Source: Gammaproteobacteria bacterium
GTDB lineage: Bacteria; Pseudomonadota; Gammaproteobacteria; Steroidobacterales; GCA-2729495
Direction: 5' to 3'
NCBI GenBank assembly: GCA_021773815.1
Contig: JAJFJS010000037.1
Span: 1 to 64,000 of the forward strand
DNA: 64,000 bases
Shown here piece after piece: positions 1-64,000 of the stretch (positions are counted from its first letter, which is position 1; every line of letters begins with the position of its first letter). The translations under genes and the position numbers were made by a program. The notes below the pieces were generated by a model, which was not told the origin of the DNA, searched no databases, and saw only the letters and a list, made by a program, of their open reading frames with translations.

Positions 1-1346
1 ACCGCCGAGATCAACGCGGACTCAAGGTTGCCGGCCGCGAGGTACCACACGACGAAGGTCACCACGGCGATGACCAGCACCGTCGGCACGAACAGCTCGC
101 TGATCCGGTCGACGAGTCGCTGGATCGGGGCCTTGCCCGCCTGCGCGTTCTCGACAAGACGGATGATTCTCGCCAGTGTCGAGTCCTCGCCCACCGCGGT
201 CGCGCTGACTTTCATCAGGCCCGTACCATTCATCGATCCGCCGGTCACCTTGCTGCCCGATTCCTTGTCGACCGGGATGCTCTCACCCGTGATCAGCGAC
301 TCATCGACCTCGCTGCGGCCGTCCGCAACGGTACCGTCAACCGGAACGCTCTCGCCGGGACGCACGACGACCAGGTCACCTTTTCGCACCTGCGCGACAG
401 GCAGTTCGATCTCCTTGCCTTCGCGCTCGACGCGCGCCGTCTTCGGCCGCAGGTCCATGAGCTGCCGAATCGCCGCAGTCGTCCCGCGTTTCGCCCGCGA
501 CTCCAGGTACTTGCCGAGCAGTACCAGCGTGATGATGACCGCCGACGCCTCGAAATACAGTTTGCCGCTCGCGGCGGAACCAAGCATCCAGAACAGATAC
601 AGGCTATAGGCGTAGGCTGTCGTCGTACCCATCGCAACCAGCACGTCCATATTGCCGGCCCCCGCACGGATAGCCTTCCACGCCGCACGGTAGAACCGTG
701 CACCGATGACGAACTGGACCGGCGTCGCGAGCCCCAGCTCGACCCACGGCGACAGATGCACGCGCAGGCCGAGTACCATCGCACCCATCTGCACCACCAG
801 CGGCAACGTCAGCAACGCGGATGCAATCAACACGTAACGTTCCCGGCGCAAGGCACGCGCATCATGCTCGCGTTGCTGTTCGTCCGCGTCGCCGGCGGCG
901 GTGTCCGAAAACCTTGCCGTAAAACCGGCGGCGGTAACTGCAGTTTCCAGCACATGGCGATCGACCTGACCTGCGATCGCTCGAACGTCGGCGCGCTCCA
1001 GTGCGAGATTGACATTCGCTTCGCCCACACCCGGAACCCGGGAAAGCGCTTTCTCAATTCGTCCGGCACACGCGCTGCAGGTCATACCCTCGACCGCGAA
1101 AGAAAACGTCGACTCCCCGACGCCGAAGCCGGCGCGCGCGATGGCGCCGGTCACGCCCACAACGTCGGTGCTCGCCGGATCGTAGATAACGTCAGCCTGT
1201 TCGGTTGCGAAATTGACGTTCGCCGACTCTACGCCAGGGACCCGACTCAGGGCTTTCTCGAGCCGGGCCGCGCACGCGCTGCACGTCATGCCGGTGATTC
1301 TCGTCAGCAAGTGGCCAGATTGGCTGTCGACATTCGCTACGTTCAT
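1..1346 (-). CDS. copA: Copper-translocating P-type ATPase, N-terminal part (cut by window start)
   Basis: This is the N-terminal ~448 residues of a P1B-type heavy-metal ATPase that exports Cu(I) across the inner membrane; the catalytic P-domain lies outside the window. Two heavy-metal-associated domains are visible, each with the Cu(I)-binding motif GMTCSAC (about residues 19-25 and 87-93). They are followed by hydrophobic helices, an actuator-domain segment with DESLITGES (the TGES loop), and a further membrane helix at the window edge. The start ATG overlaps the stop of the upstream MerR-family gene (ATGA, 1343-1346), so the two genes are probably translationally coupled and share the MerR-type promoter upstream of the regulator. 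Copper rather than zinc is inferred from the paired GMTCSAC domains and the CueR-like regulator. Confidence 0.93.
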   Translation of the reverse strand, partial: MNVANVDSQSGHLLTRITGMTCSACAARLEKALSRVPGVESANVNFATEQADVIYDPASTDVVGVTGAIARAGFGVGESTFSFAVEGMTCSACAGRIEKALSRVPGVGEANVNLALERADVRAIAGQVDRHVLETAVTAAGFTARFSDTAAGDADEQQREHDARALRRERYVLIASALLTLPLVVQMGAMVLGLRVHLSPWVELGLATPVQFVIGARFYRAAWKAIRAGAGNMDVLVAMGTTTAYAYSLYLFWMLGSAASGKLYFEASAVIITLVLLGKYLESRAKRGTTAAIRQLMDLRPKTARVEREGKEIELPVAQVRKGDLVVVRPGESVPVDGTVADGRSEVDESLITGESIPVDKESGSKVTGGSMNGTGLMKVSATAVGEDSTLARIIRLVENAQAGKAPIQRLVDRISELFVPTVLVIAVVTFVVWYLAAGNLESALISA

Positions 1347-1807
1347 GACCCACTCCGCTTTACCGCAATCATTTCGGCAACCTCATCGCAGTCCGCATCC
1401 TCGGACAACGTCTCAATGATCGGGCAGCCGCGCACATCACCGGTACCCGAGCATTCGGAATCAAGTTGTTGCAATACTTCACGCATCCGCGACAGTGCGA
1501 TGATCCTGGTGTCGATCTGCGCGAGCTTGCGGCGCGTAATGGCCTTGACCTCGGATTTCGGCCCGCCGGTATCCTGCAATGCCAGCAGCGAGCCGATCTC
1601 ATCCAGGCTGAAGCCAAGCTCCTTCGCCCGCCGGATGAATCGCAGACGCGTGATGGTGCCGGGCGGATAACTCCGATAACCGGATCGCGTCCGCTGCGGT
1701 TCGGGCAGCAGACCGCGACGCTCGTAAAAACGCACGGTATCGATACCGACATCGGCGGCTACCGCGATCTGGCCGATACGCATCGGTTTGGGTTGTTGAT
1801 CTGACAT
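1343..1807 (-). CDS. cueR: MerR-family copper-responsive regulator (CueR/HmrR-like)
   Basis: A 154-residue metal sensor. The winged helix-turn-helix is at the N-terminus (IGQIAVAADVGIDTVRFYERRGLL, SGYRSYP), followed by a dimerisation helix and a C-terminal metal loop CSGTGDVRGC followed by PIIETLS. That loop closely resembles the CueR loop with its two Cu(I)-binding cysteines, but here eight residues separate the cysteines instead of the seven of E. coli CueR. No cysteine occurs where the divalent sensors ZntR and CadR carry one, which supports Cu(I)/Ag(I) sensing. The ATG at 1807 is preferred over an upstream in-frame one at 1858, because the upstream one would lie inside or ahead of the promoter at 1815-1846. 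The stop overlaps the copA start by 4 bases. Confidence 0.88.
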   Translation of the reverse strand: MSDQQPKPMRIGQIAVAADVGIDTVRFYERRGLLPEPQRTRSGYRSYPPGTITRLRFIRRAKELGFSLDEIGSLLALQDTGGPKSEVKAITRRKLAQIDTRIIALSRMREVLQQLDSECSGTGDVRGCPIIETLSEDADCDEVAEMIAVKRSGS

Positions 1808-1814
1808 GCCCCGG

Positions 1815-1846
1815 ATTGTAAACCCTAGAGCATGGTCCAGAGTCAA
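1815..1846 (-). promoter_or_regulatory. MerR-type promoter of the cueR-copA unit
   Basis: Read on the minus strand there is a -35 TTGACT (1846-1841) and a -10 TACAAT (1820-1815) separated by 20 bases. This over-long spacer is the hallmark of promoters activated by DNA distortion by MerR-family proteins. The spacer holds an imperfect dyad (ACTCTGG / CTAGGGT) suited to a MerR-family dimer. It lies 8 bases upstream of the chosen regulator start, implying autoregulation and joint control of copA. Confidence 0.75.
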
Positions 1847-2012
1847 GCATATCGTCAAATCAAAACAACTTATTGTCTTATATGGTTTTTTTCAATAATC
1901 CAGTATTAGCCTGTCGCTCAACCCCGTTCTCAGTGCCGAATCCGGGCATCGGTACTCAAGGTATTGAATCAGGCACCTCTTCCGCTGCCGCACGTGAACT
2001 GATCCACGCGAT
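1847..2012. other. Intergenic stretch, no gene recognised
   Basis: An AT-richer spacer between the copper operon and an IS relic. A 74-codon open frame (1873-2097, plus strand) runs through it without a ribosome binding site or recognisable motif and overlaps the transposase relic on the other strand, so it is not called. Confidence 0.4.
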
Positions 2013-2111
2013 TCATGAAAATCCACGCCAAGTAACACCGGAATACCCGCGATCAACTATCTGGCTGGCTGCTTCATTTTTGAATTCCCGTGTGTAACGT
2101 GGACTGCCCAT
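2013..2111 (-). pseudogene. IS3-family transposase OrfA remnant
   Basis: An AGGAG ribosome binding site precedes an ATG at 2111. The first ~24 residues (MGSPRYTREFKNEAASQIVD and on to RGYS) match the usual start of IS3-family OrfA proteins, the helix leading into the transposase helix-turn-helix. The sequence then departs from the family and stops after 32 residues. The rest of orfA and all of orfB are missing. It is a relic of an old insertion next to the copper operon. Confidence 0.6.
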
Positions 2112-2648
2112 GGTCTTTCTCCTTTGCTCATATCGTAGCCCGGAGATGGCTATCTGGCCCGTGAGAAGTCCACGGCCTGTTCTTAGATATCTGCGATATC
2201 GGGGTCGAACCGTCTTCGTTCTCTAACACTCCTGAATCCAGTCTCACCAGCGTTCAACTATTCAACGCCGTTACCGACATCCAGCTCGCCATTCGCGAGT
2301 CCGGCAATTTGGCGGCGGTGTCATCGCGTCAATTATCGCGCTGGGATGAGTACTGAACAGGTCCCATCAAGACTCAGCAAAAAAAGTATCTCGAAATTAT
2401 CGCAAATCGGTCTCAAATCTTACGCTTTTTAGCGCCCGCCGATACCCACAGAATCCGAGTGTGTTAGCGTCAAACTCGATAAGCCATTTGTTGTTGTCTC
2501 GTCTTTTTTCTAATGGTCAGTCACTCGCTCCGCACTACATATTTCCCGAAACGGAACCCTTTGGAGCCATTCTTCCGTCATGCAATCTGAACTACGTTCA
2601 ATTTTGCACAGTTCAACACGATTTTTTTGTACAGCTGAGGGGAATACG
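2112..2648. other. Intergenic region of about 540 bp
   Basis: Low-GC DNA upstream of the cytochrome-porin gene. Short open frames occur (for example plus strand 2461-2652) but none has a convincing ribosome binding site or a recognisable product. The promoter for the cytochrome genes is expected here, but I see no clear consensus boxes. Confidence 0.4.
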
Positions 2649-3824
2649 ATGAATCAAGCAACGAGTTTACGCTCGATAATTCTGACGTTGATCACTGGCC
2701 TGGTCTGGGTCAGCTCCGCAAATGCGGTTCCTTCATTTGCACGCAAATACGATATGAATTGCTCCGGATGCCACACAGCGTATCCACAATTAAACTCGGT
2801 TGGACGAGGCTTCAAAGATGCGGGTTATCGATTCACCACGGACGACGACAAAAGTGTGAATCAGTCAATTTCTGATTTCCTGCAACTCGAGAAGCATGTT
2901 CCACTATCCGGCGTTCTCGTATCGCGCCCTTTCGACAAAAAGGATTCCGGTGACGCGAAGGTTCGCGCCATACACGAGGTCGAAATCATTTTGGCCGGCA
3001 ACGTGGGCACAAACTGGTCGGGCTACTTTGAACTGGAGGGCGAGGATGAGACCGATTTTGAGCCCGAAATCGGCCCGGCCGTACTGAGCTACAATTTTAA
3101 CCAAATGTTCAATGTACAAGCCGGCTGGTCATCAATATTCTGGGCGGACCCCTACGGCATTCTGGTCGACCATTTTCGCCTGACTCGAGGAAGCTTGGCG
3201 GCAATTGATCAGAGTTTCGGTGGTGCAGACGGCGACAGCGTTATCCGCGCTCTGCGACAAAACGTCGGCATTTTTGGCCGCATTGCAGATCGTGTATTTT
3301 ATAACGTCAATTGGAGTGGCGATGCGGAGAATTCCGAAGGTGAAAACGCGAGCACCATCAGCGCATTGGTAGATTTCGATATAACCGATGACATCATGGT
3401 GGGCGTGTTCGGCATGACCGGTGAGAATGAAAACACCGGACTTGGAATGGCCACGCGCGACTACACAAGAGCCGGGATTCAGTTCCAGGCCGATGTTGCG
3501 GACGTACGAATTCAGGCAGTATATATCGCCGCCAGCGACGACCTGGCCAGTGGAATCGGCGATGAAGATAATGACGCGTACTCGGTTCAGGCATTCTGGA
3601 CATTTACGGATGACACGCTAAGACCAACGTGGGTACCGCTGATCCGATACGACAGTTATGAAACGAATGACGGCAACAGTGATTTCGATGAACTGACATT
3701 GAATCTAACCTATTACTTCACTCAAAATATCAAGGGCTACGTTGAGTATTGGGATCGTTTCGATGCGCCGACGTCGATTGAGGAAGATGACCGCCTAACG
3801 CTGCAAGTCATCGCAGCATTCTAA
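2649..3824 (+). CDS. Monoheme cytochrome c fused to predicted outer-membrane beta-barrel (Cyc2-like layout)
   Basis: The 391-residue protein has a Sec signal peptide ending near ANA, then at once a single c-type heme motif, CSGCH, in the context PSFARKYDMNCSGCHTAYPQ. About 340 residues follow that are rich in alternating hydrophobic/polar strands and end in a terminal aromatic residue (VIAAF), as expected of an outer-membrane beta-barrel recognised by BAM. A small heme domain followed by a porin-like barrel is the layout of Cyc2-type outer-membrane cytochromes, which move electrons across the outer membrane. Whether this is a true Cyc2 orthologue cannot be settled by eye. ATG 2649 is chosen because GAGGGG lies just upstream and the signal peptide begins there. 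A triheme cytochrome follows after about 100 bases. Confidence 0.72.
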   Translation: MNQATSLRSIILTLITGLVWVSSANAVPSFARKYDMNCSGCHTAYPQLNSVGRGFKDAGYRFTTDDDKSVNQSISDFLQLEKHVPLSGVLVSRPFDKKDSGDAKVRAIHEVEIILAGNVGTNWSGYFELEGEDETDFEPEIGPAVLSYNFNQMFNVQAGWSSIFWADPYGILVDHFRLTRGSLAAIDQSFGGADGDSVIRALRQNVGIFGRIADRVFYNVNWSGDAENSEGENASTISALVDFDITDDIMVGVFGMTGENENTGLGMATRDYTRAGIQFQADVADVRIQAVYIAASDDLASGIGDEDNDAYSVQAFWTFTDDTLRPTWVPLIRYDSYETNDGNSDFDELTLNLTYYFTQNIKGYVEYWDRFDAPTSIEEDDRLTLQVIAAF

Positions 3825-3850
3825 AAACCGGTACCACGAGATCAGCAAAT

Positions 3851-3881
3851 CAGCCGACGGGGCAGAGTACCCCGCCGGCTG
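3851..3881 (+). terminator. GC-rich hairpin between the two cytochrome genes
   Basis: CAGCCG-CGGGG pairs with CCCCG-CGGCTG around a 7-base loop, with one bulged base on each side. No T-run follows, so it is more likely an mRNA-stabilising or attenuating hairpin than a full terminator. It ends one base before an in-frame ATG at 3883, which makes that ATG an unlikely start for the next gene. Confidence 0.5.
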
Positions 3882-3921
3882 CATGATTATCGCGGACATG
3901 AAAATCGGTAGAAATGGCACC

Positions 3922-4647
3922 ATGAATAGATTGCGCGGATCGCACAAGACAACCGAATTTGGCGTTTGCCTCGGACTGATGATGCTGATTCCCGCTGCCT
4001 TCGCGGCTTCCCTGGATGGTCAGGCGCTATTCGAAAAGCGCTGCGTGGCCTGTCACATACTCCCCGACATCGATAATCCACCACCCGAAGGTTGGGAGCA
4101 AAGACTCAAGCAAATGGCGCCACTGGCAAAGCTCAAGAGCCAGCAGAGGGAAGCCGTTCTGACCTATTTGTCTTCTCATGTCCAGGAAACAACCAAACGT
4201 GCCTCTCTGGACGATGACAAAATGTTCTTTGAACAGAAATGTAGCCGATGCCATACACTCGATCGAATATTTCTGGAGCCACTGACTGATGAATCCAGGC
4301 TACATGTCGTCAATCGCATGCAGGCGAAGAGCGGGACTGACTGGCTATCCGACGAGGACGTCGAGCGGGTGTTGAATTATTTGTCCAAAGCGGCGCTCGA
4401 CATTCCAACACCATCGAAGCTGGGGGCGGATGCCGGAGGCGCAGAAATTTTTGCAGCGCGCTGCCAGAACTGTCATTCGATGGAAAGAATTTTCGAACAC
4501 CTGGGCCCAAATCACGATATGAAAATGAACTGGTCGCACGTTGTTAATCGTATGCGGGGCAAGGCTCCACAGTGGATAACCGACGTCGAATCTCAACAAA
4601 TCATTGACTACCTGCAATCCTTCAGCACCGCGGACGATGGCCGATAA
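3922..4647 (+). CDS. Periplasmic triheme c-type cytochrome
   Basis: A secreted cytochrome of about 241 residues built from three similar ~65-residue modules, each with one CxxCH heme motif: CVACH, CSRCH and CQNCH. Each motif is followed by a repeated pattern (HxVxNRMxxK ... DxEQxxxxNYL) that supplies a distal region. The signal peptide is MNRLRGSHKTTEFGVCLGLM and on to AFA. In-frame ATGs at 3883 and 3898 are possible; 3922 gives the most typical signal-peptide n-region and avoids the hairpin at 3851-3881. It probably carries electrons between the inner membrane and the adjacent outer-membrane cytochrome-barrel protein. That partnership is inferred from gene order only. Confidence 0.8.
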   Translation: MNRLRGSHKTTEFGVCLGLMMLIPAAFAASLDGQALFEKRCVACHILPDIDNPPPEGWEQRLKQMAPLAKLKSQQREAVLTYLSSHVQETTKRASLDDDKMFFEQKCSRCHTLDRIFLEPLTDESRLHVVNRMQAKSGTDWLSDEDVERVLNYLSKAALDIPTPSKLGADAGGAEIFAARCQNCHSMERIFEHLGPNHDMKMNWSHVVNRMRGKAPQWITDVESQQIIDYLQSFSTADDGR

Positions 4648-4684
4648 TGTCGCCATCAACCGAGGCGAGTAACCCGGGATAGGC

Positions 4685-5482
4685 ATGACACAGTTCTACG
4701 AATCGAGTCGCCAAGCGATTTTGGTGATATTGCTGCTCAGCTCACTTCCGTTCACGGCCTCTTCAGCTTGCTGGAATATCGAATTATCAGGCGCGACAGT
4801 TAACGTCAGCGATCTATGGCAGATCCGGAATCGCATCAGTGGTGAGGCAGTTCTACTGGGAGAATCGAGCGGTCGCAGCCTGACCATTCCCCTGGAACGG
4901 GTCGATTCACTCAAGGTACGAAGTGACGAGACAACCGGCTGGCTCTCCGGGCGCCGGAAGGCAGTCGATATGGAAATCCTGTTGATCGACAATCAGACGA
5001 TTACATTGGTGACCGAAATGAACCTCTACTATCAAGTCGGCGAGAGCCGACACGCCGTACGACCCGAGGATATAGTCTCCATAAGCCGGTGCGTAGACGA
5101 TCACGCTATAGATTTATCGGAGCCGGAAACCACTGTTACGAAGCAACTGTCACCCATCCTCGTGATGAAAAATGGAGACAGGCTCTATGGAGAAATCGTA
5201 AGTACAGAATTTTACTGGCAGACATCGTTTGCAAAAATTGCATTCAGCCCTGCTGAGGCCAAATTTATCAATATTGATTGCGATATATCGACGGCTGGAA
5301 AACTGGAGACGCGAGCAGGAGATCTGCTCAAGGGTAGTTTCGCCAACAGCAGCCTATTGCTACATCTGACGACCGGACAAATACTTGACGTTCCGACAGA
5401 TCAGATCAGGATGATCGATTTCATCGGCACACAACTCTCGGGACAGACAGCACGAGAAACCTGTAGAAACGAAAGCCAGTAG
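4685..5482 (+). CDS. Exported protein with fourfold internal repeat, function unknown
   Basis: I do not recognise this 265-residue protein. It starts with a signal peptide (MTQFYESSRQAILVILLLSS ending near SSA). The mature part contains four units of about 40-50 residues, each with a short beta-rich pattern: turn or gly-asp (SGEAVLL, NQTITLV, NGDRLYGEI, AGDLLKGSF), then a strand, then a final I/L-x-V/I-x-P-x-x-x-I/V (TIPLERVDSL, VRPEDIVSI, SPAEAKFINI, VPTDQIRMIDF). This resembles small Sm/SH3-like barrels in tandem. It lies 38 bases after the triheme cytochrome and 10 bases before the antiporter, so it is probably in the same operon. It has no heme motif. Confidence 0.6.
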   Translation: MTQFYESSRQAILVILLLSSLPFTASSACWNIELSGATVNVSDLWQIRNRISGEAVLLGESSGRSLTIPLERVDSLKVRSDETTGWLSGRRKAVDMEILLIDNQTITLVTEMNLYYQVGESRHAVRPEDIVSISRCVDDHAIDLSEPETTVTKQLSPILVMKNGDRLYGEIVSTEFYWQTSFAKIAFSPAEAKFINIDCDISTAGKLETRAGDLLKGSFANSSLLLHLTTGQILDVPTDQIRMIDFIGTQLSGQTARETCRNESQ

Positions 5483-5491
5483 GGCACATGC

Positions 5492-7028
5492 ATGGCGGGT
5501 AAGATTTCAGCATCGGCATATCAATCAGGCAGCAAAGACCTCGCCAGCCTTAGCTCATTATTTTTATTCGTTCCGGGGCTGGAAACCATTCGGCGGATGC
5601 CAGGCTTCATGGGCTTATTCGCTTTGGCAGCCTGCGCGGCGCCATCCATAAGTTGCGCCGCAAAACCAGGAAGCGAGTATGCCGACCCGGTCGCACCCGT
5701 AATCCTGGGCGTGACCGGGGTTCTTTTTTTGCGATCGTTGGTCGCTTTGCCGCCCGGCGTTTGGATCAACCATCGGTTCTCGGGGAGGTTATCGTTGGGA
5801 TCCTGATCGGATCGCTCGGCAGCTATTTCGGGCTAGAACTGATCATCCTGCTGCGCGACGGCCCGGCGGTGTTCGAGATCCTCAATATGGTGCTGACAGG
5901 TCAACCATTGGAGGTAGCCGCCGAAAGGATCGTCGGACGCCCAGCGGCCCTGCAATTGATAACGGTGCTGCAACGGCCGAATGGCGGCATCCTGATGCAG
6001 GTCGCACATGTCGTCGATATTTTTTCCCGTTACGGCGTCATATTTCTACTTTTTCTGGTCGGTCTCGAGTCCAATCTCAAGGACATGCAGACGGTCGGAT
6101 TCGAACGGCAAAAGTGGCCATTCTCGGAGTCATCGCCCCGTTTGCTCTCGGTTTTCTGGGCATTCGCCTCGCAGCCCAAGACCTGTCTATCAATACGGAC
6201 ATGTTCATGGCAGCCACGCTCGGCGCGACGAGCATCGGAATTACCGCAAGCGTTTTGGCTGATTTAGGTCGGCAAGCTTCCCGTGAAGGACAACTCATTC
6301 TGGGTGCCGCGGTAATCGATGACATTATCGGCCTGCTGATGCTTGCCGTGGTATCAGGGGTTATCGTCTCAGGAGCAGTAGAGTTAGGCAATGTTCTGCT
6401 CACCATTATGGTTGCACTCATTTTTCTTTTTGGCGCTGTAGCTTTGGGGCCGTACGTCATTCGATTTACCGTGCGCATATTGGGTCAGCTCGACATTGTT
6501 GAAGCAAAGATGTTCACATCATTTATGTTCGTCATGGTCCTTGCCTGGATGGCAAATCTAGCCGGACTTGCGACAATTATTGGTGCATTTGCCGCCGGGG
6601 TAATTCTGCATGAAGGCTATTTCGACGGCCTGCATTCGAACAATAGCCGCACAACCATAAAGGACCTAATCATGCCGCTTGAGGTAATTCTTGTGCCGAT
6701 CTTCTTCGTACTCATTGGAATACAGGTCAATCTCGAAGCCTTTCTGGACCCAAGAATTGGCCTGCTCGGCGGAATCCTGATTCTGGCGGCAATTGTCGGT
6801 AAGGTTCTCAGCGGCTGGGGGGCGAAATCCGGCACAAATCGCTGGTTGATCGGTTTCGGCATGATGCCCCGTGGCGAGGTCGGACTCATTTTTGCATCGA
6901 TCGGCAAGAGCCTCGGTGTTATTTCTGATGCATTATTCTCAGCCGTCGTACTGATGGTAATAGTCACGACACTCGCAGCCCCACCCATGATGAAACTAGC
7001 GACTCGCTGGGATCGTCATGAACGTTAA
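5492..7028 (+). pseudogene. Kef-type cation/proton antiporter (CPA2), broken by two frameshifts
   Basis: The antiporter is read in three successive frames. The first (from 5492 or, more likely, ATG 5597) runs to about 5731 with PVAPVILGVTGVLF. The second continues with AIVGRFAARRLDQPSVLGEV to about 6112, and the third (KVAILGVIAPFALG...) reaches the stop at 7028. Each junction sits in a homopolymer: T7 at 5724-5730 and A4 at 6110-6113. Adding one base to each restores a continuous ~480-residue Na+(K+)/H+ exchanger with typical motifs (GEVIVGILIGS, GATSIGITASVLADLG, IDDIIGLL, MMPRGEVGLIFA). Joined this way, no other lesion is visible. This fits a recent pseudogene or two base-calling errors in homopolymers equally well. 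Confidence 0.82.
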
Positions 7029-7090
7029 CTCAATCGCGTATTGCGCCGAATACCAAAGCTCATATTGAACGTGGTGATTGAAAATCACTC

Positions 7091-7618
7091 TCAGTGCGCA
7101 TGATGCCCCATGCCCTTGGCCTCTTCGAGCAGCTCCTGATAAGCAATGCCGTCCAGATCCGGCAGAACCTGCAAAAACGCAATGACAGGCCAAATATCTT
7201 CATCACTATGCGAAGCGCCCCAAGCCGGCATGCCGGTCATCCGAATACCGTTCTTCGTAACCCAGAAGAGTGTTTCCGGAGACTCCTCTAATGCTTCTTC
7301 GGCAAGATCCGGTGCCGGCGGATTCAAGCCCCGCGCTAATGGAGAAGGCACGCGGCCCGGCGCCGTATGACACTCCGCGCACATCGAATTAAAGTCGTTA
7401 ACACCCGCCAATTGGAGCTTCTCATCATCAAGGTCCGGAACCGCAATCCCACGCGACCGGGCCGCGATTGATTTGCTTCTCGTTACTTCCAACAGCCAGC
7501 TCGAAACTGAACCATGCCGCTCAGTCGCAGCAACATTGAAAATGCCGGAGTATGCGAAAGCAACGGCAGTAAAGGAGAAAATTACCATGACGATTATCAC
7601 TGATGCTAAATATCTCAA
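7091..7618 (-). CDS. Membrane-anchored monoheme cytochrome c
   Basis: A 175-residue protein. An N-terminal hydrophobic segment (LASVIIVMVIFSFTAVAFA) acts as signal or anchor, followed by a linker and a class I cytochrome c domain with the heme motif CAECH. A likely axial methionine sits about 70 residues on, in GIRMTGMPAW, the classic GMP motif. The C-terminus is His-rich (GMGHHAH). It is convergent with the antiporter gene and divergent from the NTF2-like gene. The role in electron transfer is clear; the partner is not. Confidence 0.85.
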   Translation of the reverse strand: MRYLASVIIVMVIFSFTAVAFAYSGIFNVAATERHGSVSSWLLEVTRSKSIAARSRGIAVPDLDDEKLQLAGVNDFNSMCAECHTAPGRVPSPLARGLNPPAPDLAEEALEESPETLFWVTKNGIRMTGMPAWGASHSDEDIWPVIAFLQVLPDLDGIAYQELLEEAKGMGHHAH

Positions 7619-7757
7619 AACCTTCTCACTCTTGCCGAATCGATATACTCAAGATACAGAATCCGATTAGAATAGCTAGTCGAGTCCAGGCCGGTCGAAA
7701 ATTGAATTCACTCCCTGTTTCACTCGGCGAAAACATCAATCGAAAGGAAATTCGCTA

Positions 7758-8321
7758 ATGTCAAAAGTCGTACCGATGAAGAAATGGCTGAGCACGGCAA
7801 CACTATTCGCTACTGTCGCAATCTGCAGTCTTGCAACCGCCCACGAGGGCGAAGACCACAGCTCCGACTCAGCACAACCCGCGCTAAGCGCTCAGGGAAA
7901 ACGCGTCGTCAGCACATTGGAAGATTATGCGGCAGCCGTTCAGTCAGCGGACATTGCGGAGATTGAGAAATACGTTATCACCACCGACGGATTCAGCAGC
8001 CTGGAAGGCACCAATCATGATGCTGGCTGGCAAAGCTACCGGAAACATCTGGCTGATGAATTACCGATGTTTAACGAAACGAGTTATAGCTTGAGCAACA
8101 TACGTCCCTATGTACGCGGCGACATGGCCTTTGCCACGATGGAATACCAAATGGACGTCACGATTAAAAGCGACCGATTCGACGGAGGCGAGCATAGAGT
8201 TGCGATGAAAGGGAAAGCGACCATGGTGCTGTCGAAGTCAAAAAATGAATGGAAAATCCGGCACATTCACACCTCGCGTGAGCAAGCAATGAACTCTGAG
8301 GCAGCCGGAAACGCGCATTGA
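7758..8321 (+). CDS. Secreted NTF2-like (SnoaL/DUF4440-type) protein
   Basis: A 187-residue protein with a signal peptide (MKKWLSTATLFATVAICSLA, cleaved near TAHEG) and a short His/Asp/Glu-rich mature N-terminus (HEGEDHSSD). A domain of about 120 residues follows with the NTF2-like pattern: an initial helix (VVSTLEDYAAAVQSADIAEI), then FSSLEG, an internal FAT-MEYQMDV strand, and the final WKIRHIHTS strand. This fold binds small ligands or acts as a stress-related domain; no specific ligand can be named. AAAGGAAA upstream of ATG 7758 supports that start, although the signal peptide could begin at the in-frame ATG 7776. Similar short secreted proteins often accompany metal or redox loci, which fits the surroundings. 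Confidence 0.7.
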   Translation: MSKVVPMKKWLSTATLFATVAICSLATAHEGEDHSSDSAQPALSAQGKRVVSTLEDYAAAVQSADIAEIEKYVITTDGFSSLEGTNHDAGWQSYRKHLADELPMFNETSYSLSNIRPYVRGDMAFATMEYQMDVTIKSDRFDGGEHRVAMKGKATMVLSKSKNEWKIRHIHTSREQAMNSEAAGNAH

Positions 8322-8378
8322 GAAGGTGTTAGAGATTCTGTGTCAATCCATTAATCTATACGAAAAGAGGATTGACCC

Positions 8379-8564
8379 ATGGCTGAGAAGTTTGATTTTG
8401 ACACAGCCCTGAAAGCGGTGCGATCAGCGCAATCGATTATCGGAAAAGCGGCCCCACCCCCTATATTCGGACATTTGCGGTTAGAATTTTTCGGTTTGTT
8501 GATGCTCGGTGGCAACTTCCCGCGGCGTTCTGTTATTCCGCAACTAAGGAATGGTGTCGACTGA
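8379..8564 (+). pseudogene. IS256-family transposase 5' remnant
   Basis: The first ~23 residues (MAEKFDFDTALKAVRSAQSI then IGK) match the typical N-terminus of IS256-family transposases. An AGAGGA ribosome binding site and an upstream stretch reminiscent of an IS256 left end (about 8325-8345) are present. The sequence then loses similarity and stops after 61 codons. The DDE catalytic core is absent, so this is an inactive relic lying between the NTF2-like and CBS genes. Confidence 0.55.
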
Positions 8565-8615
8565 CAACCCGGTCTCCGAGATTTCCAGCGAATCTGGACG
8601 CGGGGCCTTTTCTGA

Positions 8616-9278
8616 TCAGGCCCAGAGTTCCAATACAAAATTACGCATTACGGCGCTTAGAATATCGCTTCGCGTTACGATTCCCACTAACGTGCCCTCT
8701 GTTACGATGGGCATTGATCCGATGTGTTGATCGACAAACAAGCGGGCAATGTACCGTACATCTGTATCGCTGCTGGCTGTCAACACAGGGCTCTGCATCA
8801 ATTGCTCCACCGGGGGATCCGATCGATTAGGCGCCTGCAAATGATAATCTGCAGAAATCCCGCCAACGTAGTGAAGGATGTCTCTATCCGAGACGATACC
8901 AACGAGTCTGTTAGCATCCCCCACAACGGGCAAATGACGAAAAGTGTTCTTCTGGTAAATATCCAGCGCATCGGATACGGTTTGTCGGAGCGATAAAGTG
9001 ACAACCGACGACGTCATTATTTGATCGGCATGCAGAATAATTGCGGTTCTTGGCAGTTCGTCTGTGGCGTGATATGCCGCGGCACCAGTGCGTTCTTGCA
9101 TAGCCGATGGACGCTTTTTATCAGGATTGTCATTACGATTAACGGACTGCGGTTTTTCGCTCTCATCAGTAGAGCGAGTCGGAGCAATAGGTTGAATTTT
9201 TTTTACATCAGATTCTTTAAAAAGTCGCTCCACCGACATAAGTTCGTGACTATTCAGCCCCTGAATAATAAAAGTCAT
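8616..9278 (-). CDS. CBS-domain pair protein
   Basis: A 220-residue protein with a charged, low-complexity N-terminal third (about residues 20-75) followed by two CBS domains (about 85-145 and 155-215). Markers are MTSSVVTLSLRQTVSDALDI, FRHLPVVGDANRLVGIVSDRDIL, and MQSPVLTASSDTDVRYIARL ... SMPIVTEGTLVGIVTRSDIL. CBS pairs bind adenosine nucleotides and usually regulate an enzyme or channel; here no catalytic domain is attached. AAGG upstream of ATG 9278 supports the start. It lies just downstream of the APC permease on the same strand and might regulate it, which is inference. The C-terminal segment recurs as a relic at 11634-11699. Confidence 0.82.
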   Translation of the reverse strand: MTFIIQGLNSHELMSVERLFKESDVKKIQPIAPTRSTDESEKPQSVNRNDNPDKKRPSAMQERTGAAAYHATDELPRTAIILHADQIMTSSVVTLSLRQTVSDALDIYQKNTFRHLPVVGDANRLVGIVSDRDILHYVGGISADYHLQAPNRSDPPVEQLMQSPVLTASSDTDVRYIARLFVDQHIGSMPIVTEGTLVGIVTRSDILSAVMRNFVLELWA

Positions 9279-9336
9279 TATTTACCTTGCCTATAGCATG
9301 CTCAGACAGAAGCGATAGTTCGCGGATCGAAAAATG

Positions 9337-10743
9337 CTATGCACCGTGATGCTCAGAATCGTCCTTCATAGCCTTCATTTCCATGTGCATACGGCCGCTG
9401 CTGTCTGTATGAGTGATCATAAATAGTCGTTGTGCAACCAGGATTGCACAGATACCGACCAGCGATACAATAATTATCAGCGGATCGCGTTGGTACTTCA
9501 ATAGTAAGAATGTACTGAGAATAAAGACATCCAGTATGATCGCGATTATGGGAATGGCCGGGATCGCTTTCGTCTCATCAATGAGGTAGCGAAATAAGCC
9601 CCAATGAATTGCTATGTCCATAATTAGATAAAAAATAGCGCCGATCGAGGCAATGCGAGTCAGATCGAAGAGCACCGTTAAAGCGATTGCGAGAGCTACC
9701 GTAAAAACCAGTGCCGGATTTTTTAGGCCCCGATACAACCGTGGCAATTGTTTCATGTCGCTGAGCATGGCCAACATTCGGGATGCAGAGAAAATACTGG
9801 CGATCACGCCCGATATCGTAGCGACCATCGCCAGCAGGACGGTGAATAGCAACCCTAGTTCGCCAAACACGGGTCTGGCGGCAGCGGCAAGTGCATAGTC
9901 TTTCGCAGCAATGACCTCCTCGATGTTCAGGCTGCTGGACACCGACAATGCCAGAATCGTATAGATCACCGTGCAGATGAAAATCGATATGATGATTGAG
10001 CGCCCTATATTGCGATGCGGGTCAATGATGTCCGCACCTTGATTGGTTATGGTGGTGAAGCCTTTGAAGGCGAGAATTGCCAGGGCGAGTGCGGCGACGA
10101 AGTTAAAGTTACTGCCGCTCGCCGCAACTTGACCGGATCTACCCCATCCCTCCACCGAAGGAAAGCCAGCGACCGCCAATCCGGCTATTGCCAGTACGCC
10201 GATTCCTGCGATTTTTACAACTGCGGTTACATTGGCAGTTCGCTCAATGGCTTTGTTACCAGAAATATTTATGACGTAGGCGACAACAATTAGAAATACG
10301 CCCAGCGCTGGCACCAGTGCCGCCGTGTTATCTACTTCGAATAATCGCAGCGTATAGGATCCAAAAGTTCGAGCGACAAGGCTCTCGGCTATAACCATGG
10401 ATACGTACATAAGCAAAGAATAAGTTCCCGCCAAGGTGCCGGGGCCATAAGCCTTGCGCATAAACATGGCGATGCCCCCCGCTGAAGGGTAGGCGTTCGA
10501 GAATTTGACATAGGAATAAGCGCTGATACCGACCACGATTGCGCCGGCCAGAAAGGCCAGTGGGAAAATCTGGCCGACCAGTTCCGCGATCTGCCCCATC
10601 AATACAAATATGCCGGCGCCAATCATGACGCCCGTACCCAGCGATACAGAGCCTATCAGGGATATTTTGCTTTCCGAATGATGCTTCACGATAGTCACTT
10701 CATGGAATGACCGGAGGAAACTATCATGCGCCCATTCGTTCAC
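9337..10743 (-). CDS. APC-superfamily amino acid/polyamine permease
   Basis: A 468-residue integral membrane transporter with about 12 hydrophobic helices. It shows the APC signature near the N-terminus (SLIGSVSLGTGVMIGAGIFV, then MGQIAELVG) and AYPSAGGIAMFMRKAYGP in helix 2-3. Helix 6-8 motifs include ALAILAFKGFTTITNQGADI, SIFSASRMLAMLSDMKQLP. The first ~18 residues are not APC-like, so the true start may be a GTG about 45-55 bases further in (VTIVKHHSESK or VKHHSESK). It is followed after 58 bases by the CBS-pair gene on the same strand. The substrate cannot be read from sequence. Confidence 0.88.
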   Translation of the reverse strand: MNEWAHDSFLRSFHEVTIVKHHSESKISLIGSVSLGTGVMIGAGIFVLMGQIAELVGQIFPLAFLAGAIVVGISAYSYVKFSNAYPSAGGIAMFMRKAYGPGTLAGTYSLLMYVSMVIAESLVARTFGSYTLRLFEVDNTAALVPALGVFLIVVAYVINISGNKAIERTANVTAVVKIAGIGVLAIAGLAVAGFPSVEGWGRSGQVAASGSNFNFVAALALAILAFKGFTTITNQGADIIDPHRNIGRSIIISIFICTVIYTILALSVSSSLNIEEVIAAKDYALAAAARPVFGELGLLFTVLLAMVATISGVIASIFSASRMLAMLSDMKQLPRLYRGLKNPALVFTVALAIALTVLFDLTRIASIGAIFYLIMDIAIHWGLFRYLIDETKAIPAIPIIAIILDVFILSTFLLLKYQRDPLIIIVSLVGICAILVAQRLFMITHTDSSGRMHMEMKAMKDDSEHHGA

Positions 10744-11096
10744 AAGTGCATGTTGGGTACCGGGAGTAACGGACAGGCGATATACGGTATTTCTCTGTCG
10801 ACGCCATTTCTCTACCGGGTCTGGCTACTGGGATTGTTCAGCATTGACGGCCACAATGAAAACGATTCGGGCTCTTTTTTCAAACCCAGCTCGCGACGCT
10901 CATACGGTTCGCAACTCAATACCTGACAAGTGCGCCGGAAGAAAGCGCCCGAAAAATACCCGTGAATACCGACATCCACCTGGCAAGAACGCTGCAAGCG
11001 TGACGAGTAGAACCGCCGGCGGGTGGATGTTCGCAATTTCATGCTGGCATCTAGGACCGGCCTCTTCACCAGTTCCCCGATAACTGAAGAACCAGA
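10744..11096. other. Intergenic region of about 350 bp
   Basis: Short overlapping frames on both strands (for example 10812-11069 minus) have no ribosome binding site and arginine/serine-rich compositions typical of non-coding translation. Nothing further is recognised. Confidence 0.4.
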
Positions 11097-11366
11097 CTAC
11101 AGCGCATTGGACCGCTCAACGCGATTGTACAGCCAGCCGATTAGCCAACCGGTTGCTGCGGCACAAACTACCCAGGCAACAAGACCGATCACGAACCCAA
11201 CCAGCGTGAGAGTCCAACCGATATCGCCCATATTGGCGTGAAACATGTGCCCCGTTATGGACATCATTGGTCCGGGTATTAATGCTATGAGTGCACTGCA
11301 AAATATCCACAGAATGGCGGCGGCTATTCCGAATGCGATTGCCAGTCTTCTTGCACTAATTGTCAC
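11097..11366 (-). CDS. DUF5676-type small membrane protein
   Basis: An 89-residue protein with two membrane helices (LAIAFGIAAAILWIFCSALI and WTLTLVGFVIGLVAWVVCAA) ending in WLIGWLYNRVE, the layout of the DUF5676 family. The start is decided by a perfect AGGAGG seven bases upstream of a GTG at 11366; longer readings from 11435 are less likely. The family is often seen near metal-resistance and redox genes, but no activity is known. It stands alone here. Confidence 0.72.
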   Translation of the reverse strand: MTISARRLAIAFGIAAAILWIFCSALIALIPGPMMSITGHMFHANMGDIGWTLTLVGFVIGLVAWVVCAAATGWLIGWLYNRVERSNAL

Positions 11367-11633
11367 GATAAGCCTCCTGCCGATGGCGAAGTCACGCAAC
11401 CTGATCAATTTAGCCATTAGGGCTGCCTGATGCAAGCAGGGCTTGTGCCTACCCCGTCAACGATATCGTTGCTGATTGCCGCAGCCGGAATTCAGGGACG
11501 CGAAGAACTGGAATTCGTTCGCACGAATTGGATCGCAGACCTACCCAATCAATAAAGAATATCCAACCATTGACAGAAAAACTCAATTAAACCTACGAAG
11601 GCTTACACGAAAATTTCGGCGACACCCTGTGCA

Positions 11634-11699
11634 TCACTCCAGCACAAAATGGCGTATTAGCGCGCGCAAAATCTCACTCCGCGTCGCAATACCGATCGC
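11634..11699 (-). pseudogene. CBS-domain C-terminal remnant
   Basis: In-frame residues AIGIATRSEILRALIRHFVL then E-stop are nearly superimposable on the C-terminus of the CBS-pair gene at 8616-9278 (LVGIVTRSDILSAVMRNFVL). Upstream of this point the frame has no CBS-like sequence. It is therefore the tail of a deleted paralogue, about 3 kb from the surviving copy. Confidence 0.6.
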
Positions 11700-11948
11700 G
11701 CGAGGTGTGCAGTCGAAGTACTCCGGTCGTGCCGGTGGAACCAGGTCTATCTCGTCTCGGAACTGAAATCTATCTTTACGTATCTTGGGAAGCGAATACG
11801 CATACACCCGTCCTGAGAGCAAGATGAACCGACAAGGCGTCAGCCGCACACGGATCAAGCTGCCCCACGACACGCCCGTATTTCCCGGCTGCATGATTCC
11901 GGTAATTCCGGCATAGGAGCTACGGTGGTACTGACAAATTCAATACCG
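11700..11948. other. Intergenic spacer upstream of the CBS remnant
   Basis: No gene is recognised. The minus-strand frame continuing from the CBS remnant is not protein-like. Confidence 0.35.
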
Positions 11949-13154
11949 CTAACCGACGGAATCCAGTATGTAATGGCGCGTCAGCGGCAACGTGCCTGCC
12001 TGCTTGGCCAACTGCATCTGAAATACCATACCGGCGCCATGACGAAACGACGTTTCGACACTCAGCAGGTAGAACTCCCACATGCGGCAGAACCGCTCGT
12101 CGTAGAGTCTCGCGATTTCGTCCCGGTTCTCTTGAAACCGGCGGTACCATTCCATCAACGTCATCGCGTAATGCATACGCAGAATTTCAAGATCTGTCAC
12201 CCAGAGCCGGTTGTTCTCCACGTGGGGAAATACTTCCGACAATGCCGGTGAATACGCGCCGGGAAATATGTATTTGTGGATCCACGGGCTCAGTGAGCCC
12301 GGCGGACAAGATCGTCCGATCGAATGCAGCACGGCAACGCCATCATCGACCAGCAACGCGTTTATCTTCGCGAAAAACTCATCGTAGTGTGACACCCCGA
12401 CGTGTTCGAACATGCCAACCGAGACGATACGGTCAAATTTCTGATCGATATGCCGATAGTCCATGAGTTCGAAGCGCACCCGGTCTGCCAGGCCCATTGC
12501 CTGCGCCCGTTGGTTTGCAATGGCATGCTGTTCCCGCGACAGGGTCACACCCAGCACCTCGACGTCCGCCTGCCCGGCGATGAACAGAGCGAGCCCGCCC
12601 CAGCCACAGCCGATATCGAGAACCTTCTGCCCGGGTTGCAACGCAAGCTTTGCCGCCACCAGGCGCTTCTTGTTTTCCTGCGCAATTTCGAGTGTATCTT
12701 CCGGCGTACAGAAATAGGCGCAAGAATATTGACGGTCTGCGTCGAGAAACAATTCGTAGAGCCTGGCCGACAGGTCGTAATGGTGCGCGACGTTCTTCTG
12801 CGCTTTGCCGACCGGATTTAGCTGCTGCAAGGGCTTCAGCAACCGATTGAGCCGGTTTACCACTTTGAGCATCGGGTGAGTGGCAACACTGGCCTGGTTC
12901 TGCACGAGGAGACGCAGAAAATCGTGCACGGTACTGCCTTCCTCAAAGGTCAGCGTTCCGTCGGTGTAGGCCTCGCCGAATGTCATCTTGCCGTTCAGAA
13001 ACAAGCTGTGATAAAGCTTCCTGTCCTGCAACCGCATAGTGACGACCGGCTCTGCCGGCTCCCCGACAAACTCATGCAGAGCATTGTCGACGTCATAAAC
13101 GCGTAACGTCCCGCGTCTGACCGCCCGTTTAAAAAGATTCTTCAGAAGCCACAT
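11949..13154 (-). CDS. cfa: Cyclopropane-fatty-acyl-phospholipid synthase family protein
   Basis: A 401-residue SAM-dependent enzyme of the CFA synthase family, which adds a methylene bridge across double bonds of membrane phospholipid acyl chains. The N-terminal ~110 residues are the family's lipid-binding region. The methyltransferase core carries motif I VLDIGCGWGGLALFIA, with QYSCAYF before it, EHVGVSHYDEFF in the middle and HSIGRS after the fourth strand. The C-terminus has the expected WIHKYIFPGAY and FRHGAGMVFQMQLAK. Length and order match bacterial CFA synthases. It runs convergently towards the spacer at 11.9 kb and is preceded on the same strand by the TauD-like gene. Confidence 0.92.
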   Translation of the reverse strand: MWLLKNLFKRAVRRGTLRVYDVDNALHEFVGEPAEPVVTMRLQDRKLYHSLFLNGKMTFGEAYTDGTLTFEEGSTVHDFLRLLVQNQASVATHPMLKVVNRLNRLLKPLQQLNPVGKAQKNVAHHYDLSARLYELFLDADRQYSCAYFCTPEDTLEIAQENKKRLVAAKLALQPGQKVLDIGCGWGGLALFIAGQADVEVLGVTLSREQHAIANQRAQAMGLADRVRFELMDYRHIDQKFDRIVSVGMFEHVGVSHYDEFFAKINALLVDDGVAVLHSIGRSCPPGSLSPWIHKYIFPGAYSPALSEVFPHVENNRLWVTDLEILRMHYAMTLMEWYRRFQENRDEIARLYDERFCRMWEFYLLSVETSFRHGAGMVFQMQLAKQAGTLPLTRHYILDSVG

Positions 13155-13243
13155 AAATTACCGTCCTGAATCAATAAAATTGATGAATGCCGCATGAGCG
13201 CTTTCGAAGGCAAGCCAGTCATTCGACATCTATGCCGGGAGAC

Positions 13244-14089
13244 TCAGCTAAAGGCATCTCCCAGCACCGTAACCCGATGCATTTCCCGCGGCTCAGTGTA
13301 GTCGCGCACCGCATAATGCGCGGTGCAGCGGTTGTCCCACATCGCGATCGAATTTTTTCGCCAGTAAAACCGGCAATGCAGCTCTTTCCAGTCAATGTGT
13401 TTGAACAGCATGTTGAGTAATGCATCGCTTTCCAGCGGACTCAAGCCGACGATGTGTGTCGTCGTCAATTCGCTGATGTAGAGCAACTTTTTCCCGGTTT
13501 CCGGATGGATCTTGACGAGCGGCTGCTCGGTGGGCGGCGCTTTCTGGAAGGTTTTCCAGTATTGGTCTGCGCCACCTTCTCTTTGCAGTTCGGTGCGGCG
13601 GTAGGTTTTGGTGACGTCGTGCACGGCAACCATGTCTTCCAAAATCACTTTCATGCGATCGGACAAGGTGTCGTAGGCTTTGTATAGATTCACCCACATC
13701 GTGTCACCGCCGCGTGCAGGTATCTGCACGCCGCGCAGAATGGCGGCCAGCGGCGGATTGTCGGTATAGCTCAGATCCGGATGCCAGGAATTGGCCAGAC
13801 GCAGAGTGTCTTTTTCGCCGGTTTCTGCAAACAGGCGGATGATTTCATCATGCCCCGGCAGCGCCGGAATAAACGGATGCACATGCAAGTCGCCGAAACG
13901 CTTGCCAAAGGCGATCTGTTGCGCGGGCGTGATGTCCTGATCGCGAAAAAAGACCACCAGGTATTCCAGCAGCGCCTGTTTGATCTCGGCATAGGTTTCA
14001 TCATCGAGTGTTGCGCTGAGATCCACGCCATGAATCTCGGTACCCAGGGAGCCCGATACAGGCTGCAAGGAAATCCGCTGGTATGTCAT
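13244..14089 (-). CDS. TauD/TfdA-family Fe(II)/2-oxoglutarate dioxygenase
   Basis: A 281-residue non-heme iron oxygenase resembling taurine dioxygenase, which releases sulfite from alkyl sulfonates. The iron ligands are visible as the HxD motif in SWHPDLSY (H103, D105) and the distal His in TAHYAV (about H258). The 2-oxoglutarate-binding Arg is in MHRVTVLGD (about R272). Full length and the N-terminal region (TEIHGVDLS, VFFRDQDITPAQQIAFGKRF) agree with the family. The divergent neighbour at 14452 is a YeiH-type putative sulfate/sulfite exporter, which makes an organosulfonate substrate plausible. The exact substrate is not determinable. Confidence 0.9.
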   Translation of the reverse strand: MTYQRISLQPVSGSLGTEIHGVDLSATLDDETYAEIKQALLEYLVVFFRDQDITPAQQIAFGKRFGDLHVHPFIPALPGHDEIIRLFAETGEKDTLRLANSWHPDLSYTDNPPLAAILRGVQIPARGGDTMWVNLYKAYDTLSDRMKVILEDMVAVHDVTKTYRRTELQREGGADQYWKTFQKAPPTEQPLVKIHPETGKKLLYISELTTTHIVGLSPLESDALLNMLFKHIDWKELHCRFYWRKNSIAMWDNRCTAHYAVRDYTEPREMHRVTVLGDAFS

Positions 14090-14451
14090 CTGCGCACACT
14101 CCTGATATGTCTTTGCCCATAGTAATACAGCCGTGGTTGCCGAAATATGACGGCACCGTTCGGCTGCCGCGGATCGGATACAGCGCCAGCTCTGCCGGCC
14201 GCAGAGAAGCGTCGAGCGGAGCAGAGAAATGCCCGCAACCTGTCGTGCGGGAATCGTATTTCACGTGCTGACAGACCCCGGCGACATGATTGTCTCGGCA
14301 ATCTTTCAAACAGGAGACCTGGCTCTCATGAAAACCGGCCCAAGTAAACGGCTGATCGGCACCGTATCCGTGATGTGCAGGACGGTGAAATTCCTATATT
14401 TCAAGACCACACGATTAGAAAGCCCTATGAATTGCTTTTAGACAACCTAAA
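14090..14451. other. Divergent intergenic region between the TauD-like and YeiH-like genes
   Basis: About 360 bases between two divergently transcribed genes, so promoters for both must lie here. I see no clear sigma-70 boxes or dyad that I would defend. The short frames in it look non-coding. Confidence 0.4.
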
Positions 14452-15414
14452 ATGAACCGCGTGAATACCCGTATCTCACGCGCGCTGCTGAAAGGCTCCC
14501 GGCCCGGAATTCTGAGCGCAGTGATCGCCATCCCCTTTTTGATCTGGCTCGGCAACCCTGCTATTGCCCTGCTGGTGGGGTGCGCACTAACCTTGGCGCG
14601 AAGTCAAAAGCCGCTTGCACTGCCTGCAAACGCCGGCACATGGCTGCTGCAGGGAGCTATCGTATTGCTGGGCCTGGGTTTATCACTGAACACTTTATGG
14701 GACCTGTCGAGCACCTATATCGGCCTGATCAGCGCTATCGTGCTGGGCACGTTGGGTATCGGCCTGGCACTCGGGCGACTACTCGGCGCACCCGCCGACG
14801 GCGCCACGCTGATCTCATCCGGAACTGCAATTTGTGGTGGCACGGCGATTGCCACGCTTTCCGGGGTCATCAAGGCCAGCCCCGCACAAACCGGAGTCTG
14901 CCTCGCGGTGGTGTTCCTGCTGAATGCTGTTGCTTTGTTCAGCTTCCCGTTTATTGGCGAGCAACTGCACCTGACCCAACAGCAGTTCGGCATCTGGGCT
15001 GCATTGGCTATTCATGACACCTCCTCGGTCGTAGCAACGGCAGCGATATTCGGGGATGAAGCGGCTGAAGTGGCCACGACCCTGAAGCTGGTGCGGACCC
15101 TGTGGCTGATTCCAGTGGTGTTTATCGTTGCATTACTGCGGCAAGCGGGAACCGCACGCCTGCGCATCCCGGCGTTTGTCCTGCTGTTCGTCGCTGCTGC
15201 CGCCCTGGGCACGCTGGTAGAATTGCCACCGGCTTTGTTGCTGGCCGCCAAAACCCTGTCCAAATCCATGCTGGTTCTGGCCCTTTTCCTGGTGGGTACG
15301 GAAATTACCCGTCAGACCCTGACGGACCTGCGTGGCAGGGAGGTCGCTCTGGCCGTACTCCTTTGGGCCATCGTGGCGCCGGTCGCGCTGCTGTTGAGCG
15401 TGTGGCTGGGCTAG
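14452..15414 (+). CDS. YeiH-family (UPF0324) putative sulfate exporter
   Basis: A 320-residue inner-membrane protein with about 10 hydrophobic helices and the signatures of the YeiH/UPF0324 family: WLLQGAIVLLGLGLSLNTLW, SSGTAICGGTAIATLSGVIK, IHDTSSVVATAAIFG and KLVRTLWLIPV. Members are annotated as putative sulfate exporters and recur beside sulfonate-catabolism genes. It starts at ATG 14452. It diverges from a TauD-type dioxygenase, consistent with exporting the inorganic sulfur released by that enzyme; the physiological link is inferred. Confidence 0.88.
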   Translation: MNRVNTRISRALLKGSRPGILSAVIAIPFLIWLGNPAIALLVGCALTLARSQKPLALPANAGTWLLQGAIVLLGLGLSLNTLWDLSSTYIGLISAIVLGTLGIGLALGRLLGAPADGATLISSGTAICGGTAIATLSGVIKASPAQTGVCLAVVFLLNAVALFSFPFIGEQLHLTQQQFGIWAALAIHDTSSVVATAAIFGDEAAEVATTLKLVRTLWLIPVVFIVALLRQAGTARLRIPAFVLLFVAAAALGTLVELPPALLLAAKTLSKSMLVLALFLVGTEITRQTLTDLRGREVALAVLLWAIVAPVALLLSVWLG

Positions 15415-15507
15415 AGCTGCCTGCGCTTCGACCGCCCAAACCTGAGGTTATTTCCTAACAGCAAAACGATAATTCGATTGCATGCGTGCCTGCTCTACAG
15501 TTAACGC

Positions 15508-15597
15508 ATGAAACTGCTGAATGTTTACCTGGATCTCGCGAGCCTGGCCGCCCTGGCAAGCTTTCTGGTATTCCTGCTGATTAGCTACATTTTCTGA
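15508..15597 (+). CDS. Possible 29-residue hydrophobic membrane peptide
   Basis: A short frame from ATG 15508 encodes a 29-residue peptide: a polar start MKLLNVYLD followed by one long hydrophobic helix (LASLAALASFLVFLLISYIF) ending the protein. It lies 93 bases after the exporter gene. The amphipathic start plus single helix is typical of real small membrane proteins. However, there is no good ribosome binding site and no family I can name, so it is a candidate only. Confidence 0.35.
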   Translation: MKLLNVYLDLASLAALASFLVFLLISYIF

Positions 15598-15783
15598 TAC
15601 CGACCGTCTGGCTACCGCTTGCTCAAATGCCTGGAACCACATACACCAAGAAGCACCAGAAGTGGCGGCCAAAGCTTTGGTCGGAGCTGTGCAGCGGTCA
15701 TTGGTCAGTCGGATAAACTGGCAAGCACTGCACTGTGAATGCCGGGCCCGCCAGGATCGGAAGAGATAAGTGCTTGAATTGAA

Positions 15784-15920
15784 TGATGGTGATGGGTGGA
15801 CTTTAAGTGACACCATCTTGGTGGGCGCGCTCTGCACGATCGCAAGGATATGCGGTGGAACTTAGGCCCGGAAAACCATTGGTTTTCCGGGCGATCCACC
15901 GACCCCGGCATTATGAGTGC
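15784..15920 (-). repeat. tRNA-Met-derived dispersed repeat, copy 1
   Basis: Compared with the intact tRNA-Met at 37696-37772, this copy starts with the tRNA 3' end (acceptor strand and T-stem, ending ...GGTGGACT on the plus strand). About 95 bases then replace part of the T-loop. The tRNA sequence resumes for 25 identical bases (15896-15920, CCACCGACCCCGGCATTATG then AGTGC). The insert carries a 13-bp palindromic arm pair, GCCCGGAAAACCA/TGGTTTTCCGGGC. The 5' half of the tRNA is missing, so it cannot make a tRNA. It has the same orientation as copies 2 and 3. See copies at 22078 and 33815. Confidence 0.85.
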
Positions 15921-16111
15921 GATTCTTTAACTCTAATGATTCGACTCAACCGCCGGGATAGAAGTCCCTATCCTTAACGCCATTCGAGACGATTCAATCA
16001 CGCCAATACTTGAAAATGACCCAACATTCATCTCTTTGGCGAGCGTGAAATGCGACCATATTTGTAAATATAGGATACACTTAAACAACTCTGCTTTACC
16101 TGAGGGCCATC

Positions 16112-18238
16112 ATGGAGCCGGACTCTGAATTGCACCGAGGATTCAGACTAGGCGAGTGGGAAGTCAGACCCGCAGAAGGTCTGCTGATTGGACTTCAGGG
16201 ACGACGTCGTCTGCAGCCGAAATGCATCGACGTTCTTATGTGCCTGGTCGAACACGAGGATCAAGTTGTCACACGTGACGAGATCCTGCGCACGGTTTGG
16301 GGTGAGCGTGCCTTTACCGATGAACCGCTGACCCGCTGTATCGGCGATCTGCGCAAAGCGCTCGGGGATAACCGGGAAAAGCCTCAGTACGTCCAGACCA
16401 TTCCCAAACGAGGCTACCGGCTGATCACCAAGGTTATTCCTTTATCCCCATCTGAACCAGAACCAGAACCAGAACCTGAAACTGCGCCGGCACCAGAAGC
16501 CAAACCCACATACTTTTCAGCACTGGCCACATACCGTTTGCCGGCAGCCTTGTTGGCCGGCCTGGCCGCTATTTTTACGGCTATTGGCTTGTTATCGCCG
16601 ACAACCAATCAAAACGTTCAAACAACACTGACGACAAACGACCATTCGATTGCAGTCCTGCCATTCGAGGCCATGACTTCTGGCACGAACAACGACTGGA
16701 TGGGCCGCGGCATTTCGGAGGATTTACTCAATGTGCTGGCCCGGATCGACGGCCTGGAAGTCGCGGCGCGCACCTCATCATTCAGACCCTCCCTGCAAAG
16801 CATGGACATCCGCGATATCGGCAAGGAACTGAACGTGCGTTATGTCCTCGAGGGCAGTATCCGGCGCAGTGACGATCGACTCAAGATCGCAGCCCAGCTG
16901 ATCGATACGAGCTCCGGTTATCACCTGTGGTCGGAGGTGTATAACCGCACGACGTCGGACGTTTTCACAATCCAGTCCGAGATCGCCGAACGCGTCGTCA
17001 AGGCCCTGAAACTGGTCACGCCGATCGGTTTGTCGTCGGAACAATTTGCCCGCTCGACGGAAAGCGTCGATGCCTATGATTACTACCTGCAGGCCCGCAG
17101 TTTTCTTGACGGGCCGACGACCGTGGAAGCCATCAGCAACGCCATCCGGTTCTACGAACGGGCGCTCGAGTTCGACCCTGAATATGGCGAGGCCTATGCC
17201 GGGCTGTGCTCGGTGCGCCTCAAAGCCGTCGGCGATAACCAGGCGCCGGATACGATGCCGGCAGTCAGACAAGCCTGCGATGCAGCCACAAAGTATGCGC
17301 CCGAATCACCACTGACCCGCACGGCGCTCGGCAAGCTACGTCGGATTTCGGGCGAATTGCAGCTTGCCGAGGATGAATTTTTACAGGTCATCGAGCAGTA
17401 TCCGGCCTACACGGAGGCTCGGGTCGAACTGGCGCTGGTGTATGCCGAACGCGGCAATCTTGAAGCAGCGGAACGGGCCTATCAGGAAGCCATCGAGGTC
17501 GGCCCCGGTGACCCACTGGGCTACTCGCACTATTGCCTGTTCCTGTGGACGAACGGACGCGCCGCCGAGGCCATTCCAATGTGCCAAAGGGTCACAGAGC
17601 TACAGCCCGGCAGCGCCCAGGCCTACAGCAATCTCGGCATTGCCTATGGCGTCTCCGGAGATTTCGAACAGGCCGCGGTCGCCTATCGCGAGGCCATCGC
17701 GCGCAAACCCTCGTCACTGGCCTATTCGAACATCGGCATCAATTATTACTATCTCGGACGCTACGAAGATGCTGCCGTCATGTTCCGGGAAGCGATCAAG
17801 CTGGCACCGAGGAATTTCACGTTTTGGGGTAACCTCGGCGATGCATTGCTGCAGCTTCCCGACCAAGAGCAGGAGACCGCCGCCGCGTATCGCGAAGCCC
17901 GTAAGTTGGCTGAACTGGATCTGGAGATCAATCCGGATCAGGACTTTACGCTGGCAGCACTAGCCCACTTTTGCGCCCGGCTCGGGGACTTCGCATGCGC
18001 GCGAAACAGGCTCGAAGCCAGTCTGGCCGCGGAGTCCACCGAATTTTACAAGTATTACTACGCCGCGCTCGCCTACATTCAAATGGACGAGTATGAGAAT
18101 GCCGTTGCAGAAACCATGCGTGCCGTGGAATTCGGTTTCCCGCTGGAGATGCTCGAAGCCGAACCATTGCTCGCATCGGTCAGGGGAAATGAACGCCTGA
18201 CCTTGTTAATAGAAGAAGAAACCGACACTCGTAAGTGA
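16112..18238 (+). CDS. CadC/ToxR-like membrane regulator with TPR sensor domain
   Basis: A 708-residue one-component regulator. Residues ~8-100 form an OmpR/PhoB-type winged helix (RRRLQPKCIDVLMCLVEHED, VVTRDEILRTVWG, LTRCIGDLRKALGD, YVQTIPKRGYRL). A Pro/Glu-rich linker (EPEPEPETAPAPEAKP) leads to one transmembrane helix (about 148-170). The periplasmic part begins with a TolB/FlgO-like domain (SIAVLPFEAMTSG, GRGISEDLLNVLARIDGLEV, YVLEGSIRRSDDRLKIAAQL, IDTSSGYHLWSE). About seven tetratricopeptide repeats follow up to the C-terminus. Such proteins are inner-membrane transcription factors that bind DNA directly from the membrane. A secreted protein of unknown function follows after 26 bases and is probably co-transcribed. 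The input signal is unknown. Confidence 0.88.
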   Translation: MEPDSELHRGFRLGEWEVRPAEGLLIGLQGRRRLQPKCIDVLMCLVEHEDQVVTRDEILRTVWGERAFTDEPLTRCIGDLRKALGDNREKPQYVQTIPKRGYRLITKVIPLSPSEPEPEPEPETAPAPEAKPTYFSALATYRLPAALLAGLAAIFTAIGLLSPTTNQNVQTTLTTNDHSIAVLPFEAMTSGTNNDWMGRGISEDLLNVLARIDGLEVAARTSSFRPSLQSMDIRDIGKELNVRYVLEGSIRRSDDRLKIAAQLIDTSSGYHLWSEVYNRTTSDVFTIQSEIAERVVKALKLVTPIGLSSEQFARSTESVDAYDYYLQARSFLDGPTTVEAISNAIRFYERALEFDPEYGEAYAGLCSVRLKAVGDNQAPDTMPAVRQACDAATKYAPESPLTRTALGKLRRISGELQLAEDEFLQVIEQYPAYTEARVELALVYAERGNLEAAERAYQEAIEVGPGDPLGYSHYCLFLWTNGRAAEAIPMCQRVTELQPGSAQAYSNLGIAYGVSGDFEQAAVAYREAIARKPSSLAYSNIGINYYYLGRYEDAAVMFREAIKLAPRNFTFWGNLGDALLQLPDQEQETAAAYREARKLAELDLEINPDQDFTLAALAHFCARLGDFACARNRLEASLAAESTEFYKYYYAALAYIQMDEYENAVAETMRAVEFGFPLEMLEAEPLLASVRGNERLTLLIEEETDTRK

Positions 18239-18264
18239 CTACTCACAACAACAGGGGAGATGAC

Positions 18265-18909
18265 ATGAAAATAATGAATAAAAAACTAATGCTGTTGGCC
18301 GGACTGATGACGCTGACCATAACAAGCTCGGCCTACGGGTCCACCGAAGGGCTGGCGCCGGTACTACCCGCCGTTGGTCAGGGTCAGAAACCATTGGGCA
18401 TTGATAACTGCCCGGTGATGAAGAGATATAAGGGCAACGATCGCCGTGTCGAGATCATCGTCGACAAGTTTGGCAACATTTACCTCGACTCCCACGACAA
18501 GCAAAAGGATTTCTGGCACAAAGACACCCTGAGCTGGAAGATATTAACCACTCCATTCCAGCGGACGGCTAAAGGTACGGGTGCGGAAATTGAAGAGTAT
18601 GAAATTCAGTTCAGGACAGAAATCCCCGATTGCGCGCTTAGTCCTGATGCCCCGCAAGCCTGGCCCTGCGATCCTCAGGGTAATAAAAATAATTGGAAAA
18701 ACGGAAATTCGGGCAAATACAAAGGCAATCAAAAGATTTCCTGCAAGATTCGACCTGACGGGGCCCCAGGACATGAAGGCGCCACTAAATGGGATTACTG
18801 TTACGACATCAAAGTCACGACCAAGAGTGGAGATATAATTAATGTGGATCCGGTCGGCGGCGGCAATGGCTGCGGCGGCTGCCACCTTACGGAGAAGATC
18901 CCCCAATAG
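18265..18909 (+). CDS. Secreted protein with C-terminal CxxCH motif, function unknown
   Basis: I do not recognise this 214-residue protein. It has a signal peptide (MNKKLMLLAGLMTLTITSSA) and eight cysteines in the mature part. Its C-terminus, GGGNGCGGCHLTEKIP then Q, contains a CGGCH motif that could attach a c-type heme, although a single terminal CxxCH may also bind metal or form a disulfide. The middle is Lys/Asn/Gly-rich (GNKNNWKNGNSGKYKGN). The start at ATG 18265 is chosen for its AGGGGAG ribosome binding site. It follows the membrane regulator gene closely and is followed by a strong terminator, so the two genes form one unit. Confidence 0.65.
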   Translation: MKIMNKKLMLLAGLMTLTITSSAYGSTEGLAPVLPAVGQGQKPLGIDNCPVMKRYKGNDRRVEIIVDKFGNIYLDSHDKQKDFWHKDTLSWKILTTPFQRTAKGTGAEIEEYEIQFRTEIPDCALSPDAPQAWPCDPQGNKNNWKNGNSGKYKGNQKISCKIRPDGAPGHEGATKWDYCYDIKVTTKSGDIINVDPVGGGNGCGGCHLTEKIPQ

Positions 18910-18947
18910 AGATAATCCCTGAGTTTCAGCCAACTGGCTTATTCGAT

Positions 18948-18999
18948 AGCCTGGGGTATCACGGCTCAGTCACCGGGGCACCCCAGGCTGATTTTTTTC
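18948..18999 (+). terminator. Rho-independent terminator of the regulator/secreted-protein unit
   Basis: A 10-bp perfect stem (AGCCTGGGGT / ACCCCAGGCT) with a 22-base loop is followed by GATTTTTTTC. It lies about 40 bases after the secreted-protein stop. Confidence 0.8.
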
Positions 19000-19171
19000 T
19001 ACAGTAAACTTTTTTGGTCAATAATGACCATTATTGGCAAATTCCATACAAAAAGCGGTTTTTGCCGGCAATAAAACCCGTTTTTCCTCAGTTCTCAGAG
19101 CGCCCCGCTCGCGATCATTTCTCCCAAGCCCGACGAACGGGCCGAACGTCAACCCAGTCAGGAGAAATGTC

Positions 19172-19276
19172 ATGTTCCAGAAAATCTACGAAATCGTTAC
19201 GCAGTGCTCGATCTACTTCATCATCGTGCTGGCCTACTCGTACAGCCTCTATCAAGTCGGGTCACCGATGGCATGA
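19172..19276 (+). CDS. Possible 34-residue single-helix membrane peptide
   Basis: A good ribosome binding site (CAGGAGAAATGTC before ATG) precedes a 34-codon frame: MFQKIYEIVTQ followed by a hydrophobic helix (CSIYFIIVLAYSYSLYQV) and GSPMA. The spacing of the Shine-Dalgarno sequence and the single-helix shape support a real small protein. I know no family for it. It stands alone after the terminator at 18948-18999. Confidence 0.48.
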   Translation: MFQKIYEIVTQCSIYFIIVLAYSYSLYQVGSPMA

Positions 19277-19373
19277 AGCCAACCGAATGCAAAGAATCCC
19301 TGGCAATGTCAATGCGGACGACTCGATGAGCCTGCGGCTAATCCTCCAACATTGAGCCGCCCGGTTGGCATCA

Positions 19374-19439
19374 TGGGCAAAAATGGCTTGCCCATACATT
19401 CCAAAGCCGGAATACACCAATTCTTCGTGTATTCCGGCT
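19374..19439. other. Two consecutive hairpins in intergenic DNA
   Basis: TGGGCAA/TTGCCCA (19374-19394) is followed by a perfect 12-bp stem AGCCGGAATACA/TGTATTCCGGCT (19405-19439, 11-base loop). There is no T-run, so these are not classic terminators. The surrounding ~500 bases (19277-19774) contain no gene I can support. Confidence 0.5.
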
Positions 19440-19774
19440 GCCGGGGGCCTCATTCCTGCCCCATCAGCGTCTGCTTTTCCGGACGATTATTTCTTCGGAA
19501 ACATGAACCGGAACCGGATACGACTGGACCAGTCGCCGAGTAAGCCCCTTGCGGCTGCCTATTTGGCCACCCGGGCACGGCGGGTATTGGAGGCAAAACA
19601 CATCTGGTAACTGTTGTCCCGTTACACCATCTGAACCGGCAGGCCGGGTGGACACTTGCGCCGCATTCCTGGCATGGATGATGCCCTTCAAAAAATCACC
19701 AAGTTTCACTACAGTCGGCCCCGGTTGCGACCCAAAGATAGCCCCTGAATAACCGGTTTTTACTCTGACCCCAT

Positions 19775-20158
19775 TTATTGGATTACTTTTGCTACGCCAG
19801 AAAAAAATCCGGATACATAAGAAATCATCCAAAAGCCCCACACCATTATCGAAATCCTATGGAAATTTGTGATTGAACGATCACTTTTATTGCGATAGGC
19901 CAACATCGCCCAAACAACGTGGATTGTCATTAAAGCAATAGAGATAAAACCAAGGATCGCGTGCCAGGTAAATACTATTCCACCAACACCGATATAGGTG
20001 AGTACTGTCGCTAAATAATCGGTAAAAAGACCAATCAGAAAAACATAAATATGCCAGAGTTTTAGACGCTTTGAAAACCACCCTGCCCACACGCTAACTG
20101 AATAAAATACTAGCGCAATTGTGAAAAGGACGATTCCCCATAATATTATTGCTGGCAT
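19775..20158 (-). CDS. HsmA-like (TIGR03987-type) small membrane protein
   Basis: A 127-residue protein with four membrane helices and family-typical features: an N-terminal helix IILWGIVLFTIALVFYSVSV, RLKLWHIYVFLIGLFTDYLA, a central FTWHAILGFISIALMTIHVV and a final NFHRISIMVWGFWMISYVSG. Conserved histidines in the helices (LWH, TWH, TIH, FH) could bind heme or metal. CAGGAG precedes ATG 20158. It has no close same-strand neighbour and no known activity. Confidence 0.65.
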   Translation of the reverse strand: MPAIILWGIVLFTIALVFYSVSVWAGWFSKRLKLWHIYVFLIGLFTDYLATVLTYIGVGGIVFTWHAILGFISIALMTIHVVWAMLAYRNKSDRSITNFHRISIMVWGFWMISYVSGFFSGVAKVIQ

Positions 20159-20525
20159 GTAATGCTCCTGAAATACATTTGAATAGTAGTCTTAGGTTCT
20201 GAAGATTTTGATTCGCACGAAAGTTAACCCGGGTGATGCTCCAGAGAGCAACCCGATCACAAGGAAAAGGATGGAAACTGTCCGAACAACTATCGATTAA
20301 TTCGTATTTTCGATCTTATGAAATATTATTCCCTCGGCAAAACTCCACCGGTGAAATCATATTTTTGATATGAGGTATAAGCACAGTAGGTGCGCACCCG
20401 TTTAAGGCAAGGTGATTTTATGCAATTGAGTCCTATAGCTGTGTCAACCGTAAGTTAATAGATAAGAATGCTATGCGATCGTCTGTGTTAGCTAACTGAT
20501 AATCATTCGTATACAAACAAATGAA
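20159..20525. other. Intergenic, AT-rich
   Basis: About 370 bases between the HsmA-like gene and the palindrome at 20526. No gene or recognisable site is seen. Confidence 0.4.
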
Positions 20526-20570
20526 AAAGGTGTCAGGTTTATTTAGAAGGAAAATAAACCTGACACCTTT
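20526..20570. repeat. 19-bp perfect inverted repeat (GGTGTCAGGTTTATTT-type)
   Basis: The arms (20526-20544 and 20552-20570) are perfectly complementary around a 7-base loop and begin AAAGGTGTCAGGTTT. The motif is of the kind dispersed in many gammaproteobacterial genomes beside or away from REP-type Y1 transposases. A decayed cousin with AAAGGTGTCA and TTTATTT occurs at about 21850. It lies 25 bases upstream of the next gene and could also act as a bidirectional terminator. Confidence 0.75.
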
Positions 20571-20594
20571 ATCGTTATCCAAACGGGGTTTTCC

Positions 20595-21800
20595 TTGGTA
20601 AGGCCGCCATATATTGTGAAAAATCGCTCCGCAATCCATGCATCCCAATCGCAATGGGCTAATTTGCTGCGGCAGCGGGCGCTCGACTTACCGGTCAGCC
20701 ACGATCTCGACAAGCTGCTGAATCGGTATCGTCGTCACGGCCGCTTCTATGCCGACAGAATCGGTACCGCAGATGCGTGGACACAAGTCCGGCCGTTGGA
20801 GAAACCGGAGCTGGCCCTCATTCCCCTCGATCCCGCAACGCCGACCAGAGAGGCGCGAACCTCCGGCACCAGCGGACTGCAGGTCACGATTCACAATAGC
20901 CGGCGCGAACGTGAGTTTCGCCGGGCGCTTCTCTACAGGCCGCAGATTTTCTATGACCTGCCGGAGTCCGTGACGCAGGTCGTATTCGTCGACGGTCGCT
21001 GGTGTGCCGACCCGAACATGAGTCCCAAGGAGTTCACTTTTGCCGGGCGCCACTATCGCACCTGGTTTACCGGCGCCAGCGCGGAACCGGCGGCCATCCT
21101 GAACCTGCTTGAGACGCTGCGGCCCCAGCTGATTCGAGGCATAGCCAGTGGCATCGTTCGGTTTATCGGTGAGTCACAACGCTCGCTCGATCACATCGGG
21201 GTCAGCATCATCGGACCGGGCGGAGAATTTCTGACCAACGAGTGGCGGAACTTGATGGAACAGGCGTTCGGCGCAACGGTGCTGGATCGATATGGCTCGA
21301 CCGAGACCGGCGCGATCGCCTGGCAATGCCCACATTGTCATCGCTATCACGCCAATACTGACGAAATCATATTGGAAGCGGACCCCGCAGGCCTGATTGC
21401 GACACCATTGTTTGTTTCATCGCAACCGCTATTGCGTTATCGCCTCGGCGACATCGTCACGTTCGACAATGAGAGAACTGATTGCCTCGTGCAACTGCCG
21501 ACGATCACGATTAATGTGGCCCGTCGCGACGACTGGATCATCGACGGCGCGGGTCGGAGGATATCGCCGCTGAGCTTTCAATTTGAACAGGTACCGCACC
21601 TGACGGCATGGCGACTTCATCAACTCATCGACGGGTCACTGCATCTGTTTTTCGATTCGGACCGACCGGAGATCGCAAGGCAGATGCTCGTTCAACATCT
21701 CGCCGAGGCTGTGCCGGACCGGCCGTACCGGATCACCCGGGGCATCTGGAAGCTGGATCGGCCCGGTAAATTCAAACGCGTCAGCTCGGATCTTGCCTGA
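20595..21800 (+). CDS. PaaK-like adenylate-forming enzyme (acyl-CoA ligase family)
   Basis: A ~400-residue ANL-superfamily protein closest in layout to phenylacetate-CoA ligase and coenzyme F390 synthetase. The phosphate-binding loop is ARTSGTSGLQ and the adenine region is VLDRYGSTETGAIAWQCPHC. A strand follows with DEIILE, and RYRLGDIVTF holds the ribose-binding Asp. The C-terminal subdomain ends with KLDRPGKFKRV, which supplies the catalytic Lys. Substrate is unknown. The start is uncertain: TTG 20595 or GTG 20616 are in frame, the next ATG is far inside. It stands alone between repeat-bearing spacers. Confidence 0.75.
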   Translation: MVRPPYIVKNRSAIHASQSQWANLLRQRALDLPVSHDLDKLLNRYRRHGRFYADRIGTADAWTQVRPLEKPELALIPLDPATPTREARTSGTSGLQVTIHNSRREREFRRALLYRPQIFYDLPESVTQVVFVDGRWCADPNMSPKEFTFAGRHYRTWFTGASAEPAAILNLLETLRPQLIRGIASGIVRFIGESQRSLDHIGVSIIGPGGEFLTNEWRNLMEQAFGATVLDRYGSTETGAIAWQCPHCHRYHANTDEIILEADPAGLIATPLFVSSQPLLRYRLGDIVTFDNERTDCLVQLPTITINVARRDDWIIDGAGRRISPLSFQFEQVPHLTAWRLHQLIDGSLHLFFDSDRPEIARQMLVQHLAEAVPDRPYRITRGIWKLDRPGKFKRVSSDLA

Positions 21801-22077
21801 GTCAATTTCTCGACGCATTCCATGCAGCGCGTGTCGGTAATAATCCGTAAAGGTGTCAAATTTATTTGACCTGTCTTTAGGCAAGTTATTTCATGGCTAA
21901 TTCGGCAACCGATCAAATATTGTTAACAGGCGATTACTGAAACCGTCCTTCCATGCCACGTTATCCCCGCCAGTTTATCTCAGGCATGCCGCTACACGTC
22001 GTATAACGGGGTCCCGCAATTTTTCCCTACTGACCATTCTGAATTTTGTGCGAGAGAAGGTAAGCGCTTGATTATGT

Positions 22078-22295
22078 TGGTGGTGATGGGTGGGCTTTGA
22101 GTGACACCCTCTATGTGGACATGCTCTGCGCGACCGAAAAGATTTGCAGCGGAACTCATGCCCGGAAAACCATTGGTTTTTTGGGCGAACCACCGACCCC
22201 GGCATTTCGATGTGCAGGGATCATAAGTGCCGCAGAGACCATGGATGACCGAGAGCGGCGCGAGCGCGGCAGAATATTTGTAAGTAATTGTTTTA
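22078..22295 (-). repeat. tRNA-Met-derived dispersed repeat, copy 2
   Basis: It begins with the full CCA-end complement and acceptor/T-stem strand of tRNA-Met (TGGTGGTGATGGGTGG...) and carries the same ~95-base insert (GTGACACCC ... GCCCGGAAAACCATTGG). It resumes with CCACCGACCCCGGCATT and then diverges from the tRNA. A further ~95 bases (GTGCAGGGAT ... GCGGCGCGAG) are shared with copy 3 but not with copy 1. The right arm of the palindrome has decayed. It lies about 340 bases before the first gene of the carbohydrate cluster. The rest of 21801-22634 holds no gene. Confidence 0.85.
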
Positions 22296-22634
22296 ATTAA
22301 CAATCACCAAAGGGCGTCCATTGCTATGCACATGAATGTGACCGGAAAAGTGTCGCCGGATCAGCGCCGGACGCACAAACGTTAGTCGATCGAGAGGTGG
22401 CAGCGGTGCTTGCCTTTACACCGCACGCCCGAGCGGCGCCGCAAGGAATAAGCCCGGACAACTCCGAATCCCGCGCGTCTCCCGCAGCAACTTCAACGCG
22501 AAAAAATACACGATGTAACGGCCTTGTCCCGCTTGCCTCCGAAAGCCCCTTTTCCCTTAGTGAACGATGGATCCGTCGACCCTGACTCTACCGGATTCAT
22601 GCTACTCTGAGCCAAGACATTCACATGCAGTTGA

Positions 22635-24995
22635 ATGGACCCTAGAAGCCAGATCAGCATGATGCCTGCCAAAAAATCAATTGCGCTCATCGGAAATTTC
22701 CTCCCCCGGCAATGTGGAATTGCCACCTTCACTTTTGATCTCGCCGCAGCAATTCTCGAGAACGACCCGACTATAGACTGTTCGATCGTGGCCATGAATG
22801 ACCGTCACGAGGGCTATGAATACCCGCCAGAGGTACGATTCCAGATCAGTCAGGATAATCTCAACGAGTACGGTCTCGCCGCCGGCTTCCTGAACTTGCG
22901 CGATCCGGATGTGGTTTGCCTGCAGCACGAATACGGCATATTTGGCGGCCAGCGGGGCAGCTTCATCATAGAGCTAGTGCAAGATCTTAAGAGTCCGTTG
23001 ATTACGACCCTGCACACGGTACTTAAAGATCCCTCGTCGCAAGAACGGAAAATCATTACGCAGCTTGCCGCCCTTTCCGATCGATTGGTCGTGATGAGCG
23101 AACGTGGTGCCGATTTTCTTCGTGACATTTACCATGTACCCGAACGCAAGATCGCTTTGATTCATCATGGAATTCCCGATGTGCCGTTTCTGGAATCCGA
23201 TCCGATCAAGAGCAAGGTGGTCGCAGACGGCAAAATCGTAGTTCTCACATTCGGACTGCTGTCCCCGGGTAAGGGTATCGAGTATATGGTCGATGCCTTA
23301 CCGGAAATTGTCAGCTCACATCCCGAGGTACTCTATTTTATCGTTGGCGCAACGCATCCGCATTTGAAAGCCGAGAGTGGCGAGGAATATCGCCTGAGCC
23401 TGCACCTTCGGGCAAAGGAGTTAGGCGTCGCCAAAAACATCGTCTTCCATGATCGCTTCCTGGAGCGTGATGAATTACTCGATATCATTCGGGCTGCAGA
23501 CATCTACGTTACCCCATACTTGAACGAAGCCCAGATAGTCTCCGGCACGCTGGCCTATGCCCTGGGAGCCGGCAAGGCGGTCGTATCGACTCCCTATTGG
23601 CATGCTCAGGAGATGCTGGCCGCCGAGCGCGGAAGGTTAGTTCCGTTTAAAGACCACGTCGCTTTGGCCCGCGAGGTCAACTATCTTCTGGACCATCCCG
23701 ACGAACGCCTCACGATGCGGCGGGCTGCCTATGAATACTGTCGACCGATGGTCATGAAGAAAATGGGCCGCCGCTATCTGGATTTGTTCGCCGATGCGAG
23801 ATCCCCACGTTCGAAGAAATCGGATATCGCTGTGCTGGATACCCTCAGTCAGCGCGAGCAGCGATTGCCGCAGGTCAACCTGAAACATCTGCGCGCAATG
23901 ACAGATGACACCGGCATACTGCAACATGCGAAATACACAATCCCGAACCGCGGGCACGGATACTGCGTCGATGACAACGCACGCGCGCTGATCGTCACGA
24001 CCAGGGCAAACGATCTGAATAGAACCGACGCTAGCGTGGCGGATTTGTCCGCTGTCTACCTGAGCTTCCTCGACGACGCATTCAATCCGGACAACGGCAG
24101 ATTTCGCAACTTCATGAGCTACGAGCGTCAGTGGCTCGAGGAAGTCGGCTCAGAGGATTCTCACGGCCGAGCGCTATGGGCGCTGGGCATAAAGGCAGGC
24201 TGGGGGCGTCGCAGCGGACAGGTCGCTCTCGCGACGGAACTCTTTAACAACGCGCTGCCCGCACTGGACACTTTTAGCGATTCCCGCGCGATCGCGTTTC
24301 CTATTCTGGGCATCCAGGCATACCTGCGGCGCAACGACGGTGACCAGCGCGCCTGGGAGATCCTGCGATCGCTTGGCGACAGGCTCACCAGCCGCTTTAC
24401 ACAATACGCCACCAACGACTGGAATTGGCACGAAGATCATTTAACCTACGACAATGCTCGTTTGCCGCAGGCACTCATGGCCTGTGGTCGGGCCACACAA
24501 AATAGCGACATGGTTGCCCTCGGTCTGGATGTCCTCAAGTGGCTGCGTGACGTTCAGCTCGATCCGTCCAACCGATGCTTTGCCCCGGTTGGCAACGAGG
24601 GCTGGTTCCCGAAGTCAGGCGCCAAAGCCCGATACGCACAGCAGCCCCTGGAGGCTGCCGCCATGATCGGCGCCAGCATTGAAGCGTATGAATGCACCCA
24701 CAGCGAGGAATGGGTTGACCTGGCCACCACGTGCTTCAACTGGCACCTGGGCAAGAACGACCAACAACTGCAAATTTACGATCACGCCAGCGGCGGCTGC
24801 CGGGACGGACTCCAGCGAGACGGCGTCAATGAAAACCAGGGAGCAGAATCAACACTGTCTTACATACTCTCACTGCTCGCCATTTATAATCTCCGAGGTT
24901 TAACGACCAAGCAAAGAGGTGTAGAAGAAGCGGAGTTCGAAAACCATTCGGTTGACAGCTCCGGACTGCGACTCAAGGTTATTGACTTGCTTTGA
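22635..24995 (+). CDS. GT4 glycosyltransferase fused to an (alpha/alpha)-barrel-like domain
   Basis: A 786-residue two-domain protein. Residues ~8-385 form a GT-B glycosyltransferase of family 4: an N-terminal SIALIGNFLPRQCGIATFTF loop, VVCLQHEYGIFGG, and the donor-binding half with VLTFGLLSPGKGIEYMVDAL, DIIRAADIYVTPYLNEAQIV and SGTLAYALGAGKAVVSTPYW. Residues ~420-770 form an all-helical domain with GYCVDDNARALI, SEDSHGRALWALG, WNWHEDHLTYDNARLPQALM, and GWFPKSGAKARYAQQPLEAA. This resembles (alpha/alpha)6 glycosidase folds. The fusion suggests a sugar transferase combined with a glycan-binding or trimming module. The start could be ATG 22635, or 22659/22662. It opens the cluster on the plus strand. 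Confidence 0.82.
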   Translation: MDPRSQISMMPAKKSIALIGNFLPRQCGIATFTFDLAAAILENDPTIDCSIVAMNDRHEGYEYPPEVRFQISQDNLNEYGLAAGFLNLRDPDVVCLQHEYGIFGGQRGSFIIELVQDLKSPLITTLHTVLKDPSSQERKIITQLAALSDRLVVMSERGADFLRDIYHVPERKIALIHHGIPDVPFLESDPIKSKVVADGKIVVLTFGLLSPGKGIEYMVDALPEIVSSHPEVLYFIVGATHPHLKAESGEEYRLSLHLRAKELGVAKNIVFHDRFLERDELLDIIRAADIYVTPYLNEAQIVSGTLAYALGAGKAVVSTPYWHAQEMLAAERGRLVPFKDHVALAREVNYLLDHPDERLTMRRAAYEYCRPMVMKKMGRRYLDLFADARSPRSKKSDIAVLDTLSQREQRLPQVNLKHLRAMTDDTGILQHAKYTIPNRGHGYCVDDNARALIVTTRANDLNRTDASVADLSAVYLSFLDDAFNPDNGRFRNFMSYERQWLEEVGSEDSHGRALWALGIKAGWGRRSGQVALATELFNNALPALDTFSDSRAIAFPILGIQAYLRRNDGDQRAWEILRSLGDRLTSRFTQYATNDWNWHEDHLTYDNARLPQALMACGRATQNSDMVALGLDVLKWLRDVQLDPSNRCFAPVGNEGWFPKSGAKARYAQQPLEAAAMIGASIEAYECTHSEEWVDLATTCFNWHLGKNDQQLQIYDHASGGCRDGLQRDGVNENQGAESTLSYILSLLAIYNLRGLTTKQRGVEEAEFENHSVDSSGLRLKVIDLL

Positions 24996-25017
24996 GCCGC
25001 GACAATTACGCCGAACC

Positions 25018-26226
25018 TCAATGCTGATCGGCGTCGCGGATATCCTCGAAGAATGGCGTACTCTTGCGTTCCACGCACGCCGCTGCGTACAGGTACATCG
25101 CGGCCGACCAGCTCTGCCAGTCACAGCCCATGGGCTCACCGGTTTGCGCCTTGATCCACTCATTGAAACCCCAGGTCAGGGAATCCCGGCGATGCAAGCG
25201 GACGAGGTCCGTCAGAGCCGAAAGTTTACGGCGTGCGAGGCCATGGCGGCCAGCGGCCACACAGGTCGCCACATGCAATCCAGAGATGAAGGGCCAGATG
25301 CCGCCGTTGTGGTATTCACCCGCCTGATTAAATTCCTCGTACCTCGGTCGCCAGTCGGGGTCGTCGCCGCGTATGTATGGCAGCAGGCATGGAGACAAAT
25401 CGACGCCAAGCTCACCTTGCTCCCGCAATGCATCGCATTCGCCTTCCAGCCACCGGATGAGTTCCCGTCGGCGACTCCTGGAAGCAAGGCCCGTGAGCGC
25501 CGCCAGACAGTTGCCCAGAAGATCGAAGCGTTCGTTGTTGTAAACCTTATATGAGTACATCGCAAAATAAGGTTTTGCGCGCACGACAAGCCCCTCGTGG
25601 ATGTGATGATTGCCGACATCCCGCCGAACATCAAAACGGTTCACCAGAGCGCGAAGCGTATCCGCCTCCTCTTCCTGACCGTAAAGTTTCAGATAGGCGT
25701 AAACCAGGCTGTTCACATACAAGCCATAGCCCAACACCCAGTGCTCATCCCGCCAGTCACTGGTGGGGAGCTGCCCTACCATCACCGAATCATCCGGACT
25801 CTGGTACAGCATCCAGGTCAAAGCCTTTTGGACCGCGCCACGGAGGAAATCTTTTTCACCAGTGGCTCGTCGGTACAGAGCGACGGCGATCAGGAACAAG
25901 GGCGTCGTATCGCTCGACCCGAGGTTACCGGGGTCGTGCACCATCGAAGGAATGTGACCGCGCCGGGTCTGATTCTGCGCCAGAACAGTGAGCGTGCGGC
26001 CCAGTGTTTCGATGAGTTCCTCGTTGTCGCTGACAAGAACTCCGAAAGCAGAAAGCATGAGGTCGCGGGTGTAGGGTTCCGGGTAACCCCATCCGGCCGT
26101 GCGGGGCAGACCATCAACGGGCCCCCGCGCATTGTGCAGCAGCACCTCGACAGCAGCCAGCTTCGCCTGCTGAACCGATTCCGGCAGCGAATCGCCGCGC
26201 TTGAGACTTTCAACTGCAGTCGTCAC
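25018..26226 (-). CDS. GH100/GDE-like (alpha/alpha)6 glycosidase
   Basis: A ~402-residue enzyme with an (alpha/alpha)6 pattern like amylo-alpha-1,6-glucosidases and neutral invertases. Markers are GWGYPEPYTRDLMLSAFGVL, DPGNLGSSDTTPLFLIAVAL, LPTSDWRDEHWVLGYGLYVN and GEYHNGGIWPFISGLHVATC. Acidic residues in these motifs are the likely catalytic ones. The start is taken as GTG 26226, four bases after the stop of the upstream GT4 gene; the longer reading to 26310 would overlap that gene by 80 bases. It is third in the minus-strand unit PIG-L, GT4, glycosidase. The sugar specificity is not determinable. Confidence 0.78.
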   Translation of the reverse strand: MTTAVESLKRGDSLPESVQQAKLAAVEVLLHNARGPVDGLPRTAGWGYPEPYTRDLMLSAFGVLVSDNEELIETLGRTLTVLAQNQTRRGHIPSMVHDPGNLGSSDTTPLFLIAVALYRRATGEKDFLRGAVQKALTWMLYQSPDDSVMVGQLPTSDWRDEHWVLGYGLYVNSLVYAYLKLYGQEEEADTLRALVNRFDVRRDVGNHHIHEGLVVRAKPYFAMYSYKVYNNERFDLLGNCLAALTGLASRSRRRELIRWLEGECDALREQGELGVDLSPCLLPYIRGDDPDWRPRYEEFNQAGEYHNGGIWPFISGLHVATCVAAGRHGLARRKLSALTDLVRLHRRDSLTWGFNEWIKAQTGEPMGCDWQSWSAAMYLYAAACVERKSTPFFEDIRDADQH

Positions 26227-26230
26227 GAGG

Positions 26231-27373
26231 TTAGTTAATTCCCAGTCGATCGTGGACGATTTCGGTAAAGCGTCTGGCGACAGTCCGATAGTCGTAACGC
26301 TCGACCACACGCTTGCGCCCGGCCTTACCCATGCGTTCCCGCAATTCCCGGTCTCGCATCAGCTCCAGCAAATGGCCGGCGATGTCATTAACGTTGGCGC
26401 GGTAGTCAGCCGTGCGAGGACGGGGAAAGACCACTCTGGAATTCTCCTCGAAACCCTGATCCTCGCCGAGTATCGCCTCGTTGATCTGGATTTCCTGCGC
26501 CACCCCGGCGAGGAATGCCGTCTCACCGTGGACCATGGTGTCAAGGAAAGCCATGGCGTTGATAGCAATTACAGGCTTCTCACAGGCATTCGCCTCCACC
26601 TGGATCATGCCGAAGCCTTCGAGGCGAGATGGCGCAGCATAGATATCGCAAGCCGCCAGCAGGTAGGGCATGATGTTTCGCGACAGGCGCCCGGTCGAGA
26701 TAGCCACATTCTTGTCAATCCCAAGATGTAACGCGAGCTGCATGTCGAGCAGATTCTGCTGCTCTGTGCGCGGCTGGGGCCAAACCTTGCATACGTATTT
26801 CCAGTCAGGCGCCTCCGAGTCGATTTTCGCGAGCGCCTGCATGACCTCCTGGGCACCTTTGGAGGCGGCATCGCCGCCCACCGTCAGAATCAGGAGCTGG
26901 TCATCGGCCACACCCAGCGTTTCGCGAATGGCGCGGACTTTTGGATCGTCCCGGTCCCGCGGAACGAAACGCTCGGTCTCGCAGCCGACCGGGAGCACCT
27001 CGATGAATTCGGGCCGTATTCCGTCGCGTACGTAGGTCTCCTTGACCCACGTCGAGGTCACGAGCATCAGCGGAAGATCATTCAGTACCTCATGGTAGTT
27101 GGCGATGTACCCATCCGCCACGAACCAGGGAACGGCAGTAATGCCATAGCGCTGGGGATGCTGAATCAGGTGCGGCGTGTGTCCCCAATAGCCAATGCCG
27201 ACGACGACGTCGGGTTGAAACCAGCGGTAATACCACTCCTTTTCCTGCGGCGCCTCGAAATGCGCCGCGTGGACATCTACGCCGAGCTCAGCCAGTCCGC
27301 GATACAGGAGATCTCCCTGCGTCGCAAGGCCACCCGGACTCGGGGGGTAGTCATAAAGAATCAAAGCCTTCAC
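26231..27373 (-). CDS. GT4-family glycosyltransferase
   Basis: A 380-residue GT-B glycosyltransferase. The N-terminal half opens MKALILYDYPPSPGGLATQG, where the glycine loop would contact acceptor or phosphate. The C-terminal half carries LLILTVGGDAASKGAQEVMQ, a central helix DIYAAPSRLEGFGMIQVEAN with the donor-binding E-x-F-G-x-x-x-x-E motif, and KPVIAINAMAFLD. No signal peptide or membrane helix is seen, so it is cytoplasmic. Its start overlaps the stop of the PIG-L gene (ATGA) and its stop is 4 bases from the glycosidase start, so the three are one tight operon. Confidence 0.88.
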   Translation of the reverse strand: MKALILYDYPPSPGGLATQGDLLYRGLAELGVDVHAAHFEAPQEKEWYYRWFQPDVVVGIGYWGHTPHLIQHPQRYGITAVPWFVADGYIANYHEVLNDLPLMLVTSTWVKETYVRDGIRPEFIEVLPVGCETERFVPRDRDDPKVRAIRETLGVADDQLLILTVGGDAASKGAQEVMQALAKIDSEAPDWKYVCKVWPQPRTEQQNLLDMQLALHLGIDKNVAISTGRLSRNIMPYLLAACDIYAAPSRLEGFGMIQVEANACEKPVIAINAMAFLDTMVHGETAFLAGVAQEIQINEAILGEDQGFEENSRVVFPRPRTADYRANVNDIAGHLLELMRDRELRERMGKAGRKRVVERYDYRTVARRFTEIVHDRLGIN

Positions 27374-28011
27374 GTATCAGAACTCCATCGCTGCACTTGC
27401 CGGTGCGCTGCGCCGGCATCGTCGAAGCACCACCAACCTTCTTCGCGCGGCGCAGCCCGAACCTCCCAGCTATCCTTGCTGAAGCCATAGAGATCGATCA
27501 ATACTCTGCGTTTCTCACGCCAGACGGTCGGCGTAAGCATTTCGCGTTGACTCGCATCGGCACATACCAAGGGCAGACGGCTGCCGCCAGCGTCCTCGTA
27601 AGCAAACATCCAGAGGCGGCGGGTTTGCAGTCGCCCCGTGCGCCACAACGATGACACCCCCCGACAGCACTCCTCGTGCCGGCGGTGGCGCGTATACTCG
27701 CCGCGCGGCCCGTGGGTCAACACCAGGTCAAACTCCGCTCGGGGTAGCAGCCGCAGGATCGTCTGCTCTATATCCGCAGCCGGCAACGGCCTCTGATCCG
27801 GGCCGTCATCCAGGTCAGCCATTTCTCCCTCTGCTCCGAATAGCCCGAGGACACTCCGGAACCGCGTCGCACGCTCATCATCGGAAACTCGACACAACGT
27901 GACGATACGCCAGTTCCAGTCGGGATGTTGCAGCATGAGGCCCCCGCACCAGAGCGTCTCATCATCCGGATGGGCGACGATCACAGCGACTGCGGGTGGG
28001 GTCTCAAACAT
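27370..28011 (-). CDS. PIG-L/LmbE-family N-acetylglucosaminyl deacetylase-like protein
   Basis: A ~213-residue zinc hydrolase of the PIG-L family, which removes acetyl groups from N-acetylglucosamine-containing substrates. The zinc motif AHPDDE is near the N-terminus (VAVIVAHPDDETLWCGGLML). The second metal-binding motif is the His-rich HGPRGEYTRHRRHEECCRGV. ATG 28011 is chosen; a TTG at 28038 is in frame but gives an unusual extension. It heads the minus-strand operon and diverges from nagB by about 70 bases, placing two amino-sugar enzymes side by side. Confidence 0.85.
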   Translation of the reverse strand: MFETPPAVAVIVAHPDDETLWCGGLMLQHPDWNWRIVTLCRVSDDERATRFRSVLGLFGAEGEMADLDDGPDQRPLPAADIEQTILRLLPRAEFDLVLTHGPRGEYTRHRRHEECCRGVSSLWRTGRLQTRRLWMFAYEDAGGSRLPLVCADASQREMLTPTVWREKRRVLIDLYGFSKDSWEVRAAPREEGWWCFDDAGAAHRQVQRWSSDT

Positions 28012-28080
28012 ATTGCGCGCAACGGGCCTAGCATGCAATGCAATTAAGGAGCACTCTAGCTTGGAACGTGTCGGGTGGCC

Positions 28081-28839
28081 ATGGATATCAGAATTTTTTC
28101 AACTGCGAACGAACTCAGCGCCTTTACGGCACAGGAGATTATCGAGCTCGTCCGGGCGCGCAAATCCAGTAATCGAACTTGCGTGCTGGGCCTGGCCGCC
28201 GGCGCCACCCCTGTTGCGGTCTATCAGAACCTGGTTCGTTTACATCGGCAGGGACAATCATTTGCCAACGTCGTGACATTCAATCTCGATGAGTTCTATC
28301 CGATGCCACCCAACTCCCCCCACAGTTTCTCCCGGTTCATGCGAGAAAACTTTCTCAATCTTGTGGATCTGGATCCGGCAAATATTCATGAGTTTGATGG
28401 GTCGCTTCGGAACCATGGCGTTGCGGAATTCTGTGAGCGCTACGGGCGGGCCATTGCTGGCGCCGGAGGGATTGACCTGCAGTTGCTCGGCATTGGTCGC
28501 AACGGGCACATCGGGTTTAATGAGCCGGGTGCAGCACGAACCAGCCGTACCCGACTCGTCAATCTCGACACGGTGACCCGCCGCGACGCACGGGACTCTT
28601 TCGGCGCGGATGAAGTTCCTCATCAGGCGATCACGATGGGCATCGGCTCCATCCTGAGTGCGCGCCGAATCCTGCTTCTGGCGGTGGGCCGTCACAAGAC
28701 AGCCATTCTCGCCAAGGCACTGGATGGTGCCGTGACAGACAAGGTACCGGCGAGCTTTCTGCAAAAGCACCCCTGCGCATCCGCCTATCTCGATCGGACC
28801 GCTGCCGAACGTCTTGCTCGAGTCAACCAGTCGTTATGA
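28081..28839 (+). CDS. nagB: Glucosamine-6-phosphate deaminase
   Basis: A 252-residue cytoplasmic enzyme that converts glucosamine 6-phosphate to fructose 6-phosphate and ammonia. Family motifs are LGLAAGATPVAVYQNL, TFNLDEFYPM (catalytic Asp in NLDEF), and LLGIGRNGHIGFNEPG (catalytic His and substrate loop). AITMGIGSIL and the helix AKALDGAVTDKVPASFLQ-KH complete the usual core. It is slightly shorter than E. coli NagB (266). GTG 28075 is an alternative start two codons upstream. It is divergent from the PIG-L gene and upstream of the first GH130 gene, suggesting that amino sugars released in this cluster enter glycolysis here. Confidence 0.9.
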   Translation: MDIRIFSTANELSAFTAQEIIELVRARKSSNRTCVLGLAAGATPVAVYQNLVRLHRQGQSFANVVTFNLDEFYPMPPNSPHSFSRFMRENFLNLVDLDPANIHEFDGSLRNHGVAEFCERYGRAIAGAGGIDLQLLGIGRNGHIGFNEPGAARTSRTRLVNLDTVTRRDARDSFGADEVPHQAITMGIGSILSARRILLLAVGRHKTAILAKALDGAVTDKVPASFLQKHPCASAYLDRTAAERLARVNQSL

Positions 28840-28970
28840 TCGACCTGCGACCATGCTCCGGCATACCCGTACCTTCTGCAAGCAGGCAATTAAATCGACA
28901 GTGATAAATTTTTTTAACAGCACGGGTATCAACGATCTTCTTAACCTTGACGGTATCCAGGATATTTAAC

Positions 28971-29945
28971 ATGACTCAATGCGACCCGCGACCACGGCTG
29001 ATCAGCCGACATGCCGCCAATCCGATTCTGACCGCCTGCGATTGGCCCTATTTCGTCAATTCTGTCTTCAACCCGGGGGCCTGCCGCCTGGCATCGGGAG
29101 AAACCTTGCTGCTCTGTCGTGTAGAGGACTGCACCGGCATCTCCCACTTCTGTGCGGCTCGTTCGGATAACGGCGTTGACGGGTGGCGTATCGATGCAGA
29201 GCCGACCCTGGCAAGCGACCCGGAGAACTTTCCCGAGGAACTTTGGGGCATCGAGGACCCGCGCATCGTTTGGCTGCCGGAACGCGAATCCTTCGCGGTC
29301 ACCTACACGTGCTATTCGCAGCGCGGACCCGGAGTCTCACTCGCGTTAACCAAGGATTTCAAACACTTCGAGCGACTCGGCAACATCATGCCGGCAGAAA
29401 ATAAGGATGCAGCGTTGCTGCCGAGAAGGATCAACGGCCGTTGGGTGTTGATTCATCGGCCTGTACCCGTGTTGCGTGAGGCACACATCTGGATGTCATT
29501 TTCACCGGATCTGAAGCACTGGGGTGATCACACGCTGGTTCTCGGTGCAAGAAGCGGCGCTTGGTGGGACGCCAACAAAATCGGATTAGCCTCGCCGCTG
29601 ATCGAAACCGCCAAAGGCTGGTTGATGCTATATCACGGGGTGCGCAACACACCGGCGGGCTGCCTGTACCGGATCGGCCTCGCCCTGTACGACCTTGAGG
29701 ACCCGACGCACTGTCTGCAGCGTTCGACGAAGTGGATCATGGGTCCCGAGACGACTTACGAACGCTCGGGCGACGTGAGCGATGTTGTTTTTCCGTGTGG
29801 ATACGTCATCGGGGATGACGGCGACACACTGAATATCTATTACGGCGCGGCCGACTCGTCGATCGCGCTAGCCAGTGGCAGCATCGGTGAAATGCTCGAC
29901 TGGCTCCGGGAGAACAACACACCCGGAAACCCGCGTGACGGGTAA
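28971..29945 (+). CDS. GH130-family beta-mannoside phosphorylase-like enzyme (A)
   Basis: A 324-residue five-bladed beta-propeller enzyme of glycoside hydrolase family 130, whose members phosphorolyse or hydrolyse beta-mannosides. The catalytic Asp lies in GIEDPRIVWL. Basic residues that bind phosphate in phosphorylase members are present: Arg in LLLCRVEDCTG, the R-R and H-R pair in DAALLPRRINGRWVLIHRPV, and His in LYHGVRN. This favours a phosphorylase over a hydrolase, which remains an inference. An AGGA lies 9 bases before ATG 28971. It has no signal peptide, so it acts in the cytoplasm. The nearest relative in the window is the gene at 32702. Confidence 0.87.
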   Translation: MTQCDPRPRLISRHAANPILTACDWPYFVNSVFNPGACRLASGETLLLCRVEDCTGISHFCAARSDNGVDGWRIDAEPTLASDPENFPEELWGIEDPRIVWLPERESFAVTYTCYSQRGPGVSLALTKDFKHFERLGNIMPAENKDAALLPRRINGRWVLIHRPVPVLREAHIWMSFSPDLKHWGDHTLVLGARSGAWWDANKIGLASPLIETAKGWLMLYHGVRNTPAGCLYRIGLALYDLEDPTHCLQRSTKWIMGPETTYERSGDVSDVVFPCGYVIGDDGDTLNIYYGAADSSIALASGSIGEMLDWLRENNTPGNPRDG

Positions 29946-30056
29946 GAAAAAAGCTATTAAAAAATCATCCGCAAATGACAAATTGTCTTAGCGATCTCTT
30001 CAATTTCCAGAATCTGCTGCCGGAATAGATGCTCATTGCACGCGTCGGAATAGAGG

Positions 30057-31556
30057 TCAATTCGGCCGATAGGCCTTAAGGCGTGACAAAAGCTCCGGCA
30101 GCGAAACGGTGGCCACTCTGCACCGTTGATCAGCGATGCCATAGGGCACGACCAGGGCATCGCCGTGGATCATGCTGCCGCAGGTGTACACCACGTTGGG
30201 CACGTATCCGTCTCGTTCATGCTCATCGGGCGCGAGCACGGGTTCATCGAGTCTGCCAATAACAATGGAAGGATCGTCGATATCCAACAGTTCGGCCCAG
30301 ATGCTGTATTTACGCATCGGTCCCACGCCATGAAATAATGCCAGCCACCCTGCAGGCGTTTCGACCGGAGATCCGCAGTTGCCAACCTGAACGAACTCCA
30401 ACGGATGGATGGGCTCCTGCAATAATTTCGCATCTTCCCAGAACCGCAGACTAGTCGAGGACATGATGTAATTATTCACACCGTCCTGACGTGACAGCAT
30501 CACGTATTGACCATTGATCTTCCGCGGAAACAAGGCCATGCCCTTGTTTTGCGCCGCGCGGCCGCTCAGCGTATGCATCTTGAACGTCAGGAAATCGTCA
30601 GTCTCGAGAAGCTGCGGCAGGATTTCAAAACCATTGTAGGCGGTATAAGTCGCATAATACGTAACCGACCCGTCGTCGCCGATGAATCGCACGAAGCGCG
30701 CATCCTCAATGCCTGATGATTCGTTCTGCGACACCGGGAAAATTACTCTCTCGGAGATTGGCTGCTCGGGACTGAAAACCACTTCATAGTTCGAGCGGGC
30801 CAACCACCACGCTGTATCAATTGCGTGGTTCTTGTCTGCCGTCCTGAACTTGGTCGATTTTAGAATATCAATCTGTTTTTCAAGCTCGCCGATCGTGAAC
30901 TGCTCCCCCAATTTTTCCAGCAAACGATTCATGACCCGATCACGGGCCCCCATTTCCTCGAGCTTGCGCTTGAAATGAAGCCGGTCATAGACGGGGTCCG
31001 TGTGGATCTCGGGTGTTGCCACGTACTGGCTCACGGGATCGAAGAAAATATCGTGGTTCGGATCGACGATCCCGCTGCGAAACTCGATGGACGAGACATG
31101 ACCCTCACCGGTTGCCCTGAAGCTCATGATGAAACGCAACGATCCCTTTGCCACACCTTTCTGATCGGGGTGTGGCACTATGGAAGGATTAAAGAGCGCC
31201 GCCGCTTCAACCGAATATTCGGAAGAAAAGTACGCACCGAGCAGGAGCCTCTGTTCGACGGACAAGGACATGTGCTTCGGAACATACTCTGAAATTCTTT
31301 TGAAGTTTTTGCCCAGAACCTCCCTGAAATTCCGGTGACGCGCGGCAAACTCCTGAAAAATGCTCTCCAGCAAGTTATGCGTATTTTCATCGCCCAGGTC
31401 TGCGACTCGCTCGATCAGGCGCTTGATGCGCACCGGGTCACCGGGGATATGCGGGCGCATGATTACGCGAGAACTCTGGGCATTCAGCAACGTCGAACGC
31501 CGCTTTACCAGCTGAGTCCGCTGTTCTTTAATCCTCATAGCTGTTTGCGCATCCAA
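30057..31556 (-). CDS. GH130-family long-form protein (B)
   Basis: A 499-residue GH130 member with an extra N-terminal helical region of ~120 residues (IKRLIERVADLGDENTHNLL and on) before the propeller. The propeller carries SSGIEDARFVRFIGDDGSVT with the family Asp, KGMALFPRKINGQYVMLSRQ, and CGSPVETPAGWLALFHGVGP. The E-D-A-R variant and the length set it apart from the two shorter paralogues at 28971 and 32702, so its specificity probably differs. It is on the opposite strand from those two, convergent with A and divergent from the GT4 gene at 31680. The start could also be M7 (MRIKEQRTQL). Confidence 0.85.
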   Translation of the reverse strand: MDAQTAMRIKEQRTQLVKRRSTLLNAQSSRVIMRPHIPGDPVRIKRLIERVADLGDENTHNLLESIFQEFAARHRNFREVLGKNFKRISEYVPKHMSLSVEQRLLLGAYFSSEYSVEAAALFNPSIVPHPDQKGVAKGSLRFIMSFRATGEGHVSSIEFRSGIVDPNHDIFFDPVSQYVATPEIHTDPVYDRLHFKRKLEEMGARDRVMNRLLEKLGEQFTIGELEKQIDILKSTKFRTADKNHAIDTAWWLARSNYEVVFSPEQPISERVIFPVSQNESSGIEDARFVRFIGDDGSVTYYATYTAYNGFEILPQLLETDDFLTFKMHTLSGRAAQNKGMALFPRKINGQYVMLSRQDGVNNYIMSSTSLRFWEDAKLLQEPIHPLEFVQVGNCGSPVETPAGWLALFHGVGPMRKYSIWAELLDIDDPSIVIGRLDEPVLAPDEHERDGYVPNVVYTCGSMIHGDALVVPYGIADQRCRVATVSLPELLSRLKAYRPN

Positions 31557-31679
31557 AAGACCCGACTAACAATGAACCGGAACCAGACGATCCGAGTAAA
31601 GCGGCAAGAAGTATAGCGGTGAAGGCAAGGGTACGCTTGATTTATGAGTCACAATTCTAAACATTGACGGATTGAAAAA

Positions 31680-32705
31680 ATGGCCATTCGGATCGCTGTT
31701 CTCAGCCCTGTCTCATGGCGCACGCCACCGCGTCATTATGGGCCATGGGAATCAGTCGTCAGCCTGCTGACCGAGGAGCTCGTGCGAATGGGCCTGGACG
31801 TGACCCTGTTCGCCACCGGAGATTCCCAGACCAGCGGAACGCTGGTCGCCGTATGCCCAAGCCCCTATTCAGAGGATTCTTCGGTTGATCCGAAGGTCGC
31901 GGAGTGCCTGCACATATCCGAGGTATTCGAGCGCGCCGCAGATTTCGATCTTATTCATAACAATTTTGACTTTCTGCCGCTGACATATTCTCGGCTAACG
32001 AATACACCGGTCGTGACGACAATCCATGGTTTCTCGTCCCCGGCCATTCTGCCCGTGTACAAGAAATACGACACCAGTAGTCACTATGTAGCGATCAGCG
32101 ATGCTGATCGGTCGCCGGCACTGGACTACATCGCCACGGTCTACCATGGAATCGACACAGCACAATTCCAATTTAGCGAATCAGCCGGAGAGTATCTCCT
32201 TTTCTTCGGGCGCATTCATCCGGACAAGGGTGTGCTGGAAGCCGTTCAGGTCGCCAGGCAAGCGGGGATGAAACTTGTTATCGCCGGCATCATCCAGGAT
32301 CGTGATTACTTCCGGGAACTGATCGAACCCCATATTGACGGCGACCGGGTAGAATATCTCGGGTCGGTAGGGCCGGCGCAAAGGTCACGTGTGCTCGGCG
32401 GGGCGCTGGCGTTATTGCATCTGATCAACTTCGATGAGCCGTTCGGGCTGAGCCTCGTTGAATCACTGGCGTGCGGCACCCCGGTCATCGCGTTTGGCCG
32501 CGGCTCGATTCCGGAAATCATCAAACACGGCGAGACCGGCTACATCGTTGCGGGTGTCGAACAGGCCGTGGAGGCTGTGGCCGCCGTATCATCACTCGAC
32601 AGAACCGCTTGTCGGCAGGATGCCGAACAACGTTTCTCCCGGGCCCGCATGGCCAGCGACTATGTCCGCGTGTACAACGAGATTCTGCAGGGGAACCAGG
32701 CATGA
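31680..32705 (+). CDS. GT4-family glycosyltransferase
   Basis: A 341-residue GT-B transferase typical of those found next to GH130 genes. The N-terminal domain opens IAVLSPVSWRTPPRHYGPWE and contains FDLIHNNFDFLPLTYSRL. The C-terminal domain has YLLFFGRIHPDKGVLEAVQV, then LLHLINFDEPFGLSLVESLA with the donor-binding E-x7-E motif, and GTPVIAFGRGSIPEIIKHGE. It is cytoplasmic. Its stop overlaps the start of the next GH130 gene (ATGA at 32702-32705), so transferase and phosphorylase are translationally coupled. Confidence 0.9.
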   Translation: MAIRIAVLSPVSWRTPPRHYGPWESVVSLLTEELVRMGLDVTLFATGDSQTSGTLVAVCPSPYSEDSSVDPKVAECLHISEVFERAADFDLIHNNFDFLPLTYSRLTNTPVVTTIHGFSSPAILPVYKKYDTSSHYVAISDADRSPALDYIATVYHGIDTAQFQFSESAGEYLLFFGRIHPDKGVLEAVQVARQAGMKLVIAGIIQDRDYFRELIEPHIDGDRVEYLGSVGPAQRSRVLGGALALLHLINFDEPFGLSLVESLACGTPVIAFGRGSIPEIIKHGETGYIVAGVEQAVEAVAAVSSLDRTACRQDAEQRFSRARMASDYVRVYNEILQGNQA

Positions 32706-33640
32706 ACAATGGACCATTGGTGAAACGATATCGGCGCAACCCTATCCTCACCAAGCATGATGTCCCCTACCCCGTCGAGACGGTTCACAATGCCGGAGCA
32801 GTCAAATTCGAGGGCCGGTACATCCTGCTGTTTCGATCTCACCGGCATAACGGGCGATCGATCATCGGCATTGCACGCAGTGACGATGGTTATGACTTTG
32901 ACGTGGATCCCGAGCCATTCATGGTGCCCTCCAAAGAAGCGGCGTTCGCGCAATTTGAAGAATACGGCGTCGAAGATCCAAGGATCTGCCCGATCGATGA
33001 CGCTTATTACATCACCTATAGCGCCTATTCCAGATTCGGTGTGCGCATCGGCCTGGCAAGAACCTACGACTTCAAGACCATCGAAAGAATTTCACTGATC
33101 AGCGAACCGGACATGCGCAATGTAGTCATATTCCCACAAACCTTCGACGGTCGTTACGCTCGTCTGGACCGGCCGCACTCGGAGATCAACGCCTGGTCCA
33201 TCTGGTTATCCTGGTCCCGGGACCTCGTGCACTGGGGAGACTCGGTGCCGGTCATACAACCCATGTCCTATCACTGGGATGAGATGAAAATCGGTCCGGG
33301 CGCAACGCCGATCAGAACTCCGGACGGTTGGCTGAATATCTTCCACGGTGTCTTCCCCACCATGGACGGCTCCGTCTATCGGCTCGGCGTGGCACTGCAC
33401 GATATTGATGACCCGGCAAAAGTTCTGGGCGTCGCCGACGACTGGATACTGTCACCCGAGGACCCGTGGGAATTGACGGGCTATGTCCACAACGTTGTGT
33501 TTAGCTGCGGAGCGATTGCCGAGGACGACGGGACGTTAAAAATATATTGGGGCGCCGCGGACACTGTCATGTGTGTCGGCACTGCCACAATTGCGGATCT
33601 GGTTCAGCTATGCCGTGACAAACCCAGAGCGGCATTGTGA
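32702..33640 (+). CDS. GH130-family beta-mannoside phosphorylase-like enzyme (C)
   Basis: A 312-residue GH130 member. The catalytic Asp is in YGVEDPRICPIDD. Basic phosphate-site candidates are in LLFRSHRHNGRS, the Arg of YARLDRPHSE, and His in IFHGVFPTMD. Length and motifs match the phosphorylase-type subfamilies and protein A at 28971. The start is ATG 32702, which overlaps the GT4 stop; a longer frame reading back to 32471 only shadows the GT4 gene. It closes the carbohydrate cluster, about 175 bases before repeat copy 3. Confidence 0.87.
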   Translation: MNNGPLVKRYRRNPILTKHDVPYPVETVHNAGAVKFEGRYILLFRSHRHNGRSIIGIARSDDGYDFDVDPEPFMVPSKEAAFAQFEEYGVEDPRICPIDDAYYITYSAYSRFGVRIGLARTYDFKTIERISLISEPDMRNVVIFPQTFDGRYARLDRPHSEINAWSIWLSWSRDLVHWGDSVPVIQPMSYHWDEMKIGPGATPIRTPDGWLNIFHGVFPTMDGSVYRLGVALHDIDDPAKVLGVADDWILSPEDPWELTGYVHNVVFSCGAIAEDDGTLKIYWGAADTVMCVGTATIADLVQLCRDKPRAAL

Positions 33641-33814
33641 AATCCAACGACGTAGGCAAAGACTGCTAATTATTTTCGGCCGGACTAAGCATCGTTTTCC
33701 CGGCAAGTTGGCAATACCAAATCGACTGAAAGCCTGAGATGAGCCACCAAATCACTGCGCTTTTTCCCACAGTTCGTGGCGCGTCTGCCCTGCAGTCTGT
33801 GCAAGTGGTTGATT

Positions 33815-34042
33815 TGGTGGTGATGGGTGAACTTTAAGTGACACCCTCTTTGTGGGCACGCTCTGCGCGACCGCAAAGATTTGCGGTGGAACTTATGCTC
33901 GGAAAACCATTGGTTTTCCGAGCATAAGTTCCACCGACCCCGGCATTTCGACGTGCAGGGATGCACAAGTGCCGCAGAGGCCATGGATGGCCGAGCGCGG
34001 CGCGAGAGCGACTGTTCAGTTGTAAGTAAAGGTTTTAACTGA
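33815..34042 (-). repeat. tRNA-Met-derived dispersed repeat, copy 3
   Basis: The best preserved copy. It has the tRNA-Met 3' end (TGGTGGTGATGGGTG), an insert with GTGACACCC, then a perfect 51-bp palindrome at 33885-33935 (25-bp arms, single central T at 33910) whose right arm runs into the tRNA-like CCACCGACCCCGGCATT. A tail shared with copy 2 extends to about 34042. It is directly repeated relative to copies 1 and 2 and lies 3.7 kb from the intact tRNA-Met. The rest of 33641-34126 holds no gene. Confidence 0.87.
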
Positions 34043-34126
34043 TGAATGCCAAGAAGCGTTCGTTGCTATCTGCAGTACCGAGCATAACGATGCATAACCG
34101 GGCCCAGAGAATCTCCCGAAGCTGCT

Positions 34127-37100
34127 TCAAACTTTCTGGCCTCTCATAATCCACGCAATGCCAATTAGGCCAATAATTAGCAATTCCAGACTGCCGGGTT
34201 CAGGAACGGCGATAGCCGCGCCGATAGTCGAGTTACCAAATAAAAGCTCGAAACGGAATCCGTCACAGCAATTTCTGGTTGTCATTTCCAAATTAAAATC
34301 CAGATCCAGAAGCCCGAACGTTGTAAGCGTCGATATGCTTCCGATATCGAGCGTCTGACCACTGAAAAAGTCCACAGCCAAACTAACGTCTGAAAATAAT
34401 TCGTCAACAATCATGGTGCCTTCTGCCTCAACCTGAAACAGCAGCGAGTCAAATCCAAAGTTTGTTGACTGAGCCCCCAAAAATCCAATCAGCAAATTTT
34501 GAGGATCCGGAAGCAATGCAATATCAAGATCATATTCCAGTTGTGCGCTATGCATTGTCATTAAGCCATCAGAAAACTGTGAGTGCTCAGCTCCCAGCAC
34601 CATAAGACCCAAAATATCACTACTGCCGCCCACATCGAAATTGAGACCAACTGATTCTCTGGATGGCGAACCGCTCAGAGCAGCCTCAGCAACGGTGTCA
34701 GCAGGCATGCTTGTCCCAAACGCAGCAGCCTGAAAGAAACTTGCCGAATTCAATGACAGGTTATCAGTACCTGTATTTGTTCGCGCCTGCACTGTACTCC
34801 CACCGATGCTCGATGCATCTGCGTATGCGGTGACAGATGGCACTAATTGACCACGACGCGCAGTTGTAGCTGAAGCTGTTGATTCAGAGTTCCCCAAAAT
34901 GCCAATCGTTCCTGATTGCGAGGCTGCGCGTGCGATAACGGTCCCGCCGCCGGCGCCGAAAGCAGCAGCGCTAGCATCACCTGCCGATCTTGTATTTCTG
35001 TCTCCGCTGTATGCTCCCCGGGCATTTGCTTCGACAGTTACAAGTTCATTCCCCATACTGCTACCTCTTGCCGTGGAAGAAGCCGAACCTCCATCTCCAC
35101 CTGTACCTATACCTGATCGAATACCGCCTCCGTTTCCGCCAAAAGCATTATCAGATACGCTGATGACGCTATTTCCCCGCACGGTACCGGTGGAAGAGCT
35201 AACTGCAGCGCCACCATTTCCAGCAATAACAGGAATAGTGCTGAAATCAGCATAACCGCCGGCCCCACCACGGGCCGTGCCGATTACCGATAGAGCATGA
35301 CCATCGCCTGTGGTCGTGCCGAATGCTGTGGAACTTGCACCCCCCCCGGTTCCGCTATTTGCACCTCGAGTCCCTAAACCTCCCTCTCCACCGGTACTCG
35401 ATGCAGTCACTGATAACGATCCGGCCTCATTTCTTCCATGAGCAAGAGATGTGGCGATTCCTCCATCTGTAGCTGAGCCACCATTAAGGCCCTGATGGGC
35501 CCCTCCTTTACCGCCAGCGGCTGATACATCTATATATAATTCCGATGAGCTACCGGAAAAATCGAGCGCACTTGTCGCGTCACCCGCAGATCCGGCCAGA
35601 CTACCGGTATTATTTGTTGATCCGCCCCTCCCCGCGACAGCTTCCTGACTCAGCCTCAATTCGCCGACAGTTGCGCCTCCAACGGCATTACTTAGATTGA
35701 CGCTCCCTCCATCGCTGCCATCACCATCGTTGCTGCCACCTCCCGAACCACCGATTGCAACACCAGAAACCGATACGTTGCCGCCGCCAGTTGACTCGCC
35801 CCAGACACCAATCGAATCATATCCAAGTATTGCCCGGCCACCAGGTGTTACCGGGCCATCGGCAGAAGAACTTTGGCTCGTACCGAGTGCCCCATGTGCC
35901 GTAGCAGTAGCCGTCACGTCATTCGCACTCGTAATGTGAATCGCAGCTATAGAAGACCCGGCTTCACCATGCTGAGCACCTCCCGATCCTTTGCCGCCTC
36001 GGCCGCCATAAGCATCGACTTCGGCAACAATGTCGCCGCCGGCTGGGTTGGCTGTTGTGAGTGACGAAATAGCATCTCCACCGTTGCCAGCCATATTGCT
36101 TTCACCTGAAGCATCACCACCGGCTCCTCCAAAAGCAGTTTGCTCCAGGATCAGGCGGCCGGAGGTTGAACCCGATACTGAATTAATTTGCTCGGCCGTC
36201 GTACCAGGCGCTCCGTTAGATTGAATACCATTGCCGCCCCAGCCGGCTTTTATAACGCTGGAGACAGTGACCATTCCTCCACCACTGGAACTCCCTGAAG
36301 CGATAGCTTTCGCTACCCCACCCACATTGCCATCGTTGCCTGAGCCATATCCCCTACCACCGTCACCGCCACTGGCTTCAGCGGATACACTCACGGGCAG
36401 GTTGCCGGCATTCTCACCGCTCGCAGTCGACGATGCGGAGCCCCCTATATTGCTCTGGCCTTTTTGATTAAAAACAGAACCGGCGTAACCGCCTCTGGCA
36501 ACATCGTCAACATTTACTACGCTATTACCTTGAGCCACACCAGTGGAGGAGCTTTCGGCATCACCACCAGCCCCCGGTGTTGCCGAGTCATAACTGGGAA
36601 AGGGAAGTTGAAATCCGCTTGGGCCTCCAGGGCCACCATGTGCAGCGCCTGACGCACTGACGTTGTGACTATCGCCGCCTGATATTGCGATAACTTGAGA
36701 AAATGCATCACCCCCGTTACCGCCGTCAGCGCCCGTTGACCAACCGATACCGCCACCGGCGCCACCGGCGGCCGCCTCGGCTGACGCGGAGCCGTCCAGA
36801 CTGCTGGCCTCTGCTATCGTGTTCGCGGTACCGCCTGCGTTTGCATTCCCGGAAGCGCCATTGTTCCCACCACCTGCGCCGGCGCCGCCGGCGCCATTAT
36901 ATAAGCCGCTCAACCCGCTGCTCGCCGTTGATTTGGCAAACGCATCACCAGTGACAAGAATCGTACGAGCTATTGCAGATGCATCACCTCCGCGACCAGC
37001 ATCACCACCGGCGCCACCATCCGCATCTAAACCCGCGTCAATACCTTGGCCGCCGTCTCCTCCACTCCCGCCTCTGCCACCGGTTGCAGTTGCAATGTTT

Positions 37101-37291
37101 GAGCTATCCGCACTTACTGCTTTTGCTATCGCATCTTTTCCATCATCACCGTTGCTTCCCGACAACCCAGGATCTCCGGGAGCACCATTCATGCCATCTG
37201 CACCAGCACTTCCCGTCACATTCACAACTTCCGCATAAGCCGGGTGACTTACGATGAAACTTATAGTGATGGACAGCAGTACAGCGCGCAT
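34127..37291 (-). CDS. Glycine-rich repetitive PEP-CTERM surface protein
   Basis: A 1054-residue exported protein. A signal peptide (MRAVLLSITISFIVSHPAYA) is followed by a short collagen-like run (GADGMNGAPGDPGLSGSNGD). Then come ~800 residues of Gly/Ala/Ser-rich degenerate repeats of the type GGxGGxG ... SxASGxxxG and a ~190-residue beta-rich domain. The end is a PEP-CTERM tripartite tail: VPEPGS, a hydrophobic helix LELLIIGLIGIAWIM, and basic RGQKV. Such tails direct exosortase-dependent processing and surface export, usually in exopolysaccharide producers. No exosortase is in the window. Composition resembles PE_PGRS-like or ice-binding-like repeats, but I cannot assign a function. Confidence 0.85.
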   Translation of the reverse strand: MRAVLLSITISFIVSHPAYAEVVNVTGSAGADGMNGAPGDPGLSGSNGDDGKDAIAKAVSADSSNIATATGGRGGSGGDGGQGIDAGLDADGGAGGDAGRGGDASAIARTILVTGDAFAKSTASSGLSGLYNGAGGAGAGGGNNGASGNANAGGTANTIAEASSLDGSASAEAAAGGAGGGIGWSTGADGGNGGDAFSQVIAISGGDSHNVSASGAAHGGPGGPSGFQLPFPSYDSATPGAGGDAESSSTGVAQGNSVVNVDDVARGGYAGSVFNQKGQSNIGGSASSTASGENAGNLPVSVSAEASGGDGGRGYGSGNDGNVGGVAKAIASGSSSGGGMVTVSSVIKAGWGGNGIQSNGAPGTTAEQINSVSGSTSGRLILEQTAFGGAGGDASGESNMAGNGGDAISSLTTANPAGGDIVAEVDAYGGRGGKGSGGAQHGEAGSSIAAIHITSANDVTATATAHGALGTSQSSSADGPVTPGGRAILGYDSIGVWGESTGGGNVSVSGVAIGGSGGGSNDGDGSDGGSVNLSNAVGGATVGELRLSQEAVAGRGGSTNNTGSLAGSAGDATSALDFSGSSSELYIDVSAAGGKGGAHQGLNGGSATDGGIATSLAHGRNEAGSLSVTASSTGGEGGLGTRGANSGTGGGASSTAFGTTTGDGHALSVIGTARGGAGGYADFSTIPVIAGNGGAAVSSSTGTVRGNSVISVSDNAFGGNGGGIRSGIGTGGDGGSASSTARGSSMGNELVTVEANARGAYSGDRNTRSAGDASAAAFGAGGGTVIARAASQSGTIGILGNSESTASATTARRGQLVPSVTAYADASSIGGSTVQARTNTGTDNLSLNSASFFQAAAFGTSMPADTVAEAALSGSPSRESVGLNFDVGGSSDILGLMVLGAEHSQFSDGLMTMHSAQLEYDLDIALLPDPQNLLIGFLGAQSTNFGFDSLLFQVEAEGTMIVDELFSDVSLAVDFFSGQTLDIGSISTLTTFGLLDLDFNLEMTTRNCCDGFRFELLFGNSTIGAAIAVPEPGSLELLIIGLIGIAWIMRGQKV

Positions 37292-37695
37292 TATTTACCT
37301 CCAAAACATGAGTTTAAAATAGAGTAGTTAATCAGACATGTCCAATTTAGGACTTTCTTATTTGAGAACGGATCTCACTAAAGTGATTTACATAATCACT
37401 AATACCTACTCAGAAGTGGCGCTATGAAAGAAAAATCACCAACCAGGTGATTGAAAAACACAATAAAAACTTATGGTTTTTTCAGGCGTGTGATCAGCAA
37501 ATCGACAACCAGATAAATTTGTTTAAAGAGCGAATGCTCAATTGTTTATGGATTTATTTCGGTAATCTCCGCCTCTACCCGCTCGTCGATTCGATTCAAG
37601 TCCACGGGAGTCGCGCCGCGACAAAGCCATGACTTACAGAGGCTTTCGACCCGCAAGGTTCGAGTACAACGATCGCTTGATCAGGCCGGGAAGGA
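37292..37695. other. Intergenic region between PEP-CTERM gene and tRNA-Met
   Basis: About 400 AT-rich bases holding the upstream region of the PEP-CTERM gene. A 61-codon plus-strand frame (37447-37632) has no ribosome binding site or recognisable motif and is not called. Confidence 0.4.
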
Positions 37696-37772
37696 TGGTG
37701 GTGATGGGTGGACTCGAACCACCGACCCCGGCATTATGAGTGCCGTGCTCTAACCAGCTGAGCTACATCACC
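37696..37772 (-). tRNA. tRNA-Met (anticodon CAT), elongator type
   Basis: A 77-base cloverleaf with encoded CCA. Acceptor stem GGTGATG/CATCACC, D-arm GCTC...GAGC, anticodon stem CGGCA/TGCCG with loop CTCATAA, T-stem GGTGG/CCACC with loop TTCGAGT. The perfect first acceptor pair and the lack of the three-G:C initiator anticodon stem favour elongator tRNA-Met over fMet; a tRNA-Ile2 with modified CAT is less likely. Its 3' half is the source of, or shares origin with, the repeats at 15784, 22078 and 33815. Confidence 0.95.
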
Positions 37773-37939
37773 ACGCCGGAAGGGACGGGCATTTTCTGCG
37801 CCGGCCCTGCCCGTGTCAAGGTAGACCGCGACCGGGTCCGGTCGGCGTTTCTAGCGCAAACCATTGTTATCTCGTGCTTAATACCACCCGCCGAAGGTAT
37901 CGGCCGAAGCGCGACGGACAGAGGTGCCGGACACAAAGC

Positions 37940-38614
37940 CTAGATATCGACGGCAATGACCTCGCGCCCACTCGTTTCGTACGCGTCATCGGCATCGACG
38001 GCGGCCAGTATGCGCTGGCTGGTCTTGTCACTGATCAGTGCGCGTAACACCGCATCGCCGAGATCGATGGGGTTGATGTGACCGGAAACGGTGTTGCTGT
38101 CGATCAGGATCGCGCCGCCCTTGAAGTTCCGGCGCAACATGCCACCGGCGCGCACGATCGTCCAGTCCATGTCGGTGGTCTGCAACTGGCGTTCGGCCCA
38201 GGTCTTGGCCGTCAGCGCCTTGCCGACGAAGACCTTGACGAATTCATCGACCGCTCCGGCGCTGTCGCCGCAACCGATCGATGACACGAGCAGAAAACGC
38301 TCCACACCCGCCGCCTGCGCCGCGTTGATGACGTTCAGATTGCCCTGGGTGTTCATCTGCGGCGTGCCGCCGAGCACGCTGATGACCGCCAGCCCCTCCG
38401 GATCGAGTTCCGCGAACATTGTGTCGACATCCTCGCGGTCCGTCGGATCGATGCGCGCGGTGTCCGCACCCAGGCGATGGTAACGCGCCGCTTCAGTGTG
38501 CTCGCGGATGCCCGCAATGGCGCGATAGTCGGACCGACCAACGAGCTGCGCCAGCCGAAAGCCGGGATCGCAGTCCGCACACAGGATCAGTATCGTCCGG
38601 ATGCCCATGCACAT
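37940..38614 (-). CDS. NAD(P)-binding atypical SDR-type protein
   Basis: A 224-residue Rossmann-fold protein of the atypical short-chain dehydrogenase/NmrA-like kind. The N-terminal strand (TILILCADCDPGFRLAQLVG) replaces the usual GxxGxxG glycine loop with a cysteine-containing one. AVISVLGGTPQMNTQGNLNV, VERFLLVSSIGCG, and WTIVRAGGML are the usual internal motifs. The altered glycine loop could weaken cofactor binding. It resembles nucleoside-diphosphate-sugar epimerase-like proteins of unknown substrate. It lies between tRNA-Met and ychF on the same strand. Confidence 0.7.
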   Translation of the reverse strand: MCMGIRTILILCADCDPGFRLAQLVGRSDYRAIAGIREHTEAARYHRLGADTARIDPTDREDVDTMFAELDPEGLAVISVLGGTPQMNTQGNLNVINAAQAAGVERFLLVSSIGCGDSAGAVDEFVKVFVGKALTAKTWAERQLQTTDMDWTIVRAGGMLRRNFKGGAILIDSNTVSGHINPIDLGDAVLRALISDKTSQRILAAVDADDAYETSGREVIAVDI

Positions 38615-38792
38615 GGAATAACAGAATCATTGCGCGGGTTCAAACTGTCACGCCGATTCATAGCGGCCGGTCCGCACGTCGACCGCGACGAAGGCAGATG
38701 ATGCTGCATGCGCGTTGACGACGACGCCATGCGGTCGTTTATTGCAATGCGATATGCGCCGGCAGATTCGTTACGTTTCGGCGACCGACAGG

Positions 38793-39887
38793 TCAGACGT
38801 TGAACAGGAAATGTACGACGTCGCCCTCGGCCATGACGTAGTCCCGGCCCTCGGCGCGCAACCGTCCCGCCTCGCGGGCGCCCTGCTCGCCGTTACCGGC
38901 GATGTAGTCGTCGAACGCAATGGTCTCGGCACGGATGAAACCTTTCTGAAAATCCGTATGGATCTCACCGGCCGCCTGCGGCGCCGTGCTGCCGGTCCGG
39001 ACGGTCCAGGCACGTACTTCTTTCTCGCCGGCGGTAAAAAAAGTCTGCAGGCCGAGCAGTCGGTAACCGGCGCGGATGACGCGCGCGAGGCCCGGCTCGC
39101 TCAGACCCATGTCGTCGAGAAACATCTGCCGGTCGTCGTCGGCGAGTTGCGCGATTTCCGCCTCCAGCGCGGCGCAGACGGCCACGACCTCCGCATTCTC
39201 AGCGGCGGCATGTGCACGGACGCGCTCGAGCCATTCGTTGCCGTCGCGCAGCCCCGCCTCATCGACGTTGGCGATATACATGACGGGCTTGGCCGTCAGC
39301 AGGTTGAATTCCTTCAGTGCCAGCCGGTCGTCGTTCGTATAATTGAAGGTGCGCGCCGGGTGATCGCCGTCGAGGTGCGTGTGCATGCGAGCCAGCAGGT
39401 CGCGGCGCGCGATATCGGCCTTGTTGCCGGTCTTGGCCTGTTTCTCGGCCTTGTACAGCGATCGATCGATCGATTCGAGATCGGCCAGCGCGAGTTCCGT
39501 ATTGATGACGCCGATATCACGCAGCGGATCGACGCTGCCGGAGACATGTGCGATGTCATCATCTTCGAAACAGCGCACGACGTGCGCGATCGCGTGGGTC
39601 TCACGGATATTGGCCAGGAACTTGTTGCCGAGCCCCTCGCCCTTCGATGCGCCGGCCACGAGCCCGGCGATATCGACGAATTCCATCGTCGTCGGCAGGA
39701 TCCGCTGCGGCTTGACGATTGCCGCGAGTTGGCCGAGTCGTGGATCCGGCACCGGCACGATCCCCACGTTCGGCTCGATCGTGCAGAATGGATAGTTCTC
39801 GGCCGCGATTTCCGCCGCCGTGAGCGCATTAAACAAGGTGGACTTACCGACGTTCGGCAGCCCCACAATTCCACAACGTATAGCCAT
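38793..39887 (-). CDS. ychF: Ribosome-binding ATPase YchF
   Basis: A 364-residue Obg-family P-loop protein, the usual YchF length (363 in E. coli). It binds ATP rather than GTP and associates with the ribosome. The P-loop is [20 protein letters not shown], followed by [20 protein letters not shown] (G3) and VMYIANVDE near G4. The C-terminal TGS domain ends [12 protein letters not shown], the canonical YchF terminus. The frame is open back to 40145, but the start is fixed at ATG 39887 by homology. The upstream part is the palindrome cluster. Confidence 0.96.
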
Positions 39888-39940
39888 AAGGGCGGCGATT
39901 CTATACGGAAACGGGGGAGTATGTGGGTTTGAGGTTGTGC

Positions 39941-40114
39941 GGGGTCTGACCCCGTATGGGGTCAGACCCCTGATCGACCGCGTATGGACCGCGTATGGGG
40001 TCAGACCCCTGATCGACCGGTGGGAGGACGGTGCCCAGAAAATGGTGTCTGACACCAATTTCTCCGGGCGCTTGCTGAGGCAGACCGTCGGGGATACCGT
40101 CGGGGTCAGACCCC
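39941..40114. repeat. Cluster of GGGGTCWGACCCC and GGTGTCTGACACC palindromes
   Basis: Four copies of the 13-mer GGGGTCWGACCCC (39941-39953, 39958-39970, 39997-40009, 40102-40114) and one related GGTGTCTGACACC (40044-40056) occur in 174 bases. Two of them sit in a 28-base direct repeat with a 39-base period (starting 39953 and 39992). The cluster fills the divergent spacer between ychF and the MetE-like gene. These GTCAGAC-cored palindromes are typical dispersed intergenic elements of gammaproteobacteria; no Y1 transposase is in the window. Confidence 0.85.
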
Positions 40115-40159
40115 GAGGGCCGAGCCAACTAACAACAGCCGACATCCGGAGAGCAGGAC

Positions 40160-41176
40160 ATGCTGGAAACGACGATTGCCGGGAGCCTGCCGCGACCGGA
40201 CTGGCTCGCGGAGCCCGAGGCGCTGAAAGGCGCGTGGAAACTCACCGGCGAGGCGCTCGAGCAGGGCAAGCAGCGCGCCGCCGAGCAATGGATCCGGCAC
40301 CAGGAGCGGGCCGGCATCGACATCCTCACCGACGGCGAGGTGTTCCGGCGCCATTTCGTGCACACGTTCCTCGAAGGCGTCGACGGCATTGACCAGGACA
40401 CGAAGACGGTCATGGGCATCCGCGACAACCGCTATGACCTCGAGGTACCGACTGTGACCGCCGCGCTGTCGCGGCCGGCGCCGATCCACGTCGACGAATT
40501 CCGCTTTGTCCGTTCGCTGACCGAGCGGCCGCTGAAATTCACGCTGCCCGGCCCGATGACCATCTGCGACACTATCGCCGATGCGCATTACGGCAGCCGT
40601 GCCGACATGGCGATGGCGTTCGCGGACCTGCTCAATGCCGAGGCGAAGGAGTTGGTCGCGGCCGGCGCCGATGTAATCCAGTTCGACGAGCCGGCATTCA
40701 ACGTCTTCTTCGACGATGTCAACGAATGGGGCATCGATGCGCTGCACCGGGCGATCGATGGTTTGACCTGCACGACGGCGGTGCACATCTGTTACGGCTA
40801 CGGCATCGAGGAAAATATCCGCTGGAAGGCCTCGCTCGGCGACGAGTGGCGACAATACGAGCGAATCTTTCCCGCGCTGAATGCGAGCCGCATCGACCAG
40901 ATCTCGCTCGAGTGCGCGGATTCCCATGTCCCGCATTCCGTCATGGCGATCCTCAAGGACAAGGTCCTGATGGTCGGCGCGGTTGCCGTGACACCGGACC
41001 GTATCGAGACACCGGAGGAAGTGGCCGCGACCATTCGTTCGGCGATGGATTACGTTGACCCGGAACGCATCCTGCCCTGCACGAACTGCGGCATGACGCC
41101 GATCCCGTACGACATCGCGCTCGGCAAGCTGCAGAGCCTGGCCGCCGGCGCCAAAATCGTCCGCGACAGCCTGTAG
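40160..41176 (+). CDS. MetE C-terminal-domain-like (core MetE) methyltransferase
   Basis: A 338-residue protein corresponding only to the catalytic C-terminal barrel of cobalamin-independent methionine synthase. It opens [12 protein letters not shown]. The zinc ligands are recognisable as His and Cys in [10 protein letters not shown], a Glu in the ISLECAD strand, and Cys in LPCTNCGM. The N-terminal half of MetE, which helps bind polyglutamyl folate, is absent. Such core-MetE proteins take methyl groups from other donors or act on other thiols. A complete MetH is encoded 16 kb away, so this one is probably specialised. ATG 40160 follows GGAGAGCAGGAC. Confidence 0.82.
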
Positions 41177-41347
41177 GCGGGCTCGACGCTCAATCAAAGC
41201 CGGGGCCGTGGCAACGGCTCGGGAACCGCCATCTTGCATAACGCCGCCCCGGTGAGGCCCCGATCCGCGAATTCGCTGCCTTGATTTCGGTCTCCGGGTC
41301 GTTCGGCCGCTGATTTCTGCTCCGATTGACCACTATAATGCGCGGCC

Positions 41348-42529
41348 ATGCCTGAATTAACCGCCATCGAACCGAACGTCGACCTGATCGAGCATGAAGG
41401 CCGCCGGTTCTTCATCGTCGGTACCGCGCATGTCAGCGCGAACAGCGCCGACCTCGTCGAAAAGACAATTCGCGAACGAGAACCCGACACCGTCGCGCTG
41501 GAGTTGTGCGACTCGCGATACGAAACGCTGGCGAATCCCGAGCGCTGGCAGGAAACGGACATTTATTCCGTGATCAAGTCGGGCCGCGCCTACGTGCTGA
41601 TGGCACAGATGGCGCTGGCCACGTTCCAGAAAAAACTCGCCGACGAATTCGGCATCCGGCCGGGCGAGGAAATGCACCGGGCGATGCAGGTCAGCCACGA
41701 GACCGACACGAATATCGCGCTCGTCGATCGCGAGGTTCGCATAACACTGAAACGCGCCTGGGCCGGCGCCGGGTTCTGGACGCTGATCAAGATCGTGTTC
41801 ACGATGCTCACGTCGGTCTTCGAGAAGCAGGAGATCTCCCAGGAACAGATCGAGAGCCTGAAGAACGGTGGCGAGCTGGCGATGGCGATCGACGAGTTTT
41901 CCGGCGCCCTGCCCGGCGTCAAGACCGCGCTGATCGACGAACGCGATCAGTACCTGGCGGCGAAAATCCTTGCCGCACCGGGCGACACTGTGGTGGCCGT
42001 CGTTGGCGCAGCGCACGTGCCGGGCATCAAAACCTGCTTTGGCACCGACATCGACCTGGCGAAACTCGACGAGATCCCGCCGCCGAGAAAGATCTTCAAA
42101 ATAATCGGCTGGGGCGTGCCGTTGCTGCTGCTGGGCCTGATCGTGGCCGGCTTCATCGTCTCGGGCCGCGAGACCAGTGAGCAGATGGTTCTGGCCTGGG
42201 TGCTCGCGAACGGCATCGCCGCGTCCATCGGTACGATCATCGCGTTCGCGCACCCGCTGACGATCCTGACCGCGTTCGTGGCGGCGCCGATTACATCACT
42301 GAATCCAACCATCGCCGCCGGCTGGGTCTGCGGCCTGACCGAAGCCTGGTTGCGCAAGCCTCGCGTCATCGATCTGGAAAATATCGCCGAAGACCTGACG
42401 AGCGTGCGCGGCGTCTGGTCGAACCGCGTCATCAAGGTGCTACTGGTCGTCGTGCTGGCCAATCTCGGTAGCAGCATCGGCACCTTTGTCGGTGTCGGCT
42501 GGATCGTCTCACTGCTCGGCAACGGATAA
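41348..42529 (+). CDS. TraB/PrgY-family membrane protein
   Basis: A 393-residue TraB-family protein. The N-terminal ~240 residues carry the family motifs GTAHVSANSADLVEKTI, DTVALELCDSRYE and VAVVGAAHVPGI; these GxxH motifs suggest a metal-dependent, possibly proteolytic, fold. Several membrane helices follow (IIGWGVPLLLLGLIVAGFIV; TIIAFAHPLTILTAFVAAPI; VIKVLLVVVLANLGSSIGTF). PrgY of enterococci binds a pheromone; the role in proteobacteria is unknown. It starts at ATG 41348, follows the MetE-like gene on the same strand, and precedes the toxin-antitoxin pair. Confidence 0.88.
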   Translation: MPELTAIEPNVDLIEHEGRRFFIVGTAHVSANSADLVEKTIREREPDTVALELCDSRYETLANPERWQETDIYSVIKSGRAYVLMAQMALATFQKKLADEFGIRPGEEMHRAMQVSHETDTNIALVDREVRITLKRAWAGAGFWTLIKIVFTMLTSVFEKQEISQEQIESLKNGGELAMAIDEFSGALPGVKTALIDERDQYLAAKILAAPGDTVVAVVGAAHVPGIKTCFGTDIDLAKLDEIPPPRKIFKIIGWGVPLLLLGLIVAGFIVSGRETSEQMVLAWVLANGIAASIGTIIAFAHPLTILTAFVAAPITSLNPTIAAGWVCGLTEAWLRKPRVIDLENIAEDLTSVRGVWSNRVIKVLLVVVLANLGSSIGTFVGVGWIVSLLGNG

Positions 42530-42693
42530 GCAGCCTGACTGTCAATCGGGGCCGGCCACCCATGACCGGGCGATAATGCGGCCGAAAGAATGGTTCGGAG
42601 CACCTGTTCCGGCGCGCCGTGCAATCGCTGCAAGCACCCCGCCGATGGCCGTCGAACCACATCATTTGGCGGTCAAAGCCGTGCTTTTGCCGC

Positions 42694-42722
42694 TTGACAT
42701 ACCATATAAGTTATACATATTC
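42694..42722 (+). promoter_or_regulatory. Likely promoter of the higBA-like pair
   Basis: A consensus -35 TTGACA (42694-42699) is followed after about 18 bases by TATTCT, just ahead of the toxin start at 42731. The spacer is an AT-rich near-palindrome (CATATAAGTTATACATAT), a plausible operator for antitoxin autorepression. Confidence 0.5.
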
Positions 42723-42730
42723 TTTATAGC

Positions 42731-43012
42731 ATGTGGCAGATTCTGGAGCATCGCCGCGTCGTCAGGCGCCTGGCCAGGATCCCGGTCGATATCCTGAAGC
42801 GCTATGAAAAATGGAAGGACATCGTCGCGATATCAGGCCCGCAGGGCCTGATACCCATAAAGGGCTTCAGAGACGAGGCGCTCAGGGGCGATTGGAATGG
42901 CCATCGTTCTTCTCGGCTGGGGGAGCAATATCGGGTCATTTACCTGGTTGAAGAGCAGGAGGTCATTGTCAAGGTTGTTGACCTGACCGCGCATGACTAC
43001 CGAAGGAAATAG
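42731..43012 (+). CDS. higB: HigB/RelE-superfamily toxin
   Basis: A 93-residue RelE/ParE-superfamily toxin, a ribosome-dependent mRNA interferase in the HigB group. The C-terminal segment SSRLGEQYRVIYLVEEQEVI and VKVVDLTAHDYRRK gives the typical basic strand pair and terminal H-x-Y. It precedes its antitoxin gene by 2 bases, the reversed toxin-first order of higBA. Its distinct AT-rich promoter in otherwise GC-rich core DNA suggests horizontal arrival. Confidence 0.82.
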   Translation: MWQILEHRRVVRRLARIPVDILKRYEKWKDIVAISGPQGLIPIKGFRDEALRGDWNGHRSSRLGEQYRVIYLVEEQEVIVKVVDLTAHDYRRK

Positions 43013-43014
43013 AG

Positions 43015-43275
43015 ATGAGTGAGTTTCGACAAGCGAAAAAGTCAATCGAGGTCACATCAGGTGAATCGGTCAGGATTCTCAGGGAACTTCAGGAATTCAG
43101 CCAGAACGAACTCGCAAGATTGACCGGGATTCCCCAGTCTACGATCTCTGCAATTGAGAATGATCGGGTTCGGCTTGGTGTGGAGCGCTCAAAGGTGTTG
43201 GCGCGCGCTCTGCATTGTCATCCGGCAGTTCTCGTGTTTCCCGGCTGGAATGTCACGGTGGAATCTGCCGCCTGA
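43015..43275 (+). CDS. higA: HigA-like XRE-family antitoxin
   Basis: An 86-residue HTH_3/XRE protein. The helix-turn-helix occupies about residues 18-70 (VRILRELQEFSQNELARLTG, IPQSTISAIENDRVRLGVER). The C-terminus PAVLVFPGWN probably contacts the toxin. As in higBA systems it follows the toxin gene directly and is expected to neutralise it and repress the shared promoter. It is convergent with pth. Confidence 0.82.
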   Translation: MSEFRQAKKSIEVTSGESVRILRELQEFSQNELARLTGIPQSTISAIENDRVRLGVERSKVLARALHCHPAVLVFPGWNVTVESAA

Positions 43276-43323
43276 CCGAGGCATTCAACGGCACGACCGT
43301 GCCGCTCCCGTGTGCATTCGACC

Positions 43324-43929
43324 TCAACCGGCGGGTCCGAGGTCGTCCGTGACATCCTTCGGCGGCGTGGCCGTGTGCAGGTCCTGCATCGCCGCCTCGA
43401 GGCCCGCGGCGTACAACCGGTCGAGAGCACGCCGGCTCGCGTCGAGCGCATGCTCGATCTCGGTCAGCTCGTCCTTGCCCGGCGGTCGCAACACATAACC
43501 GACAACCTTCGATTTGCTGCCCGGGTGGCCGATGCCGATCCGCAGCCGCAGAAAATCGCTTCCGCAGTGCGCGATGATGTCGCGCAAACCATTGTGCCCG
43601 CCGTGACCGCCACCACGCTTCAGGCGCGCCGTGCCCGGCGGCAAATCCAGATCGTCGTGGATCACGAGCACGGACTCGGCGGACAGTTTGAAGTAATCGA
43701 TCGTCCGACGCACCGACTGGCCGCTGCGGTTCATGAACGTCGTCGGCTTTAGGATACGCACGTTGTGGTTATGGAGCGCGATACGGCACACATCACCGAG
43801 CAGTTTCTGGTCTTTGGCGAACCCGCTGCCGATCCGGTCGGCCAGCCAGAAACCGACGTTATGCCGGTCGCGTTCATGTTCGTCCCCCGGGTTACCGAGG
43901 CCGACGATCAGTGTGGGAATGTCCGACAT
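43324..43929 (-). CDS. pth: Peptidyl-tRNA hydrolase
   Basis: A 201-residue enzyme that releases tRNA from prematurely dissociated peptidyl-tRNA. Motifs are LIVGLGNPGDEHERDRHNVG (with the catalytic His in RHNVG), KPTTFMNRSGQSV, IHDDLDLPPGTARLKRGGGH and GGHNGLRDIIAHCGSDFLRL, then RIGIGHPG. Length and motif order are canonical. It follows rplY on the same strand after a terminator-like hairpin, as in the common rplY/prs-pth-ychF neighbourhood. The pth-ychF adjacency is broken here by a 3.2-kb plus-strand insertion. Confidence 0.97.
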   Translation of the reverse strand: MSDIPTLIVGLGNPGDEHERDRHNVGFWLADRIGSGFAKDQKLLGDVCRIALHNHNVRILKPTTFMNRSGQSVRRTIDYFKLSAESVLVIHDDLDLPPGTARLKRGGGHGGHNGLRDIIAHCGSDFLRLRIGIGHPGSKSKVVGYVLRPPGKDELTEIEHALDASRRALDRLYAAGLEAAMQDLHTATPPKDVTDDLGPAG

Positions 43930-44027
43930 AGCAGATCCGGGAAATGATCAATGAGCGACGACAACGGCCCGGGCCGCCGATCATCGATCGCCGGCTCGCC
44001 CTGACCCGGCGGCAACCTTAACACGCC

Positions 44028-44058
44028 AAAAAAAAGCCACGCAATCGCGTGGCTTTTT
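44028..44058 (-). terminator. Terminator after rplY
   Basis: Stem GCCACGC/GCGTGGC with a 4-base loop, flanked by an A8 run on one side and T5 on the other. It therefore works as a rho-independent terminator on the minus strand and, more weakly, on the plus strand. Confidence 0.85.
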
Positions 44059-44078
44059 CAGACAGGCAGCGGGCAAGA

Positions 44079-44756
44079 CTAATCGCCGTCGCCCTCTTCC
44101 GCTTCGTCGCCGTCCGGCGCTCCGGCTTCCGGCACTTCGCCTTCTTCGCCTTCTTCGCCTTCGAGCTCTTCCTCGACCACGGCCTTGATGACATGGATCG
44201 AGACGACGCTGCGATCACCCTCGTTTATCAATTCGGGTATCTCGACACCGTCGGGCAGAACAATATCGGACAACATCAGCGATTCGTCGAGATCCATTGC
44301 GCCGATATCGAGTTCGAGATACTCGGGCAGATTGGCGGGCAGACAGCTGACCTCGATCTCGGTCACGAGGTGCGCCACAGTACCGCCGCTCTTCTTGACG
44401 CCGATAGCTGTCTCTTCATTCAGGAAGTGCACCGGTACCGTCATACGAATCTTCTCGTCGGCCACGATGCGCTGCAGATCCAGATGCAGCACCTGGCGCT
44501 TGGCCGGATGCATCTGCACATCCTTAAGGATGCATTGACGCGATTTGCCGTCGACGCTGACATTGAGCACGCTGGAAAAGAACGATTCGTTTTCCATCTT
44601 GTGCAACAGCGTACCGCTTTCGAACGTAACTGAACGCGGCGCGCGACCGGCGCCGTATACGATCGCGGGAACTTTCCCGGCCCGACGCAGGCGGCGGCTC
44701 GCACCTTTCCCTGTGTCTGTCCGTACTTCCGCGACCAGGTCAAATGCCTTGGCCAT
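44079..44756 (-). CDS. rplY: 50S ribosomal protein L25/general stress protein Ctc
   Basis: A 225-residue long-form L25 (CTC/TL5 type) that binds 5S rRNA. The N-terminal L25 domain (about 1-95) has TGKGASRRLRRAGKVPAIVY and DVQMHPAKRQVLHLDLQRI. The C-terminal beta domain has VPVHFLNEETAIGVKKSGG and LEVDIG-type strands, followed by a very acidic tail (EEELEGEEGEEGEVPEAGAP and on). Two bases before ATG lies the end of a typical leader. It is downstream of prs on the same strand; a MITE sits between them. Confidence 0.96.
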   Translation of the reverse strand: MAKAFDLVAEVRTDTGKGASRRLRRAGKVPAIVYGAGRAPRSVTFESGTLLHKMENESFFSSVLNVSVDGKSRQCILKDVQMHPAKRQVLHLDLQRIVADEKIRMTVPVHFLNEETAIGVKKSGGTVAHLVTEIEVSCLPANLPEYLELDIGAMDLDESLMLSDIVLPDGVEIPELINEGDRSVVSIHVIKAVVEEELEGEEGEEGEVPEAGAPDGDEAEEGDGD

Positions 44757-44891
44757 GATGAATCTCCCGTGGAGGTCTGATCGACCGCGTCCCTGCGACC
44801 GGGCGCGCGGCTAAGTGTGTAAAGGGGCGCGGATCATACCAGAATCGGGTCTGACGGGGGAATAGGGCCGGCACGGCAGCAAGCCCGCCCG

Positions 44892-45101
44892 GCAGCCTGT
44901 TGAAAAAGTCTCAGGTGAGCGCACCCCAAGGGCACTTCCTTCGGGCGCACCCCAAGGGCACTTCCTTCGGGCGCAAGATCAAGGCAGGAATGGCGAAAAA
45001 AGCGCAGGGTCCACACCAGTACATGAGCCCTCGTCAAATCCGCAAGAGTGAGCCGTGCTTAACGCAGGATTGTGCCGCCTGAGGGTTTTGCAACAGGCTG
45101 C
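44892..45101. mobile_element. MITE-like element between prs and rplY
   Basis: A 210-bp element bounded by imperfect 24-bp inverted repeats (GCAGCCTGTTGAAAAAGTCT... and its complement ...GGTTTTGCAACAGGCTGC). It has no transposase gene. It contains a perfect 26-bp tandem duplication (44919-44944 and 44945-44970, beginning GCGCACCCCAAGGG). Its terminal base at 45101 is also the last base of the prs stop codon. It must be mobilised by a transposase encoded elsewhere, if at all. Confidence 0.75.
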
Positions 45102-46072
45102 TAGTCGAGGTACAGCGAGCTCACGGACTCATCCAGTGCAATGCGGCGCATCGTCTCGGCGAGCAGCTCCGCAACGCCGAGCTGGCGGATCTTCGGGCAG
45201 GCGGCGGCGGCCTCGGACAACGGGATCGTATCGGTCACGACGAGCTCGTCAAGCGCCGACTGGCTGATGCGCTCCACGGCCGGACCCGACAGCACCGGGT
45301 GCGTGATATAAGCGACAACGCGCGTGGCGCCCTTGGCCTTGAGCGCACCGGCCGCGAGACAGAGCGTGCCGGCCGTGTCGATCATGTCGTCGATCAGCAC
45401 GCAGGTCTTGCCCGCCACCTGACCGATAATGTTCATGACCTCGGCCTGGTTCGGCTGCGGCCGCCGTTTGTCAATAATCGCCAGTTCGAGATCGTCCATG
45501 CGCTTGGCCAGCGCTCGCGCGCGCACGACGCCGCCGACGTCCGGCGATACGACGACCATGTCATCGACCTTGTGCTTCCACAGGTCGCCGAGCAGGACCG
45601 GCGATCCGTAGACATTATCGAGCGGGATCGAGAAAAAACCCTGAATCTGGTCTGCGTGCAGATCGACCGTCAGCACGCGATCAATACCGGCCGTCGAGAT
45701 CATGCTGGCCACGAGTCGCGCGGTGATGGGCACACGCGCCGCGCGCGGCCGCCGATCCTGGCGCGCATAGCCGAAATAGGGGATCACGGCCGTAATTCGC
45801 TTGACGGACGCGCGGCGCAGCGCGTCGGCCATCACGAGCAGCTCCATCAGGTTGTCGTTGACCGGCGGACACGTCGACTGAATGATGTAGACGTCGCGCC
45901 CGCGCACGTTCTCGATAATTTCGGTACTGATCTCGCCGTCACTGAACCGCCCCACGTGGCTCTTGCTCAGCGGCACCATCAGATGACGCGCGATGCGCGC
46001 CGCCAGTTCCGGGTTCGCATTCCCGGTAAACAGCATTATGTTCGGGATGACGAGAGAACTGTCTTGATTCAC
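45101..46072 (-). CDS. prs: Ribose-phosphate pyrophosphokinase
   Basis: A 323-residue PRPP synthase, supplying PRPP for nucleotides, His and Trp. Markers are [40 protein letters not shown], the ATP-binding [32 protein letters not shown], and the PRPP loop [17 protein letters not shown] 46072 is the most upstream plausible start and gives a length close to E. coli Prs (315). The reading to 46138 would run into tRNA-Gln. ATG 46036 is an alternative. The TAG stop is shared with the MITE edge. Confidence 0.95.
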
Positions 46073-46103
46073 TGGATCAGCCTTGTACGCGGCGGGTTGA
46101 ATA

Positions 46104-46178
46104 TGGCTGGGGCGGCAGGATTCGAACCTGCGGTACACGGGATCAAAACCCGTTGCCTTACCACTTGGCTACGCCCCA
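46104..46178 (-). tRNA. tRNA-Gln (anticodon TTG)
   Basis: A 75-base cloverleaf with encoded CCA, beginning TGGGGCGTAGCCAAGTGG. The acceptor pairs TGGGGCG with CGCCCCA; the anticodon loop is TTTTGAT with anticodon TTG; the T-arm is GCAGG TTCGAAT CCTGC. The U1-A72-type end is typical of tRNA-Gln. It sits between lolB and prs, a conserved gammaproteobacterial position. Confidence 0.96.
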
Positions 46179-46294
46179 GCAGTTGCAGTCTTCGTGTCGC
46201 AGCGGAACGCTCCCTTCGTAGGCGCGGGTATTGTGATTTGGGTCACCATGAGTGTCAAACGCCATGGTCGTGAGACGGGTCAACCTGCGAGTCG

Positions 46295-46894
46295 TCACCA
46301 ACTCCAGCGATCGACGATCAGCCTCACCCGCGCGTTCTCGCTGCGCATGACGATTTTTCCGGGCATCCAGCGACCGTCGACATCGGTGAATCGATCGTAG
46401 GTCACGAGCCAGCCGTTCTGCTCCAGTTGGACGAGCCAGCCGTCCACATCGAACTCGGACCGGCTGGCAAACGCCGGATCGGCGATGCCGAGGATCCAGT
46501 AGCGCGTGCTGCGAGCCGGAAACGACCAACCGACCTGGTCGGCCAGGTAGCGCTCGACGGCATCGTCGCCGGCATACGCGGTGGTCACCTCGCCGGCCTT
46601 GCCGGTCACGACCAGTCCGTCGCCGGTCCAGTCAATCTGCCAGGCGCCGGCCCCGAAGGGTCCGCGCAAGGCGATACGCACGTCATCGCCGCGCTGGCGC
46701 CACATGATGTTCCCCTGCCCGCCGTCGTCACCGGACTTGACCGCGATACGCCCGTCGGCCTGCCAGCCCGGCAACCGCAACAGGCTCTCGGCACGCCGCC
46801 CCCAGTCGACATCGGGACCGGGCGTCGTCGGCCGCGAGGCACAACCGACCAAGGCGACGACGACGAGCAGCGACCAGCTACGCGCGGTCGTCAT
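46295..46894 (-). CDS. lolB: Outer-membrane lipoprotein receptor LolB
   Basis: A 199-residue lipoprotein that accepts lipoproteins from LolA and inserts them in the outer membrane. The lipobox LVVVALVGCAS is followed by the LolB fold with LPGWQADGRIAVKSGDDGGQ, GNIMWRQRGDDVRIALRGPF and the C-terminal strand PGKIVMRSENARVRLIVDRW. Length fits the family (~200). The start overlaps the stop of the TPR lipoprotein gene by ATGA. In most gammaproteobacteria ispE follows lolB; here tRNA-Gln follows directly. Confidence 0.9.
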   Translation of the reverse strand: MTTARSWSLLVVVALVGCASRPTTPGPDVDWGRRAESLLRLPGWQADGRIAVKSGDDGGQGNIMWRQRGDDVRIALRGPFGAGAWQIDWTGDGLVVTGKAGEVTTAYAGDDAVERYLADQVGWSFPARSTRYWILGIADPAFASRSEFDVDGWLVQLEQNGWLVTYDRFTDVDGRWMPGKIVMRSENARVRLIVDRWSW

Positions 46895-48585
46895 CGGCGC
46901 AGTCGCTCGCGCGTTGCGGCCAGCGCCTCATCATCCGGGTGCAGCACGGCGAATCGGTCGAGCAAATCGCGGGCACGATCGCGCTCTCCCGTCCCCCATA
47001 GCGCCTCGGCCAAATGCGCGGCGATCTCCGGATCAGCCATCTGTGCGAGCGCCAGCTCGAGGAATCCCAGCGCCTCTTCGCGTCGGCCGAGCCGGAACAG
47101 GACCCAGCCCATGCTGTCGAGTATGGGCGCCGAATCTGGCGCAAGTTCCAGCGCCGTGCGAATCAACCGGTAGGCGTCGTCGTGGCGGCGCGTCCGATTG
47201 GTTAGCGTATAACCGAGTGCATTGAGCGCATCGGGATTCATCGGCGCGAGCGCCACGGCTCGCTCCATGACGGCCAGCGCCCCTTTGCGATCACCGAGCA
47301 GATCGAGCATGCCGCCGTAGCCGAGCAATGCCGCGACGGCGTTCGGCTGCACCATCAGCAGCGCCCGCATCGCGGCCAGCGCCTCGCCAGTTCGCCCGAG
47401 ATCGAACAACAATTGCGCGCGCGTCGGTTCCAGCGCCATGGCATGGCGCGGGTAACGCTGCGCGAATGCCGCCAGGCTGTCGAGCGCCGCCTCCCGGTCA
47501 CCACGCCGCTGGTACGCCAGCGTCGCGCCGATCTGCGCCGGGATGAGATACGGGCCGCTGCGCACGCGGAGAAAATAACCGGCGCCCTCGGTCAATGCGC
47601 CGCGGATCACGGCGATGCGACCGAGATAGTAGAAACATTCGTGCATGTCACTGCCGGCCGCCAGCAACTGGCGGAAACTCTGTTCCGCCGCATCGAGATG
47701 CTGTGCCGCCAGGCTGATCAACGCATGCATCCGGACGAAATCCGGCTGCGCGCCATAGGTCCTGGCAAGCTGCGCGAGGTGTGCCAACGCGCGAGACGTG
47801 CGACCGCTCGCGGACAACAGCCGGATATATTCGAGTTCAACGGCGACCGGCGTCGACTCGCCGCGCAGCCGTTCGAGGAGCGCCAGCGCCCCGAGATCAT
47901 CGCCAACGGCCATCCGGGCACGGGCCACGAGTAATTGCGGCTCATACGCTTCCGGGTTCGCCCACGCGAACCGGCGCGCGGCATGCAACGCCAGATCACT
48001 GTCCCCCGAACGCAGGGCCGCGCGCGCCAGCGCGGCCTGCAGCCCGGCCGAATCCGGAGACTGCCGGGCGAACTGCTTGAATATTTCCGTAACGCCGGCC
48101 GCGTTGTCTTCGTCCGCAAGGTCGGCATCCAGCGCGAGGTATGCCTCATCGGACGCATCGGCGCCGAGCGCCGCGCTGAAATGCTCGAAGGCGCGGCCCG
48201 CATCATGGTTCCGCAGATACAGCCGCCCCGCCTGTTCCTGCGCAATGCGTCGGTCGGGCTCGAGCTCCAGCCAACGCAGCGCGGCGCTGAGCGCAAAGGT
48301 GTCATAACCAAAGTCGGCCGCAAACTCGGCCGCCCGCTGCGCCAGTTCCGGATCATCGCTCTGTTCGGCCGCATTCAGGTACTGCTCGGCCGCCGTGAAC
48401 CACACCTTGCGCTGGACGGCGATCTCGGCCATCAGCAGGTAATAATTCGCATCGGGGATGTAATTCGACTCCGGTGCCGAACCGCGCGGCGCCGTCGCAC
48501 AGGCGCCCAGTATCGCCAACAGCATCACCAGGGCCATCCGGTATAGCGGACGGACCAGGCGGGAGCGACCAATCGGGCGGTTCAT
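46891..48585 (-). CDS. TPR-repeat lipoprotein
   Basis: A ~564-residue secreted lipoprotein (lipobox LLAILGACATAP at about residues 21-32) made almost wholly of tetratricopeptide repeats of the form AxxLxxxGRxxxAL-A. Examples are PVAVELEYIRLLSASGRTSR-AL and DSAPILDSMGWVLFRLGRRE-EAL. ATG 48585 is chosen because the lipoprotein signal begins there; the frame continues to 48654. It is translationally coupled to lolB. A role as scaffold in envelope assembly is plausible but not established. Confidence 0.85.
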   Translation of the reverse strand: MNRPIGRSRLVRPLYRMALVMLLAILGACATAPRGSAPESNYIPDANYYLLMAEIAVQRKVWFTAAEQYLNAAEQSDDPELAQRAAEFAADFGYDTFALSAALRWLELEPDRRIAQEQAGRLYLRNHDAGRAFEHFSAALGADASDEAYLALDADLADEDNAAGVTEIFKQFARQSPDSAGLQAALARAALRSGDSDLALHAARRFAWANPEAYEPQLLVARARMAVGDDLGALALLERLRGESTPVAVELEYIRLLSASGRTSRALAHLAQLARTYGAQPDFVRMHALISLAAQHLDAAEQSFRQLLAAGSDMHECFYYLGRIAVIRGALTEGAGYFLRVRSGPYLIPAQIGATLAYQRRGDREAALDSLAAFAQRYPRHAMALEPTRAQLLFDLGRTGEALAAMRALLMVQPNAVAALLGYGGMLDLLGDRKGALAVMERAVALAPMNPDALNALGYTLTNRTRRHDDAYRLIRTALELAPDSAPILDSMGWVLFRLGRREEALGFLELALAQMADPEIAAHLAEALWGTGERDRARDLLDRFAVLHPDDEALAATRERLRR

Positions 48586-48773
48586 GCGCGGACATGATAC
48601 GGGAAATTCCGCGATGACCAACGGCGGACCCGTCAACCGGCGCCGGTTCCACAACGGTTGCGACGGTCCTTGTCACCACTTCGCCGGCAGCCGACAATTG
48701 CGCCTCAGCCGGCCGTGGACCGGCGAATCAATTAGCGGCCGCACCTGCGCCACCGCCCGAACGGATGTAACGC

Positions 48774-49856
<1,083 letters not shown>

Positions 49857-49866
49857 GCCGCCGCCC

Positions 49867-50883
49867 ATGACCACGATGCACGGGTCGACGATCGACCATA
49901 TCGGCAACACGCCGTTGATCAGGCTCAATCATGTCTCCGACGCGACCGGCTGCGAGATACTCGGCAAGGCCGAATTCATGAATCCGGGCGGCTCGATCAA
50001 GGACCGCGCGGCACTGGGCATCGTCCGGGACGCCGAACGACGCGGACGGCTGCGGCCCGGCGGCATCATCGTCGAAGGCACGGCCGGCAATACCGGCATC
50101 GGGCTGGCGGTCGTCGGCAACGCGCTCGGCTACGACACCGTGATCGTGATGCCCGATAACCAGAGCCGGGACAAGATCGATACGCTCAAATCATACGGTG
50201 TGACGCTGCACCTCGTGCCCGCGGTACCGCTCAGGGATCCGAACCATTTCACGAAAGTTTCCGAGCGCATCGCCGCGGAACTCGACGAGTCGCACGAGCA
50301 CGGCGCCCTATGGGCCAATCAGTTCAACAACACGGCGAACCGCGCATTTCACGAACAAACGACCGGCGTGGAAATCTGGGACCAGACCCGCGGCGAGATC
50401 GACGGGTTCATCTGCTCGGTGGGCACCGGCGGCACGCTGGCCGGCGTAGCGCGCGCACTCCGGGCACGCAATGCGAAGGTGCAGATCGGTCTCGCGGACC
50501 CGGGCGGCTCGGCGCTGTACCATTTCTTTGCACACGGCGAGCTCAGGGCCGAGGGCAGTTCGATCTCCGAAGGCATCGGCAACAGCCGGATCACCGACAA
50601 TCTCGCCGACACGCCGATCGACCGACCGTACCGGGTGCCGGACAGCGACGCGATCCCGATGGTCTATGACCTGATCCGACGCGAAGGACTGTCGGTCGGC
50701 GGCTCGAGCGGCGTCAACGTCGCCGGCGCCGTGCGCATGGCCAAAGACCTCGGCCCCGGCCACACCATCGTGACGCTGCTGTGCGACTCGGCAATGCGCT
50801 ACCGGGCGCGGCTGTTCAACCGGGCGTTCCTGGTCGACAAGGGGCTCACACTGCCGGACTGGCTGAACCTGGACCAGTGCTGA
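49867..50883 (+). CDS. PLP-dependent cysteine synthase family protein
   Basis: A 338-residue fold-type II PLP enzyme like O-acetylserine sulfhydrylase or cystathionine beta-synthase without the regulatory domain. Motifs: IGNTPLIRLNHVSD, the PLP lysine in NPGGSIKDRAALGIVRDAER, the substrate loop VEGTAGNTGIGLAVVGNALG, the phosphate loop SVGTGGTLAGVAR, and GGSSGVNVAGAVRMAKDLGP. ATG 49867 lies 10 bases after the prfA stop, so it probably shares the prfA transcript. The cystathionine lyase at 53742 could make the two a reverse transsulfuration pair; cysteine synthesis from O-acetylserine is the alternative. Confidence 0.88.
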   Translation: MTTMHGSTIDHIGNTPLIRLNHVSDATGCEILGKAEFMNPGGSIKDRAALGIVRDAERRGRLRPGGIIVEGTAGNTGIGLAVVGNALGYDTVIVMPDNQSRDKIDTLKSYGVTLHLVPAVPLRDPNHFTKVSERIAAELDESHEHGALWANQFNNTANRAFHEQTTGVEIWDQTRGEIDGFICSVGTGGTLAGVARALRARNAKVQIGLADPGGSALYHFFAHGELRAEGSSISEGIGNSRITDNLADTPIDRPYRVPDSDAIPMVYDLIRREGLSVGGSSGVNVAGAVRMAKDLGPGHTIVTLLCDSAMRYRARLFNRAFLVDKGLTLPDWLNLDQC

Positions 50884-50954
50884 AAACAACCCGACCGGGA
50901 GCCGTCGTCCATCATTGACGGACAGTCGACCCTATTGTCGGGCCTTCGACGTAC

Positions 50955-52871
50955 TCAGGGTCGAATGCGATCAGCCGATGTCGATAAATGCTTCTTGAAA
51001 TGCGCCAATGCGCTTTCCAGAAAATAGGCTTCGTTGCTGTTGATTCTCAGGCCGTGGCCCTCGCCCATGATGATCGTAACGCTGCCGTCGACGGCTGATT
51101 TCTTGAGCGCCTTTTCAAACCGGCGGGCCTGCTCTACAGAAACAATCGGATCCTCATCACCGTGAAATATGACGAATGGGACGGCCAAATCATCGATTCT
51201 GTTAATCGGTGAATGCTGCTTTAGAAATTTCTTCTCTGAGCGCGGGTCGCCTACCGCATATTTCCAGTACTCGTAATTGAAATCCTGATCGCTTTTCTTG
51301 TAATCCCTGATCTGTGCCACGAGGTCCAGCGGAGAAGACAAGGAAACGGCTGCCTTGTAGAGATTCGGATGGCGAATCGAACTCATCAGCGCTGCGTAGC
51401 CCCCGTAACTCGTTCCCATGATAAACAAGTCGTCGGCACGCGCGTAACCACTGGTAACGAGCCAATTGGCGCCATCGGCTATGTCGTCGAGCATTAATGT
51501 CGACAGGTTCCGTATGCCGGACAGAAAATGCTCGCGACCGAAACCCGTGGAGCCGCGGAAATTAACTTGCAGGACGGCAAATCCCCGTGTGGCGAAAAAC
51601 TGGACAGCCGGATCGTAACCCCACACATCCCTGGCCCAGGGACCGCCGTGAGGCATTACGATCGCGGGAACCGGCCGCCCATCGTGATGCGGCGGCAGCG
51701 TCAGGTAACCCTCCAGGTCATAACCGTCACGTGCCGCAAACCGGATAACCTGCATGCTCCCGAGATCGAAATCTCTCAACGCCGGCGAAAAATCTGAATG
51801 CAGGGCCAACTTTCCTTCTTCAGTCAGATAGATAACCGCCTTGCCCGGCTCACGATCACTCCGGGTATACACCAGCAATTTTCCGAGATCGTCAGTCCAG
51901 TCGGCAATCAGATTGATGTTATTTGGATACTTGCCATCCAAAAATGCCTGGAAAGCACGGAACCGGTCATCAAACCACTCCGTATGACGCTTCGACTGGT
52001 CGTACCTGACGCCAATCAACTTCTGCTCGGGAGCGAAAAATAGCAGACTGGAATTGGCATTCTCTCCGCCGATATCAAAGCGGTCGTCTTCGATCACCGT
52101 ATCAACAATTTCCTGATCAGACAGTCGGTATCGGACCAGCCGGAATCGATCCCTGCCCAGATTTTCTGCCAGATAAACAATGTCGTCGTCGTAGGAAAAT
52201 TCACCCAGATATATGCGCTGATCGGCAAAAGACTTGCCGTCATAACTCAGCGGATAATTCGTATTGCCGTCGACGACCGCCATCGGACTGACATCACCCG
52301 ATCGCGGGTCATAACGGAAATATTGCATCTTCCCCTTGACCGAACTGAGACCGACCCGCACATCGCCCTGCCGATCGACCCACCATCGGGAGATCTTCCG
52401 TTTCGACCCATCGACGACTTCTGTCAATTCCCCGGAAAATACATCGAGGCGATAAACGCTCGCGATTTCGTCCAGATTTGTGCCGGCAACCAGAATTTCT
52501 TCCCGATTGTCCGGCAGCGCGTGCAGAACCTGCCAGTTCCGGAAATCGCGCACGGCCTTTATCCATGAAATGGTTTTTCGCTTTGGATCATAGATATTCG
52601 GCAGGATGAGCCTGATTTCCGATCCATCGACGTTGACGGCGGCGATCGAACCCTGCACCTCAACACTAACCCGTCGCTTGCTGATCCACTGGAGATTCGC
52701 GGGCAATTCATCCCCAATCGGAATCCGTCCCACGATGCCCAACTCGTCAAGATCGGTAAAAGCGACGAAATACTGCCTTGGCCGGACCTGAATGAACGCC
52801 AGGTATTTTCCGTCCGGCGAAATCGTAAAGCCCATGTCATGATCGGATTTGAGCAGCGCATCGATCGGCAC
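50955..52871 (-). CDS. S9-family (prolyl oligopeptidase-type) serine peptidase
   Basis: A 638-residue peptidase with an N-terminal beta-propeller (about 1-370) and a C-terminal alpha/beta-hydrolase domain. The nucleophile serine is in MGTSYGGYAALMSSIRHPNL. The oxyanion region is MPHGGPWARDVWGYDP. The Asp is in FVIFHGDEDPIVSVEQARRF and the His in GEGHGLRINSNEAYF. The first standard start in this frame is GTG 52871, but that begins after an obvious in-frame signal peptide (see 52872-52964), so the true protein is probably longer and exported. Confidence 0.9.
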   Translation of the reverse strand: MPIDALLKSDHDMGFTISPDGKYLAFIQVRPRQYFVAFTDLDELGIVGRIPIGDELPANLQWISKRRVSVEVQGSIAAVNVDGSEIRLILPNIYDPKRKTISWIKAVRDFRNWQVLHALPDNREEILVAGTNLDEIASVYRLDVFSGELTEVVDGSKRKISRWWVDRQGDVRVGLSSVKGKMQYFRYDPRSGDVSPMAVVDGNTNYPLSYDGKSFADQRIYLGEFSYDDDIVYLAENLGRDRFRLVRYRLSDQEIVDTVIEDDRFDIGGENANSSLLFFAPEQKLIGVRYDQSKRHTEWFDDRFRAFQAFLDGKYPNNINLIADWTDDLGKLLVYTRSDREPGKAVIYLTEEGKLALHSDFSPALRDFDLGSMQVIRFAARDGYDLEGYLTLPPHHDGRPVPAIVMPHGGPWARDVWGYDPAVQFFATRGFAVLQVNFRGSTGFGREHFLSGIRNLSTLMLDDIADGANWLVTSGYARADDLFIMGTSYGGYAALMSSIRHPNLYKAAVSLSSPLDLVAQIRDYKKSDQDFNYEYWKYAVGDPRSEKKFLKQHSPINRIDDLAVPFVIFHGDEDPIVSVEQARRFEKALKKSAVDGSVTIIMGEGHGLRINSNEAYFLESALAHFKKHLSTSADRIRP

Positions 52872-52964
52872 CGGCGATGGACCGGTTGTTTCCGTTGCCC
52901 CGGTCGACAGCGGCCCGCAAACGGCAAGGCAGCCGATCAGCGCACGAACAAATCTGATATTGAT
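52872..52964 (-). other. In-frame signal-peptide coding segment lacking a standard start codon
   Basis: Directly upstream of the S9 peptidase and in its frame, 31 codons read INIRFVRALIGCLAVCGPLS then TGATETTGPSP, a textbook Sec signal peptide. The first codon is ATC (52964-52962) instead of ATG, and a strong AGGGGGG (52977-52971) lies 6 bases before it. Either AUC initiates, or the start codon was lost by mutation or base-calling error. Confidence 0.6.
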
Positions 52965-53179
52965 GCGACACCCCCCTGATGTGCGGACGCCCGACGGCCC
53001 GCGAAAGACCGACTCGATTCCCGCAGACCCCCGCGCCTCGATCGGCGCTGCGATCCCGATACCCCGCCACGTACCATGACGGGCCGCCCCAAAACCCGGT
53101 TCAAAGCCGATATTACCGCCAAATAATCAACTGACAAACTATCGGCACATTCTAGCCGTGCGGATGTCATCGGGGACGG

Positions 53180-53716
53180 TCAGTCGACTGACGGATTACC
53201 GGCGGCGGGCAGAAAAGCCGGGAACCGGTCGGTCGCAAACCGCGCGTGACAGCCGCCGCAGGCCTCGAGCATCCGGCCGAAACGCTCACGCTGCAGCGAC
53301 CGATCGCCGGCCGCGGCCGCCTGTGCGAGTGCATGCGCCGCCTCGTGCAGACCCTGATCCATCGTGACGAACGCTTCCGGGACGGCCGCGCGCAGTTGCC
53401 GCCGGTCTTCGGGCGTCATCGATTGGCGCATGATGAAGCTGTCATGGATCTGCTGCGCCAGCGACGCAACGCCCGCATCGTCGCCGGCCACCAGCGCTGT
53501 CAATATTTCCCGGCTCGCCTCGTTGATCGACTGCATCTCCTGCAGCAGCAGCCCCCGAATCTGTGGCGGCAGTTTGGGACCGACCGGTTCGTCGGCCTGC
53601 ACCGGCCCGGCCACGCACCAGGTCGCGACGAGCAGGATCAGCGATGCGATCGACAACGCCCGGCGCCGGCGACCCCTGACATGACCCGCCGGGCCACCAA
53701 GCGATAATCGGGTCAT
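53180..53716 (-). CDS. Cytochrome c-prime-like protein
   Basis: A 178-residue exported protein. A basic n-region and hydrophobic helix (ALSIASLILLVATWCVAGPV, cleaved near QA) precede four helix-like segments. The heme motif CGGCH is near the C-terminus (GRMLEACGGCHARFATDRFP), as in four-helix-bundle class II cytochromes. It is on the same strand as, and upstream of, the S9 peptidase by about 200 bases. Function in gas binding or electron transfer is not resolved by sequence. Confidence 0.78.
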   Translation of the reverse strand: MTRLSLGGPAGHVRGRRRRALSIASLILLVATWCVAGPVQADEPVGPKLPPQIRGLLLQEMQSINEASREILTALVAGDDAGVASLAQQIHDSFIMRQSMTPEDRRQLRAAVPEAFVTMDQGLHEAAHALAQAAAAGDRSLQRERFGRMLEACGGCHARFATDRFPAFLPAAGNPSVD

Positions 53717-53741
53717 GGATGCACTCCTTTTAAATAATTAA

Positions 53742-54908
53742 TCACGACGCGCCCAGCACGCGGTCCAGGTCCGCAAGCAGATCATCCACATGCTCGATGC
53801 CGACCGACAACCGGATCAGGTTGTCGGGAATACCGAGCGATGCGCGTTCGGCCGCGGACAGGCTCGAGTGACTCATCGTCGCCGGGTGACCCACGAGGCT
53901 CTCGACGCCACCGAGGCTCTCGGCGAGCGTAAACACGCGCAGCGCGTTGAGCGCCGGCCCGACGGCCGATGCACCGCCGCGCAGGACGAACGATACGACG
54001 CCACCGAATCCGGCCATCTGTTGCGCGGCCAACGCATGACCGGGATGATCTGCGAGGCCGGGATAAAGGACCCGTTCCGCGCGCGGATGCGCGGCCAGCC
54101 ACCGCGCGATCGCCAGCGCATTCGACTGGTGGCGCTCCATACGCAACGCGAGCGTTTTGATACCGCGCAATACGAGATAGGCGTCGAACGGGCCGGCGAC
54201 CGCACCGACGGCGCTGCGTAACGATGCCAGGCGTTGACCCAGTTCGTCGTCCGTAACAACGACTAGCCCGCCAAGCACATCGGAGTGGCCGCCCAGATAC
54301 TTGGTCGACGAATGCATGACGATATCGCAGCCGGACTCGAGCGGCCGCTGCACGCACGGTGTCGCGAACGTATTGTCGACAGCGATCAGCAGATCGTTCG
54401 CCTTCGCCAGCGACGCAACCGCTGCAATATCGATAATGTTCAGCAGCGGGTTCGTCGGCGTCTCGATCCAGATCAGCCGCGTATTCGGCCGAATCGCCTG
54501 CTCGACGTTCGCAAGATCGCTGAAATCGACGAACGAAAACTCCAGACCCGAAGTCCGGGTCCGGACCTGTTTGAACAACCGCAGTGAACCGCCATAGATA
54601 TCGGCCGGCGCGATAACATGCTGACCGGCATCGAGCAGCTCCAGCACGCCGGCAGTCGCCGCCATCCCGGACGCATAGGCCAGGCCGCGCACACCGGATT
54701 CGAGCGCCGCAACACAGCGTTCCAGCGCATCGCGGGTCGGGTTCGATGCCCGCGCGTAGACATGCTCGCCGGGTTCGTCGAATGCGGGCTGCCGAAACGT
54801 CGTGCTCGTGCAGATCTGCGGCATGACGGCCCCGGTTGCGCTGTCCACCGTGTCGCCCGCATGGATGCAGCGCGTTGCCAGGTTCATTTCATCTGTTTCG
54901 TTGCTCAT
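53742..54908 (-). CDS. Cystathionine gamma-lyase/gamma-synthase family PLP enzyme
   Basis: A 388-residue Cys/Met-metabolism fold-type I PLP enzyme. Motifs: ATRCIHAGDTVDSATGAVMP, YARASNPTRDALERCVAALE, YGGSLRLF, and the PLP lysine in IVMHSSTKYLGGHSDVLGGL. The C-terminal ESLGGVESLVGHPATMSHSS is typical of the gamma-lyase/gamma-synthase branch. ATG 54908 follows an AGGGTG. Lyase versus synthase cannot be told apart by eye. The nearby cysteine-synthase-type gene favours transsulfuration. It lies within the block separating prfA from prmC. Confidence 0.9.
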   Translation of the reverse strand: MSNETDEMNLATRCIHAGDTVDSATGAVMPQICTSTTFRQPAFDEPGEHVYARASNPTRDALERCVAALESGVRGLAYASGMAATAGVLELLDAGQHVIAPADIYGGSLRLFKQVRTRTSGLEFSFVDFSDLANVEQAIRPNTRLIWIETPTNPLLNIIDIAAVASLAKANDLLIAVDNTFATPCVQRPLESGCDIVMHSSTKYLGGHSDVLGGLVVVTDDELGQRLASLRSAVGAVAGPFDAYLVLRGIKTLALRMERHQSNALAIARWLAAHPRAERVLYPGLADHPGHALAAQQMAGFGGVVSFVLRGGASAVGPALNALRVFTLAESLGGVESLVGHPATMSHSSLSAAERASLGIPDNLIRLSVGIEHVDDLLADLDRVLGAS

Positions 54909-55190
54909 CACCCTGCACTCCGCCATCCGGCATCCATACCCCGCGCCCCGACTCTCGACACCCACTCACCGCATTCGAACCATCCGCATCCATCCAACAC
55001 GTCCCGACCATCGGCCGCATAAATCACGTCCCGACCACCGGCCGCAACAGGCGCCGCGCCCCGCGCGGTCGCCTGCTTGCGACCTTTACCCATGATTAAG
55101 TTTCAAACCCCTCGCCGCATGGGCAAATACGCGCTATCGTTACAGCTGTTCATGCCGGACAATCATAACCAAGCTAACATAAGGCGGCAT

Positions 55191-56057
55191 ATGCACACAG
55201 ATCCCGACACCTCGGCGCTCACCATCGACAGCCTGTTGCGCCAGAGCGCGGCCGAACTCAAGGAAATGAGTCCGTCCGCCCGCCTCGATGTCGAACTGCT
55301 CCTCGGTCATGTGCTGCGGCGAACCCGCGTGGAGCTGATCAGTGCGAGCAAGGAACAAATCCATCCGTCGAGCGCGGCGCTGTTCGTCAACCTCGTCCGC
55401 AGACGCATGGAAGGACAGCCAGTCGCGCAACTGGTCGGCTCACGCGAGTTCTGGTCGCTGGACGTTGCGGTCACGGCCGACACGCTGATTCCCCGGCCGG
55501 AAACCGAGATTCTCGTCGAGTGCGCGCTGACGCATATACCCAGGGACCAGCCGGCAGATTTCCTGGATCTGGGCACCGGGTCCGGAGCTATCGCGCTGGC
55601 TGTCGCCACGGAACGACCGAATATTCACGTTACCGCGACCGACATCAGCGACAAGGCGCTCACCATCGCCCAATACAATGCGGCCGCGCTGAAACTCGAT
55701 CACATCGAATTTGCCTGCGGCTCCTGGTTCATGCCGGTCGCCGGGCGCAAGTTCTCGACCATCGTTGCGAATCCGCCGTATGTCAGCGACATGGAATACG
55801 TCGTCCACGAATTCGAACTGCGCCACGAACCCGCGCTCGCGCTTCGCGGCGGCGAAGACGGGTTGGCCTGCATCAAGACGATCATCGCCCAGGCGCCGCG
55901 GCATTTGTTCAAGGATGGCTGGCTGGCGCTCGAGCACGGCTACCGGCAAGGCGCTGCCGTTGAGATCCTGATGCGCGAGGCCGGCTTCCGGTCGATCTTC
56001 GCCTACAGCGACCTGCAGGGCCACGGGCGCGTGACGGAAGGCAAGCTGACCGGCTGA
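55191..56057 (+). CDS. prmC: Release factor glutamine methyltransferase
   Basis: A 288-residue SAM-dependent enzyme that methylates the GGQ glutamine of release factors. The SAM motif is FLDLGTGSGAIALAVATERP. The catalytic NPPY is in TIVANPPYVSDMEYVVHEFE, and LIPRPETEILVECAL is the family signature. ATG 55191 is preceded by AAGG; an in-frame upstream reading from 55077 gives an unlikely extension. It is separated from its substrate gene prfA by an inserted block but keeps its usual downstream neighbour moeB. Confidence 0.95.
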   Translation: MHTDPDTSALTIDSLLRQSAAELKEMSPSARLDVELLLGHVLRRTRVELISASKEQIHPSSAALFVNLVRRRMEGQPVAQLVGSREFWSLDVAVTADTLIPRPETEILVECALTHIPRDQPADFLDLGTGSGAIALAVATERPNIHVTATDISDKALTIAQYNAAALKLDHIEFACGSWFMPVAGRKFSTIVANPPYVSDMEYVVHEFELRHEPALALRGGEDGLACIKTIIAQAPRHLFKDGWLALEHGYRQGAAVEILMREAGFRSIFAYSDLQGHGRVTEGKLTG

Positions 56058-56179
56058 CCGGGGCATTGCCCGCGATTGACGGCACGTACCGCCGATACCG
56101 CCGGTGCTCCCGCCCCGGGCGCGGGCCGATCGAACCTGCCGCATCGGCAGCGCACCGAAACCTGCATTAGAATCGCAAC

Positions 56180-56920
56180 ATGCCCACGGATCGACACACA
56201 CGTTTCGCGCGTCAGATTGCATTGCCGCAAGTCGGCGCCGACGGCCAGGCGACGCTCGCCCGCAGCCACGCTCTCGTGATTGGACTTGGCGGCCTCGGCA
56301 GCGCCGCATCGCTTTACCTGGCCAGTTCCGGCGTCGGACGAATGACGATCAATGATTTCGATCGTGTCGATAGCTCGAATCTGCCGCGCCAGATCCTGTT
56401 CGACGCCGACGACGTCGGCACGGCCAAGACGGCGGCAACCGCTCGCCATCTGCGCCATCGCTGCCCGACCGCCCGGATCGATGAGTCGGATGCGCGACTG
56501 ACCGACGAGGCGCTCCTCGACGCGGTAACAGCCAGCGATATCGTGCTCGACTGTACCGACAACTTCGTGACCCGCGGACGCATCAACCAGGCCTGCCGGC
56601 TGGCCGAAAAACCGCTCGTCACCGGCGCCGCGATCCGCTTCGAAGGCCAACTCGCGGTGTTTCGTCACGATGAACCCGGCGGTCCGTGCTACAACTGCCT
56701 GTATTCCGAAGCAGATGAAAATCTCGAGACCTGCGCCGGCCAGGGTATCCTCGCGCCGGTCGTCGGCACGATCGGCTGCATGATGGCGACCGAAACCCTC
56801 AAGGTGCTGCTCGGCCTGGGCTCCCGACTGACCGGCCGGCTCTGGGTCTACGACGCACTGGCCGGCACGACCACGACCCTGACCATCAAGAAACGCTCCG
56901 ACTGCCCGGTCTGCGGGTAG
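56180..56920 (+). CDS. moeB: MoeB/ThiF-family adenylyltransferase
   Basis: A 246-residue E1-like enzyme that adenylates the C-terminal glycine of a ubiquitin-like sulfur carrier (MoaD or ThiS). The ATP-binding loop is VIGLGGLGSAASLYLASSGV, and DFDRVDSSNLPRQILFDADD is the magnesium/adenylate region. The zinc ligands are CYNC in the middle and CPVC at the end. ETCAGQGILAPVVGTIGCMM carries the family's conserved Cys loop. It follows prmC by about 120 bases on the same strand and is convergent with metH. MoaD versus ThiS as partner is unresolved. Confidence 0.92.
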   Translation: MPTDRHTRFARQIALPQVGADGQATLARSHALVIGLGGLGSAASLYLASSGVGRMTINDFDRVDSSNLPRQILFDADDVGTAKTAATARHLRHRCPTARIDESDARLTDEALLDAVTASDIVLDCTDNFVTRGRINQACRLAEKPLVTGAAIRFEGQLAVFRHDEPGGPCYNCLYSEADENLETCAGQGILAPVVGTIGCMMATETLKVLLGLGSRLTGRLWVYDALAGTTTTLTIKKRSDCPVCG

Positions 56921-56927
56921 GCCGGGA

Positions 56928-56950
56928 GTTGTTACACAGTGTGTAACAAC
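56928..56950. terminator. Hairpin between convergent moeB and metH
   Basis: A perfect 10-bp stem GTTGTTACAC/GTGTAACAAC with a 3-base loop fills the 38-base gap between the two stops. It has no T-run, so termination is inferred from position and stem only. Confidence 0.5.
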
Positions 56951-56958
56951 CGCCGACG

Positions 56959-62471
<5,513 letters not shown>

Positions 62472-62478
62472 GGCGCAG

Positions 62479-62502
62479 AAATATAAAGGAATCCTTATAT
62501 TT
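62479..62502. promoter_or_regulatory. Inverted repeat, probable operator of the metF-metH operon
   Basis: AAATATAA and TTATATTT flank AGGAATCC, itself nearly symmetrical (GGA/TCC). The 24-bp dyad lies 7 bases upstream of the regulator start, so it overlaps the promoter or leader and suits an ArsR-type dimer. It is AT-rich within GC-rich DNA. Confidence 0.6.
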
Positions 62503-62599
62503 ATGCCAGTACCGGCCGCACAGCGCGACCAATGACCGACTGAGCCGGCAAGCCAGCCAACCAGTCCCATATCTGCAAATAATTTACCACCTGATTGAG

Positions 62600-62747
62600 G
62601 TATAGAACCAAATTAAGAAGCACCGGTATAATCGGGCAGATTAACGGACTGCCAATCGGCAATGGTCTCGCAGGCATACCGGTCTGGCCTGCCGGTCATG
62701 CGAAATCCTCCAGGCCACGGCCTCGCTTCGGCGGGGCCGTTTTTTCT
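62600..62747 (+). ncRNA. Candidate small RNA with intrinsic terminator
   Basis: A perfect TATAAT (62627-62632) is followed by about 110 bases predicted by eye to form hairpins GGCAG/CTGCC and GCAGGC/GCCTGC. It ends at a rho-independent terminator (62717-62745, ACGGCC...GGCCGT around TTCG, then T6). No protein is encoded and no gene lies downstream on this strand for several hundred bases. A good -35 is not visible, which lowers confidence. It is divergent from the metF-metH operon. Confidence 0.42.
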
Positions 62748-62768
62748 GGCGATTCAAGACGCCTGAAC

Positions 62769-62863
62769 GGAATTAAGGGGACAGTTAACTTATCTCCTCA
62801 AGCATTGCGCCAAGCAGCCAGTTTCGGGGTTTCAGGAGATAAGTAAACTGTCCCCTTAATTCC
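62769..62863. repeat. 30-bp inverted repeat (GGGGACAGTTTACTT-type)
   Basis: Arms at 62769-62798 and 62834-62863 match at 29 of 30 positions and contain AAGGGGACAGTT and ACTTATCTCC. A 35-base spacer (AAGCATTGCGCCAAGCAGCC... and on) lies between. This motif type is widely scattered in gammaproteobacterial intergenic DNA, like the GTCAGAC palindromes at 39941 and the one at 20526. Confidence 0.8.
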
Positions 62864-62886
62864 CCTTAGCTCACCCCCCAGGCCCG

Positions 62887-63402
62887 CTATCCGCGCATCG
62901 CAACCGGACGCGCGCCGATACGGCGCGACCAGCGAATCAACCCGTAGGCAACAACGATCGCCACGCCGATCGAAAGAAGGTCAACGACATCGAAGCGGCC
63001 GGCGAGGAAATAACCCGCGACGTTTTCGAGCACCGGCCATCGAGCAAACCAACCGGGAACCCGGTCGGCAATCGCCCGCGCCCACGTCTCGTGTTGCGCG
63101 ATCTCGAACAGCCCCGCGACGATGCCCCACGACACACAGGCGATCCCCGCCGCGCGCCGCCGCGACCCGAGGAGCGCAGACGTGAACAGGATAAACGCGA
63201 GCGTATGCGCGAACGTCGGCCAGTGCGCGCCGAGGGCGCCGAACACCGGCGGCACGCGTTCGCCGAACTTCCAACTATCGGGGATCAGATACGTATCTGC
63301 GCTGGACCGGTCGAGCAGGTAGACGAGCGCGCCGGTCGTCAGGGCGACCAGCGCCGCGACCGCCTGGATCAGTTCGGGCCGAAGCCGGGAAATCATCGGC
63401 AC
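62887..63402 (-). CDS. VanZ-like membrane protein
   Basis: A 171-residue protein with four to five membrane helices. The arrangement WPTFAHTLAFILFTSALLGS, ACVSWGIVAGLFEIAQHETW and GRFDVVDLLSIGVAIVVAYG resembles VanZ-like proteins. In those, a helix with an acidic residue (GLFEIAQ) precedes a D-x-x-D-hydrophobic final helix. Function is unknown. ATG 63402 or the in-frame M3 codon may start it. Confidence 0.6.
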   Translation of the reverse strand: MPMISRLRPELIQAVAALVALTTGALVYLLDRSSADTYLIPDSWKFGERVPPVFGALGAHWPTFAHTLAFILFTSALLGSRRRAAGIACVSWGIVAGLFEIAQHETWARAIADRVPGWFARWPVLENVAGYFLAGRFDVVDLLSIGVAIVVAYGLIRWSRRIGARPVAMRG

Positions 63403-63450
63403 CCGGAACGACGGGTCGGCGCCGTCGCGCGACGCCCGATGCGACGCAGG

Positions 63451-64000
63451 TCAGCGGGACACGACGACACGATCGCCGCCGGCCAGATCGATGCGCAGCA
63501 CCGCATCGAGCCCCTGGTCCAGGACCAGTAACTGCCCCGGCGCCGCGGCCGGCGCCAGGTCGATGGGCGCACTCAGCGCGGTACCGACGCCCGTTGTCGC
63601 ATCGGACAGCACGGTACGCGCACCGCTCGCAAGATCGACGGCCACGATCGCCGCCCTGAACTGATCGGCCACGATCGCCCGGCTGTTTGCCGCATCGATC
63701 AATATGCCCGACGGCGACGTGAACGGATTCTCGGCATCGGGCGTTTCCGGATCGGACAGCAGGGTGCGCGCACCGGTCACGAGGTCGACCGCGACGATTG
63801 CGAATCGGCCGGAGTCAACGACCAGCAGACGATTATTGGCCGCATCGATGACGAGCGCATCCGGCAGCACGAATCCGTTGGCGTCATCGGGCACCGTCAC
63901 GTCCGATACGATCGTGCGCGCGCCCGTCACGAGATCCACGGCAACCACGGCATCGAGGCCCTGATCGGTGGCCAGCGCCCGGCCGTTGGCCGCATCGATC
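63451..64000 (-). CDS. Beta-propeller repeat protein, C-terminal part (cut by window end)
   Basis: The visible ~183 residues consist of about four near-identical units of 44-46 residues: IDAANxRxLVxDxGxxAIVA followed by VDLVTGARTxVSD and a variable Pro/Asp loop. These are NHL/SMP-30-like propeller blades. The frame is open to the window edge and the N-terminus, including any signal peptide, lies outside. It ends LDQGLDAVLRIDLAGGDRVV. The close similarity between units indicates recent internal duplication. Function is unknown. Confidence 0.75.
   Translation of the reverse strand, partial: IDAANGRALATDQGLDAVVAVDLVTGARTIVSDVTVPDDANGFVLPDALVIDAANNRLLVVDSGRFAIVAVDLVTGARTLLSDPETPDAENPFTSPSGILIDAANSRAIVADQFRAAIVAVDLASGARTVLSDATTGVGTALSAPIDLAPAAAPGQLLVLDQGLDAVLRIDLAGGDRVVVSR

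Follow-up and report, generated by a model that had tools for sequence, protein, structure and literature searches.

The 64,000-nucleotide stretch of gammaproteobacterial DNA analysed here (the window) contains one intact tRNA-Met gene and three displaced copies of its 3' half, each interrupted by a similar insert. The locus raises the question of how these nested copies arose, and whether they are one repeat family or a series of integration scars.

Interrupted tRNA-Met copies and the islands between them

The intact gene (CAT anticodon, ARAGORN; 37696..37772, − strand), the integration target, is probably the sole elongator tRNA-Met of this genome. Rfam yields 48 tRNA matches in the genome, and the two other CAT tRNAs, on contigs C14 and C32, are presumably Ile2-like and initiator-like, respectively, judged by isotype hallmarks. 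Copies 1 (15784..15920), 2 (22078..22214) and 3 (33815..33955) all lie on the − strand, in the orientation of the tRNA gene. Each opens with a 15–16-base exact match to the 3' end of the tRNA, followed by an insert of ∼94 bases located in the T-loop, after which tRNA identity resumes; the exact stretch measures 25, 21 and 17 bases in copies 1, 2 and 3, respectively. A sequence-only reading had given 25, 17 and 17 bases, which stands for copies 1 and 3 and is corrected for copy 2. When the genome was searched with copy 3, copy 3 itself (E 8e-116), copy 2 (1e-64) and copy 1 (8e-41) were recovered, with no fourth copy carrying the tRNA-Met part; a stricter repeat pattern gave no match in a genome search, and copy 3 had no match among phages and plasmids. 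These coordinates and the search confirm the dispersed three-copy repeat, in the orientation of the tRNA, that had been described.

The copies lie at the ends of three islands. Island A (33956..37695; 3.7 kb) contains a single 1054-residue open reading frame (34127-37291, − strand) with no Pfam or NCBIfam match. Island B (22215..33814; 11.6 kb), with copy 3 at its proximal and copy 2 at its distal end, carries glycosyltransferase and GH130 genes. Island C (15921..22077; 6.2 kb) encodes a TPR/Trans_reg_C regulator (16112-18238) and an open reading frame with weak similarity to AMP ligases (20595-21800), and apparently ends distally at copy 1, where a synteny search did not recover the boundary. 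The similarity of copies 2 and 3 runs past the tRNA part (256 bp aligned, 82%), and conserved island arms lie beside copy 2 (22215..22327, including a segment with a GGA-loop hairpin) and copy 3 (33956..34069). The arm beside copy 2 recurs at copy 3 and at the distal island B scar of genome G015. Further tRNA/insert copies occur in four other genomes (G002, G003, G029 and L135).

As in tRNA-borne genomic islands generally, displaced 3' tDNA fragments lie downstream of the tDNA in the same orientation, and the content of the islands at this tRNA differs among related genomes; an integrase gene within the island is missing, with no integrase match in islands A or C and no PF00589 match anywhere on the contig of the window (C80). 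The tandem scars are directly observed, and so are their uninterrupted counterparts. Twelve uninterrupted displaced tRNA-Met halves of 39–48 nt occur in six other genomes of the family (three each in G012 and G017, two each in G015 and G022, one each in G025 and G038), a count that, like that of the interrupted scars below, leaves out two 27-nt repeats at the tRNA-Met of G013, a truncated scar on G001:C158 and the L184 scar at 14094. Island B itself recurs in G015, a member of another genus, with an uninterrupted scar at either end and orthologues of four island B genes at 80–85% amino acid identity. The earlier view that the shared insert shows these not to be repeated independent integrase scars is thus overturned for the tRNA parts, which do resemble integration scars. 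A tyrosine integrase or its remnant adjoins tRNA-Met in six family genomes (G001, G004, G015, G022, G033 and G036), that of G036 being an open frame of 382 residues. The identity block of the uninterrupted scars begins near the anticodon loop, close to CTCATAATGC, which is suggestive of a crossover there.

Tandem arrays at tRNA and tmRNA genes are known from the Islander collection (PMC4383910), whose table counts four tandems of three or more, and from the Dehalococcoides ssrA islands (PMC3146451). There, the arrays likewise comprise an intact tDNA with downstream 3' fragments in the same orientation, differing cargo and members lacking an integrase (PMC4383910, PMC3146451). Set against those same descriptions, the present scars differ in that a second mobile element breaks them at a constant point in the T-loop, and the present array in being free of integrases (PMC4383910, PMC3146451).

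A dispersed two-hairpin mini-element

The insert is an independent dispersed element, separate from the tRNA scars. Its structure and dispersal are directly observed. In an alignment (A3) with rows of 88–98 nt, the element forms two hairpins with a nearly constant TC/TC internal loop and, by inspection, conserved ends TAARTTC and TCAYTTA. Compensatory changes affect 21 of the 23 pairs among 36 copies, and 91% of cells are paired as compared with 33–46% when the alignment is slid; none of 500 shuffles did as well. In the window, the R2 model matches the element at 15801..15894 in copy 1 (78.7 bits), 22095..22188 in copy 2 (73.9 bits) and 33832..33925 in copy 3 (89 bits), all on the − strand, and a perfect 26-bp inverted repeat in copy 3 (33884-33909 and 33911-33936) includes the first hairpin. 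Ten of 40 family genomes carry the element, with 77 copies in total (85 model matches, less nine that were duplicates, cut off in one case, weak or, in one case, on the opposite strand, plus one copy, L279); 35 of the 36 training copies were drawn from those ten genomes. The expectation that the shared insert represents a single element family is borne out.

Such strong covariation would also be expected if the insert encoded a structured RNA, such as a regulatory one, and lay within tRNA remnants by chance. This reading is quite unlikely, because wobble-type pairs are without strand bias (26 G-T and 29 A-C among 826 cells), while an RNA should favour one strand. The element is, moreover, found both ways round relative to the tRNA, and in Rfam 15 neither the element nor the repeat matches a family at the gathering score, only tRNAs reaching the threshold. 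Beyond the family, a class-wide sample of 369 genomes (E 1e-4, stricter filters) was matched by the window's own genome alone. In IMG/VR, pattern searches gave 1 and 38 matches and the model none, and plasmids searched with a free copy gave no match. Among the papers listed in literature searches, none described the element; its motif letters occur in 22 papers, of which the 20 listed are off-subject by title. The mini-element is a well-supported, hairpin-forming family that has no Rfam match. Ten distant loci with the same ends, in Clostridia and others, score 22–28 bits; none of their six genomes (G560-G563, G565 and G566) passes E 0.01, and homology is not claimed.

Several known classes of small element were considered. 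Integron attC sites bear R' and R'' boxes (GTTRRRY and RYYYAAC), which the ends TAARTTC and TCAYTTA, by inspection, lack. PATEs, non-autonomous derivatives of IS200/IS605, form hairpins, make no target duplication and have a precise empty site. The mini-element resembles them in its hairpins, in the precise empty site and in that no target duplication is seen, but differs in having no constant one-sided target motif and in being unlinked to Y1 transposase genes. Derivation from IS200/IS605 or RAYT with a Y1 partner was rejected: eight Y1 loci yielded one half motif, itself part of a free copy, and two of six element-bearing genomes tested had no Y1 match. Like REPs, REPINs, BIMEs and CGTC-tagged repeats, as far as the cited survey describes them, the element is small, dispersed, palindromic and non-coding (PMC3733652). 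The CGTC repeats are there given a single stem of 8–9 bp and a loop of 4–5 bp, whereas the mini-element has two hairpins over ∼90 bp and a TC/TC loop (PMC3733652). Identity with REP or CGTC repeats, single palindromes of 20–40 bp with a GTAG or CGTC tag, is excluded by the two hairpins over 88–98 nt. The REP-targeting insertion sequences IS1397, IS621 and ISPpu9 also insert inside palindromic targets, but the mini-element, unlike them, has no coding sequence and is found in tRNA fragments too (PMC1525189).

Insertion sites

tRNA-gene fragments are over-represented among the sites of the mini-element. When their flanks are joined, 11 of 77 copies match a tRNA across the junction, compared with 1 of 120 mispaired controls. 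No more than three of the tRNA sites are clearly independent of one another, and these were noticed after the fact. Three different tRNA sites are observed directly: the T-loop of tRNA-Met (eight copies), the T-loop of a displaced initiator tRNA fragment in the window's own genome (one) and, in two genomes, the anticodon loop within partial copies of tRNA-Phe (two). At odds with a MITE, joining the flanks restores the tRNA sequence with no target duplication, most clearly at the initiator fragment. The element also sits in REP loops, many G018 copies being within REPs. A general targeting of hairpin loops was dropped after two tests without significance. With the copies thinned by flank similarity to 57 sites, five lie in loops of stems of at least 5 bp (2.3 expected; p 0.067) and 14 in those of at least 4 bp (7.7 expected); a second test found no excess among 31 copies, three being skipped for lack of clear ends.

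These sites bear on the suggestion that the repeat is SINE-like and derived from a tRNA, its tRNA part and insert moving as a unit. The pairing of the two in eight scars of five genomes fits such a unit, as do the tandemly repeated partial tRNA-Phe units with the element in G007 and the empty unit adjoining an interrupted one in G002:C16. However, the insert shows no sign of deriving from a tRNA, a tRNA match across the junction is absent from 66 of 77 copies, three different tRNA types are hit and the window copies sit behind the tRNA gene at the ends of islands, which makes a SINE-like origin very improbable.

Origin and spread of the interrupted scar

Interrupted tRNA-Met scars number eight in five genomes: three in the window, two in G002, of the same genus, and one each in G003, G029 and L135, the last a named gammaproteobacterial MAG. 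All complete scars seen in these insert-bearing genomes carry the insert. We consider it probable that tandemly accreted islands left the tRNA-Met scars and that the dispersed mini-element entered the T-loop of a scar, which then spread. Three islands would have accreted one after another downstream of tRNA-Met, each integration leaving a displaced 3' half from anticodon loop to 3' end, probably through an anticodon-loop crossover by a tyrosine integrase now missing from the contig. A non-autonomous two-hairpin DNA element of ∼90 bp would then have entered one scar, and the interrupted scar would have spread from island to island within the genus, either through recombination or because islands bearing it were transferred. 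The nested arrangement at an attachment site that had been suspected fits the insert's position within displaced tRNA-Met halves.

Serial integration with an anticodon-loop crossover alone cannot multiply an interrupted scar, so that spread would require conversion or another route. The need for conversion would disappear if the insert were a working arm of the attachment site, with the crossover 3' of it in the T-stem or acceptor; every integration of an insert-bearing island would then restore tRNA-Met and leave an insert-bearing scar, accounting for the three serial scars as well as for the insert in all complete scars of the insert-bearing genomes. We regard this as unlikely, given that island B has uninterrupted scars in G015, that the identity block of uninterrupted scars starts near the anticodon loop and that the element also occurs at unrelated loci as well as within fragments of other tRNA genes. 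In the insert tree, the eight Met inserts do not all group together (three changes), and the g2a and G029 inserts fall beside a free G002 copy (support 88/89); a single clade of the eight is not rejected (p-AU 0.26). Entry of the element into a tRNA-Met scar followed by spread is consistent with a single origin of the interrupted scar, and the mini-element would be mobile at the DNA level.

Interrupted scars may also lock the islands in place, because excision through one would put the insert into the sole elongator tRNA-Met and not rebuild it. Here one mobile element parasitises the attachment scars left by another, which suggests a simple, testable route for the fixation of genomic islands. 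A bolder proposal, that the element represents a new structure-recognised mobile class (tandem G-A pairs, active strand) that homes to hairpin loops of tRNA genes and REPs and makes excisable islands permanent, is doubtful; were it true, an excision event that ran through such a scar would cost the cell its sole elongator tRNA-Met, and the islands would be permanent. The empty-site controls at tRNA fragments provide a basis for deducing the insertion rule of the element and its enzyme.

Counting against the favoured account, two tandem copies of the mini-element in G025 lie ∼70 bp past a scar that is itself uninterrupted.

Displaced tRNA-Met halves and their arrays

The three repeat copies that a sequence-only reading had located in the window (tRNA-Met 3′ halves at 15784-15920, 22078-22214 and 33815-33955) are present, with similarity far beyond chance, and the exact tRNA identity resumed in copy 2 covers 21 bases rather than the 17 first given. 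The likeness of copies 2 and 3 continues ∼106 bp past the tRNA part, so that a bare tRNA hitchhiker does not explain them. In each copy the tRNA portion is an attachment scar. A tRNA query was searched against 24 genomes and a five-copy model (R1) against 40 family genomes, the source genome being in both sets. A tRNA-Met 3′ half, which starts at the anticodon loop and runs to the 3′ end, was found repeatedly away from its gene. Twelve halves are uninterrupted, with 39-48 nt matched (three each in G012 and G017, two each in G015 and G022, and one each in G025 and G038). Nine of these lie downstream of an intact tRNA-Met on the same contig, and no tRNA-Met lies within the fetched stretch for two halves of G012:C128 and one of G017:C56. 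The upstream arm of the window copies, CAACGRACGYCC, precedes six of the ten uninterrupted halves with printed flanks, with a close variant at two and no clear arm at two. Eight scars are interrupted by an insert: three in the window, two in the same-genus genome G002 (on one contig, 10.5 kb apart), and one each in G003, G029 and locus L135. Two other scars (in G001 and the genome of L135) end early, inside or adjoining the T-stem. In G013 (L121 10448-10589) the final 27 nt of tRNA-Met occur twice, at 115-bp spacing, immediately behind the gene.

Papers on Islander (PMC4383910) and Dehalococcoides (PMC3146451) already describe tandem tRNA or tmRNA islands, including members that lack an integrase. 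A tyrosine integrase or its remnant adjoins tRNA-Met in G001, G015 and G022, and sequences similar to the G022 protein place one there in G004 (frame broken), G033 and G036 (frame open, 382 aa) too; no integrase match was found on the window's contig. Array segments in relatives range from <1 kb to ∼13 kb, and some carry a ParE-type toxin or HTH antitoxin-like gene (in or beside the arrays, ParE at L120 2966-3259 and L185 591-965; HTH_3 at L117 4721-5032 and L116 4018-4329). We take these short toxin-antitoxin-like segments to be reminiscent of integron cassettes.

The scar arms in the window (22207-22270 and 33948-34010) also hold a two-hairpin repeat with GGA loops (AGGGA, ATGGAT), separate from the insert. 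This GGA-loop repeat adjoins tmRNA at G000:C57 15954-16008 as well and resembles CsrA-type GGA hairpins. Inverted repeats AAATAAACCTGACACCTTTA at 20520-20576 and 21848-21867 enclose an ORF (20595-21800) with weak AMP-ligase similarity, and similar ends, AATAAACCCGGCACCTTT, adjoin the G002 scars.

A two-hairpin element that probably entered the scars later

The insert is a family. An alignment of 36 copies (A3; row length 88-98 nt) gives the order hairpin 1, TAARTTC, hairpin 2, TCAYTTA. Changes occur on both sides in 21 of 23 pairs, and 91% of cells pair, versus 33-46% with a slid partner, a level equalled by none of 500 shuffles. An internal loop TC/TC is present in 33 of the 36 copies; on the opposite strand it reads GA/GA, and tandem G-A pairs are stable. 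Mismatches G-T (26) and A-C (29) are equally frequent among 826 cells and hence neither strand looks selected as RNA. In copy 3, hairpin 1 (33884-33936) forms a perfect inverted repeat of 26 bp, which replaces the tRNA TTCG flank, as if correction had taken place inside the palindrome and overwritten it.

Among the 40 family genomes the insert model (R2) found 77 copies, spread over 10 genomes and with 42 copies in G018 alone. This count is a census and not independent proof since eight of the ten genomes also gave training rows; G568 was taken to be G031 because the copy coordinates are identical. In a 369-genome class sample, under stricter filters, no element was found in genomes other than the source genome. 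Outside the family set there is one copy in G567, the genome of L135, and three weak matches in an Omnitrophota MAG (G564). Sequences of uncertain homology that have the same asymmetric ends, TAARTTCCGCC...GGCGTCAYTTAA, with hairpin 1 mostly unclear, occur in Clostridia MAGs (L142, L143, L144, L146, L149, L151) and in L132, L141 (a small MAG) and L137 (Omnitrophota).

The insert arrived after the scar. Island B (22215-33814), between copies 2 and 3, has four genes with orthologues on G015:C51, from another genus of the family (80-85% amino-acid identity), and this counterpart is flanked by two uninterrupted scars, with the GGA-loop hairpin in the arm of the distal scar common to both. The element was not found in the fetched array loci of G012, G015, G017, G022 and G038. 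G025 differs in having two tandem element copies (L100 5782-5971), enclosed by a 9-bp inverted repeat (GGTGGGCTT/AAGCCCACC), ∼70 bp past its uninterrupted scar. G018 and G023 likewise have pairs of copies that are in tandem or overlap.

Sites occupied by the element

When the flanks of the 77 copies were joined and compared with 104 tRNA sequences, a tRNA ran on across the junction in 11 copies, versus 1 of 120 mispaired controls. The sites behind this tRNA association that are clearly independent number three, and the association is a post hoc observation. Eight of the 11 junctions lie in the T-loop of tRNA-Met. Another lies in a displaced initiator tRNA fragment ∼85 nt beyond that gene on C32 of the source genome, where the element is inverted and of a different subfamily. 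The remaining two interrupt partial tRNA-Phe copies at the anticodon loop (G002:C16 and G007:C205), and on G002:C16 a neighbouring second partial copy is empty. These partial tRNA-Phe 5′ copies (G002:C16 ∼19950-20240, L125; G007:C205 1-310, L270) have the D-loop replaced by the hairpin GTCGC GAA GCGAC; the G002 pair lies upstream of tRNA-Phe, and G007 has two units in tandem, with the element, at a contig end.

By eye, a REP loop (GCGGCTA | AAGCCGC or close variants) holds 11 of the 77 copies and roughly a dozen others have a half REP in the right flank, so that the element was likely spread by REPs within G018. A general hairpin-loop preference was not significant (stem of at least 5 at 5 of 57 sites, 2.3 expected, p 0.067; at least 4 at 14 of 57 versus 7.7 expected), and a separate hairpin-loop test gave no excess. 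No link between Y1 transposases and the element was found.

The eight tRNA-Met insertions could reflect one event or several. The insert tree joins the three window copies with one G002 interrupted scar, g2b (97/90), and places the other, g2a, and G029 in a group with a free G002 copy (88/89); the tRNA-Met site label requires three changes. The AU test does not reject a single clade that holds all eight (p-AU 0.26). We read them as one insertion followed by spread, but insertion may instead have been repeated at a preferred site.

Predicted consequences for excision

Excision through an uninterrupted scar would restore tRNA-Met (37696-37772, minus strand, in the window), and through an interrupted scar would leave ∼90 bases in the T-loop of apparently the sole elongator tRNA-Met, isotypes of the CAT tRNAs being assigned by their hallmarks. 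By eye, the T-stem of 10 uninterrupted scars out of 12 is fully paired (the two others lie on G012:C128), as is that of four of the eight interrupted ones; copy 3, G029, G003 and L135 have a mismatch or wobble. In this small sample, the counts are consistent with relaxed constraint once a scar is interrupted and also with a lock holding islands in place.
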